Shown here: piece by piece, positions 1 to 50,359 of the stretch | Layout of the letters: every line of letters starts with the position of its first letter | Numbering within the stretch: the first letter of the stretch is position 1 | Assembly (NCBI GenBank): GCA_016463515.1 | Contig: JAEMRF010000003.1 | Location: 1-50,359, forward strand | Reading direction: 5' to 3' | Source of the DNA: Solirubrobacteraceae bacterium | Lineage (GTDB): Bacteria > Actinomycetota > Thermoleophilia > Solirubrobacterales > Solirubrobacteraceae | Length of the DNA: 50,359 nucleotides | Notes under the pieces: model-generated | Told to the model about the DNA's origin: nothing | The model's database searches: none | What the model saw: only the letters and a program-made list of their open reading frames with translations | Position numbers and translations under genes: made by a program

Positions 1-2
1 AG

Positions 3-89
3 ACCACCCGCTGGGACTCCGGCGTCCTGAACTTCGACGGGACTGAGCGCCTGGGCTACCAAGCCCTGGTGCGCGGCCTCAAGGGGTAA
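3..89 (+). CDS. C-terminal tail of an upstream gene (partial)
   Basis: An open frame enters from the left edge and ends at TAA 87-89, giving 28 residues ending in ALVRGLKG. The residues WDSGVLNFDGTERLGYQAL resemble the last strand and helix of some glycoside hydrolases, but the fragment is too short to assign. A hairpin follows directly, which supports this being a true gene end. Confidence 0.5.
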   Translation, partial: TTRWDSGVLNFDGTERLGYQALVRGLKG

Positions 90-99
90 CGCACCAGCC

Positions 100-142
100 C
101 GGATGGTGTGAATAGGCGCATCCGCGTCATTCACACCATCCG
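100..142. terminator. Hairpin after the first gene
   Basis: A perfect 14-bp inverted repeat (100-113 against 129-142) surrounds a 15-nt loop. There is no T-tract, which is common for terminators in high-GC actinobacteria. It sits between the stop at 89 and the start at 177. Confidence 0.6.
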
Positions 143-176
143 CGCACATCAGCCGTAGGTAGGATCGCGAGTTCGT

Positions 177-827
177 ATGCGTGTCTCGCCGCCTTCCTAT
201 GCCAACGTGATGTCGACCGTCGCGGTATTCATCGCACTTGGTGGCACCTCGTACGCCGTCACGAAGCTGCCCAAGGGCAGCGTCGGCGAGCGTGAACTGA
301 GGAACAACGCCGTTTCCAGCAGCAAGATCAAGGACGGTGCCGTCACGGCGGCGGACCTTGCTCCCGGCGCGGTCCCCAGCGGCGCGCGCGGCCCCCGCGG
401 AGCCGAGGGTGCCAAAGGTGACCTGGGTCCCAGCAACGCATGGTTCACCGACGGCGTCGCTTCGTCGGGTTCCCTCTCGCCCGTTGAGAAGCAAGGCACG
501 ACGGTCGCGCGGCTGGCGAACCTCCCCGCCGGCAGCTACGTCTTCCACGGCTCGGTCTCGATCGTCGCGCATGACGTGCCCTCGGTCTTCACGTACTGCC
601 AGATCCTGGTCAACGGGAGGCCCGTGAGCGCCGCGAGCGTTGCCACGCTGGGCTCCGCGGCGGGGTATGCGCGCGCAGGAACGTTGGCGCCCAACGGGGC
701 CACCACCATCGGAGAGGGCTTCCAGGTAACGCTCGACTGCTGGAACGACCGCGCGACCGCTCCCGGGACGACCCCGAGCTTCCAGCAGATCGGGCTCAAC
801 GCGATCCGCGTGGCCACGCTCAACTAG
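177..827 (+). CDS. Secreted collagen-like protein, copy 1
   Basis: This 216-aa protein starts with a hydrophobic segment (about residues 11-30, STVAVFIALGGTSYAVTK) that should act as a signal or anchor. Next come the phrases SVGERELRNNAV and AVTAADLAPGAV, then a short collagen-like Gly-X-Y run (about residues 70-85). The last 130 residues look like an all-beta domain with two cysteines. This architecture is very common in Thermoleophilia; its function is unknown and is probably at the cell surface. A possible -10 (TAGGAT) lies just upstream near 158. It is followed after 5 nt by a paralogue, so the two are a tandem duplication. Confidence 0.8.
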   Translation: MRVSPPSYANVMSTVAVFIALGGTSYAVTKLPKGSVGERELRNNAVSSSKIKDGAVTAADLAPGAVPSGARGPRGAEGAKGDLGPSNAWFTDGVASSGSLSPVEKQGTTVARLANLPAGSYVFHGSVSIVAHDVPSVFTYCQILVNGRPVSAASVATLGSAAGYARAGTLAPNGATTIGEGFQVTLDCWNDRATAPGTTPSFQQIGLNAIRVATLN

Positions 828-832
828 TCGGC

Positions 833-1444
833 ATGCCGCGTTTCAGCTACGCCAACGTCATGTCGACCATCGCGGTCTTCATCGCGCTCGGCGGCACCTC
901 GTACGCCGTGACCAAGCTCCCCAAGGGTGCCGTCGGTGAGCGCGAGCTCCGGAAGGACTCCGTGACCGGCACCAAGGTCAAGGACGGGACGCTCACGGGC
1001 GCCGACCTTGCCCCGGGCACCTTGAGCACCGGTCCACGCGGACCGCGCGGGGCCGACGGACCCAAGGGCGACGTCGGCCCGGCCGGACCTGGCGCGGGAG
1101 CCGCTGAGGCGTGGCGTCCGCTGGAGTACTCAGACGGCTGGACCAACTACAACACCGACAATTGGCCGGCGGGGAGCTATCGCAAAGATCAGCTCGGCGT
1201 CGTTCACCTGCGAGGGTTGATCACGCGCGCCTCCGGCATACCGGCGATGAACTCGGTGATCGCGACGCTCCCGCCGGGCTACCGACCCAAGCGCACTCGG
1301 ACGCTCCCAGTCCACACCGGCGAAGCTCCCCACCAGATTGGTCGGTTGGATCTCTACCCAGACGGCCGTCTCTTCTGGATTTCTGGCGGGACCGGCGAAC
1401 CGGACTACACCTCGCTGGAACTCATCGAGTTCGACCTCGACTAA
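833..1444 (+). CDS. Secreted collagen-like protein, copy 2
   Basis: This 203-aa paralogue of the preceding gene has an almost identical first 60 residues (STIAVFIALGGTSYAVTKLP, then GERELRKDSV) and a Gly-X-Y run at about residues 65-88. The C-terminal domain differs completely from copy 1: it has alternating strands with several Trp and Tyr and ends in SLELIEFDLD. A conserved anchor and stalk with a swapped head suggests a modular surface protein. The 3' third (1130-1444) is overlapped antisense by the end of the EspG-like gene, which is unusual and is discussed as a finding. Confidence 0.8.
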   Translation: MPRFSYANVMSTIAVFIALGGTSYAVTKLPKGAVGERELRKDSVTGTKVKDGTLTGADLAPGTLSTGPRGPRGADGPKGDVGPAGPGAGAAEAWRPLEYSDGWTNYNTDNWPAGSYRKDQLGVVHLRGLITRASGIPAMNSVIATLPPGYRPKRTRTLPVHTGEAPHQIGRLDLYPDGRLFWISGGTGEPDYTSLELIEFDLD

Positions 1445-2260
1445 CGCGCCCGACTCCACGCGCAGCGGAGCGGCGGCGATCACCGCGGCCCACGCGGCAG
1501 CGATCTCCTGACCCAGCGCGGAGCCGTCGGCCGGTACAAAGCGGACCAACGGGGAGTCGCCCGTCGTGTGGAGCTGCCAAACACCGAGGGTGCCGGCATC
1601 GATCCACGCCCACTTGTGCGCGGTCACGGTGCCAGCCCGGTCGCGGGAGGTAAACGTGACCGAGCCAGAGGCCACGCGCGCGTAGAGGAGGTCGGCGCCA
1701 GCGCTCGGGACGCAGCTCGGCGCAGGTTCGCGCCGCTGGAACGCCTCGAGGGCGCCATTGATCATCCGGCGCGTGAGTTCGATCGCCGGTCGATCCGCGG
1801 GTTCGCGTGATTCCGGGAGACGCAGCTCGGCGCCCAGCAGCGCGATCGCGCCGTCGACGCCGTGGGCCGTCATCCGTTGGATCGCCTGCCCGGGCAGGGC
1901 TTCCTGCAGCACGACGACCTCGTCGTCGGCCAGGAGCGACACGGCACGGGTCCGGTCGGCGGTCTCCGTGCGAACCGTGGCGAGCGCCGAGGCGCGCAGG
2001 TAGGTGCCGAGCATCGTTGCGTGCGGATCCAGAAAGGCGATGCGTGGCCGCGCGGTCGACCCGGTCAGGGCAATCGCTTTGCGGGCCACGAGCCCACGCA
2101 GCGCGGTCTGCTGCTGGGCCCGGCGCACCGGATCACCACCGGCCCGCTCGGGGCGGCGTGCGAGATCTGGCCGGTTGAAGGCCGACGCGAGTGCGTCGAG
2201 CTCGTCATCGGAGTAGTCGATGCTGACCGCCCGCACGAACGGACCAGTTGGCATGGTCAT
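1130..2260 (-). CDS. EspG-like T7SS accessory protein, with antisense 3' extension
   Basis: The frame encodes 376 aa. The first 270 residues are an alpha/beta domain with an ALRGLVARK segment near residue 50, a strand-rich middle and a WIDAGTLGVWQL strand. By general pattern I read it as related to EspG chaperones, which bind secreted T7SS substrates in the cytoplasm; this is inference, not a motif match. It is the last gene of the kinase/WXG/CHAP operon: its ATG overlaps the stop of the CHAP gene by 4 nt (ATGA). The last 105 codons run antisense through the collagen-like gene 833-1444, are basic and low in recognisable structure, and may be a read-through after loss of the original stop. Confidence 0.6.
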   Translation of the reverse strand: MTMPTGPFVRAVSIDYSDDELDALASAFNRPDLARRPERAGGDPVRRAQQQTALRGLVARKAIALTGSTARPRIAFLDPHATMLGTYLRASALATVRTETADRTRAVSLLADDEVVVLQEALPGQAIQRMTAHGVDGAIALLGAELRLPESREPADRPAIELTRRMINGALEAFQRREPAPSCVPSAGADLLYARVASGSVTFTSRDRAGTVTAHKWAWIDAGTLGVWQLHTTGDSPLVRFVPADGSALGQEIAAAWAAVIAAAPLRVESGALVEVELDEFQRGVVRFAGPARNPEETAVWVEIQPTNLVGSFAGVDWERPSALGSVARRERRDHRVHRRYAGGARDQPSQVNDAELIFAIAPRRPIVGVVVGPAV

Positions 2261-3909
2261 GCCCCCGCCCGGATGAAGACGACGTTCCCCACACCCATCG
2301 TGCGCTCCATACGCGTGACGGCATCTTCAGCGTTGCCTTCGACGGCCGTAAAGCGACCGCCTTCGACCGTGGACTCCAGAAAGCCGATGTGGCCGTCGCT
2401 GGCGAAGTTGTTGTCGCCGCCCCAGTCGTAGGCGACGATGTCGCCCGGGCGTGCATGCGCGGCGTCGACGAGCTGCAGGCCGTGTTGGCCCTCGCGCGCC
2501 GCGGCGACCCACGTGGCAACCGCCGCCCAGCCAGTGCCGGGCATGTCCGTGCCCGACTGCTGCAGCGACCACGTCACAAACGCCGCGCACCACGGATTAC
2601 CGGAGGCGACCTGAGCGCTGCCGAGGTATTCGTTGACCTTCGGGCCAGCGTTCGTGCCGACCTCCTGCACGCCAAGCTGACTGCGAGCGACCGAGAGCGC
2701 ATCCCCAGCTGCTGCCCCAGCCGCGCCTGCGCCTCCACCGGCGTGCTTGCATTGCTCGACGAGGGTTGCTGCGGCGTCCTGGGTCCCAGCCAAGCTGCCG
2801 GCGTCGAACCCGGGGATCGCATCAGCAGCCCAGCGGCCCAGCGCCTCGGGATCGTCGAGCTCGGCGTCGCGCAGCCCGCCCTCGGTACCGCGTAGGCGCC
2901 CGAGGACTTCGTCGAGCTGCGCGCCGGGATGGTCGGCCCACCAGTCGCCGCTCGGCGGTTCGTCGCGGCTGACGCCATGCCCCGCGGGCGCGTAGGCCGA
3001 CCGCGGATCGAGGCCGAAGAACCCGACCTGTTCGCTGCCGGCCGGCGTGTTGCGCAGACCGGTCTGCGCAAGTGCGAGCATCACCGGCAGCTCTGGCGGC
3101 AGGCCATGGTGGGCGGCGGAACCGGCCATCCAGCAGGCCCAGTCCTGGCGCTGAGCGTCGTCGCCCTCTGGCATGTCGGTCGGGACGGGCACGCCCGTGG
3201 ACGCGTCGCCCGTCGCGTGCTCCCCAGGCGCGGGCGCCGAAGGGTCGACGGCGTCACCGGCCGTGAGACTTTGCGCACCTGAGGGAGCTGGGTCGACGGG
3301 GTCAAATCCGCCTCCACCGCCACCGCCCACGGCCTGCTGCACCGCGGCAGCGGGAGGACCGTCGATCAACGACCCCGAAGATGTGTCGCGCGTGGTGGCC
3401 GGGGTGGTCGGGGCCGCAGTCTGCGCACTCGGCGGACCGGCGGTGCTTGGCGTCGAGAGGACCTGCTGACTGTCGCGGACGAGCTCCGGCATGGTCACCT
3501 TGAGCCCAGTCGCAGGGTTCGTGGCCTCGACCCCGCCCCGGGTGACCGTCAGTCTGGCCGTTTCGGTCACGCCGCCCGCAAGCACGACCGTCGCGGTCGT
3601 CTGCAGCGAGCCACTCAGCACCGATCCAGCGCCGATGCCCCTCGTGCTACCCGGCGCGTCGGCCGCTTCGGCCGCTGCTGCACGGACCTGCAGCTCGGCA
3701 CCAGCGCTGCCCAACGCCTGCCCGGCGGTCGTCAGCCGCGAAGCGACGGCGCTCAGGATCGATTGGTGCCGAGCGGCCATCGACGGCGGCATCTTGGGCA
3801 GCGCCACCCCGGAGAGCTGACCGGCCTGGCCTTGGAGGTCGTCGGCCACGGTGATGGCTGCGAGCCCGGCCTGCCGGACGGGCCCCGGAGCGATGCGCAC
3901 GGTGGTCAT
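2257..3909 (-). CDS. Large T7SS-linked wall hydrolase: helical head, transglycosylase-like middle, CHAP domain
   Basis: This 550-aa protein has an N-terminal helical part (residues 1-85) like the WXG/LXG heads that target proteins to T7SS. A Ser/Thr/Pro-rich linker follows. The middle domain (about 255-395) contains GLPPELPVMLALAQTGLRN and VGFFGLDPRSAY, reminiscent of lytic-transglycosylase-like modules. The C-terminal CHAP domain (about 403-550) has Cys441 in NPWCAAFVTW, His507 in SDGHIGFLE and VEGN at 523-526. It probably cleaves peptidoglycan outside the membrane, either as a secreted effector or to open the wall for the machine. It has no classical signal peptide. It overlaps both neighbours by 4 nt, so it is translationally coupled in the operon. 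Confidence 0.8.
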   Translation of the reverse strand: MTTVRIAPGPVRQAGLAAITVADDLQGQAGQLSGVALPKMPPSMAARHQSILSAVASRLTTAGQALGSAGAELQVRAAAAEAADAPGSTRGIGAGSVLSGSLQTTATVVLAGGVTETARLTVTRGGVEATNPATGLKVTMPELVRDSQQVLSTPSTAGPPSAQTAAPTTPATTRDTSSGSLIDGPPAAAVQQAVGGGGGGGFDPVDPAPSGAQSLTAGDAVDPSAPAPGEHATGDASTGVPVPTDMPEGDDAQRQDWACWMAGSAAHHGLPPELPVMLALAQTGLRNTPAGSEQVGFFGLDPRSAYAPAGHGVSRDEPPSGDWWADHPGAQLDEVLGRLRGTEGGLRDAELDDPEALGRWAADAIPGFDAGSLAGTQDAAATLVEQCKHAGGGAGAAGAAAGDALSVARSQLGVQEVGTNAGPKVNEYLGSAQVASGNPWCAAFVTWSLQQSGTDMPGTGWAAVATWVAAAREGQHGLQLVDAAHARPGDIVAYDWGGDNNFASDGHIGFLESTVEGGRFTAVEGNAEDAVTRMERTMGVGNVVFIRAGA

Positions 3910-4310
3910 GGCGCCTCTTCCTCTGCCGGGGCCGCGGTCTCGGGCGAGCTCGGCGACGGCTGCGAAGTCGGTGTTTGCGCGTCGGCGGCGGCGGCCTCAC
4001 GCTCGGCAGCCGCTGCTTCCCGTGCCGCTTGTGCCTTCAGCATCTCGTTCTCACGTTCGACCGTTGCGGCGTCGACCATGAGCTGCGAGGCGAGGTCACG
4101 CAGGCGCGACGCCGCGTCGGTCACTTGCGAGCGCGCGTCTGAGATCGATCCACGGAGCCGGTCGGCTGCTGCGCCCTCGAAGGTGGCGTCGTCGAGGCTA
4201 CGGGTGGCGCCGACCGGAGCGGATCCGATGAGTTCGGCGCGGCCGAGCAGCTCGGTAGCGAGCTCGCGCATCGCCTCCGGGTCACCGACGGTTGGCGCCG
4301 ACTCAGGCAC
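3906..4310 (-). CDS. WXG100-superfamily-like protein with FEG turn
   Basis: A small helical hairpin protein of 134 aa from GTG 4310 (an in-frame TTG at 4322 is less likely). Two helices flank DATFEGAAADRL, with Phe-Glu-Gly at about residues 44-46 where WXG100 proteins have Trp-X-Gly. The second helix is followed by a long Ala/Glu-rich charged helix and an acidic Pro-rich tail. It precedes the CHAP protein with a 4-nt overlap and so may be its secretion partner. The GTG start overlaps the end of the small membrane gene by 8 nt. Confidence 0.7.
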   Translation of the reverse strand: MPESAPTVGDPEAMRELATELLGRAELIGSAPVGATRSLDDATFEGAAADRLRGSISDARSQVTDAASRLRDLASQLMVDAATVERENEMLKAQAAREAAAAEREAAAADAQTPTSQPSPSSPETAAPAEEEAP

Positions 4311-4542
4311 TGGGGATCTCAAGCCGTTCGGGGATCACGATCGGATCGCGCTGGTCCAGCGCTGGCGCAGCACGCAGGGGCGCCGCGGCAGGCGTGCCTT
4401 CGGCGCCCATGGACCGACCCAGCACGAAACCTCCGGCAGCGAGCGCGAGCGTGAGCAGCGCGGTGGAGATCACGAGCGCGCGAGGAACAGACGGAAGCCT
4501 CACGCCAGCAAAGTATCCGGTGCGTTGCGAGTCGTCCAGCAC
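4303..4542 (-). CDS. Small single-pass membrane protein
   Basis: This 79-aa protein starts at GTG 4542, one nucleotide after the kinase stop, with GAGGGG just upstream in the kinase end as a ribosome site. One membrane helix (about residues 20-40, ALVISTALLTLALAAGGFVL) is followed by about 35 outside residues rich in Pro and Ala. No family recognised. Its place between an EssB-like kinase and a WXG-like protein suggests a small T7SS membrane subunit comparable in size to EssA, but there is no sequence evidence for that identity. Confidence 0.7.
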   Translation of the reverse strand: MLDDSQRTGYFAGVRLPSVPRALVISTALLTLALAAGGFVLGRSMGAEGTPAAAPLRAAPALDQRDPIVIPERLEIPSA

Positions 4543-4543
4543 G

Positions 4544-6394
4544 TCACCCCTCCACGCGGTAGCCGGCGCGCTTGAAGGTGGCCAGCGCGGCGCGCATCTC
4601 GGCGGCGGTGCGGCGCGCCGCCGCCCGGGCACTGCGATCGGCAGCGCCTGAGCGGCGATCGATCGCGTCGCCCAGGTCGTCGAGCGCTGCAGCCTGTGCG
4701 GCGAGGGCCTTGCTCACGGCGGCGAGGGCGGTCGCCGTCCCCGGGTCGGCTCCATCGACCTTGAGTCCGCTCGCCGCATCCCGCAGCGATGTCGCCAGCC
4801 GCTCGGCGGCGGCCGCGCGCTCCTTGCGACCACCTTCCATCTCGCTGAGCGCGACGCCCGACTGCTGCTGCACGCTCGCCAGCGTCTCGCGTAGCGCCCC
4901 GGCGACGCCAGCATCTGGAGTGCCCGGCACCGGCTGACCCGGGCTCTTTGCAGCGGCGACCAGGACCGCGCACGCGCCATCGGAGACGCCGGTGCACCGT
5001 GCCCAGAGCGTGCCGGCCGTCGTGGGCCGCGCGACCACGAGCTGGCCGCTGGACCGATACAGCACGAGCGGCACCTTGCCACTGACTGCAGGCTCCGGCT
5101 TGGGGACTGGAGTCCCAAGCTCGTCGGCCGGGACCGGGTCTCCGGGTAGTCGGCCCGCTGCAACGCCGAGCGTCGCCGCTCCGCCCGTGGCGGTCGTGAA
5201 TTCCACCTGCTCTCCGCGAGCTGCGGGCGTCCACGCCTCGGGCGGACTGATCGCGAACTTGCCGACCGGGACGGCTGCCGGCGGCGGCTCGGCGGTGAGC
5301 CTCCCCACGCCGATCGCGGCAAACCCCACAATGAGCACGATCGTCACGCACGCGGCGTACGTCGTCCACTTCACAGGCACTTTGGCCGCGGTCTCCGGCG
5401 CCGCGACAGGGCGGCGGTGCTCCACCCGGGTGGCATCGGTCGGGGCCGCCGCCGGTGCGCCGGCAGCGGGTGTGCGCACGACCTCATCGCCGGTGTGCGG
5501 CTCAAGTGCGATCAGGGGTACGCCTTGGGTGCGCACCTCCGGCGGCAACGCCTGGATGGCAGACGCCAACGCGGCAGCGAACACACGCGGCGTCGGGCGT
5601 GCGTCGGGGTCGAGGGCCATGGCCCGGGCGATCGCGTCGGAAACGCCCGTCGCAGGGCGCCCATCGGCAAACGCAAGCCCTGGTGGCGCGGCAGACGTCC
5701 GAAAGAGCACGTACTCCGCAGCCGGACGGTCCTGGTAGGGCGGGGAGCCCGTCAGCGCCCACACGGCAAGCGCGCCGAGTCCATAGACGTCGGCCGCCGG
5801 ACCCGCCGTGCGACCGAGCACCACCTCGGGGGCGGTGTAGCGCAACGACTCCATCACCTCAGCGCGGGTGAGCATGCCGGTGCGCCCGCTCGTGCGCGTC
5901 ACGCCAAAGTCGCGCAGCGTCGCGTGGCCCCAGCGAGACGTCGCCACGCAGTCCGGGCGCAGATCACGGTGCAGGACGCCAGCGGCATGGGCGTGCGTGA
6001 GCGCCTCGGCGACCTCAGCGACGAGACGCCCGGCATCGTCGGGCGTGAGCTCACGGGCGGCGCCACGCTCAGCGACGGTCGGGCCGGTCGGCAGCGCGGA
6101 GGCGATGTACAGGCCACCGGCGTGGTCGCCGGCTGCAAAGACCGGGGCGATCCCGGGATGCTCGAGCCGGGCCACCGCCGACGCATCACGCCGCGCCTGC
6201 TCGATCGCCGCTGCCTCACCGGCAAACGCAGCTGGCCGAAAGAACTTCAGGACGACGTCGCGCTCCAAGGTGGCCGAGCGCGCGCGAAAGGTGGTGCTGG
6301 TGCCGCCGTCGGCAAGCACCTCGACGAGCTCGAAGTCGTCGATCCGGCCGCCAGGGGCCACGTGGGTGGTGTCAGGCCCGCTCACAGCCTCCAC
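4544..6394 (-). CDS. Degenerate Ser/Thr kinase with TM and extracytoplasmic domain (EssB-like candidate)
   Basis: A 616-aa protein. The kinase domain spans about residues 15-285, with Lys50 in VVLKFF, HRD 142-144, DFG 162-164 and APE 188-190. The usual HRDLKPxN reads HRDLRPDC, so the metal-binding Asn is Cys149 and Lys is Arg146. The glycine loop (LADGGTSTTF) is also altered. One TM lies at about 344-365. The outside part has a beta domain (about 375-490) and a helical, Ala-rich end. This resembles the layout of EssB/YukC, the membrane pseudokinase of Firmicutes T7SS; that comparison is inference. Start GTG 6394 lacks a clear Shine-Dalgarno. It heads the operon 6394-1130, divergent from a WXG100 gene. 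Confidence 0.85.
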   Translation of the reverse strand: MEAVSGPDTTHVAPGGRIDDFELVEVLADGGTSTTFRARSATLERDVVLKFFRPAAFAGEAAAIEQARRDASAVARLEHPGIAPVFAAGDHAGGLYIASALPTGPTVAERGAARELTPDDAGRLVAEVAEALTHAHAAGVLHRDLRPDCVATSRWGHATLRDFGVTRTSGRTGMLTRAEVMESLRYTAPEVVLGRTAGPAADVYGLGALAVWALTGSPPYQDRPAAEYVLFRTSAAPPGLAFADGRPATGVSDAIARAMALDPDARPTPRVFAAALASAIQALPPEVRTQGVPLIALEPHTGDEVVRTPAAGAPAAAPTDATRVEHRRPVAAPETAAKVPVKWTTYAACVTIVLIVGFAAIGVGRLTAEPPPAAVPVGKFAISPPEAWTPAARGEQVEFTTATGGAATLGVAAGRLPGDPVPADELGTPVPKPEPAVSGKVPLVLYRSSGQLVVARPTTAGTLWARCTGVSDGACAVLVAAAKSPGQPVPGTPDAGVAGALRETLASVQQQSGVALSEMEGGRKERAAAAERLATSLRDAASGLKVDGADPGTATALAAVSKALAAQAAALDDLGDAIDRRSGAADRSARAAARRTAAEMRAALATFKRAGYRVEG

Positions 6395-6494
6395 ATATTG
6401 ACTGACCCGCCGCGCACTACGACCCTTCCAGACCGTTGCTGGCCCCGGACTGACTGCTCTCTCGCTGGTGAAACCAACACCTCCCAGGGGCGGG

Positions 6495-6524
6495 TTGTCA
6501 CTTGCGCTACGCGACGGGTAGGGT
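6495..6524 (+). promoter_or_regulatory. Sigma70-like promoter of the first WXG100 gene
   Basis: TTGTCA (6495-6500) and TAGGGT (6519-6524) are separated by 18 nt, upstream of the ATG at 6563 with GAGGTAGA as ribosome site. Unlike the second module, no AACGTT box is present here. Confidence 0.5.
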
Positions 6525-6562
6525 CACAACGCTCACGCACTTCTCAACCAGCGAGGTAGAAC

Positions 6563-6829
6563 ATGTCAGGTCGCATTGGCGGCACCATCGAGCAGATGCA
6601 GACGATGGGCACGAAGTTCAACAGCGAGGCGGCCGAACTCGACAGCCTCGTCTCGCGGGTCACCGCTCAGCTCGCCAGCACCGACTGGGAAGGCGGCGCT
6701 GCACAGCGCTTCCGCGATCAGTGGAACGGCGAGTTCAAGGCGACGTTCGTCGCCGTCTCCAACGGCCTTCGCGAGTGCTCGGCCGAGCTCAACAACCGCG
6801 CCAGCGCACTCACGCAGGCCGGCGGCTGA
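6563..6829 (+). CDS. WXG100 (ESAT-6-like) protein, module 1
   Basis: An 88-aa helical hairpin with Trp42-Glu-Gly44 in the turn and length typical of WXG100 proteins, which are the small secreted substrates and partners of T7SS. It lacks the C-terminal YxxxD/E signal, so it may need a partner carrying one, for example the FEG protein at 3906-4310. A strong ribosome site precedes the ATG. It is a single gene, divergent from the kinase operon and convergent with the EssC/EccC motor. Confidence 0.92.
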   Translation: MSGRIGGTIEQMQTMGTKFNSEAAELDSLVSRVTAQLASTDWEGGAAQRFRDQWNGEFKATFVAVSNGLRECSAELNNRASALTQAGG

Positions 6830-6830
6830 A

Positions 6831-6848
6831 CGCCCAGTGCCGTGGGCG
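6831..6848. terminator. Hairpin after WXG100
   Basis: CGCCCA (6831-6836) pairs with TGGGCG (6843-6848) across a 6-nt loop, 1 nt after the WXG100 stop and in the convergent gap before the motor gene. No T-tract. Confidence 0.4.
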
Positions 6849-6913
6849 GGGGCGTGCTGGCATTCGGTGCCTGCTCGCCCCGGCCCTCGGCGCGCTCAGC
6901 GCCTGACTTCAGG

Positions 6914-9900
6914 CTAGGCCTGGGCAACCTGCACGAGGGCGATGCGTCCGTCGATCACGACGTAGCCGCGCCCCGGCGGGAAGACCGCGTTGCTTCGGCG
7001 CGGAAGGCGCGCTCCCAGCAGCTCGCCGTCGAGATCGAGGTTCGGGTCCAGCAGGAGTCCGCGCCCGTCCTTGCGCAGCTCCCGGATCCACGCGGCGTAA
7101 TGCCGGGCCTGGCCGGTCTCCAACGACGCGACGATGCGCACGTGCGCATCGCGGCCGCGCTTGATGATCATCTCCAGCGAGCTGGCCACATGTGACTCTG
7201 AGAGCTCTCCGGCGTCGTCGATCACCAGCAGAACGGGATCAGCGTCTGCGTCTGCGGCAAGCACCTCGTCGAGCAGCTCCGTGATCATCGACTCGCACTC
7301 CTCCACGCCTCGCGCGACGGAGTCCCACCCTCCTTGGTCGAGCAGTGATGAACGGCGCGGCGCGAGGAGGTGGGTCACCAGGCCCGGCGTGGTGGCGCTG
7401 AGCCCCATCGCGAGCGTGTGCAGCGCTGTCGAGCGCCCGCTGCGGTAGGGGCCGATGACCACGAAGTGCGAGTCTGCGAGGGATGCCGTAACGGTGGCGA
7501 GGTCAAGGTCGTCGACTGCGAATGCGGCGGTGAGCGGTTCGGAGGCGCGCGTGAGCTCCGACCTCGGCACCGACTCCGGGAGCGGCTCGATGGAGCGTGC
7601 GCGGTGCCGCGTGCGGGAGGCGAGTCCATCGCCGAAGGCTTCGATGGCGCGGGTCTCCACCGAGGGCTCGGCGTCGCCGGTCAGGGTGGCGATCTGCACC
7701 TCTAGCCCGCCGGCCAGGAAGCCGCGCCCCGGCGGTAGCGTCGCCGACGCCGCTGCCTTCCCGAGCCCAAGCATCTGGTACTCGTCGTCGCTGCCCATCC
7801 GCAGGATCAGGCGCGAGGCCACGAGCGAGGCCACGGGTGTCGGTACCGCGGCCCGGCGGTCGGCGGTGATGATCACGTGCACGCCCGCGGCACGGCCGTC
7901 GGCGACCAGCCGCGGCACGGCGTCGACGAGCACGCCCAGGTCGACGCGTTCGTAGGCCTCGGTGAAGCCCCCATAGGAATCCAGCAGCACCACGTAGCGC
8001 GGGAGCGGCGCGTCGGGATGCTTTGCGTTGTAGGCGTCCAGGTCGGCGACGCGCTCGGTCGCAAAGCGGCGGGCCCGTTCGTCGATGGTGCGGCGCATGA
8101 GCTTCACGAGCCGGGTCACGCGCTCTTCGTCGTCGCCCGGAATGACCGAACCGCAGTGCGGCAGCGCCTCCAGCGGGCGGAGCCCGAGCCCGGCGAAGTC
8201 CAGGGCGAAGAGCTGCAGCTCACTCGGATCGTGCCGCTCGGCCAGTGCCACGGCAAGGGTCCGCAGGGCGGTGGTCTTGCCGGAGCCGCTCGCGCCGAAG
8301 ATCAACAGGCTGCCCTGGCTTGCCAGGTCGACCGTCATCGCGGCCTGGCGCTGCATCGTCGGCTGGTCGATCAGCCCGATCGCTGCGCCCGCCTCGCGAG
8401 GAACCGGCGGGAGGTCCGGCAGCGCGATGGCATCCGGGAGCGCCGGTAGCCACGGGGCCGGCGGCGGCGCGATGCCTTGGTCGTGGGTAGCGTCGTCGAT
8501 CGCGCGGACCAGCAGCTCAAGGTCGGTGACGTCGAGCACTGGGCTGCCACCACGCGTGGTGGTGGTCGGCGTGGGGCGCCGGCCCGTGATCTCGATGCGT
8601 TTGGCGGCCGTCGATGCGCCGGTGAGGCCGCCGACGTAGCCAGCTTGAAACAGCTCGAGCTCGGTCGGGCCTTTGCGGGCCAGCGCGCGCCCCGGTACCG
8701 AGCGCGGTAGGCGGGCCGCGTCGGGGGCACCGATCACGTCGTCACTCTCCGGCACGCCGGCCACTCGCAGGGCAATGCGCAGGCTGGTGTTGGCGCGGAT
8801 GTTGTCGGTCACCGCATTGCCCGGCCGCTGCGTGGCGAGCACCAGGTGCACGCCGAGGCTTCGGCCACGCTGCGCTACGTCGACGACGCCGTCCACGAAC
8901 TCGGGGACCTCCTTGGCCAGCGTGGCGAACTCGTCGATCACGATCACGAGACTCGGCGGGGCCGACGCTGGATCCCGTCGCTCGAGCTCGATCAGATCGC
9001 GTGCGCCCGCATCGGCCAGCAGGTGCTCACGGCGTTTGAGCTCTGCGTTGAGCGAGATGAGCGCGCGCTGGACCTGGTGGGCGTCGAGGTCGGTGACCAT
9101 CCCGACGCAGTGCGGCAACTGCGCGCAGTCCTTGAACGCGGCGCCACCCTTGTAGTCCACGAGCAAGAACGCGATGCGATCTGGCGGGTGCGATGCAGCA
9201 AGCGCGGCGATGAGGGTCTGCAGCAACTCACTCTTGCCGGCGCCGGTCGTGCCGGCCACCAGGGCGTGCGGGCCGTCTGCGCGCAGGTCGAGCGAGAACG
9301 GCCCGTCGGCGCCGACACCAACCAGCGCATCGAGCGCATCGCCGGTGCGGGTCCGCCAGCGCGAGACGACGCGGTCAGCGGTCGGCTCGGCGAGATCGAG
9401 CAGGTCGACGAGCGCGACCGAACGGGGCACGGACTGGGCCGCGCCGCCAGCCGTCGTGTCTTCCACGGGCGCCAGCGAGCGGGCCACGGCCACGGCGAGC
9501 GAGCAGGAGATCGCATCGACCGACGCGTCTTGCACCTTGCGGCCGGTCGCGGTCCAGGTGACGTCCATGACGGCGCGGTCGCTGCGTGCCTCGACGATCA
9601 CGCCAGCGCCACCAGGGAGGTGTCGCCGCTCTCGGGCCAGCCAGAGGACGACGATGTCGAGTTCGCCGCAGCCGTCGAGCAGGTCGTCGACCACCGTCGC
9701 CTCGGGCGCAACGTCCTCGTCGACGAGCAACACGATCGACGTGCGGCGCCGCGCGCGTCCGCGCTGCTCAGGTTCATCGCGACGCTCGGCCGCCAGGGTG
9801 GCGATGCGCCGCAGCAGGTCGCGCGAGTCCTGCTCCCCGACGGCCACGTGCTCGCCTTCTACCGGCGACGCCGGGTGCTGGGTGTGCGGCAACCACGACA

Positions 9901-11251
9901 GCCATGACCAGTCGCTGGCGCGCTCGTGCGAGAGCGCGGCCGTGATGACGACGTCGCGCGGGCTCTGGAGCGTGGCGTGCTGGACGACTGCCCAGCGGGC
10001 GATCGGGTCGATCGCCCGGGGCTCCCCGACGAACCCGATCGTGCCGACGTCGGTGGAGCGCACCAGCACCGGCACGATGGGCGCCTCCTTGAACGACGCC
10101 ACCCGCTCCTCGATCGGGTGCCGAAGTGCGGGGTCGCCACCGTCGGCAAAGACGACCGACACGATCGACGGCTGGTCGGCCACGCCCAGGCGCACGTCCA
10201 AGAAGTCGCGGTCGGCCGGACGCCGCTCCCAGAGCGTCGGCAGGTGCTCGATCGCCCGGGTGGCCAGATCAGCGGCGTGTGGCGCAGCCGCCCGGCGCTC
10301 ACCCTGTTCCTGCTCGCGGGCGTGGTCGAGGCGCCGCGTGAACTCCGCGGCGGCCGCCTCGAATGCGGTGACCTGTGCGGCGTGGTCCTTCTTCCCCGAG
10401 CGGCGTGAGCCCATCGCGGAGCCGATCATCATGATCGGGCTGAACGCCCCCATCAGCAGCATGAGCGGCGACTTGGTCACCAGGTAGATGACGATGCCCA
10501 TCAGCAGCGGCACCATGGCAACGAAGAACGGAATGCTGATCGTGCGGCTCGGCTGTGGTGGGGCGTCGAGTCGCAGCACCGGGGGCTCGTAGCCGCGCGA
10601 GACCCGCGGCTGACGGTTGAAGCCGATCGTCGGGCCGCGCCCTGCGGCGAAGTCACGGCCGAGGTGCTGGGCAGGCTCGAGCGAGAAGGTCGAACGACCC
10701 GCCTCGATGGCGTGCTGGGGCGTGACCGCGCGCGGTGTGCGCCCTGGAAGACCGACGCTCTCGACGGCGGTGCCGTTGCTGGAGTCCAGGTCTTCCACGA
10801 GCACGGCACCGTCACGAGCGACCTCGACGGCGAAGTGCGACCGCGACAACGACGGGTCGTCGATCGTGATGTCGGCGGCGGGGTCTCGCCCGACGTCGTA
10901 GCGACCGGGCGCAAGCGCCACGCGGGTCCCGGCAGCCGGTCCGCCGGTCACCAGAAGCTGGGCCAGCGGCGCGGTGGTCCCCAGGGGCTGTGGCACGCGC
11001 GGCGCGACCGGCCCAGAAAGCGAGACCACGTCGCCGCTGCGCAGCCCGCTGCCAGCCAGCGCATCCGACGAACCGAGCCGCCCCTGGCGATCGGAGAAGA
11101 GCACCCCGTGCGTGGTCGCGGCGGCGTATCCGGCCAGCGCGTCGCAGAGCTCGGCGACGGTGACGTCCGGATGCGCGTCGACCCGGACGTCGCGGTCACC
11201 CCCTGGCGTGCGAAGCGTGAGCAGCAGCTCGATGCGCAGTGCGGTGCTCAC
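6914..11251 (-). CDS. T7SS motor EssC/EccC-like, module 1 (Ubl-FHA-TM-three ATPases)
   Basis: A 1445-aa protein. Residues 1-82 look like a ubiquitin/YukD fold (end pattern LAGSGLRSGDVVSL). Residues 98-193 are an FHA domain with GRD 121-123, SRSH 136-139 and SSNGT 157-161. Two TM helices lie at about 240-282. Three FtsK/SpoIIIE ATPase modules follow: GTTGAGKS (about 665) with Walker B LVIVIDEFATL, GASGSGKT (about 990) and GPYRSGRS (about 1270), where Arg replaces the Walker Lys. This is the membrane motor that drives WXG100 secretion. Its GTG overlaps the stop of the preceding kinase (GTGA), so kinase and motor are coupled; the FHA domain may read phospho-Thr made by that kinase. Confidence 0.95.
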   Translation of the reverse strand: MSTALRIELLLTLRTPGGDRDVRVDAHPDVTVAELCDALAGYAAATTHGVLFSDRQGRLGSSDALAGSGLRSGDVVSLSGPVAPRVPQPLGTTAPLAQLLVTGGPAAGTRVALAPGRYDVGRDPAADITIDDPSLSRSHFAVEVARDGAVLVEDLDSSNGTAVESVGLPGRTPRAVTPQHAIEAGRSTFSLEPAQHLGRDFAAGRGPTIGFNRQPRVSRGYEPPVLRLDAPPQPSRTISIPFFVAMVPLLMGIVIYLVTKSPLMLLMGAFSPIMMIGSAMGSRRSGKKDHAAQVTAFEAAAAEFTRRLDHAREQEQGERRAAAPHAADLATRAIEHLPTLWERRPADRDFLDVRLGVADQPSIVSVVFADGGDPALRHPIEERVASFKEAPIVPVLVRSTDVGTIGFVGEPRAIDPIARWAVVQHATLQSPRDVVITAALSHERASDWSWLSWLPHTQHPASPVEGEHVAVGEQDSRDLLRRIATLAAERRDEPEQRGRARRRTSIVLLVDEDVAPEATVVDDLLDGCGELDIVVLWLARERRHLPGGAGVIVEARSDRAVMDVTWTATGRKVQDASVDAISCSLAVAVARSLAPVEDTTAGGAAQSVPRSVALVDLLDLAEPTADRVVSRWRTRTGDALDALVGVGADGPFSLDLRADGPHALVAGTTGAGKSELLQTLIAALAASHPPDRIAFLLVDYKGGAAFKDCAQLPHCVGMVTDLDAHQVQRALISLNAELKRREHLLADAGARDLIELERRDPASAPPSLVIVIDEFATLAKEVPEFVDGVVDVAQRGRSLGVHLVLATQRPGNAVTDNIRANTSLRIALRVAGVPESDDVIGAPDAARLPRSVPGRALARKGPTELELFQAGYVGGLTGASTAAKRIEITGRRPTPTTTTRGGSPVLDVTDLELLVRAIDDATHDQGIAPPPAPWLPALPDAIALPDLPPVPREAGAAIGLIDQPTMQRQAAMTVDLASQGSLLIFGASGSGKTTALRTLAVALAERHDPSELQLFALDFAGLGLRPLEALPHCGSVIPGDDEERVTRLVKLMRRTIDERARRFATERVADLDAYNAKHPDAPLPRYVVLLDSYGGFTEAYERVDLGVLVDAVPRLVADGRAAGVHVIITADRRAAVPTPVASLVASRLILRMGSDDEYQMLGLGKAAASATLPPGRGFLAGGLEVQIATLTGDAEPSVETRAIEAFGDGLASRTRHRARSIEPLPESVPRSELTRASEPLTAAFAVDDLDLATVTASLADSHFVVIGPYRSGRSTALHTLAMGLSATTPGLVTHLLAPRRSSLLDQGGWDSVARGVEECESMITELLDEVLAADADADPVLLVIDDAGELSESHVASSLEMIIKRGRDAHVRIVASLETGQARHYAAWIRELRKDGRGLLLDPNLDLDGELLGARLPRRSNAVFPPGRGYVVIDGRIALVQVAQA

Positions 11252-13233
11252 GCGCCGCCCTCGCCGTAGCCGGCCAAGCTCAGGCGCTGGATGGCGACGT
11301 CGATCCGCTGTTCTTGCTTGAGCGCCATCGCGCGCGCCACGCGGTACTCGGCGGCGTTGTTGCGATCAGCGGCGACGGCCAAACGGCGCAGGCGTTCGGC
11401 TTGGTCGTCCAAGGCGCGCGCCGCCGACGTCAGCAGCGCTGCTTCCTGAGGACGACCGTCGACCTTCTTGATCGACGCGGCGGCCTGGCGGTGCGCCGTC
11501 GACAGTCTGCGGGCCGCTGACGCCCGTTTGGCCATGCTCTTGGCGGCAAGCGCTGGCTCCGCCGTCTTGCGAGCGGTACTGAGCGCCGTGACGGCCGCGC
11601 CGAGCGGCTGCGCCACGGCCGAGTCCGGCCCCGGAGTGACCGGTCGCGCACCGTCGTTGAGCCGCAGCGTCGCAGCGACCTGTGCGCAGTCACCGCGGTC
11701 TGCCGTGGGTCCTTCGCAGGCGACGGCGGTCCACCCGCGGGTGTCGGGAAGGAGCGCCACCCATAGCCGGCCGCCCGACTTCAGGGCTCCGGCGTATCGC
11801 ACAGCCGGTCGGCCAGCGAGCCGCACCTGGGCCGGCTTGATCGGGCCCGCAACCCGGTCGCGCACGGCCTGCGGTAGTGGATCCCACCCCGATGCAAACG
11901 CGGGCATCCGCCCAGCGGCAAGCTGCTCGCCGTCCGCGTGGCGCAGCGCGACGGGTTGCTCGAGCTGCAGGCCCTCGAGGTCACCAGCCGCGCTCGCCCA
12001 ATCGCCGTCGTGCGAGACCGACACCGCCCCGGAGGATGACGTCGACGCTCGGGGCTGGTCGCTGCGGCCAAGCACGTAGCCCAGGATGGGCGCGACCACG
12101 AGCAGCAGCGCAGCCGCTGCGGCCATGGCGGGGCGCCGCCAGCTCCTGGTTTGTTGGGCATCGTCTGGGTTCGGCGCTGGATCAGGCGACCCCGGGCGGC
12201 GTGCGTCGGTCGTCGTGCGATCCCCGACGGCTGGCGGTGCGGGCGTGCCTGACGGTCGTGGCGTCGAGACGGGCGTCGGCGGGGGAACCGCTGGCGGGGT
12301 CCACACGAACCGATCTGGCTGGGTCGAGGCTGGCGGATCGGCCGCGGCCACCTCGGGGCTGGCGCCCGCCGCGGGCGGCGGGAAGCTCGGGGCACGCTCG
12401 AGCTGGTCGGCAGTGACCCCGGCAAGCGCCGCAGCGCACGCATCCATGAGCCCCGCAGCGGTCGGGAAGCGATCGCTCGGCGCCTTTGCCATCCCGCGGG
12501 CAAAGACGGCGTCGAGGGTGGCCGGTGCCGCGATGCCGCGCGCACTCATCGTCGGCGGCTCCGCCGTGAGGTGCGCGTGCATGAGCGCCGCGTCGTTGTC
12601 GCGCTCGAACGGGTAGGTGCCCGTGAGCGCCTGGAACAGCACCGCCGCGAGCGAGTAGATGTCGCTTGCGCTGCCAACGTCTTGGCCTTCGATCTGCTCG
12701 GGTGCGACGTAGTTCAGGCTGCCGACGAAGTCCCCGTTGTGCGTGAGGCCGCCATGGTCGGACCCTTTGGTGATGCCGAAGTCCGCCAGGTACGGGTGCC
12801 CGCCCGGGGTGAGCAGCATGTTCTGCGGCTTGATGTCGCGGTGAACGAGCCCTGCTTCGTGTGCGGCGTCCAGCGCCGAGGCGATCGCGCGCAGAATGCC
12901 GAGTGCGGCGTTCCCCGTGAGCTGCCCGCGCTCGATGATGTCGGCCAGGCTCGGCCCGTCCACCAGCCGCATGGCAATGAACATCAGGCCGTTGGACTCG
13001 CCAGCCTCATAGACGGGAATGATGTTCGGGTGGTCGAGCGCGGCAGCGTGGCGGCCCTCGCGCCGAAATCGCTCACGGAACGTGCGGTTGCCGACCAGCG
13101 TGCTGGAGAGGACCTTCAGCGCGACCGGGCGATCGAGCGACATCTGGGTCGCGCGGTAGACCACGCCCATCCCCCCGACGCCAGCGACTGCTTCGATCCG
13201 GTACCCGGCGAGGGTGTCTCCAGGCTGGAGCAT
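11248..13233 (-). CDS. Intact PknB-type Ser/Thr kinase with TM and extracytoplasmic domain
   Basis: 661 aa from ATG 13233 (the frame opens further upstream but only in shadow sequence). The kinase domain (8-272) has GVGGMGVV 18-25, Lys40, HRDIKPQN 131-138, DFG 151-153 and APE 177-179, all the residues needed for activity. A Pro-rich linker precedes a TM at about 369-389. The outside part is a beta domain followed by Ala/Arg-rich helices, similar in plan to the degenerate kinase at 4544-6394, so the two are likely duplicates of which one lost catalytic residues. It starts 4 nt after the preceding stop and overlaps the motor gene. It likely phosphorylates T7SS parts recognised by FHA domains. 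Confidence 0.92.
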   Translation of the reverse strand: MLQPGDTLAGYRIEAVAGVGGMGVVYRATQMSLDRPVALKVLSSTLVGNRTFRERFRREGRHAAALDHPNIIPVYEAGESNGLMFIAMRLVDGPSLADIIERGQLTGNAALGILRAIASALDAAHEAGLVHRDIKPQNMLLTPGGHPYLADFGITKGSDHGGLTHNGDFVGSLNYVAPEQIEGQDVGSASDIYSLAAVLFQALTGTYPFERDNDAALMHAHLTAEPPTMSARGIAAPATLDAVFARGMAKAPSDRFPTAAGLMDACAAALAGVTADQLERAPSFPPPAAGASPEVAAADPPASTQPDRFVWTPPAVPPPTPVSTPRPSGTPAPPAVGDRTTTDARRPGSPDPAPNPDDAQQTRSWRRPAMAAAAALLLVVAPILGYVLGRSDQPRASTSSSGAVSVSHDGDWASAAGDLEGLQLEQPVALRHADGEQLAAGRMPAFASGWDPLPQAVRDRVAGPIKPAQVRLAGRPAVRYAGALKSGGRLWVALLPDTRGWTAVACEGPTADRGDCAQVAATLRLNDGARPVTPGPDSAVAQPLGAAVTALSTARKTAEPALAAKSMAKRASAARRLSTAHRQAAASIKKVDGRPQEAALLTSAARALDDQAERLRRLAVAADRNNAAEYRVARAMALKQEQRIDVAIQRLSLAGYGEGGA

Positions 13234-13237
13234 CAGG

Positions 13238-13615
13238 TCAGCACAGCGGCCCGAAACAGTCGGCCGACGGCTTCTTGGAGGGCTTGGGTGCCGGCGCCGG
13301 CGCGGGAGCTGCGCTGCGGGCCGGTGCCGACACCGCCGGAGCTGGGGCTGCTGCTGCCGATTGCGGCGCCGAGGCGGTCGCCACAGCGCTTGAAGCTGGT
13401 TTGGGTTTGGCTTTGGCCTTCGGCTTCTTGGGCGGCGCCGGAATGCTCGGAAGGGCCCGGAGCTCGGGAAGCTCAGCGGCCGCGACCATCGACATGGGCT
13501 GCTCGACACTGGAGCCTGCAGCTGCGGGCGAGCTCCCGCCACCGGCCGCCAGGAACGTCACAGCAAACAGGACCAGGCTGCCGAGCCCGGCCCCGACCAG
13601 GGCGCGCCCATGCAT
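13238..13615 (-). CDS. Small anchored Pro/Ala/Lys-rich protein with C-terminal Cys pair
   Basis: 125 aa from ATG 13615, chosen because it lies just after the previous stop (13621). A hydrophobic helix (about residues 4-24) acts as signal or anchor. A low-complexity stalk of Pro, Ala and Lys follows, and the protein ends ADCFGPLC, with two cysteines that could form a small disulfide loop. No family recognised. It is placed between the RTX protein and the kinase in the same direction. Confidence 0.6.
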   Translation of the reverse strand: MHGRALVGAGLGSLVLFAVTFLAAGGGSSPAAAGSSVEQPMSMVAAAELPELRALPSIPAPPKKPKAKAKPKPASSAVATASAPQSAAAAPAPAVSAPARSAAPAPAPAPKPSKKPSADCFGPLC

Positions 13616-13620
13616 CGGGG

Positions 13621-14547
13621 TCAGAGATCCTTGGCCGCGGTGGTGCACGCCTGGGTGCGCAGCTCCGTGTACCGGTAGTTGGACGCCACCTTGTAGCGGA
13701 TGCAGATGGGGCTGCTTCCCGGCTCGCGGACGCCGAGCTCGATGGTGCGGCTACGGATCTGCGACGGAAGCTTGAAGCGCACGATCTCGCCCTTGGCGAG
13801 CTTGACCGACGGGCGGTTGATGAGCGTTTTGGCCGACTTGCCGCACTTCACGCACACGAGCCTGACGGCCGACTTGGAGCGCACCGACGAGAGGATGAGT
13901 TGCCGTTTGGCGACCTGGATCGTGAGCCCGGGCGCAGGGGTCTGCTGCTGGCGCGAGATGTTCTCGCAGTCCGCAGCGACCACGTCCGCTTCGTCGACGA
14001 TGGCCGTGTCATTGCCGGCGCCGCATTCCAGGCGGTCGACCTCACCATCGCGGGCGTCGATCACATCGTCGCCGTCGCCGCCGAAGAGCACGTCAGCGCC
14101 GGGGCCGCCGGTGACGCGGTCAGCACCCGGGCCGCCATCGATGGTGTTCGGGCCGTTGCTGCCGGTCAGCTTGTCGTCGCCGTCTCCACCGTAGAGGTCT
14201 TCCACATCCGGACCGATGTTGTCCTTCTCGCCGGGAATACCGTCATCGGCGGCACCGTTGATCGACGCTTCGACGCCAGCCTTGCCCGCGTAGCTGACGA
14301 CGTCGACGCCATCACCACCGCGCAGCGTGTCGGAGCCCGGGCCGCCGTCGAGTTCGTCGTCGCCGCCGCCGGCGTTGATGAGGTCGTCGCCGGCGCGGCC
14401 GTAGATCGACTCGCCGACTTCCGTGCCAGTGAGGACGTCGTTTCCGGGTGTTCCACCGATCACCACGTCAGCCGCCATCGCGGCAGGAGCAGCGAGCATC
14501 AGTGCTACCAGTGCGATCGACATCCGTGTGCGGGAGCGAAGGTGCAT
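13621..14547 (-). CDS. Secreted RTX-repeat (hemolysin-type calcium-binding) protein
   Basis: 308 aa from ATG 14547. The signal peptide (about residues 1-26, SIALVALMLAAPAAMA) is followed by RTX nonapeptide repeats of the GGxGxDxLxG type from about 30 to 195 (GRAGDDLINAG, GGPGSDTLRG, GGPGADVLFG, GGDGDDVIDA). Such repeats form a calcium-bound beta roll outside the cell. The last 100 residues are a beta domain with cysteines. It may be surface-associated. A -10-like TACTGC ends 6 nt before the ATG, so the mRNA may be leaderless. Confidence 0.85.
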   Translation of the reverse strand: MHLRSRTRMSIALVALMLAAPAAMAADVVIGGTPGNDVLTGTEVGESIYGRAGDDLINAGGGDDELDGGPGSDTLRGGDGVDVVSYAGKAGVEASINGAADDGIPGEKDNIGPDVEDLYGGDGDDKLTGSNGPNTIDGGPGADRVTGGPGADVLFGGDGDDVIDARDGEVDRLECGAGNDTAIVDEADVVAADCENISRQQQTPAPGLTIQVAKRQLILSSVRSKSAVRLVCVKCGKSAKTLINRPSVKLAKGEIVRFKLPSQIRSRTIELGVREPGSSPICIRYKVASNYRYTELRTQACTTAAKDL

Positions 14548-14690
14548 GACGGGGCAGTATTCCTGATCGAAGACGCCGACGACACCTCTGCTGCGATCCG
14601 GCGCGAATCTGCCATGAGGCAGCGACCACACTCGGTCGTTCGCGACACCCTGAAAGCCGGGTGATCGCGAGCCGCGGGGCGCGCGCTGCG

Positions 14691-15455
14691 TCAGGCTGGC
14701 GAGACGAGCCAGCCCGCGAAGGTGGTCTCAGCGCTTGCCTCGACGGTGCGTGCCACCAGCTCCGTGTGAAGCACCACCGACACGGTTTGGCCCTTCTCGA
14801 GCCGCATGAGTCCCGAGGCCACGGGCTGTTGGTAGTAGCTCGAGGTGAGATCAGTGCCGCGGATCGCCGCATCACCACCACTTGGCTCGATCCGGATCAA
14901 TGACCGACCCGGCGGGTCCGTCTCGCGGATCCAGTTCAGCGTGAGCGAGGCGGCAAAGGCGTAGTAGCCGGCAACCGGAGCGCGGAACACGCTCGGCCCT
15001 GGGTCAAAGACGTTGCTGGGATCAAAGTCCTCCCCGCCGAAGAGCACCTTGATGTTGCCCTGAAGTGGGGTGCTCTGGACCGCGACCGAACGGGCTCGGA
15101 AGACCACCGGCGGGCCACCCGGCGTGGCCGCCACCGCAGTGCCGGCTGCCCCTGCCGGACCGGCCGGCCCCTCAGCTCCGCGGGGACCGCGCAGTCCACC
15201 CGGCAAGACCGACGCCGGCAGCTTGCCATCGCCGTCCAGCGGCAGCAGCTTCCCGGGTGCAGGTTTGCGCGACGCTGAGATGCCGTTCACCTTGTCGGCG
15301 TTCAGCGCCCGCTTCACCGCGTTCGCCGCGTCGGCCGGGGTGATTCCCGTCAACGCGATCAGCAGGGCCAGCGCGGCCATCCCGAGGCTCACGTCGGCCT
15401 TGGTGACCCGCCGGCGCGCGCGGCGCGCGCGTGGAACGGTGCGGAGCGACTTCAC
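14691..15455 (-). CDS. Secreted collagen-like protein with C1q-like head
   Basis: About 254 aa if started at GTG 15455 (a second in-frame GTG at 15491 is possible; neither has a clear ribosome site). A basic start and hydrophobic segment (VSLGMAALALLIALTG) form the signal. A Gly-X-Y stretch (GLRGPRGAEGPAGPAGAAG) is followed by a domain containing VFRAPVAGYYAFAASL, the typical strand of the C1q/TNF-like jelly roll, and TFAGWLV at the end. C1q heads form trimers on collagen-like stalks. Probably a surface protein, not clearly tied to the secretion modules on either side. Confidence 0.8.
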   Translation of the reverse strand: MKSLRTVPRARRARRRVTKADVSLGMAALALLIALTGITPADAANAVKRALNADKVNGISASRKPAPGKLLPLDGDGKLPASVLPGGLRGPRGAEGPAGPAGAAGTAVAATPGGPPVVFRARSVAVQSTPLQGNIKVLFGGEDFDPSNVFDPGPSVFRAPVAGYYAFAASLTLNWIRETDPPGRSLIRIEPSGGDAAIRGTDLTSSYYQQPVASGLMRLEKGQTVSVVLHTELVARTVEASAETTFAGWLVSPA

Positions 15456-15540
15456 GCGGGCAAAGGTAGCAAGGGGGCGTCCCTCAGCCACTGCCCAGCC
15501 ACGAGGTCCAACGCCGGCGGACCAACGAGCACGTTTGAGC

Positions 15541-16731
15541 TCACACCTGGCCGACCCGCCAGATCCTCACCCAGTCACCCTTGCCAGAAACCCGGTCGGC
15601 ATAGTTGCCGATGGCGAGCTGCTCGTTCCACCGCGAATTCGAGTCCGCCACTTTCACCGGCGGGCCGGAGTCGATGATGATCATGGTGTGGACCGAGCTG
15701 CCGTCAGGGCTCTGCCATTGCACGATGTCGCCGGGGACGGCCTCATCGATCGACGGCACCTCTAGCGCGACCTTGCTCCAGTGCTCTTGGTACGTCGCGG
15801 TATTGAACCCGAAGCCCTTCACGAGCTGGCCGTCGTGGTTGATGATGTCGTGCACCCACTGCAGGCACTGACCGCCGTGGCCGCCCCGGGCTGCCCGGTC
15901 GCGAGCGAGCTCGGCGATCCGGCTATTGCTGATCGCGTTCGGCCCAGACGGACGACCTGGAGTCGAGTTCCAGATCTCACGCAGTTTGTTCTCGCGGCCC
16001 CTGGCGCCCCAGTCGATCCCGCGGCCGTTGGCGCCGGGCCTGAAGCGCCGAATTGCGCCGATCGCTGTGCCCACCACCGCAGCTCCACCGGCCGCCATCT
16101 CCACTGGCGTGAGGTGTGCCTGACCCGCCGGCGGACGGAGTCCGTTGAGCGCCGCCACGCACGTCCGAGCAGCGACGTCGAGCTCGGCTCGCAGATCGCT
16201 ACCTTCGCCCCGGAGCCGCGTGATGCGCTGCTGCGTGGCGGCGGTCTGCGCCCGCATCCGGTGCTGATGCTCCTTGGCTTCCTTCAGCGCGTAGTCAGCC
16301 GCGACCTTGGCCGGCGGAGCAAGGGTCGTGACCGCTGCGGCGACCTTCGCCGCAGACACCAAACCGCCGGCGATGTCTTCATCGCGGCGGTTGGTCTCGA
16401 GCTTCTCCTGCTCGGCGGTCAGGGCGTGGGCGACCCCGCGAGCACGGTCCTGAATCTCGTCGAGACGGTGCCCGTACGTCCGAAGCGCAGACACTGCAGC
16501 GTCGTAGTGCTGATCGATCGGAGCAAGGTCCTGATCGATCGTCGCGTCGCGGAGCTTGTCGAAACGCACGCGCGCCTGACTGCGCCACTCGGCTGCCTCG
16601 ACCGCCCCGAGAGACGCGCGAAGCCGCGCGACCTCACCCCCAGCCTGATCGAGGTCGCGCGCTGCCGTCTGAAGGACCTGCGGCTGTCCCGCGGCACCGT
16701 CGGCGCCAATCAGATCGGCAACGCTCGTCAT
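15541..16731 (-). CDS. T7SS effector: LXG/WXG-like helical head with C-terminal CHAP-type peptidase
   Basis: 396 aa from ATG 16731, which overlaps the EspC-like stop by 4 nt. Residues 1-200 are long helices of the type found in T7SS-targeted effector heads. A hydrophobic Gly/Ala-rich segment lies at about 220-240. The C-terminal domain (283-396) contains Cys289 in GGQCLQWVHDI, PGDIVQWQ, His348 in SVHTMIIID and DSN 363-365, the CHAP order of catalytic residues. It could cut peptidoglycan as a wall-modifying or antibacterial effector. No immunity gene is evident next to it, which favours a role on the cell's own wall. Confidence 0.78.
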   Translation of the reverse strand: MTSVADLIGADGAAGQPQVLQTAARDLDQAGGEVARLRASLGAVEAAEWRSQARVRFDKLRDATIDQDLAPIDQHYDAAVSALRTYGHRLDEIQDRARGVAHALTAEQEKLETNRRDEDIAGGLVSAAKVAAAVTTLAPPAKVAADYALKEAKEHQHRMRAQTAATQQRITRLRGEGSDLRAELDVAARTCVAALNGLRPPAGQAHLTPVEMAAGGAAVVGTAIGAIRRFRPGANGRGIDWGARGRENKLREIWNSTPGRPSGPNAISNSRIAELARDRAARGGHGGQCLQWVHDIINHDGQLVKGFGFNTATYQEHWSKVALEVPSIDEAVPGDIVQWQSPDGSSVHTMIIIDSGPPVKVADSNSRWNEQLAIGNYADRVSGKGDWVRIWRVGQV

Positions 16732-17036
16732 CGCCCACCCACCTTGGCCGCCGCCGATTCCGCGGCGGCCTGGGCAACCTTGCCGTCCTGCTTTTGGTAG
16801 GCCTCGGCCGCGAGCACGATCAGCTGGCTCATCGTCGCGACTTCGTCGCTGCACTGCCCCACGAAGCGCGCCCAATGGCGGCTGAACTCCTCGTATGCGC
16901 GCTCAACCTCGGCCCTGCCAGTCAGGCCGCACCCTTGGAGCGCCGGCGGCCGCGTTGACTCGAACGAGCGAGCGAGCCCTCGGATCTCACCCGCCATGTG
17001 ACTGAGCTGCTCAGGGCTGACGTGCGTGGTGGCCAT
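16728..17036 (-). CDS. EspC-like T7SS secreted protein with YxxxD signal
   Basis: A 102-aa helical protein. The second helix ends in AAEAYQKQD, giving Tyr80-x-x-x-Asp84, the general T7SS export signal. The overall pattern resembles the EspC family of small ESX proteins. It sits between a WXG100 gene and the CHAP effector, overlapping the effector by 4 nt, so it probably escorts or pairs with the effector's helical head during export. Confidence 0.78.
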   Translation of the reverse strand: MATTHVSPEQLSHMAGEIRGLARSFESTRPPALQGCGLTGRAEVERAYEEFSRHWARFVGQCSDEVATMSQLIVLAAEAYQKQDGKVAQAAAESAAAKVGGR

Positions 17037-17069
17037 GCCGCGTTTCTCCGCTGATCGAAGTGCCGCGAC

Positions 17070-17360
17070 TTACCCGAAGGAACGGGCGACCGACGCTTCG
17101 GTCTCGGCGTAGGTGTTGCCGGCCTGGCCGAGGAGCTGGCTGATGCCCGTGAGCGCCTCGATGAGCTGCGCCGAGCTTTGGTTCCACTGCTCAAAGAGCA
17201 CGCCGAACTGACCCGAGGCTGCGCCTTCCCACCCGGCACCGACAATGCCCTGGACCTGGCCGCGAGCGCCGTCGCTTTCACCTTGGATGCTGCTGGCGGT
17301 AGCGCTGAGCTGACTGCTGAGCTGATTGAGCTCTTCCGCAGTGACTTTGATGAATGACAT
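17070..17360 (-). CDS. WXG100 protein, module 2 copy A
   Basis: A 96-aa helical hairpin with Trp44-Glu-Gly46 and Tyr84-x-x-x-Glu88. ATG 17360 is preceded by GGGAGG at good spacing; the frame is open upstream but that part is shadow sequence. It is closely similar to the WXG100 at 22180-22470 (shared IKVTAEEL start, GWxGAAS turn, VxRS end), so the two bracket the motor gene as duplicates. It heads the operon with the EspC-like gene and the CHAP effector and is divergent from the motor, sharing one AACGTT box with it. Confidence 0.92.
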   Translation of the reverse strand: MSFIKVTAEELNQLSSQLSATASSIQGESDGARGQVQGIVGAGWEGAASGQFGVLFEQWNQSSAQLIEALTGISQLLGQAGNTYAETEASVARSFG

Positions 17361-17427
17361 GACGTGCCTCCCGGGCCCGGTCGAGATGCGGCGCCGCGGC
17401 TGACCGGGGCACCGTGGTTTCTCCACA

Positions 17428-17499
17428 GAAGTACCCCGCCGGACGGCCCGTGACCACACCAACGTTGAGCGGGTCTCGCGCCCGCGCGCGGCATACCGT
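17428..17499. promoter_or_regulatory. Bidirectional AACGTT-box promoter (WXG100-A / motor 2)
   Basis: The palindrome AACGTT at 17461-17466 lies 33 nt from the first base of TACCGT (17494-17499, plus strand) and also 33 nt from TACTTC on the minus strand (17433-17428). The plus-strand -10 ends 8 nt before the GTG at 17508, so the motor mRNA is probably leaderless. One symmetric box could activate both operons of module 2. Confidence 0.65.
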
Positions 17500-17507
17500 G
17501 CGGCCTC

Positions 17508-20500
17508 GTGAGTGGCCTGAGCGGGAGCGACATCACGGCGCTGGGCCTGACGGTCGAGCATGCCGGTGCACGAGAGGACGTCGTCGTGGAGCTGCCTGCG
17601 GGGGCGACCGTCGGCGCGCTCGCTCATGCACTCACCCTGCATCTGACGGAGCTCCCCGCGGTGATCGATCTGGCGGTGCAGCGCACCGGTGAGCGTCTGC
17701 CTCCCGACGCGGCCGCGATGGACCGCGACCTGCGCGCCGGCGACGTGGTGACGGCCATCCGCTCCAGCCGCTCGCCGGCAACGGTTCGGCACGGGCGCGA
17801 TACGGCGAGCGACCTGGGCGTGCGTCTTCGCGGCGCCGGAGTCCGCGCCCACGATGACGTCGTCCTGCGCGGCGTGGCCCTGCGCCCGAGCGAGTCACGG
17901 CGCCACCGCAGCTCCTCCACCACGGGCCCGATCGTTGCCACCTTGACCGTGCGCGGCGAGCGCACCGAAGTGCCGGTGGGCGAGCACGAGCTCTGCGGCG
18001 ACGCCTGGAGCGACCTGCAGCTCCTCGGGGCCGAGGATTGGACCGGGCGCTGCATCGTCCGGGCCGAGCCGGGACGGCTCTGGGTCGCTGCCGCACCCGA
18101 AGAACCTCCCGTGAGCGCCGACGGTTCGACCGTCGGCGCGGCCTGGGTGGAGCTCACGGACGGCAGCGAGCTGCGGCTCGGGCCTGCGCGCGCCACGGTC
18201 TCCGTCGTCGAGCCAGAGCACCCCCGGGCAGGTCGCAACCGCATGGTCCTCGGAGATCGCCTCGGTGAGCGGCCACGGCTCGACCTGGGCGTTGGCGGGT
18301 TCGTGCCGGTGAACCGGCCGCCGCGGAAGCTGAGCAGCTGGCGCCCCACGAAGATCGACCTGCCCGAGACGCCACGCCCGCAGCAGCGCATCCGTCTCCC
18401 GTTGGTGGCGTCGCTGATTCCGCTGGTCGCCGGCCTCGTGCTCTTCCTGGTGCTCGACAGCGTGATGATGCTGGCCTTCATGCTGCTCTCGCCGCTCATG
18501 GCGGCTGGCACCTACTTCAGCGACAAGCAACACCGCAGGCAGGAAGGCGAGCACTCGCAGACCCGGTTCGAGGCCCGACTCAACGAGGCGCATCGGCGGA
18601 TGGCTACCGCCCTCGACATCGAGCTCCGCGAGCGGCGCCAAGCGGCGCCGCCGGTCACCGAGCTGCTGCAGCGGGTCAATGCGCTCAGCCCGCTGCTCTG
18701 GGAACGACGCCCATGGGACCCCGACTTCATGTCGCTGCGCCTGGGGACCGGGAACCTGCCGGCCACGACCACCGTGGACTTCCGCGCGTCGTCCGACGTC
18801 GACCCCGACCCCCGCTTGCAGCAGCTGGTGAACGCCGGCCGGTTCTTGGTCGACGTGCCGGCCACCGTCCCACTTGCGCAGGCACCCATCATCGGACTCG
18901 CTGGCCACCGGGTCACGAGTTCAGACGTGGCCCGCTCGCTGGTGCTGCAGTCCGTCGCGCTCCACAGCCCCCTCGAGCTCGGGGTCGCCGCGGCGCTGGC
19001 GCCAGGCGCGGACGAGGGCTGGGACTGGCTGAAATGGCTTCCACACGTTCAGACGGCTGCGTCGCTGCTGGAGGTCACGCCCCTGGGCACCGGCCGCCGG
19101 GCAATCGATGTCCTCCGCGGGGTCCGCGAGCGCACCCACCGCGTCCTGGCCCAGCAGAAGTCGGCGCTGCGCACCGGCGACGACGGCGACGGTCCGGCGC
19201 TGCTGCTGATCATCGACGAAGCACTCCAGCTGGACCGCTCGCTGGTCTCTGAGATCCTCGGCAACGCTGGCGCGCTGCGGCACTGCGTGATCTGGGTCGG
19301 CAACGACCCACGGAGCCTGCCCGGTGAGTGCGGCACCACCGTGGACTGCGGCGTCAACGGCGTCGGGACCGCGACGTCGATGGCCGACGGCGCGCAGGAG
19401 ATCGGCGTTCGCCTGGAAGGGGCGACGATCCCGCAGGCGCGCTGGGCAGCGCGTGTGCTCGCCCCCACGCGTGACGCCACCCTGGCGGCAGGGTCGGCGG
19501 CCGTTCCCCACCGCGTCAAACTCGTGGACCAGCTCGGGCTCGGCGAGCCCACGGGTGCGCAGGTCGCCGAACGGTGGCAGCGCCGTCGTGGCGGGCTCGG
19601 CGCGCCCATCGGTATGGCCGCGGGTGAGCCGCTTGCCATCGACCTACGCACGGACGGTCCCCACGCGCTGATCGCCGGGACCACCGGTGCGGGCAAGAGT
19701 GAACTGCTGCGCACGATCATTGCCTCTCTGGCGGTGGCGCACCCGCCGAGCCGGCTGAACTTCCTGCTGATCGACTACAAGGGCGGCGCCGCGTTTGCGC
19801 CGTGTGCTGCCCTTCCGCACGTGCTCGATGTGGTCTCAGATCTCGACGCCGAACTCGGCGAGCGCGCACTGATCTCCCTCGATGCCGAGATGAAGCACCG
19901 TGAGCGGCTCCTTGCTGAGGCCCGTGCCGACAACCTCATCGACCTGGAGCGGCGTGCACCTGCCCTGGCCCCGCCCAACCTGCTGATCATGGTCGACGAG
20001 TTCGCCAAGCTGCGCGACGAGATTCCCGAGTTCGTCGACGGCGTCGTCGACGTCGCCCAGCGCGGCCGCACCCTCGGCATCCACATGGTGCTCGCCGCCC
20101 AGTCGCTGCGTAACTCGTTCACCCCGGCCGTCCGCGCCAACACCAACCTGCGCATCGCGCTGCGGGTCACCAGCGACACCGAGAGCCAGGACGTGATCGA
20201 GGCCAACGAGGCGGCCCGGATCCCGAGCGGTGAATCGATGCGGGGACGGGCCTACGCGCGCATCGGGCACGAGCGGCTCATCGAGTTTCAGTCTGCGCAC
20301 GTGAGCGGCCGCCACCGGCCACCGGGGGACGCGACGGTGCTCGTGCGGGAGTTCGGATTTGGGGACCTCCCCGTGCCGTCGGCGCGACGCGAGATCCGCG
20401 ACGATGGTCCGCCGCGCGCCGACGAAACCGACCTGGCCGTCGTCGCTGCAGCGGCGCGGGATGCCGCCGACCTCCTGGGGCTCCCGACGCCCCGCCCAGC

Positions 20501-22073
20501 GTGGACGCAGCCCCTGCCGGAGGAGCTCTCGCGCACCGCGATCCAGCGACACACCGACGCGCTTCGCGGTCGCTGCGCGGTCGGCCTGATCGACCAACCC
20601 AGCCAGCAGCGACAGGTTCCGCTCGTGCTCTCGCTCGATCGCGGACACGTGGCGATCTACGGCGCAGGAGGTGCAGGAAAGACCGTCGCGTTGCAGACCA
20701 TCGCCGCGTCGCTGGCCTGGGACGCGTCCCCGGCGGACCTTCATCTCTACGCGATCGACGCAGACTCCGGTCCGCTCTCGCTCATCGCGCCGCTCCCCCA
20801 CGTGTCGACGGTGGTGCCGGCAGGCGACGCCGAACGGGTCGAGCGGCTCCTGCAGCGGCTGGAGTCAGAGGTCCAGCGGCGGATGTCGATGCACGCCGCG
20901 ACCGGCGCCGCCAGCCTCACCGAATACCTCGAGCAGGGCCGCGGTGAGCCACTCCCTCGCATCGTGTTGCTGGTCGACGGATTCGGCGAGTTCACGAACA
21001 CCTACGACACCGCTCGGGCTGACTCGCTCTTTGACCGGCTGCTGGGGCTCTTGGGCAACGGCCGCGCCGTGGGCGTGCACGTGATCGTCACCGCCGACCG
21101 CAGGTCGTCGATCCGCTCGGCCGTGGCCGCGAGCTTCCCCCAACGCCTGCTGTTGCGCCAAGCCTCCAGCGACGACCTCGTGGGCTTTGGTATCCCGGCG
21201 AAGTTGGCGGACCGCACGACCCTCGGGGACGGACGCCTCTTCACCGCCGGCCAGGAGCTCGCGCAGTTCGCCCTGCCAGACCCCGCCCACGGGGCCACCG
21301 ACGCGGCCGACGGGTTCAGGATCCTCGGGGAGCATCTGGCCCATACCTGGCCGCGCCACCGCGCCCCTTCCATCGACACGCTCCCAGAGCGCATCGAGGC
21401 CAGCGCCCTGGATGGCGTTGCACCGACGATGTCCGCGCTGCCCATCGGCGTCGGTGGCGCGCAGCTCGGACCGATTTCCATCGATCTCACCGAGCGCCAC
21501 TTCCTGATCTCCGGTGGCTACCGAACCGGCCGAACGACGGCCCTCGCCGCGCTCGCGACCGCGACCCAGGCCAGCGCCGAGGTGGAGGCCATGTACCTCT
21601 TCGCGCCGCGTCGCTCTGCGCTCACCGACCTCGGTGGCTGGACCGACGTCGCGCGTGGCTCAGACGCCTGCACCGAGCTGGCCGCCCGGTTGGCCGCCGA
21701 GGTTGCCGGCCTGCCCGACGAGCTGCTGCCGCGCCTCGTGGTGGTGATCGACGACGGCGGCGAACTAAGCGATCCCGCCACGATGCTCGCCCTGGAGCGC
21801 CTCGTGCGGCTTGGCCGCGACCGCGGCGTGCGCGTGGTCGCCGCGCTCGAAACCACCGCCGCGCGGGCGCTCGGCAACCTCTGGTGTCGCGAGCTGCGAC
21901 GGGACGGGCACGGGCTGCTGCTCTCGCCCGATCTGATGGCCGATGGAGACCTGCTCGGCGTCATGCTCCCGCGACGCTCCAACGTCGCCGCGGCACCCGG
22001 CCGCGGCTATCTGGTCGCTCGGGCGCGCAGCGAACTCGTCCAAGTCGTGGCCCATCAGGAATCGCTCGCATGA
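17508..22073 (+). CDS. T7SS motor EssC/EccC-like, module 2
   Basis: A 1521-aa protein from GTG 17508. Residues 8-85 look like a ubiquitin/YukD fold (end pattern DRDLRAGDVVTAI). A weak FHA-like domain follows at about 140-225 but lacks a recognisable GR...SxxH...NG set. TM pair at about 300-340. Three FtsK-type ATPase modules: GTTGAGKS (about 728) with LLIMVDEFAKL, GAGGAGKT (about 1055) and GGYRTGRT (about 1340) with Arg in place of Lys. It parallels the motor at 6914-11251 domain for domain, with a degraded FHA. It is followed by a WXG100 gene with its own promoter. It likely exports the module 2 WXG100, EspC-like and CHAP proteins. Confidence 0.95.
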   Translation: MSGLSGSDITALGLTVEHAGAREDVVVELPAGATVGALAHALTLHLTELPAVIDLAVQRTGERLPPDAAAMDRDLRAGDVVTAIRSSRSPATVRHGRDTASDLGVRLRGAGVRAHDDVVLRGVALRPSESRRHRSSSTTGPIVATLTVRGERTEVPVGEHELCGDAWSDLQLLGAEDWTGRCIVRAEPGRLWVAAAPEEPPVSADGSTVGAAWVELTDGSELRLGPARATVSVVEPEHPRAGRNRMVLGDRLGERPRLDLGVGGFVPVNRPPRKLSSWRPTKIDLPETPRPQQRIRLPLVASLIPLVAGLVLFLVLDSVMMLAFMLLSPLMAAGTYFSDKQHRRQEGEHSQTRFEARLNEAHRRMATALDIELRERRQAAPPVTELLQRVNALSPLLWERRPWDPDFMSLRLGTGNLPATTTVDFRASSDVDPDPRLQQLVNAGRFLVDVPATVPLAQAPIIGLAGHRVTSSDVARSLVLQSVALHSPLELGVAAALAPGADEGWDWLKWLPHVQTAASLLEVTPLGTGRRAIDVLRGVRERTHRVLAQQKSALRTGDDGDGPALLLIIDEALQLDRSLVSEILGNAGALRHCVIWVGNDPRSLPGECGTTVDCGVNGVGTATSMADGAQEIGVRLEGATIPQARWAARVLAPTRDATLAAGSAAVPHRVKLVDQLGLGEPTGAQVAERWQRRRGGLGAPIGMAAGEPLAIDLRTDGPHALIAGTTGAGKSELLRTIIASLAVAHPPSRLNFLLIDYKGGAAFAPCAALPHVLDVVSDLDAELGERALISLDAEMKHRERLLAEARADNLIDLERRAPALAPPNLLIMVDEFAKLRDEIPEFVDGVVDVAQRGRTLGIHMVLAAQSLRNSFTPAVRANTNLRIALRVTSDTESQDVIEANEAARIPSGESMRGRAYARIGHERLIEFQSAHVSGRHRPPGDATVLVREFGFGDLPVPSARREIRDDGPPRADETDLAVVAAAARDAADLLGLPTPRPAWTQPLPEELSRTAIQRHTDALRGRCAVGLIDQPSQQRQVPLVLSLDRGHVAIYGAGGAGKTVALQTIAASLAWDASPADLHLYAIDADSGPLSLIAPLPHVSTVVPAGDAERVERLLQRLESEVQRRMSMHAATGAASLTEYLEQGRGEPLPRIVLLVDGFGEFTNTYDTARADSLFDRLLGLLGNGRAVGVHVIVTADRRSSIRSAVAASFPQRLLLRQASSDDLVGFGIPAKLADRTTLGDGRLFTAGQELAQFALPDPAHGATDAADGFRILGEHLAHTWPRHRAPSIDTLPERIEASALDGVAPTMSALPIGVGGAQLGPISIDLTERHFLISGGYRTGRTTALAALATATQASAEVEAMYLFAPRRSALTDLGGWTDVARGSDACTELAARLAAEVAGLPDELLPRLVVVIDDGGELSDPATMLALERLVRLGRDRGVRVVAALETTAARALGNLWCRELRRDGHGLLLSPDLMADGDLLGVMLPRRSNVAAAPGRGYLVARARSELVQVVAHQESLA

Positions 22074-22102
22074 CCGTCTCTGCACGTCCCCTCGCCCGAC
22101 CC

Positions 22103-22141
22103 AACGTTGACTGCGATTCGACCGCCTCCGCTCCTTACGGT
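22103..22141 (+). promoter_or_regulatory. AACGTT-box promoter of WXG100-B
   Basis: AACGTT (22103-22108) is 33 nt from the first base of TACGGT (22136-22141). The ATG at 22180 gives a leader of roughly 30 nt. Flanks read CC before and GAC after the box. Confidence 0.65.
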
Positions 22142-22179
22142 GGTGGCGTCTTGCAAGTTCCTCGCCGCACCACAGCTCG

Positions 22180-22470
22180 ATGAGTCAGATCAAGGTCACG
22201 GCCGAGGAACTGCACCGCGTCGCCGCGCACCTTCAGGTGACGGCCGCAGGCATCTCCGGCGACAACGCCCACGCGCTTGCGCTCGTCAACGGCGTCGCCC
22301 GGGAGGGGTGGCAGGGCGCTGCCTCCGCGCAGTTCATGGAGCTCTTCACGCTCTGGAAGTCGAGCTTCGAGCATCTCACCGATGCCCTGACCCAGATCAG
22401 CGCACTCCTCGAAGCAGGCGCGACGACCTACGAGACCGCTGAAGAGCACGTCCGTCGCTCGATGAGCTGA
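22180..22470 (+). CDS. WXG100 protein, module 2 copy B
   Basis: A 96-aa helical hairpin with Trp44-Gln-Gly46 and Tyr84-x-x-x-Glu88, closely similar to copy A. It is a probable secreted T7SS substrate and may form a homodimer or a heterodimer with copy A. It lies directly downstream of motor 2 but is separated by about 105 nt that hold its own AACGTT-box promoter, so it can be expressed more strongly than the motor. Confidence 0.92.
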   Translation: MSQIKVTAEELHRVAAHLQVTAAGISGDNAHALALVNGVAREGWQGAASAQFMELFTLWKSSFEHLTDALTQISALLEAGATTYETAEEHVRRSMS

Positions 22471-22494
22471 GGCCATCGAGCGGCCGCTGGAGCG

Positions 22495-22513
22495 GGGCGC
22501 GAGGGGCGCGCCC
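22495..22513. terminator. Hairpin between convergent genes
   Basis: GGGCGCG (22495-22501) pairs with CGCGCCC (22507-22513) across a 5-nt loop, between the WXG100 stop (22470) and the convergent gene end (22524). Could serve both directions. Confidence 0.45.
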
Positions 22514-22523
22514 TGCACCAGCG

Positions 22524-23024
22524 CTAGCTCGGGATCTGGCCGAAGACTTCGAACTCGCGGATCGGGCCTTCGATGGCGCAGTCATCGGTGCGCTTGGTGA
22601 CGGTGCAGTCCACGCGGACAGCCGTCCACCAATACTTCGCGGGTGTGTTGGTCCAGAAGGGCTGGAAGGCGTTGTAGACCGGCACCGTGTGGGTGAAGAC
22701 CTTCCCGCCTTCAGACTTCATCTCGCGGATGTAGGTGGACTTCTTCACCGAGCTCGCGTTGACGTCCTTGAGCAGGTTCTTGTTCTTGGAGACCACGACG
22801 AAGACCGGGCCGCCGTCGCTTCTGACCTTGAACGGGACCTGGGTAGAGACGGCCGTGCCGTAGCTGGCGCCTTGATCCTTGTGCTGCTCGGCATACGCCT
22901 CGGAGACGGGGAGCAGCAAGCTCGGCGCCGGCCCGGCTGCGGCCGGCACGGGCATCGCGAAGGCAGCTCCAAAGAGCATGGCGGCGCCGGCACGCCGCGC
23001 AGCAGACGGAACGGAGATCGACAT
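22524..23024 (-). CDS. Small secreted protein of unknown function
   Basis: 166 aa from ATG 23024. Signal peptide at about residues 1-30 (AGAAMLFGAAFAMPVPAAA). The mature part is strand-rich with aromatic residues (YWWTAVRVDC) and two cysteines, Cys140 and Cys149, likely a disulfide. No family recognised. The -10 TACGGT ends 7 nt before the ATG, so the mRNA is probably leaderless. It is divergent from the RING gene and shares its pair of AACGTT boxes, which ties it to the conjugation/T7SS genes. Confidence 0.72.
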   Translation of the reverse strand: MSISVPSAARRAGAAMLFGAAFAMPVPAAAGPAPSLLLPVSEAYAEQHKDQGASYGTAVSTQVPFKVRSDGGPVFVVVSKNKNLLKDVNASSVKKSTYIREMKSEGGKVFTHTVPVYNAFQPFWTNTPAKYWWTAVRVDCTVTKRTDDCAIEGPIREFEVFGQIPS

Positions 23025-23031
23025 GCGTTCG

Positions 23032-23108
23032 ACCGTATCGATCCGTGCCCGCAGTTCCGAGCGCAGACCAACGTTGCGTTGCTCAACGTTGACTGCCGGA
23101 CCTACGCT
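23032..23108. promoter_or_regulatory. Divergent double AACGTT-box promoter (secreted protein / RING)
   Basis: Two boxes, AACGTT 23070-23075 and 23085-23090, lie 15 bp apart. The first is 33 nt from TACGCT (23103-23108) for the RING gene. The second is 53 nt from TACGGT on the minus strand (23037-23032) for the secreted protein. 33 and 53 differ by two helical turns. Confidence 0.6.
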
Positions 23109-23144
23109 CGGCGCTCGCTCCACTTCCTCTCTGCTGAGCTCCGC

Positions 23145-24152
23145 GTGCCCCAACCTCCCAACTTCGCACCCACCCCCGACGCGGCCGTCGGCCTCCAGTG
23201 CCCGTATTGCCAGACCCAGATGGGCGCGATGGAGCTGGCCGCGGGCTGTGGCGACTGCGGGACCACCCACCATCAAGAGTGCTGGATCGAAAACCAGGGC
23301 TGCGCGGTGCCGGGCTGTGAGAGCGCCCCGGATCCACTCGCCGCAACCGCTGCCGCTCCTGCAGCGGAGTACGCCGGCGCAACCGCTGGGCCGTCCGCCC
23401 CAGCCGGGCGGATATCGATCCCGGTCGACGACGCGCCGCGCCGCGGCGGACTCGGGCGCCGCACCACCCCAACGGTCTCGGTCCCGACCGGTTTGCCACC
23501 GAGCCCTCGGAGCTCGCGTCGCCCGCTCGTGGCGATCGGTGTGGTCGTGCTCGTCGTTGCGGCGGTCGTCGGGTTTCTCCTCTCGTCGGGAGAGAACTCG
23601 ACCACCACCGCGAACGCTCCAGCCACCTGCGACAGCAAGCCCGGCTCCTGCACCGATCGCACGGTCGGTGGAACGCCGCACTCGCTGACGGAAGCCGAGG
23701 TCAAACGTGAGGTCCAGGACCTCATCCGTGGGTACTACGGCGCACTCATGAGCGGTACCGAGGCCGACCGTGAGCGCGCCCGCGGGATGCTGTCCGCGAG
23801 CGAGCAGGCCCGGCTGGACACCGACGCAGCCGCCGCGAGCCAATGGGAGAGCCAGGCCACGCGCATCAGCGACCTCCTTCAGGACGCCGATGCAGCGCAG
23901 GTCGTCAACGTGCTGAACTCGCTGGAGAGCAGCCAGAGCACCGGCGTCGCGCGCGTGCAGGTCACAGGGATGGGCTGGGCCGAAAGCAGCTGCGCGGGTG
24001 GAAACTTTGCCGGCGTGACGTGGGCCCAGCACGTCGGCGACGAAGCCACCGGCACCTGGCGCCTGGACCCCAACCCGAGCAAGGAGGGCCGCTTCACCGA
24101 CGGCGAGCTCGATCAAGCGCTCGGCGCGACCTGCCTGGCCAGCGCCCGGTAG
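23145..24152 (+). CDS. Membrane-anchored prokaryotic RING-type protein (E3 candidate)
   Basis: 335 aa from GTG 23145, chosen because the promoter lies at 23103. Residues 19-58 bind zinc in RING-like order: Cys19-x2-Cys22, Cys35-x2-Cys38, His42/His43, Cys46, Cys53, Cys58. This matches what I know as prokaryotic RING family 1. A flexible part with RISIPVDDAP (89-98) leads to a TM at about 128-147 and an outside domain of about 185 residues with three Cys. The RING end is predicted cytoplasmic, where E1, E2 and Ubl act, so it could direct Ubl transfer to proteins at the membrane or T7SS. E3 activity is inference; some such zinc domains only bind proteins. Confidence 0.8.
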   Translation: MPQPPNFAPTPDAAVGLQCPYCQTQMGAMELAAGCGDCGTTHHQECWIENQGCAVPGCESAPDPLAATAAAPAAEYAGATAGPSAPAGRISIPVDDAPRRGGLGRRTTPTVSVPTGLPPSPRSSRRPLVAIGVVVLVVAAVVGFLLSSGENSTTTANAPATCDSKPGSCTDRTVGGTPHSLTEAEVKREVQDLIRGYYGALMSGTEADRERARGMLSASEQARLDTDAAAASQWESQATRISDLLQDADAAQVVNVLNSLESSQSTGVARVQVTGMGWAESSCAGGNFAGVTWAQHVGDEATGTWRLDPNPSKEGRFTDGELDQALGATCLASAR

Positions 24153-24176
24153 CGAGGTCCTGGCAAACCGTCCGCG

Positions 24177-25103
24177 TCAGCGAAGCGATGCGGACGTCGG
24201 CCACAGCGGCGCCAGCGGAGCGTCGCTCGGCAACACCGCCGCGAGCTCCGCGGCGGTCTGTTCGAGGCGGTCCAGACTCGTGCGCAGGCACTCGCTGACG
24301 TGGCCCGGCACGAGCCACTGGGCCTCACGCAGCGGTGCGGCCATACCGTGGGTGCCTTGGATACGCAGCACGGTGCGCGCAAGCACGCCGCTCGCTGCTC
24401 CCTTGGGCCCAGCGGCCAGCCGGCTCTTGGGGAGGGGCGTAGGCCAGCGCGCCGCGAGCGGCACGGTCACGTCGACGACCACGCCAGCGGCGACGTCCTG
24501 AACTCGATAGGTACCGCCGGCATCCTCGACCAACTCGCGAGCGCTCGTGATGCCCCGCCCCGGGATCAACGGCTTGCCGGGGAGTCCACCCGGGCTCGTG
24601 ACGATGACCGAGAGTGCGCGCCCTCGCGTGGTGGCCCGGACGCTGACGGTGGCGTCGGGTGGTCCGTGGCGAGCTGCGTTGCCGAGCGCCCCGCAGACCG
24701 CCACGGTGAGCGCCGCGGCTTGCGCGGGAGCGAGCGTGCGGCGCTGCGTGGCGATCTCGCTGCGCTCGCGCACGACCATCGACGGGTATCGCGACGCGAC
24801 ACCGCCGGCGGCACGGCCCAGCACCGCGCCGACCGTGAGGGTCGGGCGGCCGCTGCTGGCTCCGACGTCGGCCAGTAGCGCCAAGAGTGCCAGCAGCTCG
24901 TCGCTGCGGGCCAGACTGCGCTCGGCGGTCGCCACTGCGACCGCGCGAGCCTGCGGATCGTCCAGCGCGGTGGCCGCGTCACGCCACCGGCTGGTTGCCA
25001 GCGAGCAGGCGCGAGCCGCGTGCTCCAGCGCGTCGAGCGCGGCCACGATCTCGCCGCCGCTGAACGGCGCCGTCCCGGGGCCCGCTGCAGCGAGGTCGGT
25101 CAC
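24177..25103 (-). CDS. Soluble histidine-kinase-like ATPase
   Basis: 308 aa, no TM. Residues 1-110 are helices that could form a dimerisation part, though no clear phosphoacceptor His motif stands out. The HATPase region (about 150-235) has the N-box-like GNAARHG, the PGGLPGK segment and GRGITSARELVEDAGG, as in NarL-type sensor kinases. A C-terminal helical extension of about 70 residues is unusual. GTG 25103 overlaps the stop of the response-regulator-like gene (GTGA), so the pair is co-translated. It is convergent with the RING gene 24 nt away. It may control the AACGTT-box genes, but there is no direct evidence. Confidence 0.72.
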   Translation of the reverse strand: MTDLAAAGPGTAPFSGGEIVAALDALEHAARACSLATSRWRDAATALDDPQARAVAVATAERSLARSDELLALLALLADVGASSGRPTLTVGAVLGRAAGGVASRYPSMVVRERSEIATQRRTLAPAQAAALTVAVCGALGNAARHGPPDATVSVRATTRGRALSVIVTSPGGLPGKPLIPGRGITSARELVEDAGGTYRVQDVAAGVVVDVTVPLAARWPTPLPKSRLAAGPKGAASGVLARTVLRIQGTHGMAAPLREAQWLVPGHVSECLRTSLDRLEQTAAELAAVLPSDAPLAPLWPTSASLR

Positions 25104-26236
25104 GCGGCGGACGGCACCACCCGCGCCAGGGCCGCAGAGGCCTGCTGGGAGGGCTCGTGGGCCAGGTCGGCGAGCACGTGGAGGAGGAAGAGGAGGCGCA
25201 CTCGTTCGGCGTCGTCCGGGGCGGAAGCTTCGAGCACGCGGGAGACCTGCAGCTGGCGCCCGGCTTGATCGCGTGAGTCCAGGGCGCCAAGTGCGCGGTG
25301 CCAGACGCGGCCGCAGCGTCGGACCAGAGCGATGTCGGCATCGGAGATTCGGGCGAGCTCGAGCAACCGCTCATCAGCCAGCGCCGAGACGGCAAGATCG
25401 ACCGTGCCTGCGCGGACGGGCTCGGTGAGCGTGTCGCGCACGCACCCCGCGAGGAACCCTTGCGCGAGCGGGACTACGAGGTCCACCGGGACGCCGCGGG
25501 CTTCCTTGACCGCGCGCTTGAAATGGGCAACGGCTGATCGCGCGCCGCTGATGTCCTTGAGCTCGCGGTTCGTGATCGAGTCGCTGACGCCCTGCGCGAG
25601 GTTGCCGACGATGTAGAGGTCGCCAGGGCGCGGCTCGAACCCGAAGTGCTCGACGAAGCGATGCTTGATTGACCGATCGACCTCGACCGGGGTCTGCGCA
25701 CGCGGGAACGCGCGGCGGCGGCCGCCAGCCTCCGGATCGGTCACGTGGCGCAGGGCCTCGCAGGCGTCGCCATGAAGATCCTCTCCGGTGGTTTGCAGGA
25801 CCGCCGTGACGCAGGTACCCAGTTCGGCGAGCACCGCGAAGCAGTTGTGGGCCGTCATCGCGACCGGCGTGCAGCGCGCGCGAAGCCGAGGATCATCGTC
25901 GATCGTTCGCAGCAGTCGCGCGCCGCGCATCTGCCCCGTGCGGCTCTCCAGGTCGATGAACGCCACCGCGTGATCGACATGCTCCACGACCGTGAGGACC
26001 TCGGTGCGGCTGCTGCAGTCCACGACCTCACAGCCGGCGTAGCGCCCCAGGTCAGCGCCCACCGCGCGCTGGGCGCTGAGCAGCAGGTGCCGACGGAGCG
26101 GCAACTGCTGGGGATCGTCGTCATAGACGACGATCGCAACCCGCGGCTCAGCGCGCATCGGCCGGCGGCTCGGGTGCATGGTGCGTGCGCGGCGCACCGG
26201 GACGGCCTGCAGCGCACGATCGGCGACGCCCGTCAT
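25100..26236 (-). CDS. Response-regulator-like protein with receiver-like head and diverged HTH
   Basis: 378 aa if started at ATG 26236; ATG 26158 is also possible (352 aa). The head begins RVAIVVYDDDPQQ and contains AVAFIDLESRTG, fitting a receiver with acidic pocket and phosphoacceptor-like Asp, though the later Thr/Lys are not obvious. A segment FGFEPRPGDLYIVGNLAQG followed by SDSITNRELKDI and FKRAVKEA resembles a diverged LuxR/sigma4-like helix-turn-helix. A long helical domain fills the C-terminus. It is the first gene of a pair with the soluble kinase. A paralogous plan is seen in the gene at 45347-46600. It is a candidate regulator of this locus. Confidence 0.62.
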   Translation of the reverse strand: MTGVADRALQAVPVRRARTMHPSRRPMRAEPRVAIVVYDDDPQQLPLRRHLLLSAQRAVGADLGRYAGCEVVDCSSRTEVLTVVEHVDHAVAFIDLESRTGQMRGARLLRTIDDDPRLRARCTPVAMTAHNCFAVLAELGTCVTAVLQTTGEDLHGDACEALRHVTDPEAGGRRRAFPRAQTPVEVDRSIKHRFVEHFGFEPRPGDLYIVGNLAQGVSDSITNRELKDISGARSAVAHFKRAVKEARGVPVDLVVPLAQGFLAGCVRDTLTEPVRAGTVDLAVSALADERLLELARISDADIALVRRCGRVWHRALGALDSRDQAGRQLQVSRVLEASAPDDAERVRLLFLLHVLADLAHEPSQQASAALARVVPSAA

Positions 26237-26425
26237 CGCGGCACCGCGCCCCGGTGGCGCCACCACGTCGACGTGCAATGCGTTCGCGCTGCGGCGCGGC
26301 TAGGGGTCGGACGCTGCGGATCGTGATACATCGGCTCGCCGCGCATGTTGCCCGTGCGCCAGCCCGACGACAAACACTTTGCATTGGAATTCGCCTTTGC
26401 CTACCGCGCTGCACGTTGGTGATAG

Positions 26426-27271
26426 TCAGCCGATCTTCTTGATCGTCGTGGGAGGTCCGGTCGGCAGCCCGGGTTTGAGGTCGGGAACCGACATCGCGTT
26501 CGCGGTCGCCACCTTCAATGTGGTGCCGTCGATGGTCGGAGAGAACTTGAAGTCAAACGACCCAAACTTTCGGTCGAGCTTGTGGTCGAAGAAGAACTCG
26601 AACGCCAGCAAGCAGGCGCCGCCCTTGAACCTGAGGGTGCCCTTGGCCAGGTCGCCCGCAGCGACCTTCTTGCGCTTGCCCTTCTTCGTTTGCGCGTAGA
26701 CCGTCGCTGACGGCTTCAGCCGTTTGGTCGTGCAGGTGTTCTTGCTCAGTTTGATGCCGGGGACCGTGACGGCCGCCTCGTAGCGCAGACCGTTGAACCC
26801 GAGCCGCTTGACGCCCTTGAACGCCTTGGGCGTCAACAGCACGCTGGGGAGTTTGACCGCCCCAGTGATCTTCAAATTGCCCGCCATCGCGGTGATGGAG
26901 AGCGTCGCGCCGGGCTTAACGTCGCCGGGCATCGTGAGCTTCAAGACGGTCTCGAACGCTCCACTCGGCTTGGCCTGCGGGCCGAGCTGCGGCACGGGGA
27001 CCGACGCGGTGTCCACGAGCCAACCCGGCGTACTGCTCGAGAACGTCACTGTGAACGGCGCCACCGTGACCTCCGTCTTGTTCAGCACCGTCACACCGAC
27101 GAAGACAGCCCCCTCTGCATCCTGCTGTAGGACGCCGAACTTGACGTCGGGCCGAGCCACGTCGTAGGTCGTCTGGGCGGGCACCGCGACCGGATCGACA
27201 ACTGAAGCAGCGACAGAGCTGGGAACGACGGTCAACGTTAGAACGGCAATCGACAGGAGGAGCGTGCGCAC
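26426..27271 (-). CDS. Secreted beta-domain protein
   Basis: 281 aa. Signal peptide at residues 1-22 (RTLLLSIAVLTLTVVPSSVAA). The first half (about 30-135) is a beta sandwich of the kind seen in conserved-repeat or CARDB-like adhesion modules (GVTVLNKTEVTVAPFTV). The second half is Lys-rich with two Cys and a KKGKRKK stretch. Function unknown, presumably at the surface. Divergent from the JAMM gene at 27332. The gap to the preceding regulator gene (26237-26425) is less GC-rich and presumably holds that operon's promoter. Confidence 0.72.
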   Translation of the reverse strand: MRTLLLSIAVLTLTVVPSSVAASVVDPVAVPAQTTYDVARPDVKFGVLQQDAEGAVFVGVTVLNKTEVTVAPFTVTFSSSTPGWLVDTASVPVPQLGPQAKPSGAFETVLKLTMPGDVKPGATLSITAMAGNLKITGAVKLPSVLLTPKAFKGVKRLGFNGLRYEAAVTVPGIKLSKNTCTTKRLKPSATVYAQTKKGKRKKVAAGDLAKGTLRFKGGACLLAFEFFFDHKLDRKFGSFDFKFSPTIDGTTLKVATANAMSVPDLKPGLPTGPPTTIKKIG

Positions 27272-27331
27272 GGTGGAATCCTGGATGGGTGGGGAACGTC
27301 GTTTGGGGGACGACCGTCGCCACTATTCCTT

Positions 27332-28165
27332 GTGACTGACTCCGTGAACAGCTTTCGGCCTCCCAACGTTCGTTTTGCCCTCCCGGGGTTCGCGCCGGGG
27401 GTTCGCGACGCCATTTACTCGCACGTCTATGCCGACCCCGCCAACGAGGTCGGCGGACTGCTGGCCGGCGACCGCCGGCCCGATGGCGTGATGGTGGTGG
27501 GCGCCGTCCGGGCGCAAGGGGCCAGCGGCGATGTCACGAGCCTCACGTTCACCCACGAGGCGTGGACGAACATGCTCGCCGAGCTCGAAGCGCAGTACCC
27601 CGGCGCTGAGATCGTCGGCTGGTACCACTCCCACCCAGGCCACGGCATCTTCCTGTCCCGCCACGACGAGTTCATCCACCGAAACTTCTTCCCGGCGGCC
27701 TGGCAGTTCGCGATCGTCGTCGACCCCCACCATCACGACGAAGGGCTGTTCATGTGGCGCGAGGGCAACCTGCCGCGCGTGGCCGCAGCGGCGGTGGATC
27801 CGCGGTGGGCCGGTCCACAGCCGCTCGCGGCCCAGCGTCCGCCAGCGCAGCGGCGGCGGGTGCCACCAACCCAGCGCTCCCCGTCGCCGGATCCTGCAGG
27901 GCCCCTGGAGCCGCTGCAGCCGGAGCGCCCGACCGAGCCGAGCGTCGACGCAGGCGCGCCGCGGCGCGACCCGCGGCGCCAGCCTCGGTCAGCCCAGGAT
28001 CGAGCCCGTGACCGCGAACTGCGCGCCCGTCGACGGGCCGAGTTCGCACGCGACCCCAGCTCGCGCCCCGCCCCTGTGCAGGCGCGTGCCATCGCAGCAG
28101 CGCGGGCAGGGGCTGTGGTCGCGATCGGGTTCGCGATCGGCGCGGTCGTCCTGCTGCTGACCTGA
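27332..28165 (+). CDS. Tail-anchored JAMM (JAB/MPN) metallopeptidase
   Basis: 277 aa from GTG 27332 (GTG 27344 possible). The JAMM set is complete: Glu39 in NEVGGLLAG, His99-Ser-His101-Pro, Ser109 and Asp112 in HSHPGHGIFLSRHD. Such enzymes cleave isopeptide bonds next to ubiquitin-like proteins or process their precursors. A Pro/Arg-rich linker follows, and the last 25 residues are a single TM (AGAVVAIGFAIGAVVLLL), so the catalytic domain faces the cytoplasm. It is a paralogue of the JAMM domain at 32081-33334 (shared FTHEAW, GWYHSHP, GIFLS, FIHxNFF). Convergent with the zinc-ribbon membrane protein. Confidence 0.9.
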   Translation: MTDSVNSFRPPNVRFALPGFAPGVRDAIYSHVYADPANEVGGLLAGDRRPDGVMVVGAVRAQGASGDVTSLTFTHEAWTNMLAELEAQYPGAEIVGWYHSHPGHGIFLSRHDEFIHRNFFPAAWQFAIVVDPHHHDEGLFMWREGNLPRVAAAAVDPRWAGPQPLAAQRPPAQRRRVPPTQRSPSPDPAGPLEPLQPERPTEPSVDAGAPRRDPRRQPRSAQDRARDRELRARRRAEFARDPSSRPAPVQARAIAAARAGAVVAIGFAIGAVVLLLT

Positions 28166-28187
28166 GCAACGACGACCGCCCGTCGGA

Positions 28188-29840
28188 TCAGACGTCCGGA
28201 CGTTTGGGCCGCGTCCCGACGCCCGCCGTGCGGGCCTCCACGCGCAGCCCTTCAACCCGGGCCTCCCACGTCTGCTTGGAGCCCTCGAGCTTGGCGTCGA
28301 TATCGCCGTTGAGGGCCTCGTACTCAGCCCATGACGGCATCGAACGAGCGGGCTCCTCTGCGAACCACGCCTCATCGACTGCGTCGAGCATGTTGGAGAG
28401 GCCATCGAGCGACCGCAGGACGGGTTCCACGAGCGCGGCGTGCTCGGTCTGCGCGGCGGTCGGCGCCTGCGAGGCGTACTGCTGGAGATCCGCGATGGTG
28501 CTCTGCCGGTCGTTCTGGAAGCCGAGCACGCGCTCTTTGGCGGCCTGGTAATCCTCGCCCTCGGAGAAGTCGTAGTCGTCGACGTCCTCCACGAACTCGT
28601 CGACCTTCGTGCGGTCCTGCTCGTAGGAGGCCAGGACCCCGCGAACCTGCTGGCGGTACTCGGCAATGCGAGCGCTCCGGCGCTGGGCCGCGGCCACACG
28701 GACGTTGTAGGCCTTCAGCTTCCCTCGCCACTGACGCAGCGCCCAGGAGGCTGAACGGACCGTCTTGTCGACCGTCTCCGTCGAGCGGCCAACCCCGCTG
28801 AGATCGATGGACGTCTGGCCTGGGAGCTCACGTGCGGCGATCGGCGCCTGTGCGTCGTTCATCGAGCGCGTCGCCTGCTGCAGCGTGGTCTTCGTCTCCG
28901 ACCAGCCGGGGAGCTGCGCCTTGAGGAGGTCGGACTGCTCGAGCCGCTGCAGTCCTCCGAGACCAGCGAGGTAGGCGCGCTGCGCCCGCAGGAGGGCGAC
29001 GGTCTGGTCGCGCAGCTGCGTGTTCTCGATGGTGGCGGCGGTCTGCTCGCGACCTTCCAGGTCAGAGGCGGCGGTAGCGGCTTCGCGACCGACCGTGCGC
29101 AGCGTGACGAGCTTCGTCGCCCGGCCGGCGCGACCAGCCAGATCGGTGACGCGCGTCTGCGCGGCCTGAAGGACGGAACCCGCGGTGCGCTCGTCGGCGG
29201 ACCCGCGCCCGAACAGCATCCAGCCGCCGATCCCGAGCACGATGAGGAGCAGCGCCGCTGCGGGGCCGAGCACGTGCGGGCGGCGCCACAGTGGGCCGCC
29301 CCCGCCACTCTCGCCGCCTCGCGGCAGTTGCGGCGGAGCCGGCGGCCCGCTCGGTGGCACGAACGCGGGCATCGTGCCGGTGACGGGCTGCCATGGCGCC
29401 GGCGGCGCAGGAGCAGGCCCAGCGGGCGGCGCCCAGGCCGGCTCCGGCAGCACCGCAGGCGGCGCCGGAAGCGGCGCGGCGGGCCGCGCGACCGTGGGAG
29501 CTTCGGCGTCGCTGCCGAGATCGTCGAGCTCGACGACCAAGCTCTTTCGCGGCGGGCCGACGCCGGGCAACGGGCTGTGGCCCCCGGTGGGTTGAGCCGC
29601 GGCTGTTGGCGGATCCATCGGTGCGGCGGCGGTCGGGCCAGACCCATTGGTCGATGCCGGGGACGGCGCCCGCCGGGGCCGAAGCACCACCTCGAAGTCG
29701 CCGGTGTCCGAGGCCGTCACGACGGAGTTCCCTGGCGTGCCGGAGTCGGCTGCGGGCGCAGCTTCGCCCAGCCGCTGGCCGCAGGCACGGCAGCGCTCGT
29801 CGGCGGCGCCTCCTAGCGCACCGCAGGCAGGGCAGGTCAT
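28188..29840 (-). CDS. Zinc-ribbon membrane protein with long extracytoplasmic coiled coil
   Basis: 550 aa. Residues 3-20 form a zinc ribbon (Cys3, Cys6, Cys17, Cys20). The long disordered cytoplasmic part carries two short strand-like motifs, DFEVVLRP (48-55) and SLVVELDD (100-107), then a Pro-rich stretch. One TM lies at about 190-211. The remaining 330 residues are almost entirely helical with heptad-like Leu/Ala spacing, so a long rod outside the membrane is expected. No family recognised. The topology recalls large helical T7SS membrane proteins such as EsaA only in outline. It shares a divergent AACGTT box with the gene at 30003. Confidence 0.78.
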   Translation of the reverse strand: MTCPACGALGGAADERCRACGQRLGEAAPAADSGTPGNSVVTASDTGDFEVVLRPRRAPSPASTNGSGPTAAAPMDPPTAAAQPTGGHSPLPGVGPPRKSLVVELDDLGSDAEAPTVARPAAPLPAPPAVLPEPAWAPPAGPAPAPPAPWQPVTGTMPAFVPPSGPPAPPQLPRGGESGGGGPLWRRPHVLGPAAALLLIVLGIGGWMLFGRGSADERTAGSVLQAAQTRVTDLAGRAGRATKLVTLRTVGREAATAASDLEGREQTAATIENTQLRDQTVALLRAQRAYLAGLGGLQRLEQSDLLKAQLPGWSETKTTLQQATRSMNDAQAPIAARELPGQTSIDLSGVGRSTETVDKTVRSASWALRQWRGKLKAYNVRVAAAQRRSARIAEYRQQVRGVLASYEQDRTKVDEFVEDVDDYDFSEGEDYQAAKERVLGFQNDRQSTIADLQQYASQAPTAAQTEHAALVEPVLRSLDGLSNMLDAVDEAWFAEEPARSMPSWAEYEALNGDIDAKLEGSKQTWEARVEGLRVEARTAGVGTRPKRPDV

Positions 29841-29879
29841 CGGATCACCGTCGGCTGGATCAGGTCGTCCACGGTGCCA

Positions 29880-29971
29880 ACCCTGCCGACCTGAGCGCGC
29901 AGACCAAGGTCAACGTTGGCCGTCGAAAAGGCCTCCAGACGTTGCTCGGCGCCCCGGCGCGTTCTTATGGT
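29880..29971. promoter_or_regulatory. Divergent AACGTT-box promoter (zinc-ribbon protein / VITEDDL operon)
   Basis: AACGTT at 29912-29917 is 54 nt from TATGGT (29966-29971) for the plus-strand gene and 32 nt from CAGGGT on the minus strand (29885-29880) for the zinc-ribbon gene. Leaders of about 30 nt follow on both sides. Confidence 0.5.
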
Positions 29972-30002
29972 GGGCCTTCGGTCCTTGGGGACCGACTTGC
30001 TC

Positions 30003-30602
30003 ATGAGCCGCACCGTCATCACCGAGGACGACCTCGCCCCCGACCCTCCGCCAGCGACCGGCGAGCACGCTGCGGCGGGCGTGCCGCCTGCGCCTGCGCC
30101 CCCGCTCGTTGGGAGCAGGCACGGTGCGGCGAGCCAGCTGAACCGGGCCTGGATGGCCGGCGTGGCGGTCCTTGCGATCCTCGCGATCGGCGGAGCATTC
30201 CTGCTCGGTCAGGCGTCGCGGCCAAGTGAGGACGAAGTGGCCGGCGAAGTGCGTGACGCGATCCGCGAAGTGCGCGACGGCATGCGCGCCGAGCGCGCTG
30301 CGATCACCAAGCGCGCCTTGGAGCGGCAGCGGATCGCGCTGCGGGTCAGCCACCGTCGCGAGCTCGCGGCGCTGCGCAAGCGGTACGGGATCCCTGCGCC
30401 GACGGCGCAGGCCAAGGCGCCGGTTGCCAAAGCACCGGCAGCCGTGCAGGCCCCCACTGGTGGAGGCACGTCCGGTGGCAGCGCGCCACGGGCGCCCTCG
30501 CCACCTCCCGCGCCAACACCGAACCCCGAGCCAAAGCCTCAGCCCAACGATCAGCCCACGCCAAACGCCATCCGCGTAGAGCCGAGTGCTGATCTCAAAT
30601 GA
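30003..30602 (+). CDS. Membrane protein with N-terminal VITEDDL motif, copy 1
   Basis: 199 aa from ATG 30003. Begins SRTVITEDDL, then a Pro/Ala linker, one TM at about 50-70 (AGVAVLAILAIGGAFLLG), a charged helix (about 75-125) and a long Pro-rich tail. The short N-terminus is cytoplasmic by charge. The same N-terminal phrase recurs in the next gene, so the two are paralogues whose conserved part is this short motif. No family recognised; probably a structural or scaffold subunit. It begins an operon of three genes running to 32056. Confidence 0.75.
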   Translation: MSRTVITEDDLAPDPPPATGEHAAAGVPPAPAPPLVGSRHGAASQLNRAWMAGVAVLAILAIGGAFLLGQASRPSEDEVAGEVRDAIREVRDGMRAERAAITKRALERQRIALRVSHRRELAALRKRYGIPAPTAQAKAPVAKAPAAVQAPTGGGTSGGSAPRAPSPPPAPTPNPEPKPQPNDQPTPNAIRVEPSADLK

Positions 30603-30630
30603 CCGCCGACCCCCACACCGGAGCGCGCTG

Positions 30631-31185
30631 ATGGCTCGCCGCGTCATTACCGACGACGACCTCTACCCCGTTCCCCATCAGGGCGGAGCCCCGCCGGCAC
30701 CGCCTGCGGCGCCGGGGTACCCCGTCGGGCCCGTCGCCGAGCCGCCGCAGCCGTGGCAGGTGGTCGATACCACCGCCCCGTTGGCAGCGGAGCGTTCCAA
30801 GGGCAACCGGGCGATGCTGATCGTCGGCGTGATCATTGCCGTCACGCTGGCCGGCGTGGCCGGGTTCTTCGGCGGCCGAGCCAGCAGGCCCAGCGACGCC
30901 GCGATCGCCCAGGAGACCAAGCGCGCGGCCGAGAGTGCCGCCGAGAAGATGCGCATCCAGGCCGACGGCGAGCTCAAGAAGGCTCGCGCTGAGGCGCAGC
31001 GCTCAAAGGACCGCGCCGTGGCGCGCGCCGAGAGCAAAGCGCGCAACGACGGCCGCAATGCCGGCTTGGCGCAAGGCCGGGCCGAGGGCACCGCCGAGGG
31101 AACGGCTCAAGGCCGAGACATCGGCCGCCAAGAGGGTCTCTCGACCAACCTTTGTTACGACGTCGGCACGCCCTACTCGTGTTGA
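30631..31185 (+). CDS. Membrane protein with N-terminal VITDDDL motif, copy 2
   Basis: 184 aa from ATG 30631 with GGAG 7 nt upstream. Begins ARRVITDDDL, then a Pro linker, a TM at about 60-80 (LIVGVIIAVTLAGVAGFFGG), and a strongly charged helix rich in Ala, Lys, Arg and Glu (about 85-165) that reads as a coiled coil. It ends in a short segment with two Cys (LCYDVGTPYSC). Paralogue of the preceding gene, 28 nt downstream of it. Confidence 0.75.
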   Translation: MARRVITDDDLYPVPHQGGAPPAPPAAPGYPVGPVAEPPQPWQVVDTTAPLAAERSKGNRAMLIVGVIIAVTLAGVAGFFGGRASRPSDAAIAQETKRAAESAAEKMRIQADGELKKARAEAQRSKDRAVARAESKARNDGRNAGLAQGRAEGTAEGTAQGRDIGRQEGLSTNLCYDVGTPYSC

Positions 31186-31225
31186 CGCCACCCCGCGACC
31201 GCCGCCGATGCGGCCGGAGAAGCTG

Positions 31226-32056
31226 ATGCGCAACGCCACGCTGACCGCCACCACGCTCGTGCTCGTCACCGCCGGCGATGCCGCTGCCAAAACGCCTCAG
31301 GCGGTGACGAAAGCCGCCACCAGCGTGGAGATCGTGCGGTCCAACACCGGGCAGGGCTCGGCCGTGCGTGTGGGCCCCAAGGGCGGCTCGGTCACGTCGA
31401 CGGTGCTCGTCTCGCGGACGAGCGAGATCGCCCTCACCGGCGCCGACAAGCGCTCGACCCCGGCCGACCGCGCCGAGAGCGATGCGCCCACCGGGCTCGT
31501 CCTGCTCAACCGTCGCGGCACCGCGGCCGCAGCTGGTCTCACGCCGGCGCCAGGGCGAGCAAAGCGCGGCCAGACCGTCTACCTGATCTCGCGCCCGCTC
31601 GGAAAGAATGCGACCACGGCCACGATCACGGCGACGAGGGTTCGCAGCTCCACCCGCGAGAGCTTGGGCCTCACCGCGAAGAACCGCTCAGGCCTCAATG
31701 GCGGCGCCGTCGTCGACGCCCAGGGGCGCCTGCTCGGCATCACTGTGCCGCCGCTCCCCGGCAGCGGCCTGGGCAGCCCGCAGCGCGCGATCCCGGTCAG
31801 CGCCACTCCCGTGCCACAGAGCAGCGCCGTCGCGACCACCAGCTCCGGCTTTCCCGCCGTGCCCGTGACCATCGGCCTCGGCGTGCTGCTGCTCGCCTCG
31901 CACCTGCTGCTACTGCGCCGCCGCCGCGTGGCCGCGACGGCACCAGCCGTCGCGCCGCTCCCGACGCCTCAGGCGCCAGCCGCCCCGGCCGCCACCGCAT
32001 CGGCGACGGCCGACCCCGCGGACGACTTCGAGATCACCCTCCGCCCGCGGGGCTAG
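31226..32056 (+). CDS. Membrane-anchored trypsin-like pseudoprotease
   Basis: 276 aa from ATG 31226 (GGAGA 5 nt upstream; ATG 31208 lacks a ribosome site). A signal-like start is followed by a domain (about 25-195) whose strands follow the HtrA/trypsin plan, ending in SGLNGGAVVDAQGRLLGI. True proteases have GNSGGP there, so the nucleophile Ser is missing, and no catalytic His segment is visible. A TM at about 213-232 and a cytoplasmic tail ending ADDFEITLRPRG follow. I read it as a catalytically dead, binding-type protease fold outside the membrane with a docking tail inside. Confidence 0.7.
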   Translation: MRNATLTATTLVLVTAGDAAAKTPQAVTKAATSVEIVRSNTGQGSAVRVGPKGGSVTSTVLVSRTSEIALTGADKRSTPADRAESDAPTGLVLLNRRGTAAAAGLTPAPGRAKRGQTVYLISRPLGKNATTATITATRVRSSTRESLGLTAKNRSGLNGGAVVDAQGRLLGITVPPLPGSGLGSPQRAIPVSATPVPQSSAVATTSSGFPAVPVTIGLGVLLLASHLLLLRRRRVAATAPAVAPLPTPQAPAAPAATASATADPADDFEITLRPRG

Positions 32057-32064
32057 GGCTGGCG

Positions 32065-32079
32065 GCGCGAGGCTCGCGC
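32065..32079. terminator. Hairpin in convergent gap
   Basis: GCGCGA (32065-32070) pairs with TCGCGC (32074-32079) over a 3-nt loop, in the 24-nt space between two convergent operons. Weak evidence for a shared terminator. Confidence 0.35.
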
Positions 32080-32080
32080 G

Positions 32081-33334
32081 CTACTTGAAGCTCTCGTCAC
32101 TCGGGACAGCACCACCGGACGACCCGGCAGCGGACGACCCGGCACTACCGGATGACCCGCTTCCCGCGGATGACGATCCAGCGCCACCCGACGACCTAAC
32201 CCCACCCGACGACCCAGCGCTACCCGATGACCCAGCTGCGCCTACCCCCCCAGGCACCGGAGCTGCGCCGCTATCGGGAGCAGATTTCGCCTTTTGGGCG
32301 TCCTCGTAGTCCTTGACCGCCTTGACAGTCGCTGCGGCAAACGCCTTCTCGCCCGCTTCTTGCCCCTGGCGAACGGCCTTGGCTTCGTTCTCGGCCTTCT
32401 TCTGTGCAGCGGTCGCGACGCCCTTGTCGGTCACAGAATCACTGCCGACGGCGCCGCCGTCCCCGCCGCTGCCGGTGGCCACGGCGATGCCGACGCCGCC
32501 GATGAGCACGACGCTGGCAGCAGCGGCGAGGACCGCTCGACGACGGCGAGCTGCCAGGCGCGCCTGCTCGGCGCGCGGATCCATCGGGCCCCGCGGCGCG
32601 GCGCCCACTGCTCCAAGGCCGGCGACCGAGGCCGGCCGACGCGGCGGAGCGTTCCCCGCGACGGCGTCGGCGCCAACGACCAGTCCGGTGCCTGCGCCAT
32701 CGTGCGCCGACGGCGCTGCAGACTCATCCGGGTCGGTGAGGTCGTCGAGCGCGATCGTGAGTTTCCCGGTCGAGGCAGGCGCCGAGCCATGCTTGAGGAT
32801 GCGCGGCGCATGCTTCACCGTGCGGTCGGGGGCATCACCCGTGACCGCCAGTCCGGTCTCGCCTGCCAGGTGGTCGGTCGGGAAGCCGATCACCCGCTCG
32901 AACAGCACGATCTCACCGTCGCGCCAGCCAAAGATGCCTTCGCTGCGCTCGATCGGGTCAACGACGTACGCGAACTGGTGTTGGTCGCCGAAGAAGTTGC
33001 TGTGGATGAACAGATCAGGCTCTGACAGGAAGATCCCGAAGGTTGGGTGTGAGTGGTACCACCCGACGATCTGCGTGTTGGGGAAGTCCTCCTCCTGACG
33101 CTCCAGGATCAGCTCCCACGCTTCATGCGTGAACGTCACGCTTGCGGTCTCACCGATTGCCTCCAGCGCAGGGATCACGCCCACCACCAGCGGTCGGCCG
33201 GTCCGCTCGTCGACCTCGCCCACGAGCACCCCGCCGACCTCGTGATCGGGGTGCGCGAAGACGTGCCGGTGCATCTCCGTCCGGTAGCGGGCCGCGATGT
33301 CGCCGATCCGCAGTTCCTGCACGTCAGCGCTCAT
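32081..33334 (-). CDS. JAMM (JAB/MPN) metallopeptidase with TM and Ser/Gly tail
   Basis: 417 aa from ATG 33334, overlapping the E1 stop by 4 nt. JAMM residues are complete: Glu32 in HEVGGVLVG, His94-Ser-His96-Pro, Ser104 and Asp107 in HSHPTFGIFLSEPD. A disordered part with KLTIALDD (191-198) leads to a TM at about 267-287. Outside lies a Lys/Ala/Glu helix and a low-complexity Ser/Gly/Ala tail made of short DNA repeats. Last gene of the E2-FHA-Ubl-E1-JAMM operon, so it is the likely deconjugating or processing enzyme for that Ubl, held at the membrane. Confidence 0.92.
   Translation of the reverse strand: MSADVQELRIGDIAARYRTEMHRHVFAHPDHEVGGVLVGEVDERTGRPLVVGVIPALEAIGETASVTFTHEAWELILERQEEDFPNTQIVGWYHSHPTFGIFLSEPDLFIHSNFFGDQHQFAYVVDPIERSEGIFGWRDGEIVLFERVIGFPTDHLAGETGLAVTGDAPDRTVKHAPRILKHGSAPASTGKLTIALDDLTDPDESAAPSAHDGAGTGLVVGADAVAGNAPPRRPASVAGLGAVGAAPRGPMDPRAEQARLAARRRRAVLAAAASVVLIGGVGIAVATGSGGDGGAVGSDSVTDKGVATAAQKKAENEAKAVRQGQEAGEKAFAAATVKAVKDYEDAQKAKSAPDSGAAPVPGGVGAAGSSGSAGSSGGVRSSGGAGSSSAGSGSSGSAGSSAAGSSGGAVPSDESFK
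32094..32250. repeat. Short tandem repeats encoding the Ser/Gly tail
   Basis: Imperfect units of about 9-15 bp built on GACGACCC / GATGACCC recur about a dozen times. Read on the minus strand they encode the SSGxAGSSG tail of the JAMM protein. This kind of repeat can change copy number by slippage. Confidence 0.6.
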
Positions 33335-34545
33335 CGCGCCTCCTCCTCGACCAGCTGGGCGTCGACGATCTGCCATGGGTGCGGGTCGTCGAGCATGAAG
33401 TGCACGCGGCCCGAGAGCGAGCGTGCGGTCAGCGCGTCGGCCGGGGGCAGCCCGAGGTCCGCGGCCGACAGGTTGAGCAGGTCGGCATCGACCGAGCTCA
33501 CCGAATGCCGCACGTCGAGCGCGCGCTCCGCGCTACAGACGGGACACAGGGCGCTGCCCACCGTCGCCTTCGTCAGCAACACCGGCTCGTCGTCGCCCCG
33601 GCCATGCACCGGACACGTGAACGCCACGATCACGTCATGCTCTAGATCGATGGTCACGTCGGCCAGCGGGAGTCCATGCGCAGCCGCGCCGCGCTCCAGG
33701 AGCTCGCGGAAGGTCTCGTCACGTGGGACGACCTCGGCCTGCGACAGCGCGTAGGTGTCGTGGCTCATGCATGCGTCCTGCCGCGGGTAGTCCACGATGT
33801 AGGAGTCGTGCGTCATGCCATTCACGACGAAGCCCTTGCCGGCCATGCTCGTCGGCAGGCGGTCCTGATGCAGCAGCTTGATGGCCTCCTGCACCTGCAT
33901 CCCAGCGACGACGCTCGCGGACGTTCCGGTGGTCGGCACCTTCCCGTCGAGCATCTCCTCGCGCGTGAGCAGCGCACACGTCCGGCGGGCGGCGAGCAGC
34001 TCGTGATCGCGCTCGCTCATCGTGCACTCGTAACACGCCGAATCCGGCGGCGTGAAGACCCGCACCACGCCCATGAGTCCCTCGATGGCGCCGTCGACCC
34101 AGGGGATGCCGGCCTTCCAGCACGCCTGGTTGGTGTGCAGCCGAGCCTCGCGATTGTCGAGCCCACCGAGGACGAGGTCAAAGCCTGTGAAACTGCCGAG
34201 CCCGATGGCGTGGCGGATGTCGCCGACGACCGGAATGAACTCGACATCGGGGTTGAGCCCGGCGGCAGCCTCGCAGACGACCTCCGCCTTCATGCGCCCC
34301 TCATCTGAGGACCGAAAGAACACGCAGCGCGACAGGTTCGAGTTCTCGATCGTGTCCATGTCGGCGACGACCACCGTCCCCACGCCGGCCAGCGCGAGGT
34401 TCTTCACGAGCTCGTTGCCGAGCGCGCCCGCACCCACCACGAGGACGCGAGCGGCCGCCAGCCGGTCTTGCTCCCACCAGCTGATCAGCGACTGGCGGTG
34501 ATAGCGGCCGTTCTCGTCGCCCGGCTCGGTCTGCGCAGCGGACAC
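33331..34545 (-). CDS. E1-like Ubl-activating enzyme (ThiF/UBA family)
   Basis: 404 aa from GTG 34545 with a GGAG-type site in the 11-nt gap after the Ubl. The Rossmann part has GAGALG (38-43), Asp62/Asp64 in ADMDTIENSNLSR with Arg73, Lys86 and Asp130, the residues that bind ATP and adenylate the Ubl C-terminus. Zinc cysteines are Cys171/Cys174 (CYEC) and Cys334/Cys337 (CPVC). Cys190 in RRTCALL precedes the VAGMQVQEAIKLL helix and is the best candidate for the thioester Cys. A C-terminal extension of about 150 residues beyond the core may recruit E2. It lies directly between Ubl and JAMM genes. Confidence 0.93.
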   Translation of the reverse strand: MSAAQTEPGDENGRYHRQSLISWWEQDRLAAARVLVVGAGALGNELVKNLALAGVGTVVVADMDTIENSNLSRCVFFRSSDEGRMKAEVVCEAAAGLNPDVEFIPVVGDIRHAIGLGSFTGFDLVLGGLDNREARLHTNQACWKAGIPWVDGAIEGLMGVVRVFTPPDSACYECTMSERDHELLAARRTCALLTREEMLDGKVPTTGTSASVVAGMQVQEAIKLLHQDRLPTSMAGKGFVVNGMTHDSYIVDYPRQDACMSHDTYALSQAEVVPRDETFRELLERGAAAHGLPLADVTIDLEHDVIVAFTCPVHGRGDDEPVLLTKATVGSALCPVCSAERALDVRHSVSSVDADLLNLSAADLGLPPADALTARSLSGRVHFMLDDPHPWQIVDAQLVEEEAR

Positions 34546-34556
34546 GTCCTGCTCCG

Positions 34557-34817
34557 TCAGCCTGCGGTGATCTCGGCGACGAGCCGCAGCACGTCGCCGT
34601 CGCCCACGCCCGCCGTCTCGAGCGTCTCGTTGTCGCCGATCTGACGACCGCTGCGCTTGTGGTGGAATTTGTAGGAGAGCGGCTGGCCGTCGGGGCCAAC
34701 GCTGGGAAGCTCCATGAGCTCGATCAGCTTGGCCATGATCCGGCCGGCGGGAGCGTTCCCGGGGACGGTCGCGTCCTCGGTCTTGCTCCCGGTCGCGTCG
34801 ATGACGGTGATGTCCAT
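34557..34817 (-). CDS. Free ubiquitin-like protein (YukD/EsaB-like) ending in Gly
   Basis: 86 aa from ATG 34817. The order is strand (MDITVIDATG), strand, helix (AGRIMAKLIELMEL), strands (LSYKFHHKRSGRQI) and the closing LETAGVGDGDVLRLV, the ubiquitin/YukD plan. It ends EITAG, so a flexible tail with a C-terminal Gly is exposed without processing, as required for E1 activation; ubiquitin itself ends in GG. YukD/EsaB proteins are T7SS parts, and here the protein is followed by its presumed E1 after 11 nt. An AACGTT sequence lies 28 nt upstream but without a -10 at the usual distance. Confidence 0.88.
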   Translation of the reverse strand: MDITVIDATGSKTEDATVPGNAPAGRIMAKLIELMELPSVGPDGQPLSYKFHHKRSGRQIGDNETLETAGVGDGDVLRLVAEITAG

Positions 34818-34875
34818 GGGTGGTCGTGATCCTCGGAGTCGTTGAACGTTGCGTTGGGATGAGCCCGGCGGAGGC

Positions 34876-35853
34876 TCAGTCGCGCTCTTGGAAGAGCAGG
34901 GTCGTCGCGCCGATCTGGATCTGGTCGCCCGAGCGCAGCGGTCGGGCTCGGATGCCAGCGCCATTGACGGCGACGGGTGCGCCGTCGAGCGAGCTCAGGA
35001 CGCGCCGTGGACCGTCCACCGCAATCTGCGCGTGGAACGGCTGGGCGCCCGGGTCCTTGATCAGCGTGATCTGGCACTTGGGTGCCGATCCGATCGACGT
35101 CACGTCGTGGTAGAGGATGAACTCCTTGCCAGCCATGCCGCCCGCGATCACCCTGATCCAGGCTTGACGGCGAGCTCCTTCCACGAGGCCGATCGCCGCG
35201 CCGGTGCAGATGCCGATCGCGGCCAGTCCGATGAGCCGCGCTTCCGCGTCACCATCGACCCGCTGACCGACGTAGTGGAACAGCGCGCCGCCGATGGCCC
35301 CACCGATCAAACCGCCGATCAACCCGTTGACCGCCTTGCGACCGGAGCGCTCGGTCAGGCCACCGACGAGGCCGATGCCCACGCCGAACGCCGCCCAGGC
35401 CAGCGCTCGCAACAGATAAAAGCGCGGCGCGCCTGGGTCTTGGGTCTGCTGGAGCTGGTCGAACAGCAGGTACGACAGCGCCCCCGCCACTGCGCCTACG
35501 AGCGCCCCGACCGCCGCCGCCAGCGCCCCGCGAACCAGTGCGCGGTCCCAGATGCCGTCACGCACATCGGATGCCGCGCCGACGATGAGTGAGTAGATGG
35601 TCGCAAGGACCGCGGTGTAGAGCGCGACCGGTCCCAGGCTGCGGCCGTCGGCCACGCCGGCTGCCTCCGTCACCGCCCAGCCGATCACGATCGCGACGTA
35701 GCCCAGCAGCGCGCCACCGACGGCGAGCCCGAGGGTCGCCTCCCACGCCGGGCGGCCACCGACGTCGCCACCGATCCGGGAGCGAGCAGGGCCGGCGCTG
35801 ACCTTCGGAAGCGCTGAGAGGTCGCGCTCGCCCGGGGTCGTCGGGGCGCTCAC
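34876..35853 (-). CDS. Multi-pass membrane protein with C-terminal FHA domain
   Basis: 325 aa from GTG 35853, overlapping the E2 stop by 4 nt. About six hydrophobic segments (residues 30-240) are rich in Gly and Ala with GxxxG spacing (NGLIGGLIGGAIGGAL), suggesting tightly packed helices. The C-terminal 85 residues are an FHA domain (EFILYHDVTSIGSAPKCQI, FHAQIAVDG, VNGAGI), although the usual Arg of GR is Ser and the SxxH is replaced by PFHA, so phospho-Thr binding is uncertain. It may be the membrane platform that gathers E2, Ubl and phosphorylated T7SS proteins. Confidence 0.82.
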   Translation of the reverse strand: MSAPTTPGERDLSALPKVSAGPARSRIGGDVGGRPAWEATLGLAVGGALLGYVAIVIGWAVTEAAGVADGRSLGPVALYTAVLATIYSLIVGAASDVRDGIWDRALVRGALAAAVGALVGAVAGALSYLLFDQLQQTQDPGAPRFYLLRALAWAAFGVGIGLVGGLTERSGRKAVNGLIGGLIGGAIGGALFHYVGQRVDGDAEARLIGLAAIGICTGAAIGLVEGARRQAWIRVIAGGMAGKEFILYHDVTSIGSAPKCQITLIKDPGAQPFHAQIAVDGPRRVLSSLDGAPVAVNGAGIRARPLRSGDQIQIGATTLLFQERD

Positions 35854-36491
35854 GCGCTCGGCTCCCGGCGCAGCGTGATCGCAAAGTCCTCGTCGTCGGC
35901 GAGCGGCACCGTCGTCGTGCTCTCCGTCGCCGCCGATGGCGCTTCGCCGGTGGCAGCTGCAGACGCAGGGCGCAGCTCGATGTCGAAGTCGGCAGTCCCG
36001 AGATCGACATCGCCGATCGGGAGGAGCTCCTCGTGCTCGGCCACCCACCGAGCCGCCACGGCGTTGAGCGGGCTCCCCACGTTGTACACGCGGAACTGGA
36101 GCATCTCGCCCATCTTCACGATGATGTCCGTCAGGGGCTGGCCCGCCGACCAGTAGTCGGCGATGCAGTACTTCGTCGGATCGACGTTGGGATGGAACAC
36201 GTCGCTCTTGGGCACCGCGATCGGCTGCTCACGCGGGTAGCCGAGCGGCAATTGCAGGTCGACGATGTGCTCCTCGGCCACGAACGGCTGGTCGCCCTCG
36301 ATGCGCAGGCTCTTCAGGAGATAGGTGATCCGGTAGCGCTCGGGCGGCATGCCGCCCAGTGGCTCGACCCGCACGTGCGGATGACCCGCCAGCTCAGCGC
36401 GGATGGCCTCAAAGTCAGCCATCAGGCGCCGCTGACGCGGGCTCATCGACGGCTGGACGGGCGGGGTTTGGGGCGGCGTAGGGCTCGACAT
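35850..36491 (-). CDS. E2-like ubiquitin-conjugating enzyme
   Basis: 213 aa from ATG 36491 (GTG 36524 is possible). The UBC fold (about 20-155) shows the strand run before FHPNV with His100-Pro-Asn102, then catalytic Cys109 in YCIADYW with Trp114, and the following helix LTDIIVKMGEML. HPN and Cys spacing matches active E2 enzymes. The C-terminal tail carries two copies of a short motif, ADFDIELRP (167-175) and EDFAITLRR (201-209), that also occurs in other proteins of the locus. First gene of the five-gene conjugation operon, divergent from the secreted-domain protein at 36604. Confidence 0.9.
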   Translation of the reverse strand: MSSPTPPQTPPVQPSMSPRQRRLMADFEAIRAELAGHPHVRVEPLGGMPPERYRITYLLKSLRIEGDQPFVAEEHIVDLQLPLGYPREQPIAVPKSDVFHPNVDPTKYCIADYWSAGQPLTDIIVKMGEMLQFRVYNVGSPLNAVAARWVAEHEELLPIGDVDLGTADFDIELRPASAAATGEAPSAATESTTTVPLADDEDFAITLRREPSA

Positions 36492-36504
36492 CGCTTGAAG
36501 CGCG

Positions 36505-36596
36505 ATGCTGCCAGAGGGGGTCACCCCACCTGTGGCAAACGTTGGCGGCGAATGCCGGGTCCAGCACGTGCGCTGGCGGGCCGGAGGCTCTACGGT
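36505..36596. promoter_or_regulatory. Divergent AACGTT-box promoter (E2 operon / 36604)
   Basis: AACGTT at 36538-36543 is 53 nt from TACGGT (36591-36596), which ends 7 nt before ATG 36604 (leaderless). On the minus strand it is 33 nt from CAGCAT (36510-36505), a CANNNT-type -10 placed upstream of the E2 ATG at 36491. Confidence 0.55.
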
Positions 36597-36603
36597 CGGC
36601 GCG

Positions 36604-37404
36604 ATGACCGCTCCTTCGACTCCACCGCGCAGCGCCAGTTACAGCAGCGCGACGATCTTCGCGTCGGGCTTCGGCCTGTTGCTGCTGCTCGCCCTTCTCG
36701 GCGTGCTGAGCCTGGTGGTTCGCGACGCCAACGCCGACGCCCTGCAGGACAAAGTGGTCCCCGGCAAGATCGGCGTGATCGGAGCTGCCAAGGTCCGCAC
36801 CTGGGAGAGCAAGGGCTTTGACGTGCAGATCCCGGCCGGCTGGGGCAACATCGCGACGGGACCCGTCGAGCTCGCCAACACCGGCGACCTCGCGCGCCTG
36901 ACGCCGACGCAGCGCGCCGCGCGCGAGCGTACCTTCGCCGCGCGCCGCCTGGTGGTCCACCGCTGGCAGGGCACCCTCGACGCCCAACCCGGCGAGACCG
37001 AATGCCGGCTCGGGACGATCTGCGCGGAGATCCAGGTCGAGCAGGGATACGGTCGGCGCGACCGGACGGTCAAGAAGTTCGCGACCGAGCGCGTGACCGA
37101 ATACGCCGACGACAAGAACCTGCGTTTCATCGACCTCGGACCGGTCACTGCGCGCGGCGGTCGGTGGGTCTGGCGCTGGAGCGCGCGCCTCGGCGACCAA
37201 GAACGCACCGCCTACTTCTTCGCGACCTGCCAGGGCGGGCGCGTGGCGCAGTACTACCAAGTGATCCTGCGGGCGCCAGCGGCCGCCAACGTCGAGGACC
37301 AGTTCGCTGACCTGCTTGCGTCGGTCCAGACGGACCTGCCAAGCCAGCCGCGCGGAGAACGCGGCCGGGATCGGGACTGCAGCGACGTCGTCGACCAGGA
37401 GTAG
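36604..37404 (+). CDS. Single-pass membrane protein with extracytoplasmic domain
   Basis: 266 aa. TM at about residues 17-40 (FASGFGLLLLLALLGVLSLVV), then about 220 residues outside. The outside part begins GFDVQIPAGWG and contains ARGGRWVWRW and AYYFATCQGG-like strands with Cys, fitting a PsbP/Mog1-type alpha-beta domain, similar in plan to the outside domains of the two kinases and of 40022-41191. Probable leaderless mRNA from an AACGTT-box promoter shared with the E2 operon. Confidence 0.7.
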   Translation: MTAPSTPPRSASYSSATIFASGFGLLLLLALLGVLSLVVRDANADALQDKVVPGKIGVIGAAKVRTWESKGFDVQIPAGWGNIATGPVELANTGDLARLTPTQRAARERTFAARRLVVHRWQGTLDAQPGETECRLGTICAEIQVEQGYGRRDRTVKKFATERVTEYADDKNLRFIDLGPVTARGGRWVWRWSARLGDQERTAYFFATCQGGRVAQYYQVILRAPAAANVEDQFADLLASVQTDLPSQPRGERGRDRDCSDVVDQE

Positions 37405-37441
37405 GCCAGCGAGCGCCGGTCCAGCGGCGGCAGCCCGCCGG

Positions 37442-39364
37442 CTACCGGCCCGCGAGCTCGAGCACCGCGGTCACGGGCTCGCCCGCGAGGGCGTCGACCG
37501 TGAGCCGGCGTTCCACCAGTTCCGGCTCATATGCCGAGGCTCCCAGCGCCGAGGTGGGTCCAACCTGGGCCGATCCAGCCGACCTTGCCGTCAGCGACCA
37601 GCGCACCCGCCCGTGCTGGTCGGCCACCAGCAGTCCCGCAGCGGTCCGGCGGGTTCGCGCGTCGCCGCGCAGGCGCGCGCCGAGCGCCACGCGGCAGGTG
37701 CACGGGGCAGGAAACGTCACGGTGAGGCTGCCGGCCGCCGCGATGCTCCACCGCCAACGTGCCGTGCCCGGGAGCTCGGTAGCGGTCTCGGTGTCGCGCC
37801 ATGTGCCCTGCACCCATGCCGAGCCGTTGGCGGCCGGCGTGATCTTGAGCCCATGCGGAACGAACTGGCGGCCGGACGCAAGGACCGTCAGCGTGGCACC
37901 GAGATTCGCCGACATCGCGGGCTCCGGCACGACCGGCGCCCATGATCCATCGAGCCCGCGCCGACGCACCGAGAGCAGCCCCGGGCCGTACCGTGCGTCG
38001 GTCCGGTTGCGGCTGTCGGTCGAGATTGCCGCCCACAGCTTGCCGCCGGTGAGCGTCAACACCCGCAAGCGCTCGCCGCCGGACGTCGCACCGGGCCGCG
38101 CGGAAGGGACCACCGTCGCACGTGCGTCGCCGAGTTCGCGCAGGAGGGGCGCAGCGGCGTCCAGCGCGGCGACCGCCAGTCCGTTGTAGGACCGGGTGCT
38201 GACGTAGCTGTCGACTCCGCGGCGCGACAGCGACGCAGCATCGCCGGCGCCGGGTACGAGCGCCAAGCCGTACCGGCCGACGGCGTGCAGCTGCTGCAGG
38301 CGCCTCAGCGCCGCCGCGGCCACCGCGAGCGCCGCGCCGCGCTCGGCTGGGGTCGTCGCCCGCTCGGCCACGCGCGCTGCAGCCGCAACCGTGACCGCCG
38401 GAACCCACACCTGCCCTTGGCCGCGCCCGTAGTAGGAAAGGTCGCCGTCGGGGGCCGCCAGCCGAAGCAGCGCCCGCCCTGCTCGGTCGAGCGCGGCGCG
38501 TACTCCGACGGGAGCGTCAGACCCCAGGCCATCGACGAGCTCGCCGAGCAGCATCACCGACAACGCGTGGTAGGCGAGCGGGTTGCGCGGCGGGTCGCTG
38601 AGCACGCCTGCCGGAGCAGGGTCAGAGGAGGTGCGTGGTTCGCGCCGCGCAACGTCGGAGGCAACCTCGACCGCGACTCGCCGCGCCACGTCGTCGACCC
38701 GTCGCCGCAACCCCGCCGGATCAGCCAGCAGCGCCTGCCCACGCGCCGCCGAAAGGCGCGTGCGAAGCAGAGCCTGCGCTGCGAGGCCCGCGACCAGCTT
38801 CTGGTTGCCGTAGCACTCGGTCCTGCGCAGACACGAGATCACCGCGGGGTTGGCGGTGAGCGAGCCGCGGGTACTCAGGGCACTGGATATCGCCGGCCGC
38901 ACCTGGCTCCAGGCGCCGATCGCAAAGGGATCGCTGAGCAGGCGCTGCTCGCCCCAGCCGTATGCCTGGGCGACGGCCAAGAGCTCAAAGACGCCGAACG
39001 TCGGGAGCTCTGCGGGCTCGCGGACCGCCAACGCGCCCGCCGTGAGCAACTGCCCGTCGCGGCGCTCGTGACCCCGCCGGAGCATCGCCAGGCCCAGCAT
39101 CGCCGCGCCGTAGTCGCCGCGCGCCTGCACGACTGGATCGGGGAAGGACCCGTCGGGGCGCTGCAGGAGTGCGTAGCGGTCAACGACGGCATCCGCGGTG
39201 CTCGCTGCCTCGTCGGCAAGTTCGGACGCCGCCACACCTGCCGGCCGACCGGACACATCGGTCGAGCCTTCGGCGCGCACCACCCACGCCGCAACCCCGA
39301 CGGCCAGCAGCAGTGCCGAGGCAATCGCCGCGGCGCTGCCCCTGGCGCGCTCAGCCCGCTGCAC
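37442..39364 (-). CDS. Membrane-anchored helical-toroid protein, possibly polysaccharide-active
   Basis: 640 aa from GTG 39364, overlapping the end of the DUF2510 gene by 14 nt (the frame opens farther upstream only as shadow). N-terminal TM at about 10-30. Residues 50-380 are repeated helix pairs (YALLQRPDGSFPDP, YGAAMLGLAML, FGVFELLAVAQAYGWG) like an (alpha/alpha) toroid of lyases or glycoside hydrolases. The last 250 residues are beta-rich (LWAAISTDSRN, GLKITPAANGSAWVQGTW), as in heparinase/alginate-lyase-like enzymes. Active-site residues cannot be assigned by eye. It faces outside and may act on envelope glycans. Confidence 0.65.
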   Translation of the reverse strand: MQRAERARGSAAAIASALLLAVGVAAWVVRAEGSTDVSGRPAGVAASELADEAASTADAVVDRYALLQRPDGSFPDPVVQARGDYGAAMLGLAMLRRGHERRDGQLLTAGALAVREPAELPTFGVFELLAVAQAYGWGEQRLLSDPFAIGAWSQVRPAISSALSTRGSLTANPAVISCLRRTECYGNQKLVAGLAAQALLRTRLSAARGQALLADPAGLRRRVDDVARRVAVEVASDVARREPRTSSDPAPAGVLSDPPRNPLAYHALSVMLLGELVDGLGSDAPVGVRAALDRAGRALLRLAAPDGDLSYYGRGQGQVWVPAVTVAAAARVAERATTPAERGAALAVAAAALRRLQQLHAVGRYGLALVPGAGDAASLSRRGVDSYVSTRSYNGLAVAALDAAAPLLRELGDARATVVPSARPGATSGGERLRVLTLTGGKLWAAISTDSRNRTDARYGPGLLSVRRRGLDGSWAPVVPEPAMSANLGATLTVLASGRQFVPHGLKITPAANGSAWVQGTWRDTETATELPGTARWRWSIAAAGSLTVTFPAPCTCRVALGARLRGDARTRRTAAGLLVADQHGRVRWSLTARSAGSAQVGPTSALGASAYEPELVERRLTVDALAGEPVTAVLELAGR

Positions 39365-39914
39365 CGGAAGACCGGTGGTCAGTCCAGCCGCGCCCGTCCC
39401 ACCAGCGCCAGCACGGCGAAGCGTCGGCGTCTGGGTCCGGGTACCAGCCCGGCGCCGACGGGCCGGCGCCAAGGCGCGCGCCGTCGAGGTCTCGGACCCG
39501 AGGGCGTTCGCGGGGCGGCTGTGGAACCGGGAACCGCACGGGCCAGCGTTCGAGCGCCGGCGGACTCCAAGCCGAAAGCAGCGCCAGGGACGCGGCGAGC
39601 GGTAGCGCCGCTGCGATCCCGGCGACCGCGAACCACGGTCTCCCGCCGGCGCCTGCCAGCGACCACGGCAGCTGGGCGCCGAGCAACAGGGCACAGCTCG
39701 CGACGAGGACGCCCGAACCCTGACCGCGGGACCACTGCCACGCCCCGGCCACCACTCCAGCCACGCCGACGATCACCAGGGCCAGATGAAGGTAGGCCAG
39801 GCGAAGCGTGTAGCCGCCCTCGACGCTGAGCCCGGCGACCACGTCGACGGCTGCCAGACCGGCACCAACAAGCGCCAACGCCAGCGCGGCCTGCCCTCGC
39901 GGGCGCGGAATCAC
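39351..39914 (-). CDS. Four-TM protein with C-terminal DUF2510 domain
   Basis: About 187 aa from GTG 39914 (GTG 39962 possible). Four hydrophobic segments are followed by a Pro-rich linker and PGWYPDPDADASPCWRWWDG with GWTDH, the compact Trp-rich DUF2510 module common at the ends of actinobacterial membrane proteins and RDD proteins. A second copy occurs at 42152-42808. Role unknown; it is likely co-transcribed with the toroid protein. Confidence 0.75.
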   Translation of the reverse strand: MIPRPRGQAALALALVGAGLAAVDVVAGLSVEGGYTLRLAYLHLALVIVGVAGVVAGAWQWSRGQGSGVLVASCALLLGAQLPWSLAGAGGRPWFAVAGIAAALPLAASLALLSAWSPPALERWPVRFPVPQPPRERPRVRDLDGARLGAGPSAPGWYPDPDADASPCWRWWDGRGWTDHRSSGAAG

Positions 39915-39980
39915 AGGGGCACGAGCCCGAGAACACTCACGGCGAGCACTGTGGCAACGCACGCCGCCCGTCGTCCTGCC

Positions 39981-40018
39981 AACGATGACCGGACGGGAGC
40001 GCGCCGAGGCGGTACTGC
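39981..40018 (+). promoter_or_regulatory. Variant box promoter of the ubiquitin-fold/TM gene
   Basis: AACGAT (39981-39986, one mismatch, followed by GACC) lies 32 nt from TACTGC (40013-40018). Fits the spacing of the AACGTT class but has weaker elements. It would place the mRNA start just after GTG 40022. Confidence 0.35.
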
Positions 40019-40021
40019 TGC

Positions 40022-41191
40022 GTGGGTCACCACCGTAGGTGGCGACCGACCAAGGGACTCCCGATCACTGCCACGCCGCAACTCGACCTCACGCTCGTGC
40101 TCCCCGACGGCACACGTCAACCGATCGCACTTCCGGCCGGCGCCGAAGCGGGTCGCGCGGCCGCCAAGATCGCACTGACGCTCGACATCGCGGGCGCCGG
40201 GCTCGGCGGATGGACGCTCGTCCGCGACGGTTCGGGGGTCGAGATCCCCGCCGGCGTCCTGCTGGGCGACGCCGGGTTGCTGCCCGATGAATCGGTCCGG
40301 CTCATGGCAAACGCGACCGGCCCGCTCACCGCCGAACACCCGAGCACGCCGCCGACCCAGGCCTACTCCACTCCCCCGGCATACCCAACGCCACCGTCGT
40401 ATGCGGGGCAGGCGCCGGCCGCGAGCTTCGTGCCGCCTCAGCCGGCGCCGAGCTGGGGCGCCGTGCCTGCGCCGCCCGCACCGCAGGCCCGCAGCGGAAA
40501 CTCCACCCGCTACGCGCTGATCGCAGGGTTTGGGGCGCTCATCGCGGTGATCGCCGTCCTCGGGACGCTGCTGGCGACCAGCGGCTCCGACGACGTCGTC
40601 GCTCCGGCCCCGCCGATCGATTTTGACAGCGGACAGCCCAGCCCACCACCGGCTGAAACTCCGGACGAGGGCTCGACCGAGCCCGCCGACACGCCGTCCG
40701 GCGGCGGATCCGGCCTCGGCGACACTCCGCTGAGCCAGAGCGGTGGCGTGACCTCGTTCAGCGTCGAGCTGCCGGATTCGTGGGACGCCGCCCAACTCGA
40801 CGAGCAGCAGGACACCTCCAGCAGCACGGTCACCCGCAGCCGCACGAAGCTGAACGCTCCAACCGGCGGAGCGTCGATCGTCGTCGACGTACTTCGCGGC
40901 TTCGACACGCCCGCCAGCGAGAACCGCGCGAGCCTCGACGCGACCTACGCCGCCAGCCAGCGCAACTACCGCCGTGTCGCGTTCCTCTCGGTACCGATCG
41001 GATCGACCACCGGCTACGAGTGGCGGTACGAGCTCTATGACGACGACAAGTCACGCATGGCGCGGCGAGCCAACGTGATGTTCGACCTCGGCGGTGCGTC
41101 CTTTGCCGTGATGGCCAGCGCGCCGACGTCGACTCCCTTCTCCGAGCTCAGCCGGCTCGCGCGGCGCGTCGCGCGAACGGTCGAGCCATGA
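40022..41191 (+). CDS. Ubiquitin-fold (YukD-like) domain fused to TM and extracytoplasmic domain
   Basis: Up to 389 aa. Residues about 18-100 follow the YukD/ubiquitin order (LDLTLVLPDGTRQPIALP, helix RAAAKIALTLDI, LLGDAGLLPDESVRLM). A Pro-rich linker, a TM at about 161-182 (YALIAGFGALIAVIAVLGTLL), an acidic Pro/Ser linker and an outside PsbP/Mog1-like domain (about 242-388, FSVELPDSWDAA) follow. The Ubl part cannot be conjugated through a free end, so it probably recruits partners. The start is uncertain: the only standard codon before the Ubl strand is GTG 40022, while ATC 40064 follows AAGGGA at good spacing and would begin exactly at the domain. Confidence 0.78.
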   Translation: MGHHRRWRPTKGLPITATPQLDLTLVLPDGTRQPIALPAGAEAGRAAAKIALTLDIAGAGLGGWTLVRDGSGVEIPAGVLLGDAGLLPDESVRLMANATGPLTAEHPSTPPTQAYSTPPAYPTPPSYAGQAPAASFVPPQPAPSWGAVPAPPAPQARSGNSTRYALIAGFGALIAVIAVLGTLLATSGSDDVVAPAPPIDFDSGQPSPPPAETPDEGSTEPADTPSGGGSGLGDTPLSQSGGVTSFSVELPDSWDAAQLDEQQDTSSSTVTRSRTKLNAPTGGASIVVDVLRGFDTPASENRASLDATYAASQRNYRRVAFLSVPIGSTTGYEWRYELYDDDKSRMARRANVMFDLGGASFAVMASAPTSTPFSELSRLARRVARTVEP

Positions 41192-41219
41192 CCCTCTCCC
41201 CACCCGACGGAGCCCTGCG

Positions 41220-42155
41220 ATGAGCACGCCCGAGTCCCCACCACCGCGCCGGCGGCTGGTGGTCTCCTTCGACGACGAGCCCGCAGCTCCGTCGCTTGCC
41301 AAGCCTCCTGCGGCAGCCCAACCGACCGCCCCTGCGCCACCACCCAGGCCTGCCCCGGCCAGCGCGCTGCCGTCGTTGCCCGCTCCGCGCCCACCGCTGC
41401 AGTTCGGCGACGGCTCACCGCCGCCCCCGCCCGGCGCTGGCCAGAGGTACGCTGCTCCGCCTCCGCCACCGCCGACCGGCCACGTGCAGCCGCCTCCGCC
41501 GCCCGGCCCGGGCGGCGCCGCAGGACGGCCGCTTGGATCTCGGGGAGCGCGGTTCCTGTCTCGCTTCGTCGACGGTCTCATCCTCACGCCCGTCTACGTG
41601 CTGTTCTTCTTCGTCGCCTCCCTGGCGTTCGCCGGCATTCTCGCGACCGGTGTCGAGAGCTGTGGCTACGACGGGTTCGGGGACTACGTCTGCTCGGAAG
41701 ATTCGGTCATGGCCGCAGGGGTCGGCGGCTTCGTCGTGGCCTTCGTGATCTTGCTGATCGGCAACGCGATCATGTTGGCGATCCTCGCCGCACTGACCGT
41801 CCGCAAAGGCGAACGCAACGGCCAGACGCTCGGCCGGCAGCTGGTGAACGTGCGACTGGTCCGTACCGACGGCCGACCTGTCGACTGGAGCGTCGCGCTG
41901 CGGCGTGAGGCGCTCTTCCCCACCTTGCTCGCGCTCCCGCTCTGGCTCGGCACGCTCGCCGACATGTTCTGGCCGCTGATCGACTCCCGCAAGCGCCGGC
42001 TCGTCGACATCTGGTGTGGAACCGAGGTCCTCCTGGCACAAGGCACGGCGCCTGCTCCCGTCGGGCCTTCGGCCCCTCCACCGCACGGTGCGCCTGCGTG
42101 GGGCGCTCAAGCCGTGCCACCGCCACCTCCCGGCCCGTTCGGAGGACCGCGATGA
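41220..42155 (+). CDS. RDD-family membrane protein, copy 1
   Basis: 311 aa, ATG with GGAG 7 nt upstream. A disordered cytoplasmic head begins with RLVVSFDDE (12-20) and continues Pro-rich to about 100. The RDD domain (about 105-270) has GARFLSRFVDGLIL, Arg-Asp-type polar residues in the first TM, and NGQTLGRQLVNVRLVR before later TMs. Some RDD proteins are ion exchangers, but most have unknown roles; near T7SS they are frequent. The head motif resembles short motifs in the RING, JAMM and zinc-ribbon proteins. Overlaps the next RDD gene by 4 nt. Confidence 0.88.
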   Translation: MSTPESPPPRRRLVVSFDDEPAAPSLAKPPAAAQPTAPAPPPRPAPASALPSLPAPRPPLQFGDGSPPPPPGAGQRYAAPPPPPPTGHVQPPPPPGPGGAAGRPLGSRGARFLSRFVDGLILTPVYVLFFFVASLAFAGILATGVESCGYDGFGDYVCSEDSVMAAGVGGFVVAFVILLIGNAIMLAILAALTVRKGERNGQTLGRQLVNVRLVRTDGRPVDWSVALRREALFPTLLALPLWLGTLADMFWPLIDSRKRRLVDIWCGTEVLLAQGTAPAPVGPSAPPPHGAPAWGAQAVPPPPPGPFGGPR

Positions 42156-42808
42156 CGGCTGTCCGGCCCGTGCCGCCGCTGGCTTCCCTGTGGCTTCGCC
42201 TGGGCGTGCGCTTGGCGCTGGGCCTTGTTGGCACGCTTTTGGTGGTCACGACCATGTTCCTCCTGGGCCGGCAAAGCCTGCTGTGGTCGGTCGTCCTGGT
42301 CCTCGTGGGGTTCGTGTTCCGGGCAGCGCTGGCCGCCTTCCTCGTGCGTCCTGGTCGCCACAACGGCCAATCGCTGAGCAAGCAGCTGACCGGGATGCGC
42401 GTGGTCGACGAGCAGGGTCTTCCGATCTCCTACGGCAAGGCGTTCGCGCGCGAGGCGGCCTGGCCCCTCCTCATCGGCGTGCTGTCGTTCGTGCTCGTGG
42501 GCGTCCTGCTCGCACTCGCCGACGGGATTGCCGCCATCGCCGACGACCAGCGCCGGCGGCTCATCGACCGCATCCTCGGCACGCGGGTGGTCGTCGCCGA
42601 CCCGGTACCGAGCTGGATTCCGGAGGACGCGGGTCCGCCGCAGGTGGCCTGGTGGCCTGGCGCGGCGGGCGCGCAAGCCCCGGCCATGGCGTTCTCTGCT
42701 CCGGCGCCGCAGGGCTGGCCAGACGGGTGGTATCGCGACCCGTCGAACCCCGCTGTGCTGCGGTATTGGGCCGGTGGCACCTGGACGGAGCACACGCACC
42801 TGGGGTAG
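42152..42808 (+). CDS. RDD-family membrane protein, copy 2, with DUF2510
   Basis: 218 aa from ATG 42152 with GGAGG 6 nt upstream and an ATGA overlap with copy 1. Three to four TMs make up an RDD-like domain (HNGQSLSKQLTGMRVVDEQG, DDQRRRLIDRILGTRVV). A Pro/Ala linker and a C-terminal DUF2510 module (DGWYRDPSNPAVLRYWAGG, WTEHTH) follow. It probably pairs with copy 1 in the membrane. Confidence 0.85.
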   Translation: MTAVRPVPPLASLWLRLGVRLALGLVGTLLVVTTMFLLGRQSLLWSVVLVLVGFVFRAALAAFLVRPGRHNGQSLSKQLTGMRVVDEQGLPISYGKAFAREAAWPLLIGVLSFVLVGVLLALADGIAAIADDQRRRLIDRILGTRVVVADPVPSWIPEDAGPPQVAWWPGAAGAQAPAMAFSAPAPQGWPDGWYRDPSNPAVLRYWAGGTWTEHTHLG

Positions 42809-42837
42809 GTCGTCGCCGCCGGTCGTTGACCGATGGC

Positions 42838-42904
42838 CAACGTTCGCGGCCCAAGGTTTGCGGCTCAAGGTTGACGAGCGCGGCCGTGCTTCGGGGCGTA
42901 CGTT
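42838..42904 (+). promoter_or_regulatory. Triple 14-bp repeat and promoter upstream of the aminoacyltransferase gene
   Basis: CAACGTT (42838), CAAGGTT (42852) and CAAGGTT (42866) start exactly 14 bp apart. The last lies 32 nt (counted from its AAGGTT) from TACGTT (42899-42904). Leader to the ATG at 43098 is about 185 nt; it contains the 10-bp palindrome CCCGATCGGG (43025-43034) and AAAGGA before the ATG, otherwise nothing recognised. Confidence 0.5.
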
Positions 42905-43097
42905 CGAGAAGTCCGCATCGACGGCCACTCGAGCAGAAGAGCACGAGAGGAACGGAGATCGCGGGCACCAACTTCTCGCTCGCCGGCCGCCCTTGCGACC
43001 GCGTGGTAGGCCCTTGCGCCGATGCCCGATCGGGTACCGGTGCGAGGGTCTGGTCGGCATGTGAGATCGCACGGCTCACCTCGAAAGGACTACTCCG

Positions 43098-44156
43098 ATG
43101 GCCTCGAACCCCCGACCGCAGGGGCCCGCGTACGCCCACCCCTCGATCTCCCTCCCCCGGGCACTGCACGACGATGCACCGTTTGCGTCGTACTCCGCGC
43201 TGGCCCATCTCCCTGAGCACCCCAGCACCACGATCGCGACCCGAGACCTGTGGCTGCGCATCACGGAGGCGGTCCGCCACCACCAGGCTCCGGCCGCCGA
43301 GCTGTCGTTTCACACGATGCGCCTCTGGTACGGCGACCCGGACTTCACGCTGTCGCGGATCGGCGCCTTCATCGTTGTCGGACTTCACGATGCGCCGCGC
43401 CACGCGACGGTGATCGCGATCCCGGGGGCCCGTACTTCACCACCGGTGGTCGCGCACCTCGCCACGCTCTTTCGGGAGGTCGACGTGCGGCTCCTCTCCG
43501 AAACCACCGCGGACGCCCTGTCTGCAGCCAGCTCCGTCGCGGGAGCTGCGGCGATCGCCGATCGGGATACCGCCGACTACGTGCTGTCGATGGATGCGGT
43601 CGCCAGCCTCGAAGGCCCCGCCTTTCACACGCGCCGACGAGAGGTCAGGCGGTTCACGGCACGGCACGGCGCAGGCCTGGAATTCCGCGCCGGACACCTC
43701 GGTGAGTCCTGGGCGAACGAGCACCTTGCGGCCACCACCCGCAACTGGATCGACCGTAAGTTCGAGAGCCCGGCCGCGATCAGTGCTGCCGTGCGCCGCG
43801 AATGGCGGGGCATCCTGGGCTGGGCGCAGGATCCAAGCGCGCATGAGCTGCGGCTGTTTGCCGTCTCACTGGAAGGGCAGGCGGTCGGCGCGTCGGTCGT
43901 AGCTCCGATGTGGAACGGAACGTGGATGGGCATCGTCCTGAAGACCGACCCGTCGATCCCCGGACTCACGGCCTATCTGCGCCAGCGCGTATGCCAGCAG
44001 GGATTGCGTGAACTGGGCCCAGGTGCCGTACTCAACATCCAGCAGGACGACGGCCTGGCCGGGCTGCGGGCGGCGAAACTGTCGTATCGGCCCGTGCGGC
44101 TCGTCCCCAAGTTCTCGATCCAGCGCGGCGGACGCGGCGCCCAGGAGGCAGCGTGA
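43098..44156 (+). CDS. DUF2156-like aminoacyl/acyl transferase
   Basis: 352 aa. Two GNAT-like halves are visible; the second (about 195-350) has GPAFHTRRREVRRFTARHG, W-containing helices and the substrate-side strands expected for the C-terminal domain of lysyl-phosphatidylglycerol synthases and FemAB-like enzymes. Without the large MprF membrane part, it would act in the cytoplasm, perhaps moving an amino acid from tRNA to a lipid, wall precursor or protein N-terminus. It overlaps the following GNAT gene. Its promoter carries the triple repeat, which links it to the regulon. Confidence 0.72.
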   Translation: MASNPRPQGPAYAHPSISLPRALHDDAPFASYSALAHLPEHPSTTIATRDLWLRITEAVRHHQAPAAELSFHTMRLWYGDPDFTLSRIGAFIVVGLHDAPRHATVIAIPGARTSPPVVAHLATLFREVDVRLLSETTADALSAASSVAGAAAIADRDTADYVLSMDAVASLEGPAFHTRRREVRRFTARHGAGLEFRAGHLGESWANEHLAATTRNWIDRKFESPAAISAAVRREWRGILGWAQDPSAHELRLFAVSLEGQAVGASVVAPMWNGTWMGIVLKTDPSIPGLTAYLRQRVCQQGLRELGPGAVLNIQQDDGLAGLRAAKLSYRPVRLVPKFSIQRGGRGAQEAA

Positions 44157-44758
44157 TGCTGACGCTCAACAAGGCCCGCCTTCGCGCGCTCTGCGTCGAC
44201 GACCTCGACCGAATCGCCGAGCATGGAGGCGATCTGGCCGTCACAGCTGCGGCGCAGCCGGACCCTCCGTTTCCACTCGTGGTGCCGGCCGTGCGCGGCC
44301 GGATCGAGCGCGGCCACGCGGCTCCGCTGAGCGGCGGGAGCCACGACCACGAGTTCGCGATCACCTTCGCCGACGATCCCGCTGCGCGGCTGCTCGGGAT
44401 CGCCGGTCTCTACAACATCGATCGCTTCAACTCGATCGCCGAGATCGGCGTCACCATCACAGACCCCTCCTCGCGCGGGCTCGGCGTCGGGATCGACACC
44501 TACGTGCTCCTGGCAAGGTTCGCGTTTCGCGGCCAGCGCCTGAACAAGGTCTACGCGCAGGTCAAGGGGAGCAACACGGTGGCGCTCGCCACCTGCGACC
44601 GCCTCGGCATCCGCCGGCACGGGGTGCTTCCCGAGCACCGCTGGATCGACGGGGCGCCGGACGATCTCCACATCTTCGGGCTGCTTGCGCGTGAGTGGAG
44701 CGACGACCTCATCCGATGGCGAGAGCGCGGCCCAGCAGTCGAGCGTCGGGCAGCATGA
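44156..44758 (+). CDS. GNAT acetyltransferase (RimJ/RimL-like)
   Basis: About 200 aa. ATG 44156 is 7 nt after GGAGG and overlaps the previous stop by 1 nt; GTG 44153 is also possible. The fold runs from RALCVDDLDRIAEH through GIAGLYNIDRFNSIAEIGVTI to SRGLGVGIDTYVLLARFAF and LNKVYAQVKGSNTVALATCDRLG, the typical acetyl-CoA-binding order of RimJ/L-type enzymes. Substrate unknown; coupling to the DUF2156-like gene suggests a shared pathway. Confidence 0.85.
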   Translation: MLTLNKARLRALCVDDLDRIAEHGGDLAVTAAAQPDPPFPLVVPAVRGRIERGHAAPLSGGSHDHEFAITFADDPAARLLGIAGLYNIDRFNSIAEIGVTITDPSSRGLGVGIDTYVLLARFAFRGQRLNKVYAQVKGSNTVALATCDRLGIRRHGVLPEHRWIDGAPDDLHIFGLLAREWSDDLIRWRERGPAVERRAA

Positions 44759-44776
44759 GCGTCCGACGGCTCGGCG

Positions 44777-45286
44777 TCAGGCGTCGCGGACGGCGCTGGA
44801 GCGCAGCGGAGGCTCGGCGCTCCAGGGAAACACGATCCAGTCGTCGGTGCGGCGCCAGACGTGCTCGCATTTCACGATCGAGTGGGACTTCTCGTAGAGC
44901 GTGGCGCACCGCACTTCGCCGACCCGCTCACCGCAGAACTCCTTGACGAGCGCCAGGGTGGCGCCGGTGTCCGCCACGTCGTCGGCGATCAGGACCTTCG
45001 CGTTCTCCAGCAGCGCAAGGTCTGGGGCGGGCGGCAGGATCATGGGGACCGGGAGGCGCTCGTCGACACCGGTGTAGAACTCGACGTTCATCGTGTACGT
45101 GTTCTTGACGCCGAGCGCGTACGCGAGCGACGCAGCCACGATCAGGCCGCCTCGGGCAATCGCGAACACCGCGTCCGGTTCGAAGCCGTCCTCGTGGATC
45201 GAACGTGCCAGATCTCGGGTGGCGTCGCCCATATGCGACCACTCGAGAATCTCGCGTCGCACGTCAGGGGCCTCAGCGGTCGACAT
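44777..45286 (-). CDS. Phosphoribosyltransferase-family protein
   Basis: 169 aa. The PRPP loop reads VLIADDVADTGATL, with a preceding FAIARGGLIVAASLAYALG segment as in xanthine/hypoxanthine phosphoribosyltransferases and their regulatory relatives. It probably salvages a purine base, or is a domain-only homologue. A -10-like TACCCT (minus strand 45298-45293) ends 6 nt before the ATG, so the mRNA may be leaderless. Not obviously part of the T7SS genes. Confidence 0.88.
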   Translation of the reverse strand: MSTAEAPDVRREILEWSHMGDATRDLARSIHEDGFEPDAVFAIARGGLIVAASLAYALGVKNTYTMNVEFYTGVDERLPVPMILPPAPDLALLENAKVLIADDVADTGATLALVKEFCGERVGEVRCATLYEKSHSIVKCEHVWRRTDDWIVFPWSAEPPLRSSAVRDA

Positions 45287-45346
45287 GCACGCAGGGTAGC
45301 GGCCGCCAGGGGTCGTCCGCGCCCGCGAGGTGGGCCAGGGCGAGGG

Positions 45347-46600
45347 CTACGCCGCCACGTTGCCGGTTACGTTGCCGTCGACGGCAACCGTGAACGCGCG
45401 GAGATCAGCGACTTCGAGATCGGCCGCGAGCGCAAGTTGGTCAGCTGGCATGCCATGCCAGCGGAGTCGTCCGTCGAGGTGCTCGACGCCCGGGGGGAGC
45501 GGCAACTCGCGTTCTTGGAGCAGGCGAAGCGCGGCTGCGGCTCTGGCCTCGGGGTGGTAGAGCTCGTCTTGTCGGGCGTCGTCGAGCGTCACCAGCGCCT
45601 CATCGAGCTGGACGAGCAAGCCGTCGATCATCTCGTCGACGTTGTGCGCGCCTGCGGCATGGTGTGCGGCGCGACGACCGGCAGCCCACCGCCGTTCATC
45701 GCGGACTTCGTCGGCGGCAGGGGCACCGCGCTTGGCTGGCCGGCGTTCACGCCACCCCGTGATGAGCTCATCCATCGCTTGGATCTCGTCGACCTCCTCA
45801 TCGAGGAGACCGGCCGCGCGCACGAGCGAGGGCGAGGACCGCGTGAGCTTGGCGCCGAGCTCAAGACTGAGCGAGACGGCAGGACGCTCGCTCAAAGGAC
45901 GTTTCGCTGCCATACGGACCAGCGCCTGAGCAGCGGCCGTGGCGACCGCCGCCGCCGAGTTGCGGTGCTCTCCGGCAACCATCCGGGCGAGCTTTCGCAT
46001 CCGCGTCTCGGCGTGGCCGGTAGATCCGGCGGCGCCGACCTCCAAGAGCTCGGCCGCGAGGGCACGACGGTCTCCTCCCGTCGCCAAGCGACAGAGCGCC
46101 GGCTCGATCCAGGGCTCCCACTCCACGCCGAACTCCTCGGCAAACCACGAGCGCCACGACTCCTCGTCGGCTGGGCTGGATCCCAGGCTGGCCGGCCAGG
46201 ACTCTCGGCCTGCAGCGACCTGCTGCAGTTGGGCCAGCTCGGACGCCCCATCATGACCGGCCGCCACGAATCCATACGCCCCGCTGCGGCGCACACCGAG
46301 CATCGCATCCTGCGCCGTATGTGCGGACCAGGCCACTGGGCGCACGTGCGCCGTGCGCGGATTTCGGCGCAGGCGCCGGATCAGCCGCTCCCCGGGCCGG
46401 TCGAGCGCGAAGCGGTCCGTCGCGAGGAGGTCGACCAGAACGACGGCCTCCGGCGGGAGTGACTCAGCGACCAAGCCGACGGCAGTCGAACTGGTTGTCG
46501 GCAGCACCACGGCGCCATCAAGGGCCTCGCGCACACGAGTCACACGCCACCGGAGCGCGTCGGGGTTGCTGTCGAAGACGATGATCGGCGGGGTAGACAT
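45347..46600 (-). CDS. Receiver-like regulator paired with the two-part sensor kinase
   Basis: 417 aa from ATG 46600 (ATG 46648, overlapping the kinase stop, is possible). The head (1-125) is receiver-like: PIIVFDSNPDAL, VVLVDLLA with the central Asp, and AWSAHT. The middle has EEFGVEWEPWIEPALCRLATG and TRMRKLARMVAG, similar in plan to the FGFEPRPG...HTH part of the regulator at 25100-26236. The C-terminal 230 residues are helical. The acidic pocket is reduced (DS instead of DD), so it may work without phosphorylation. Downstream of, and probably co-transcribed with, the sensor gene. Confidence 0.6.
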   Translation of the reverse strand: MSTPPIIVFDSNPDALRWRVTRVREALDGAVVLPTTSSTAVGLVAESLPPEAVVLVDLLATDRFALDRPGERLIRRLRRNPRTAHVRPVAWSAHTAQDAMLGVRRSGAYGFVAAGHDGASELAQLQQVAAGRESWPASLGSSPADEESWRSWFAEEFGVEWEPWIEPALCRLATGGDRRALAAELLEVGAAGSTGHAETRMRKLARMVAGEHRNSAAAVATAAAQALVRMAAKRPLSERPAVSLSLELGAKLTRSSPSLVRAAGLLDEEVDEIQAMDELITGWRERRPAKRGAPAADEVRDERRWAAGRRAAHHAAGAHNVDEMIDGLLVQLDEALVTLDDARQDELYHPEARAAAALRLLQERELPLPPGVEHLDGRLRWHGMPADQLALAADLEVADLRAFTVAVDGNVTGNVAA

Positions 46601-46634
46601 AGCAGCGAGGTGATGCAGGCCGTGGAGCGTGGCG

Positions 46635-48878
46635 TCACTGCCGAGCATAAGAGAGGGTGAGCGCGTCGGGTGTGGAACGCACACCGATACCCAGCGCCTC
46701 GGCGACCAGCCGCAAGTCCCGAAGTCGGTCCGGTTCTGGGGGGCCGAGCGACGGCTGGGCCACGAGCGACAACACGAGCGTGCTGCCGTCGCTTCGATGC
46801 CACTGCGGCTCGACCCTCACCAGACGCCTGCGACCAAGCATGCCCTGCGGAGTGCAGCTCGCGCGCTCGTCGGCTGCCAGTGCGGCAAGCTCGAAGAGCG
46901 TGATGCGATCCACGGCACCGGCCGCAGCTTCCGCACCCGGCCGATCCCCCGGGGCCAGGGTCCCGCCGAGCGCAGCAGCAAGGCCCGCGGTCACGATCTC
47001 CTGAGGGTCGACCGACGATCGTGCCGCTCGATCGAGGGCAGCGAGCGCACGTTCAAGAGCCGTTGCAGCGGCGACGGTCGACGCATCGGTGGTGTGGCGT
47101 GCCAGCACGTTGATGGCGTCGTGCTGCAGCGACAATCCACGCACGATGGCCGCGGCGAGGCTCGCCCGGCCCAGCGCATCGGCGGCGCGCTCTTCGAGCC
47201 CACTCGCCCGCTCAGTGAAGCGCAGGATGGTGCGCACGAGGAGGTACACGCCGAAGGGGTACACAACGAGCAACCCAGCGCTGCCGGCTGCGTTCGCCGC
47301 GAGCAGTGGGGCGACGGCCGCGAGCCGAAGCGCTTCCGCAACCAGCCAGCGGTTCCGTCCGGCGGTGAGCAGGACGATCGCTGGGACCAACACGCTGGTC
47401 GTTGCCGGGACCACCGTATCGGGCCCGTTTGGAGACCACGCGAACGCTGCAGCCAGCAGCGCGGAGACCACGCTGGCCAGGACCGCGCCGCCGATCGGAT
47501 CCAAACCACCGACTCCGCCTCTTCCCGCGCGGATCAAGCCCTCGATGACGATGGCACCCGCCGCCATGAGCATCCAGGTCTCACCGAAGCTGTCCGAGAC
47601 GGAGGTCGCGGTCAGGGTGTCGCCGACATACCCGGCAAGGCGCACGGCGTCGAGCAGGCCGAATCCAAATCGCTCGAGTTCGCGGTGAACCGACAGCGTT
47701 CCGAGCTCGGCCGCGGTCGGGAGCGCCTTGGCCTCGACCTGCACTTCCAGACCGACTCCATGTTCACCGGCGAAGTACCGGGCCGTCCCGCCGACGCGTG
47801 CGAGCTGTCGCTGTGACCATGCCGAACCGACCCCGGCACGTGTGGGCATGGTGCCGCCTCCGTCGTCCTCGATCCTGAGCAGAAGGACGCCACGTTGGAG
47901 GTCGGCGCTGACGAGGATCACGTGCGCCCCTGGCGCATGGCGAATCACGTTGTCGATCTGCCGCCTGATCACGCTGAGCAGCGCGTCCGCGACGACGGCT
48001 CTCAGCGCCACCCGCTCGGTGCCCTCCGAGACCTCCACCTCGAGGGTCGGGCCGTCGGGGTCGAGCAGCTCTCGGCTGATGCGCTCGAGCAGCGTGTCGA
48101 GCTGGGTCGTGTGCTGGACCGTTGACTCGCCAAGGTCGGCCTCTTGCGCGAGCCGTTCGCGCAGCAGCCGGAGCTCCGGTGAGAGGTCGTCCCCACGCTG
48201 GCGAAGTGCGGCGGCCAGCCGGTCAGCTTCGCGACGCACGTCGGCGAGCGCATGCCGTAGCCGGTCTACGACACCGAGCTCGTGGACTTCGACCAGGTGC
48301 CAGCGGTTGAGGGTGGCCGCAGCGCTCCCCGTCACTCGACCCATCCAGAGGCCGGCGGCCACCGAGGCCCCGAAAGCGAGGAAGGCGGTCGCGAAGGCGC
48401 CGTTGCCCTCGAACCCGCCGACGTCGCCATCGACGACCACCCACGTGGGGACCACCACGCACGCCATCACCGTGAGTCCGGCGATCCAGCGCCGCCCCGG
48501 CAGCGCCAACCCCGCAAGGATCAGCCAGCACTGAGCACCGGTGATGTAGGCCCGAGCGGGCCCCGAGCCCCCCAGCGCGATGACGACCGTGGCGGCGGCC
48601 AGCGCGCACGCGACGAGCGTTCCCGGGCGCCGCAGCACCCACCCGCGGAGCCGACGCGGCTGTGCCACGAAGAGCGCCCCAACCAGTGCCTGAATGACCC
48701 CAAGACCCACGAGCAGCTGGGCTGCTGGGCCGACGTCGAGACTGGTGGCCCCCAGCGAGTACGCGAGGAGCAGCGTGGTCCCGCCAAACACCTGAACCCC
48801 GCCGACGAACCGCTGCAGCGCGAGTGCGTGGTCGCGGCCGGGGTGTTCGACCTGAAGGTGGGGGAGTGGCGTTGACAT
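46635..48878 (-). CDS. Sensor histidine-kinase-like protein with two membrane blocks
   Basis: 747 aa from ATG 48878 (GTG 48968 possible). Five to six TMs (about 25-200) are followed by a coiled linker and an HATPase domain with RQIDNVIRHAPGAHV (N box), EDDGGG (G1) and AGVGSAWSQRQLARVGG (G2). Unusually, a second block of TMs follows (about 430-570), then a long helical part (GLSLQHDAINVLARHTTD) and a final alpha-beta segment like a degenerate second kinase core. The ATPase in mid-protein suggests a fusion of two sensors. It pairs with the receiver-like gene just downstream. Confidence 0.75.
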   Translation of the reverse strand: MSTPLPHLQVEHPGRDHALALQRFVGGVQVFGGTTLLLAYSLGATSLDVGPAAQLLVGLGVIQALVGALFVAQPRRLRGWVLRRPGTLVACALAAATVVIALGGSGPARAYITGAQCWLILAGLALPGRRWIAGLTVMACVVVPTWVVVDGDVGGFEGNGAFATAFLAFGASVAAGLWMGRVTGSAAATLNRWHLVEVHELGVVDRLRHALADVRREADRLAAALRQRGDDLSPELRLLRERLAQEADLGESTVQHTTQLDTLLERISRELLDPDGPTLEVEVSEGTERVALRAVVADALLSVIRRQIDNVIRHAPGAHVILVSADLQRGVLLLRIEDDGGGTMPTRAGVGSAWSQRQLARVGGTARYFAGEHGVGLEVQVEAKALPTAAELGTLSVHRELERFGFGLLDAVRLAGYVGDTLTATSVSDSFGETWMLMAAGAIVIEGLIRAGRGGVGGLDPIGGAVLASVVSALLAAAFAWSPNGPDTVVPATTSVLVPAIVLLTAGRNRWLVAEALRLAAVAPLLAANAAGSAGLLVVYPFGVYLLVRTILRFTERASGLEERAADALGRASLAAAIVRGLSLQHDAINVLARHTTDASTVAAATALERALAALDRAARSSVDPQEIVTAGLAAALGGTLAPGDRPGAEAAAGAVDRITLFELAALAADERASCTPQGMLGRRRLVRVEPQWHRSDGSTLVLSLVAQPSLGPPEPDRLRDLRLVAEALGIGVRSTPDALTLSYARQ

Positions 48879-48988
48879 CGGCGAACCGTTGCGCCCAAAG
48901 GCAACCAGAGCGTAGATGCGCCAGCGGCCGAACGCGAACGTCGAGACCGGCTCCGCGCCAAGGTCCACGCAATATCAATGCGACCTAC

Positions 48989-49027
48989 AACGTTGACCAG
49001 AGCACTCCGCGAGCGACTGCCTAGCTT
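48989..49027 (+). promoter_or_regulatory. AACGTT-box promoter of the PPC protein
   Basis: AACGTT (48989-48994) lies 33 nt from TAGCTT (49022-49027), which ends 8 nt before ATG 49036, giving a probable leaderless mRNA. Confidence 0.6.
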
Positions 49028-49035
49028 GGCGCTCC

Positions 49036-50268
49036 ATGAACGACGCCCTGATCAACAGTCCACCTCGGCGAGGTGCCGCGCTCCGCTACATCGTGGCGAC
49101 CGCCATGTTCCTGCTTGCGCTGCTCCCCGCGCAGGCCGCGGCGATCCCTGAGATCGAGCCGAACGACACGCCGCTTCAGGCACAAGGGCCGCTGATGGCT
49201 CCTGGTCAGATCGAGGCGATGGTGTCGGACGGCGATCCGCGCGACTTCTATCTCGTCAACTTCCCTCCGTACACCCAGGTGTCGGTCACGCTCTCGTCCA
49301 ACTCCGCCGTTGACGACAACCCTTCGGGCTGTTTGGAAGCCACGGTCCGCAACTTGCTGTCGAGTGTGCAGGCCACGACGGTGCGAAATCGCACGACCGA
49401 CGAGGAGTCTTCGACGTCGGCATTCACGAGTGGCCAATACGGTCTTCGAGGCATCATCGAGGTCGAGCCGTGCTTCAGCGACGGTGCAGAGTACGTGCTG
49501 AACGTCGGTCCGGAAGCTTCGCTGCAGGCGCTGCCGGGTCAAGCTCCGGTCCAGGACTACAACCCCGAGCCGAATGAGACGCGCGCGCAGGCCGCGGGGC
49601 CGCTCGCCGGCAACGTGAGCTACGTCGGCACGATCGATACCGCGAACGACGCCGATTGGTTCCAGCTCTGGGTGCCCGCGGGGCAGCACCAGATCAGCCT
49701 GGAGCTGATGGAGTTCACCGGCGACACGACGGTGCGCTTCTTCGTCGGGGACGCGACGTCGGCATCGCTCTCGCTCTCGACGGACGATTTGCGGTGGGAT
49801 ACGAAGGTGCTCACCGTGACGGGGCCGGTTGTGGTCTTCGCCGAGGCCAAGGGTCGGGCGTACCCGGCGGCGTATGCGCTGCGTGCCGAGCCGGACTTCG
49901 CCACGTCGTTGACGCAGGACCTCAACGTGTTGTTCCCGCCACCGCCGCCGCCTCCGCCGGACACGACCGGTCCCTCCATCGGCGTCGACCGTGTGTGGCG
50001 TTCGGGTTCGCGAGTCAAGATCGCATGGACGACGAACGAGGCCAGCACTCAGACGTCGGAGCTGTACCGCGGTTCGAAACTCGTGAGCGAGTTCACCGAC
50101 GAAATCGACTCGCCAGGTCGCTGGACCACGACCATTGGTCTGGGGTCCAAGTCGATGCGCATGATCCGAAAGACACGAGGCAAGCGCACGCAGTTCACCT
50201 GGCGCTGCATCTTGCGTGATGCGGCTGGCAATTGGAGCCGTGAGGTCGTGTACCGCTTCAAGCTGTAG
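49036..50268 (+). CDS. Secreted protein with two PPC-like domains
   Basis: 410 aa. Signal peptide at about 17-37 (IVATAMFLLALLPAQAAA). Two PPC-type beta domains follow: about 40-165 (IPEIEPNDTPLQAQGPL, RDFYLVNF) and about 175-285 (NPEPNETRAQAAGPLAG, DADWFQLWVPAG). A Pro-rich bridge leads to a C-terminal beta domain (about 315-410) of fibronectin-like character (VKIAWTTNEAS, FTWRCILRDAAGNW). PPC domains often sit at the ends of secreted peptidases, but no peptidase is present here. Likely a surface-binding protein; it carries the AACGTT box of the regulon. Confidence 0.82.
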   Translation: MNDALINSPPRRGAALRYIVATAMFLLALLPAQAAAIPEIEPNDTPLQAQGPLMAPGQIEAMVSDGDPRDFYLVNFPPYTQVSVTLSSNSAVDDNPSGCLEATVRNLLSSVQATTVRNRTTDEESSTSAFTSGQYGLRGIIEVEPCFSDGAEYVLNVGPEASLQALPGQAPVQDYNPEPNETRAQAAGPLAGNVSYVGTIDTANDADWFQLWVPAGQHQISLELMEFTGDTTVRFFVGDATSASLSLSTDDLRWDTKVLTVTGPVVVFAEAKGRAYPAAYALRAEPDFATSLTQDLNVLFPPPPPPPPDTTGPSIGVDRVWRSGSRVKIAWTTNEASTQTSELYRGSKLVSEFTDEIDSPGRWTTTIGLGSKSMRMIRKTRGKRTQFTWRCILRDAAGNWSREVVYRFKL

Positions 50269-50270
50269 CC

Positions 50271-50304
50271 AGCGGGGGCGCGGGCCCCGGTCCGCGCCCC
50301 CGCT
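50271..50304. terminator. Strong GC hairpin after the PPC gene
   Basis: A perfect 13-bp stem (50271-50283 with 50292-50304) and 8-nt loop lie 2 nt after the stop. No T-tract. Confidence 0.65.
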
Positions 50305-50314
50305 GAGCTCCGGC

Positions 50315-50359
50315 TCACCAGTCCCAGACGCCGTCGCAGAGGTCGCCGGCGGCGTTCAC
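50315..50359 (-). CDS. C-terminal end of a gene entering from the right (partial)
   Basis: A minus-strand frame enters at 50359 and stops with TGA at 50315-50317, giving 14 residues ending LCDGVWDW. The convergent position behind the strong hairpin supports a real gene end, but it is too short to identify. Confidence 0.4.
   Translation of the reverse strand: MNAAGDLCDGVWDW

What the first reader, a model, noticed from the sequence alone, without database searches (positions are those of the whole stretch)
17428..49027. AACGTT box at fixed spacing from the -10 defines a candidate regulon
AACGTT occurs upstream of genes with constrained distance to a TANNNT or CANNNT -10: 33 nt at 17461 (both strands), 22103, 23070, 36538 (minus) and 48989; 32 nt at 29912 (minus); 53-54 nt at 23085 (minus), 29912 (plus) and 36538 (plus). 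Assuming the -10 starts at -12, the box centres near -42 or -62, the classic positions of an activator touching RNA polymerase, two helical turns apart. The genes are motor 2, both module 2 WXG100 genes, RING, the E2-Ubl-E1-JAMM operon, the zinc-ribbon protein and several secreted or membrane proteins. At this GC content about three AACGTT are expected by chance in the window; about a dozen are seen, mostly in short intergenic gaps.
Basis: partly seen in the sequence, partly recalled or inferred. Interest (0 to 1): 0.88.

Follow-up and report, generated by a model that had tools for sequence, protein, structure and literature searches.

The report
Private activator box for secretion-ubiquitin locus
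In one actinobacterial genome a short DNA sign sits at a fixed distance from the start signals of many genes of a single secretion and ubiquitin-like gene cluster, and practically nowhere else in that genome, as if one dedicated protein switched the cluster on together.

Summary
AACGTT occurs 12 times in the window; the rest of the 3.94-Mb assembly predicts 1.8. AACGTT 33 nt before TANNNT occurs four times genome-wide, all four in this window. Among all hexamers and spacings of 12-80 nt it is the top signal, beyond the best of 100 shuffles. Three more promoters have the box at 53-54 nt. Four of these seven promoters place TANNNT 13-14 nt before a start codon, as expected of leaderless genes, which supports the -10 assignments. 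The seven promoters have no better than random -35 elements. The core is CAACGTTG. Boxes with the spacing lie only from the second secretion/ubiquitin-like module onward; the first module, conserved in the family, has none. Most likely the box binds a locus-specific activator at about -42.5 and -62.5. The regulator is unidentified; the best candidate is an atypical response regulator at 25100-26278. No relative examined has the box, but none has the same module. No experiment supports regulation yet.

The parts
17461..17466 (+). box CAACGTTG core, 33 nt before -10 at 17494 (+)
17494..17499 (+). -10 TACCGT of the FtsK/EccC-like motor gene 17508; leaderless (14 nt to start codon)
17508..22073 (+). 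FtsK/SpoIIIE-type secretion motor of module 2
17428..17433 (-). tentative -10 TACTTC at 33 nt on the minus strand (not TANNNT), before WXG100 gene 17070-17360
17070..17360 (-). WXG100 protein
22103..22108 (+). box, 33 nt before -10
22136..22141 (+). -10 TACGGT
22180..22470 (+). WXG100 protein
23070..23075 (+). box, 33 nt before -10 at 23103 (+)
23103..23108 (+). -10 TACGCT
23145..24152 (+). Prok-RING_1 membrane protein (E 6.9e-6, below Pfam gathering score)
23085..23090 (-). box, 53 nt before -10 at 23037 (-); paired with 23070, 15 bp apart
23032..23037 (-). -10 TACGGT; leaderless, start codon 23024 is 13 nt on
22524..23024 (-). hypothetical protein, no family hit; N terminus looks like a signal peptide (by eye)
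29912..29917 (+). box, 54 nt before -10 at 29966 (+); also 32 nt before CAGGGT on minus strand (tentative)
29966..29971 (+). -10 TATGGT; implies gene start at 30003 (MSRTVITEDD...)
29880..29885 (-). tentative -10 CAGGGT of the zinc-ribbon gene 28188-29840
36538..36543 (+). box (AAACGTTG), 53 nt before -10 at 36591 (+); also 33 nt before CAGCAT on minus strand (tentative)
36591..36596 (+). -10 TACGGT of membrane protein gene 36604; leaderless (13 nt)
36505..36510 (-). tentative -10 CAGCAT of the E2-FHA-Ubl-E1-JAMM operon
32081..36422 (-). operon: E2-like (weak UQ_con), FHA, YukD-like Ubl, ThiF E1, JAB/JAMM
48989..48994 (+). box, 33 nt before -10
49022..49027 (+). -10 TAGCTT of gene 49036; leaderless (14 nt)
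49036..50268 (+). predicted secreted protein (by eye; no Pfam hit)
25100..26278 (-). RR1: receiver-like domain plus unmodelled helical output domain; candidate regulator
24177..25103 (-). HATPase protein in operon with RR1
45347..46684 (-). RR2, distant homologue of RR1; present in genus relatives without an E1 match

Best explanation
CAACGTTG is the operator of a locus-specific transcription activator. It binds centred near -42.5 (four promoters) or near -62.5 (three promoters) and recruits RNA polymerase to promoters that have a TANNNT -10 but no -35 element. This switches on together the second type VII-like motor and a WXG100 protein, a RING protein, secreted or membrane proteins and, less surely, a second WXG100 gene, the zinc-ribbon gene and the E2-FHA-Ubl-E1-JAMM operon. 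Shown by computation: box enrichment, fixed spacing, restriction to this locus, leaderless-type -10s, lack of -35. Inferred: that the box is bound, that binding activates, and that transcription starts 12 nt after the first base of the -10. Candidate regulator (about 0.4): RR1 (25100-26278) with its HATPase partner (24177-25103).
For: 4 of 4 genome-wide AACGTT-N26..28-TANNNT are in this 50-kb contig, while the 139 AACGTT outside give 0 at 33 nt and 2 at 53 (Fisher P 3e-5 for 33, 2.7e-7 for 33/53/54). Top signal in an unbiased hexamer-by-distance scan. CAACGTTG 6 here against 0.25 expected. Four of seven promoters are leaderless-type with TANNNT 13-14 nt before the start codon, as described for Actinobacteria (PMC3160421, passages). 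-35 matches are 2 or 3 of 6, mean 2.6, against 2.4 at random. Spacer DNA between box and -10 is on the whole no more alike than random: 6 pairs 19-46% identical, mean 31%, against a random mean of 29% and 95th percentile of 46%, so the shared spacing is not a recent copy. RR1 is beside the boxes; its partner HATPase hits the sensor UhpB weakly, and the paralogue HK2 hits MacS, UhpB and NarQ weakly (that these pair with NarL/FixJ regulators is recalled). Foldseek of the RR1 model finds response regulators on top, StyR first.
Against: No binding, expression or mapped starts. Box not seen at this spacing as a cluster in relatives. Five of 12 boxes have no fitting -10. Three of the claimed target promoters depend on weak -10s. 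RR1's output domain has no recognised DNA-binding family (homologues) and the structure models are poor (pLDDT 47-48). RR1's own upstream region has no box.
Confidence: 0.65

Rival explanations
1. The box is the operator of a locus-specific repressor, or of a dual regulator, that blocks polymerase at the -35 region.
For: A box centred at -42 would overlap polymerase; the box is a perfect palindrome like many repressor operators; 23085+ lies 18 nt before a -10.
Against: Repressors tolerate many positions, here only two helically phased positions occur; the promoters lack a -35, so they would be weak without help.
Confidence: 0.17
2. The box is part of the promoter of an alternative sigma factor with a long spacer.
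For: Constant distance to the -10.
Against: A 27-nt gap between box and -10 exceeds known sigma70-family spacers (recalled); the same box also stands at 53-54 nt; it is a palindrome and occurs between divergent genes.
Confidence: 0.06
3. Chance or composition: the pattern was picked out of many possible ones.
Against: Unbiased scan of all hexamers and spacings and genome-wide counts exclude it for the 33-nt set.
Confidence: 0.03
4. The activator idea is right but the regulator is encoded elsewhere or is the paralogue RR2 (45347-46684).
For: RR2 lies within the box region; RR1 has no recognised DNA-binding domain.
Against: RR2 relatives exist in genus members without an E1 match and without a cluster of the 33-nt pattern; the C175 copy of HK2-RR2 has no box upstream.
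Confidence: 0.35

Closest known systems
Class I / class II activator-dependent promoters (CRP-like positions recalled; E. coli NarL at ogt, PMC7419079, passages read)
   Same: A palindromic site at a fixed position near -42..-45 or -62..-78.
   Different: New motif CAACGTTG, actinobacterial host, regulator unknown; NarL sites at ogt derivatives are centred at -44.5, -67.5 and -77.5, not -42.5/-62.5.
DegU~P control of the Bacillus subtilis type VII system (PMC3701619, title, abstract start and passages)
   Same: A two-component regulator of the NarL/FixJ kind (recalled) switches on a type VII system.
   Different: The passages seen show no such box; here many separate promoters of one locus share a box, and the regulator is only a candidate.
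Type VII secretion subtypes T7SSa-j (PMC11217815, abstract and passages)
   Same: FtsK-type motor, WXG100, YukD-like protein, kinases and FHA proteins.
   Different: A term search of that survey finds no ThiF or JAB; one subtype, T7SSi, has a LytR-like regulator.
Prokaryotic Ub-like operons with E1, E2 and JAB (PMC1779556, passages)
   Same: E1-like, E2-like, JAB and Ub-like genes in predicted operons.
   Different: Here beside a type VII module and possibly under the same operator.

Membership tests
Activator-dependent (class II/class I) promoter set | operator at a constrained, helically phased distance from the -10 | tested here: met
   33 nt x4, 53-54 nt x3
Activator-dependent (class II/class I) promoter set | poor or absent -35 element | tested here: met
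   seven promoters 2-3 of 6 matches to TTGACA, random mean 2.4; the no-box module 1 promoter at 6519 has 5 of 6
Activator-dependent (class II/class I) promoter set | binding raises transcription through contact with polymerase | not testable with these tools
   needs footprint and reporter
NarL/FixJ response regulator (for RR1) | receiver domain | tested here: inconclusive
   no Pfam hit for RR1; a homologue hits Response_reg weakly, E 0.24; model and Foldseek receiver-like, best E 7e-3; conserved lysine not seen by eye
NarL/FixJ response regulator (for RR1) | LuxR-type (GerE) HTH output domain | tested here: inconclusive
   no Pfam hit up to E 5 and no NCBIfam hit up to E 10; homologues none; model of domain helical but pLDDT 48
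Conserved regulon | same box before orthologous genes in relatives | tested here: not met
   no 33/53/54 spacing in 27 E1 loci or 9 type VII loci; none carries the same module

The most novel reading that the evidence does not exclude
A small family of atypical response regulators with an undescribed output domain (RR1, RR2 and kin, seen only in genomes of this family in the searches made) includes a member that acts as the private activator of a type VII secretion plus ubiquitin-like conjugation module, through CAACGTTG at -42.5 and -62.5. Secretion and Ub-like tagging would then be one programme.
Probability: 0.3. Interest if true: 0.72.

Novelty: new member of a known kind. Interest (0 to 1): 0.55.

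Why it matters
Bacterial Ub-like conjugation systems with E1, E2 and JAMM are mostly known from gene neighbourhood, and what they serve is largely open. A shared operator that groups such an operon with a particular secretion motor, its WXG100 proteins, a RING protein and secreted proteins would be functional evidence that they work together. It names the genes to test as one unit and separates this module from the neighbouring, box-free type VII module.

Tried and rejected

Conservation of the box: AACGTT-N26..28-TANNNT in 151 genomes, its own included (90 have a hit, mostly scattered and about as many as the reversed control) and CAACGTTG-N25..27-TANNNT in 396 phylum genomes, its own included (119 have a hit; only G574 and G728 were followed up, and with G027 they proved to have many background hits). 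No second genome with a cluster was found, but hits in the other genomes were not looked at one by one.

RR1 relatives: order 2 of 232 genomes, counting its own, phylum 1 of 396, itself, profile of RR1+RR2 in the class 4 of 399, counting its own. No DNA-binding domain named. Two structure predictions were poor; I did not search with the second model. A profile of RR1+RR2 against solved structures gave nothing below E 0.5.

Autoregulation of the HK2 operon by box 48989: rejected, because its likely -10 (TACGCT, 48914 minus) is conserved on contig C175, where no box lies upstream.

Degenerate boxes (AAGGTT at 42867, 32 nt before TACGTT 42899) were seen but not counted as members.

Full report
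What the window is. The window is one whole contig (C253) of a 3.94-Mb, 669-contig, 93% complete assembly. My gene model and Pfam scans give two type VII-like modules. Module 1 (about 1130-14523) has a motor, a WXG100 protein, kinases and a CHAP protein. Module 2 (about 17070-42808) has a second motor, two WXG100 proteins, a RING protein, a zinc-ribbon protein, membrane proteins and the E2-FHA-Ubl-E1-JAMM operon. Box 48989 and gene 49036 lie beyond it, next to the HK2-RR2 genes.

Is the box real? AACGTT occurs 12 times; shuffles give 3.24 on average and 0 of 100 reach 12. The rest of the genome gives 1.8 per window length. CAACGTTG occurs 25 times in the genome, 6 of them here, 0.25 expected. 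I looked at the flanks of 18 of the 19 others without annotating them. Nine of 12 AACGTT are intergenic against 6.5% intergenic sequence in my model.

Is the spacing real? AACGTT with TANNNT 32-34 nt downstream occurs four times in the genome, all here and all at exactly 33. With spacings 28-58, nine hits lie outside, none at 33 and two at 53; the boxes of these two are not CAACGTTG. Here 53-54 nt occurs three times: 23085 minus, 29912 plus, 36538 plus. The listing omits 23085 minus, apparently because it gives one of two hits that end at the same place; I count it. Fisher tests: P 3e-5 for 33 alone, 0.004 for 53-54 alone, 2.7e-7 together. These treat the flanks as independent. To correct for picking, all hexamers at all spacings 12-80 before the 38 TANNNT of the window were scored: AACGTT at 33 is first with P 2.8e-10, and the other four listed hits are shifted readings of the same motif. 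The best of 100 shuffled windows is 1.9e-7.

Are the -10s real? Of 38 TANNNT, five lie 12-14 nt before a start codon of my model (one of these starts, 23024, was moved upstream by me because an in-frame ATG stands there). Four of the five carry the box. TANNNT about 12 nt before the start is the sign of leaderless genes in Actinobacteria (PMC3160421, passages); TANNNT is also the common -10 of M. tuberculosis (PMC3898074, passages). The seven box promoters have no -35: 2 or 3 of 6 matches to TTGACA, against a random mean of 2.4. The module 1 WXG100 promoter (TAGGGT 6519), which has no box, has TTGTCA with an 18-nt spacer, 5 of 6; five other no-box TANNNT checked have 1-3 of 6, so a poor -35 is not confined to box promoters. 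The DNA between box and -10 is on the whole no more alike than random (mean 31% against 29%, highest pair 46%), so the arrangement is not a recent duplication.

What fails. The two CANNNT cases (36538 minus, 29912 minus) are at the edge of chance (P 0.05). So the link of the E2-Ubl-E1-JAMM operon, the zinc-ribbon gene and the 17070 WXG100 gene to the box is tentative, although their divergent partners are well supported. Boxes 680, 27234, 27365, 34845 and 42839 have no fitting -10.

Conservation. E1 orthologues were found in 4 of 146 family genomes, counting its own, and in 27 loci of the genome collection. None of the 27 has the box at 33, 53 or 54 nt; L088 has two at 52 and L090 one at 32, both in DNA of about 50% G+C. 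Ten of 146 family genomes, counting its own, have a related motor. I fetched 9 loci from 8 of the other nine, leaving out G061 as a near copy of G035; no locus has CAACGTTG or the spacing. In G054, G071 and G035 these loci correspond to module 1, which has no box here either. So the regulon appears private to this lineage's module 2 region, and the comparison cannot confirm it by conservation.

Regulator. RR1 (25100-26278) with an overlapping HATPase gene (24177-25103) lies amid the boxes. RR1 is 27% identical to RR2 (45347-46684; E 5e-5). RR2-like proteins occur in genus relatives G001 and G003 that have no E1 match, so RR2 is less likely to be the module's own regulator. RR1 has no Pfam or NCBIfam match. 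Its model is poor, but receiver-like in the N-terminal part, and Foldseek puts response regulators first, with StyR, FixJ, RcsB and spr1814 among them, at E no better than 7e-3. The HATPase and HK2 proteins hit UhpB, and HK2 also NarQ and MacS, weakly; that such kinases pair with NarL/FixJ regulators is recalled. By eye the output domain of the family reads like a LuxR-type helix-turn-helix, a lead and not a test.

How it most likely works. Taking the start 12 nt after the first base of the -10, the box centres are at about -42.5 and -62.5, two helical turns apart. An activator there can touch polymerase and replace a missing -35. NarL at the E. coli ogt promoter works at -44.5, -67.5 and -77.5 (PMC7419079, passages), and DegU~P switches on a type VII system in B. 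subtilis (PMC3701619, passages).

Literature. Searches for AACGTT with promoter and regulon gave 10 papers; titles and abstract starts show none on this. CAACGTTG anywhere with promoter and binding gave 150 papers, of which 12 were listed and seen; none is on a bacterial operator by title and abstract start. Solirubrobacter with type VII secretion gave none. Subscription papers and preprints were not searched.

Verdict. A real, locus-restricted operator-like element with activator geometry; regulator and activity unproven.

Noticed in passing
window 50305-50359 and G000:C175 1-4341 (L143): A second contig of the same assembly carries HK2-RR2-phosphoribosyltransferase at 83/85/99% protein identity and shares a terminal 55-mer (reversed) with the window end: a strain variant or second copy; on C175 neither gene 49036 nor the box lies between that 55-mer and HK2.
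   Followed up: partly
34557-34817: The YukD-like Ubl ends in ...EITAG, a single glycine rather than Gly-Gly, although E1, E2 and JAMM genes are beside it.
   Followed up: no
25100-26278, 45347-46684; L143, L144, L145, L146, L061, L152: A family of receiver-like proteins with an unmodelled helical output domain, found only in genomes of this family in the searches made.
   Followed up: partly
1130-14523: Module 1 matches type VII loci of family genomes G054, G071 and G035; its WXG100 promoter at 6519 has a good -35 and no box.
   Followed up: partly
42837-42904: AACGTT followed by two AAGGTT copies, the last 32 nt before TACGTT at 42899: possible degenerate boxes before gene 43098.
   Followed up: no
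L081, L082, L083: E2-FHA-Ubl-E1-JAMM type operons in Solirubrobacter and Patulibacter; the related motor was not found in G022, G075 and G080 at E 1e-100.
   Followed up: partly

What the first reader, a model, noticed from the sequence alone, without database searches (positions are those of the whole stretch)
22524..36491. Complete ubiquitin-like conjugation set embedded in a T7SS locus
Within 14 kb are an E1 (Cys190 candidate, CxxC pairs), an E2 with HPN and Cys109, a free Ubl ending in Gly, a RING-type protein and two JAMM peptidases with all metal and catalytic residues. E2-FHA-Ubl-E1-JAMM are coupled by 4-nt overlaps or short gaps. They lie between T7SS motors, WXG100 genes and membrane proteins with FHA or RDD domains. 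Association of YukD-like Ubls and E1/E2/JAB/RING with T7SS has been predicted by comparative genomics (recalled: Iyer, Burroughs and Aravind), but I know of no demonstrated substrate. The inference is that Ubl conjugation controls or marks parts of the secretion machine at the membrane.
Basis: partly seen in the sequence, partly recalled or inferred. Interest (0 to 1): 0.92.

Follow-up and report, generated by a model that had tools for sequence, protein, structure and literature searches.

The report
Membrane-anchored bacterial ubiquitin-like tagging system
This bacterium carries a complete ubiquitin-like protein-tagging kit (tag, E1, E2, RING E3 and two tag-removing enzymes), most of it anchored in the membrane; the same kit recurs in several other bacterial phyla without any type VII secretion system, so its place beside secretion genes here looks incidental, and its real partners are probably the membrane proteins encoded with it.

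Summary
E2, FHA-membrane protein, Ubl, E1 and JAMM form one tight operon (4-nt, 58-nt, 11-nt and 4-nt junctions), with a RING protein and a second JAMM nearby; all catalytic residues are invariant in relatives. The mechanistic inference is not supported. A collection scan found the Ubl in 28 loci of Actinomycetota, Armatimonadota, Planctomycetota, Lentisphaerota and a deltaproteobacterium, in a recurrent six-part module (Ubl-E1-JAB-FHA/TM-RING-E2). None has a recognisable T7SS motor nearby, 19 of those genomes searched have none at all, and ten T7SS loci of class relatives lack the module. The module is T7SS-independent; the linkage here is lineage-specific. All Ubls end in EITAG; 13 of 28 carry unrelated tails beyond it, as expected of a precursor cut at that glycine. 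AlphaFold places the Ubl nearest Caldiarchaeum ubiquitin and the E2 on UBC enzymes. RING, both JAMMs and the FHA protein are membrane proteins. Short strand-plus-acidic motifs recur in cytosolic tails of module proteins; one, DF[DE][IV]xLRP, occurs three times in the 3.9-Mb genome, always in genes of this region. Best reading: reversible membrane-proximal Ubl conjugation with a transmembrane RING E3. Substrate unknown.

The parts
35850..36491 (-). E2 (UBC fold), HPN motif and catalytic Cys109; disordered C-tail with two strand-plus-acidic motifs (ADFDIELRPA, EDFAITLRRE); an upstream GTG at 36524 is possible
34876..35853 (-). Polytopic membrane protein with C-terminal FHA / YscD-like domain (the pThr-binding Arg position reads IGS, so probably not phospho-binding); constant partner of the module
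   Evidence: Pfam; orthologues; TM estimate; start overlaps the E2 stop (GTGA)
34557..34817 (-). Ubiquitin-like modifier, 86 aa, ends ...LRLVAEITAG
33331..34545 (-). E1 activating enzyme: adenylation domain, Cys190, zinc-ligand CxxC/CxxH pairs, extra C-terminal region
32081..33334 (-). JAMM peptidase 2 with one TM helix; linker motif KLTIALDDL
27332..28165 (+). JAMM peptidase 1 with C-terminal TM helix
23118..24152 (+). Transmembrane RING E3 candidate: N-terminal C4HC3 RING, motif RISIPVDDA, one TM, predicted extracytoplasmic domain; start codon uncertain
28188..29840 (-). Zinc-ribbon single-TM protein with motif GDFEVVLRP; probable accessory protein or substrate
31184..32056 (+). Trypsin/DegS-like protease domain, TM, C-tail ending DDFEITLRPRG; probable accessory protein or substrate; start uncertain
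29976..30602 (+). Single-TM protein with N-terminal motif TVITEDDLA
30586..31185 (+). Single-TM protein with N-terminal motif RRVITDDDL
41220..42155 (+). RDD-domain membrane protein with N-terminal motif RLVVSFDDE; candidate partner outside the reported range

Best explanation
This is a complete, reversible ubiquitin-like conjugation system assembled at the cytoplasmic membrane. It is the Actinomycetota branch of a conserved module (Ubl, E1, JAMM, FHA-membrane protein, RING, E2) that works independently of the neighbouring T7SS. A JAMM exposes the terminal glycine of EITAG where a tail is present (in this genome the Ubl is already encoded ending in it). The E1 adenylates the Ubl and loads it on Cys190, then passes it to E2 Cys109. 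A transmembrane RING protein with an extracytoplasmic domain directs transfer to nearby cytosolic parts of membrane proteins, and membrane-anchored JAMMs remove the tag. Short strand-plus-acidic peptides in disordered cytosolic tails of E2, JAMM, RING and accessory membrane proteins probably bind the Ubl, or another common partner, and hold the set together. Shown here: gene content, invariant catalytic residues, folds of Ubl and E2 (models), module conservation without T7SS, motif recurrence. Inferred: conjugation itself, glycine processing, topology, motif function, substrates.
For: Invariant catalytic residues in E1, E2, JAMM and RING. Ubl 51-79% identical across phyla, EITAG invariant in all 28 relatives of the scan, with 13 of them carrying unrelated extensions of 1-19 residues after it. 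Ubl model nearest Caldiarchaeum ubiquitin, E2 model nearest UBC enzymes. Module order E2-FHA-Ubl-E1-JAB-RING in Solirubrobacter pratensis matches the window operon, and Ubl-E1-JAB-FHA-RING-E2 is fixed in most Planctomycetota. No T7SS motor in 19 module genomes, none near the 28 loci, no module genes in ten T7SS loci. Among 61 relatives, Prok-RING_1 and the E2 occur in the same two genomes only. TM helices in RING, both JAMMs, the FHA protein and the accessory proteins. Motif statistics.
Against: No conjugate or substrate is known. The tail is Ala-Gly, not Gly-Gly. Pfam places the Ubl in YukD, a family whose B. subtilis member is reported not to be conjugated (PMC1779556), and this is the only YukD hit in the genome, so a role as the T7SS EsaB-like subunit cannot be excluded. 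The T7SS linkage may still matter in this one genome. Motif roles rest on sequence only, and the motifs were defined after seeing them.
Confidence: 0.72

Rival explanations
1. The Ubl system regulates the T7SS in this lineage: it tags EccC, kinases or membrane subunits.
For: Physical linkage: EccC2 and WXG3 directly precede the RING gene. FHA domains occur in both sets. The only YukD hit of the genome is this Ubl.
Against: 0 of 19 module genomes have EccC; 14 of 15 EccC genomes in the class sample lack the Ubl; ten T7SS loci lack the module; EccC1, EccC2, PK2, WXG1 and WXG2 show no motif above shuffled expectation.
Confidence: 0.12
2. The Ubl is a non-conjugated EsaB/YukD-type subunit and the E1/E2/JAMM act on another substrate or in sulphur transfer.
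For: 28/28 Ubls match Pfam YukD; single terminal Gly; ThiF-type E1.
Against: Present in genomes without a T7SS motor; invariant EITAG with variable tails beyond it; with E2 and usually RING where contigs are long enough; the 50 best structure matches of the model are conjugated Ubls such as ubiquitin, NEDD8 and SUMO or their variants, not YukD.
Confidence: 0.07
3. It is an anti-phage defence system of the Bil / E1-E2-JAB kind.
For: The E1 gives partial matches to PADLOC E1-E2 and BilD models, the JAMMs weak ones to JAB models.
Against: Best PADLOC score only 54 bits over part of a protein; no match for E2 or Ubl; no viral or plasmid homologues; transmembrane RING, FHA protein and fixed order unlike Bil.
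Confidence: 0.08

Closest known systems
Caldiarchaeum subterraneum ubiquitin operon (Ub, E1-like, E2-like, small RING, Rpn11/JAMM; PMC5654768, PMC6043591)
   Same: Same five activities; precursor Ub trimmed by a JAMM; Ubl model closest to CsUb in the PDB.
   Different: Here bacterial, Ala-Gly not Gly-Gly, RING and JAMMs membrane-anchored, added FHA-membrane protein, tail motifs.
Bacterial YukD-like Ubl / E1 / E2 / JAB / Prok-RING systems predicted by Burroughs, Iyer and Aravind 2011 (PMC5938088, not held; recalled)
   Same: Same component families; their paper proposed that YukD-like Ubls are conjugated (recalled abstract). This is probably a member of that predicted class.
   Different: I could not read the paper, so cannot say whether the FHA protein, EITAG processing, tail motifs or T7SS linkage were noted there.
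T7SS EsaB/YukD/TsxB proteins and T7SSc-j variants (PMC11217815)
   Same: Beta-grasp fold, Pfam YukD; FHA proteins and kinases in the neighbourhood.
   Different: That survey reports Ubls lacking Gly-Gly and does not mention JAB; the module here is T7SS-independent.
BilABCD anti-phage operon (described in PMC11354881)
   Same: Ubl, E2, JAMM and E1; JAMM exposes the terminal glycine.
   Different: Bil has a two-domain ISG15-like Ubl and four genes, with no RING and no FHA-membrane protein.

Membership tests
Prokaryotic E1/E2/RING/JAMM ubiquitin-like conjugation system | E1 with adenylation domain and catalytic Cys | tested here: met
   ThiF 1.9e-53, Cys190 28/28
Prokaryotic E1/E2/RING/JAMM ubiquitin-like conjugation system | E2 with HPN and catalytic Cys on UBC fold | tested here: met
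Prokaryotic E1/E2/RING/JAMM ubiquitin-like conjugation system | RING-type E3 with eight zinc ligands | tested here: met
   C4HC3 ligands 23/23; Prok-RING_1 in 15/18 members
Prokaryotic E1/E2/RING/JAMM ubiquitin-like conjugation system | JAMM with E, HxH, S, D | tested here: met
   32/32
Prokaryotic E1/E2/RING/JAMM ubiquitin-like conjugation system | Ubl with conserved C-terminal glycine | tested here: met
   EITAG invariant; one Gly, not Gly-Gly
Prokaryotic E1/E2/RING/JAMM ubiquitin-like conjugation system | Covalent conjugation to proteins | not testable with these tools
   needs biochemistry or proteomics
T7SS component set | Co-occurs with EccC/WXG100 across genomes | tested here: not met
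   0/19 module genomes have EccC; no EccC or WXG100 hit near 28 loci
T7SS component set | Present in T7SS loci of relatives | tested here: not met
   absent from ten loci
YukD/EsaB family | Match to Pfam YukD | tested here: met
   28/28 members
BIL / anti-phage E1-E2-JAB | Diagnostic PADLOC matches for the set | tested here: not met
   partial E1 and weak JAB matches only, none for Ubl or E2
Proteasome-linked ubiquitin system | 20S proteasome subunits in the genome | tested here: not met
   PF00227 not found in the window's genome (93% complete); rings in 10 of 14 controls

The most novel reading that the evidence does not exclude
A widespread bacterial ubiquitin-like signalling system works at the cell membrane with transmembrane RING E3s that carry extracytoplasmic sensor domains, and it recruits its membrane partners through SIM-like peptides in their cytosolic tails, so that partners and substrates can be read off a genome from the motif.
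Probability: 0.4. Interest if true: 0.88.

Novelty: new variant of a known kind. Interest (0 to 1): 0.72.

Why it matters
Complete E1-E2-RING-DUB cascades are known biochemically from archaea and are, as far as I know, largely untested in bacteria outside defence operons. This module spans several bacterial phyla, occurs in named species with genomes (Patulibacter minatonensis, P. medicamentivorans, Solirubrobacter pratensis), couples conjugation to transmembrane RING proteins, and stands in a genome where no proteasome was found, which points to non-degradative signalling. It also separates the Ubl set from the T7SS, and offers a tail motif as a handle for finding partners, so that long-standing predictions can be tested in laboratory strains.

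Tried and rejected
T7SS control as the general role: rejected on distribution. Defence island: partial PADLOC matches only, and no viral or plasmid homologues. Contig chimera: composition uniform. Prok-E2_B (PF14461) found nothing in the own genome, and its control was also silent, so that test says nothing. A loose DNA pattern for the second motif gave background hits in all seven genomes searched, so only the stricter DF[DE][IV]xLRP form is used as genome-wide evidence. A DNA pattern for motif A found RDD1 and one unrelated site. FHA as a phosphothreonine reader: the window and most orthologues read IGS where the binding Arg (IGR) should be. The EccC2 N-terminus as a relative of the Ubl gave no support (hhalign 4%). 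Paper searches found no description of this module in the open library, and Burroughs 2011 is not held.

Full report
Observation. On the minus strand lie E2 (35850-36491), an FHA-membrane protein (34876-35853), the Ubl (34557-34817), E1 (33331-34545) and a JAMM (32081-33334). Junctions are a GTGA overlap, 58 nt, 11 nt and an ATGA overlap. On the plus strand lie a RING protein (23118-24152) and a second JAMM (27332-28165). The two T7SS motors (6914-11251, 17508-22073) and a WXG100 gene with a clear profile match (22180-22470) are all to the left; no motor was recognised to the right. The contig has uniform GC and tetranucleotide make-up, so nothing suggests a chimera.

Are the weak calls real? 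The window E2 and RING score just under their Pfam cut-offs, so I tested them through relatives. Twenty aligned E2s all match UQ_con, their joint profile finds 265 PDB sequences, those shown all E2s, best E=2.4e-12, and HPN and Cys109 are invariant. The AlphaFold model of the E2 (pLDDT 86.5) matches eukaryotic UBC enzymes at probability 1.00. Eight RING ligands are invariant in 23 sequences, 15 of 18 members match Prok-RING_1, and in the six-frame search the window RING exceeds the cut-off (30.5 bits). Among 61 relatives the RING family and the E2 occur in exactly the same two genomes, which ties the RING gene to the set although it lies some 9 kb from the E1.

The Ubl. A scan of 84,980 genomes found 28 loci encoding relatives, 51-79% identical. 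They belong to Actinomycetota, Armatimonadota, Planctomycetota, Lentisphaerota and a deltaproteobacterium. Every one ends its conserved region in EITAG, and 13 of the 28 continue for 1-19 unrelated residues (GA, SECSTSR, RVVV, SADPAGAIPL, RGIAP, Q, MCACHH, RCKNFTK, a 19-residue tail, TTQQAVPVMS, NLT, KMK, GVHE). A fixed glycine followed by unconstrained tails is the pattern expected of a precursor trimmed at that glycine, as shown for Caldiarchaeum ubiquitin by Rpn11 (PMC5654768, PMC6043591). The window Ubl is encoded in the mature form. Its model (pLDDT 93.8) is closest to Caldiarchaeum ubiquitin, then to ubiquitin and NEDD8. In Pfam it is a YukD protein (28/28 of the alignment).

The module. 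In these loci the same parts recur: Ubl, E1, one to three JAMMs, an FHA-membrane protein, RING and E2. Solirubrobacter pratensis has E2-FHA-Ubl-E1-JAB-RING, whose first five match the window operon; most Planctomycetota have Ubl-E1-JAB-FHA-RING-E2. Missing parts are mostly at contig ends, but not always (L038 keeps only Ubl and FHA). The E1 tree groups by phylum. E1 Cys190 is invariant in 28 sequences and the JAMM residues E, HxH, S and D in 32.

T7SS link. BLAST with EccC1, EccC2 and the WXG100 proteins found nothing in the 28 loci, and a whole-genome search with EccC2 found nothing in 19 of those genomes, while the same query rang in 15 genomes of the class survey. In that 399-genome sample the Ubl was found clearly in 4 genomes; the window's genome is the only one with both. 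Ten T7SS loci of relatives carry kinases, WXG100, CHAP, RTX or C1q proteins, and no module gene. The simplest reading is that two independent systems sit side by side here. A late functional coupling in this one lineage is not excluded.

Membrane and motifs. Hydropathy puts one TM helix in RING, both JAMMs, the zinc-ribbon protein, the trypsin-like protein and two small proteins, and several in the FHA protein. Patulibacter minatonensis has three RING proteins of this family, with different C-terminal regions. Two short peptide patterns recur in module proteins. Pattern A, searched as [KR][ILVFM]x[IV][STA][FWYLVDEIH][DE][DE], sits at the N-terminus of FHA proteins and in linkers of JAMM and E2: 16 hits in 25,465 residues of module proteins versus 0 in 39,644 residues of neighbouring proteins in the planctomycete-group loci. 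A matrix trained only on instances from outside the class ranks JAB2, RDD1, o29976, RING and o30586 as the top five of 37 window proteins; no T7SS motor stands out. Pattern B, DF[DE][IV]xLRP, has three matches in the whole 3.94-Mb genome, all in frame in genes of this region (zinc-ribbon protein, trypsin-like protein, E2), against none in shuffled windows. Tandem copies of a looser form on the E2 C-tail recur in Armatimonadota, and that tail is low-confidence, hence probably disordered, in the model. By predicted topology the instances lie on the cytosolic side. The patterns were noticed first and tested second, so the statistics measure specificity rather than an independent prediction. I read them as SIM-like docking peptides; this is inference.

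Mechanism. Most likely: JAMM trimming where needed, E1 activation at Cys190, transfer to E2 Cys109, RING-directed transfer at the membrane, JAMM reversal. No 20S proteasome was found in the window's genome, which is 93% complete, so a degradative route through it is unlikely. The E1-to-E2-to-RING chemistry follows from established knowledge of these families and from the reconstituted archaeal cascade (PMC5654768); it was not shown here.

Known or new. Prokaryotic E1/E2/RING/JAMM systems are known from archaea and predicted in bacteria; PMC5654768 mentions complete bacterial operons, and Burroughs 2011, which I recall but could not read, proposed conjugation of YukD-like Ubls. The variant features found here are the FHA-membrane protein as a near-constant member, the EITAG end with variable tails, the membrane anchoring of RING and JAMM, the tail motifs, and the independence from T7SS. 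Some of these may be in that paper. I rate it a new variant of a known kind.

Noticed in passing
window 40022-41191: Single-TM protein with an N-terminal beta-grasp/YukD-like domain (hhalign 56% against the Ubl family), no Pfam match, beside the RDD gene.
   Followed up: partly
window 24177-26278: Two overlapping minus-strand genes: a HATPase_c_2-like, RsbA-like protein and an unassigned 392-aa protein, between RING and JAMM 1; a possible signalling pair.
   Followed up: no
L098 6402-7850 and L099 5751-8453: Patulibacter minatonensis carries two further Prok-RING_1 proteins far from the module, with different C-terminal regions; possible additional E3 ligases.
   Followed up: partly
L010 19468-19998 (gene continues past the locus end): A collagen-like (GXY) membrane protein with N-terminal motif RLVISFDDE lies convergent to the module in G377.
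   Followed up: no
L017 6779-9124; L018 114-2474: Both Patulibacter loci have an FHA-ABC transporter with a DDVDVVLRSRG / DDEIEVVLRPRA motif divergent from E2, in place of the FHA-membrane protein.
   Followed up: partly
L011 2651-5770: G377 encodes two E2 proteins, the second between E1 and JAB, and two RING proteins.
   Followed up: partly
window 13621-15491: RTX and C1q-like secreted proteins beside the T7SS kinase also sit near the T7SS of G250; possible T7SS-associated proteins.
   Followed up: no
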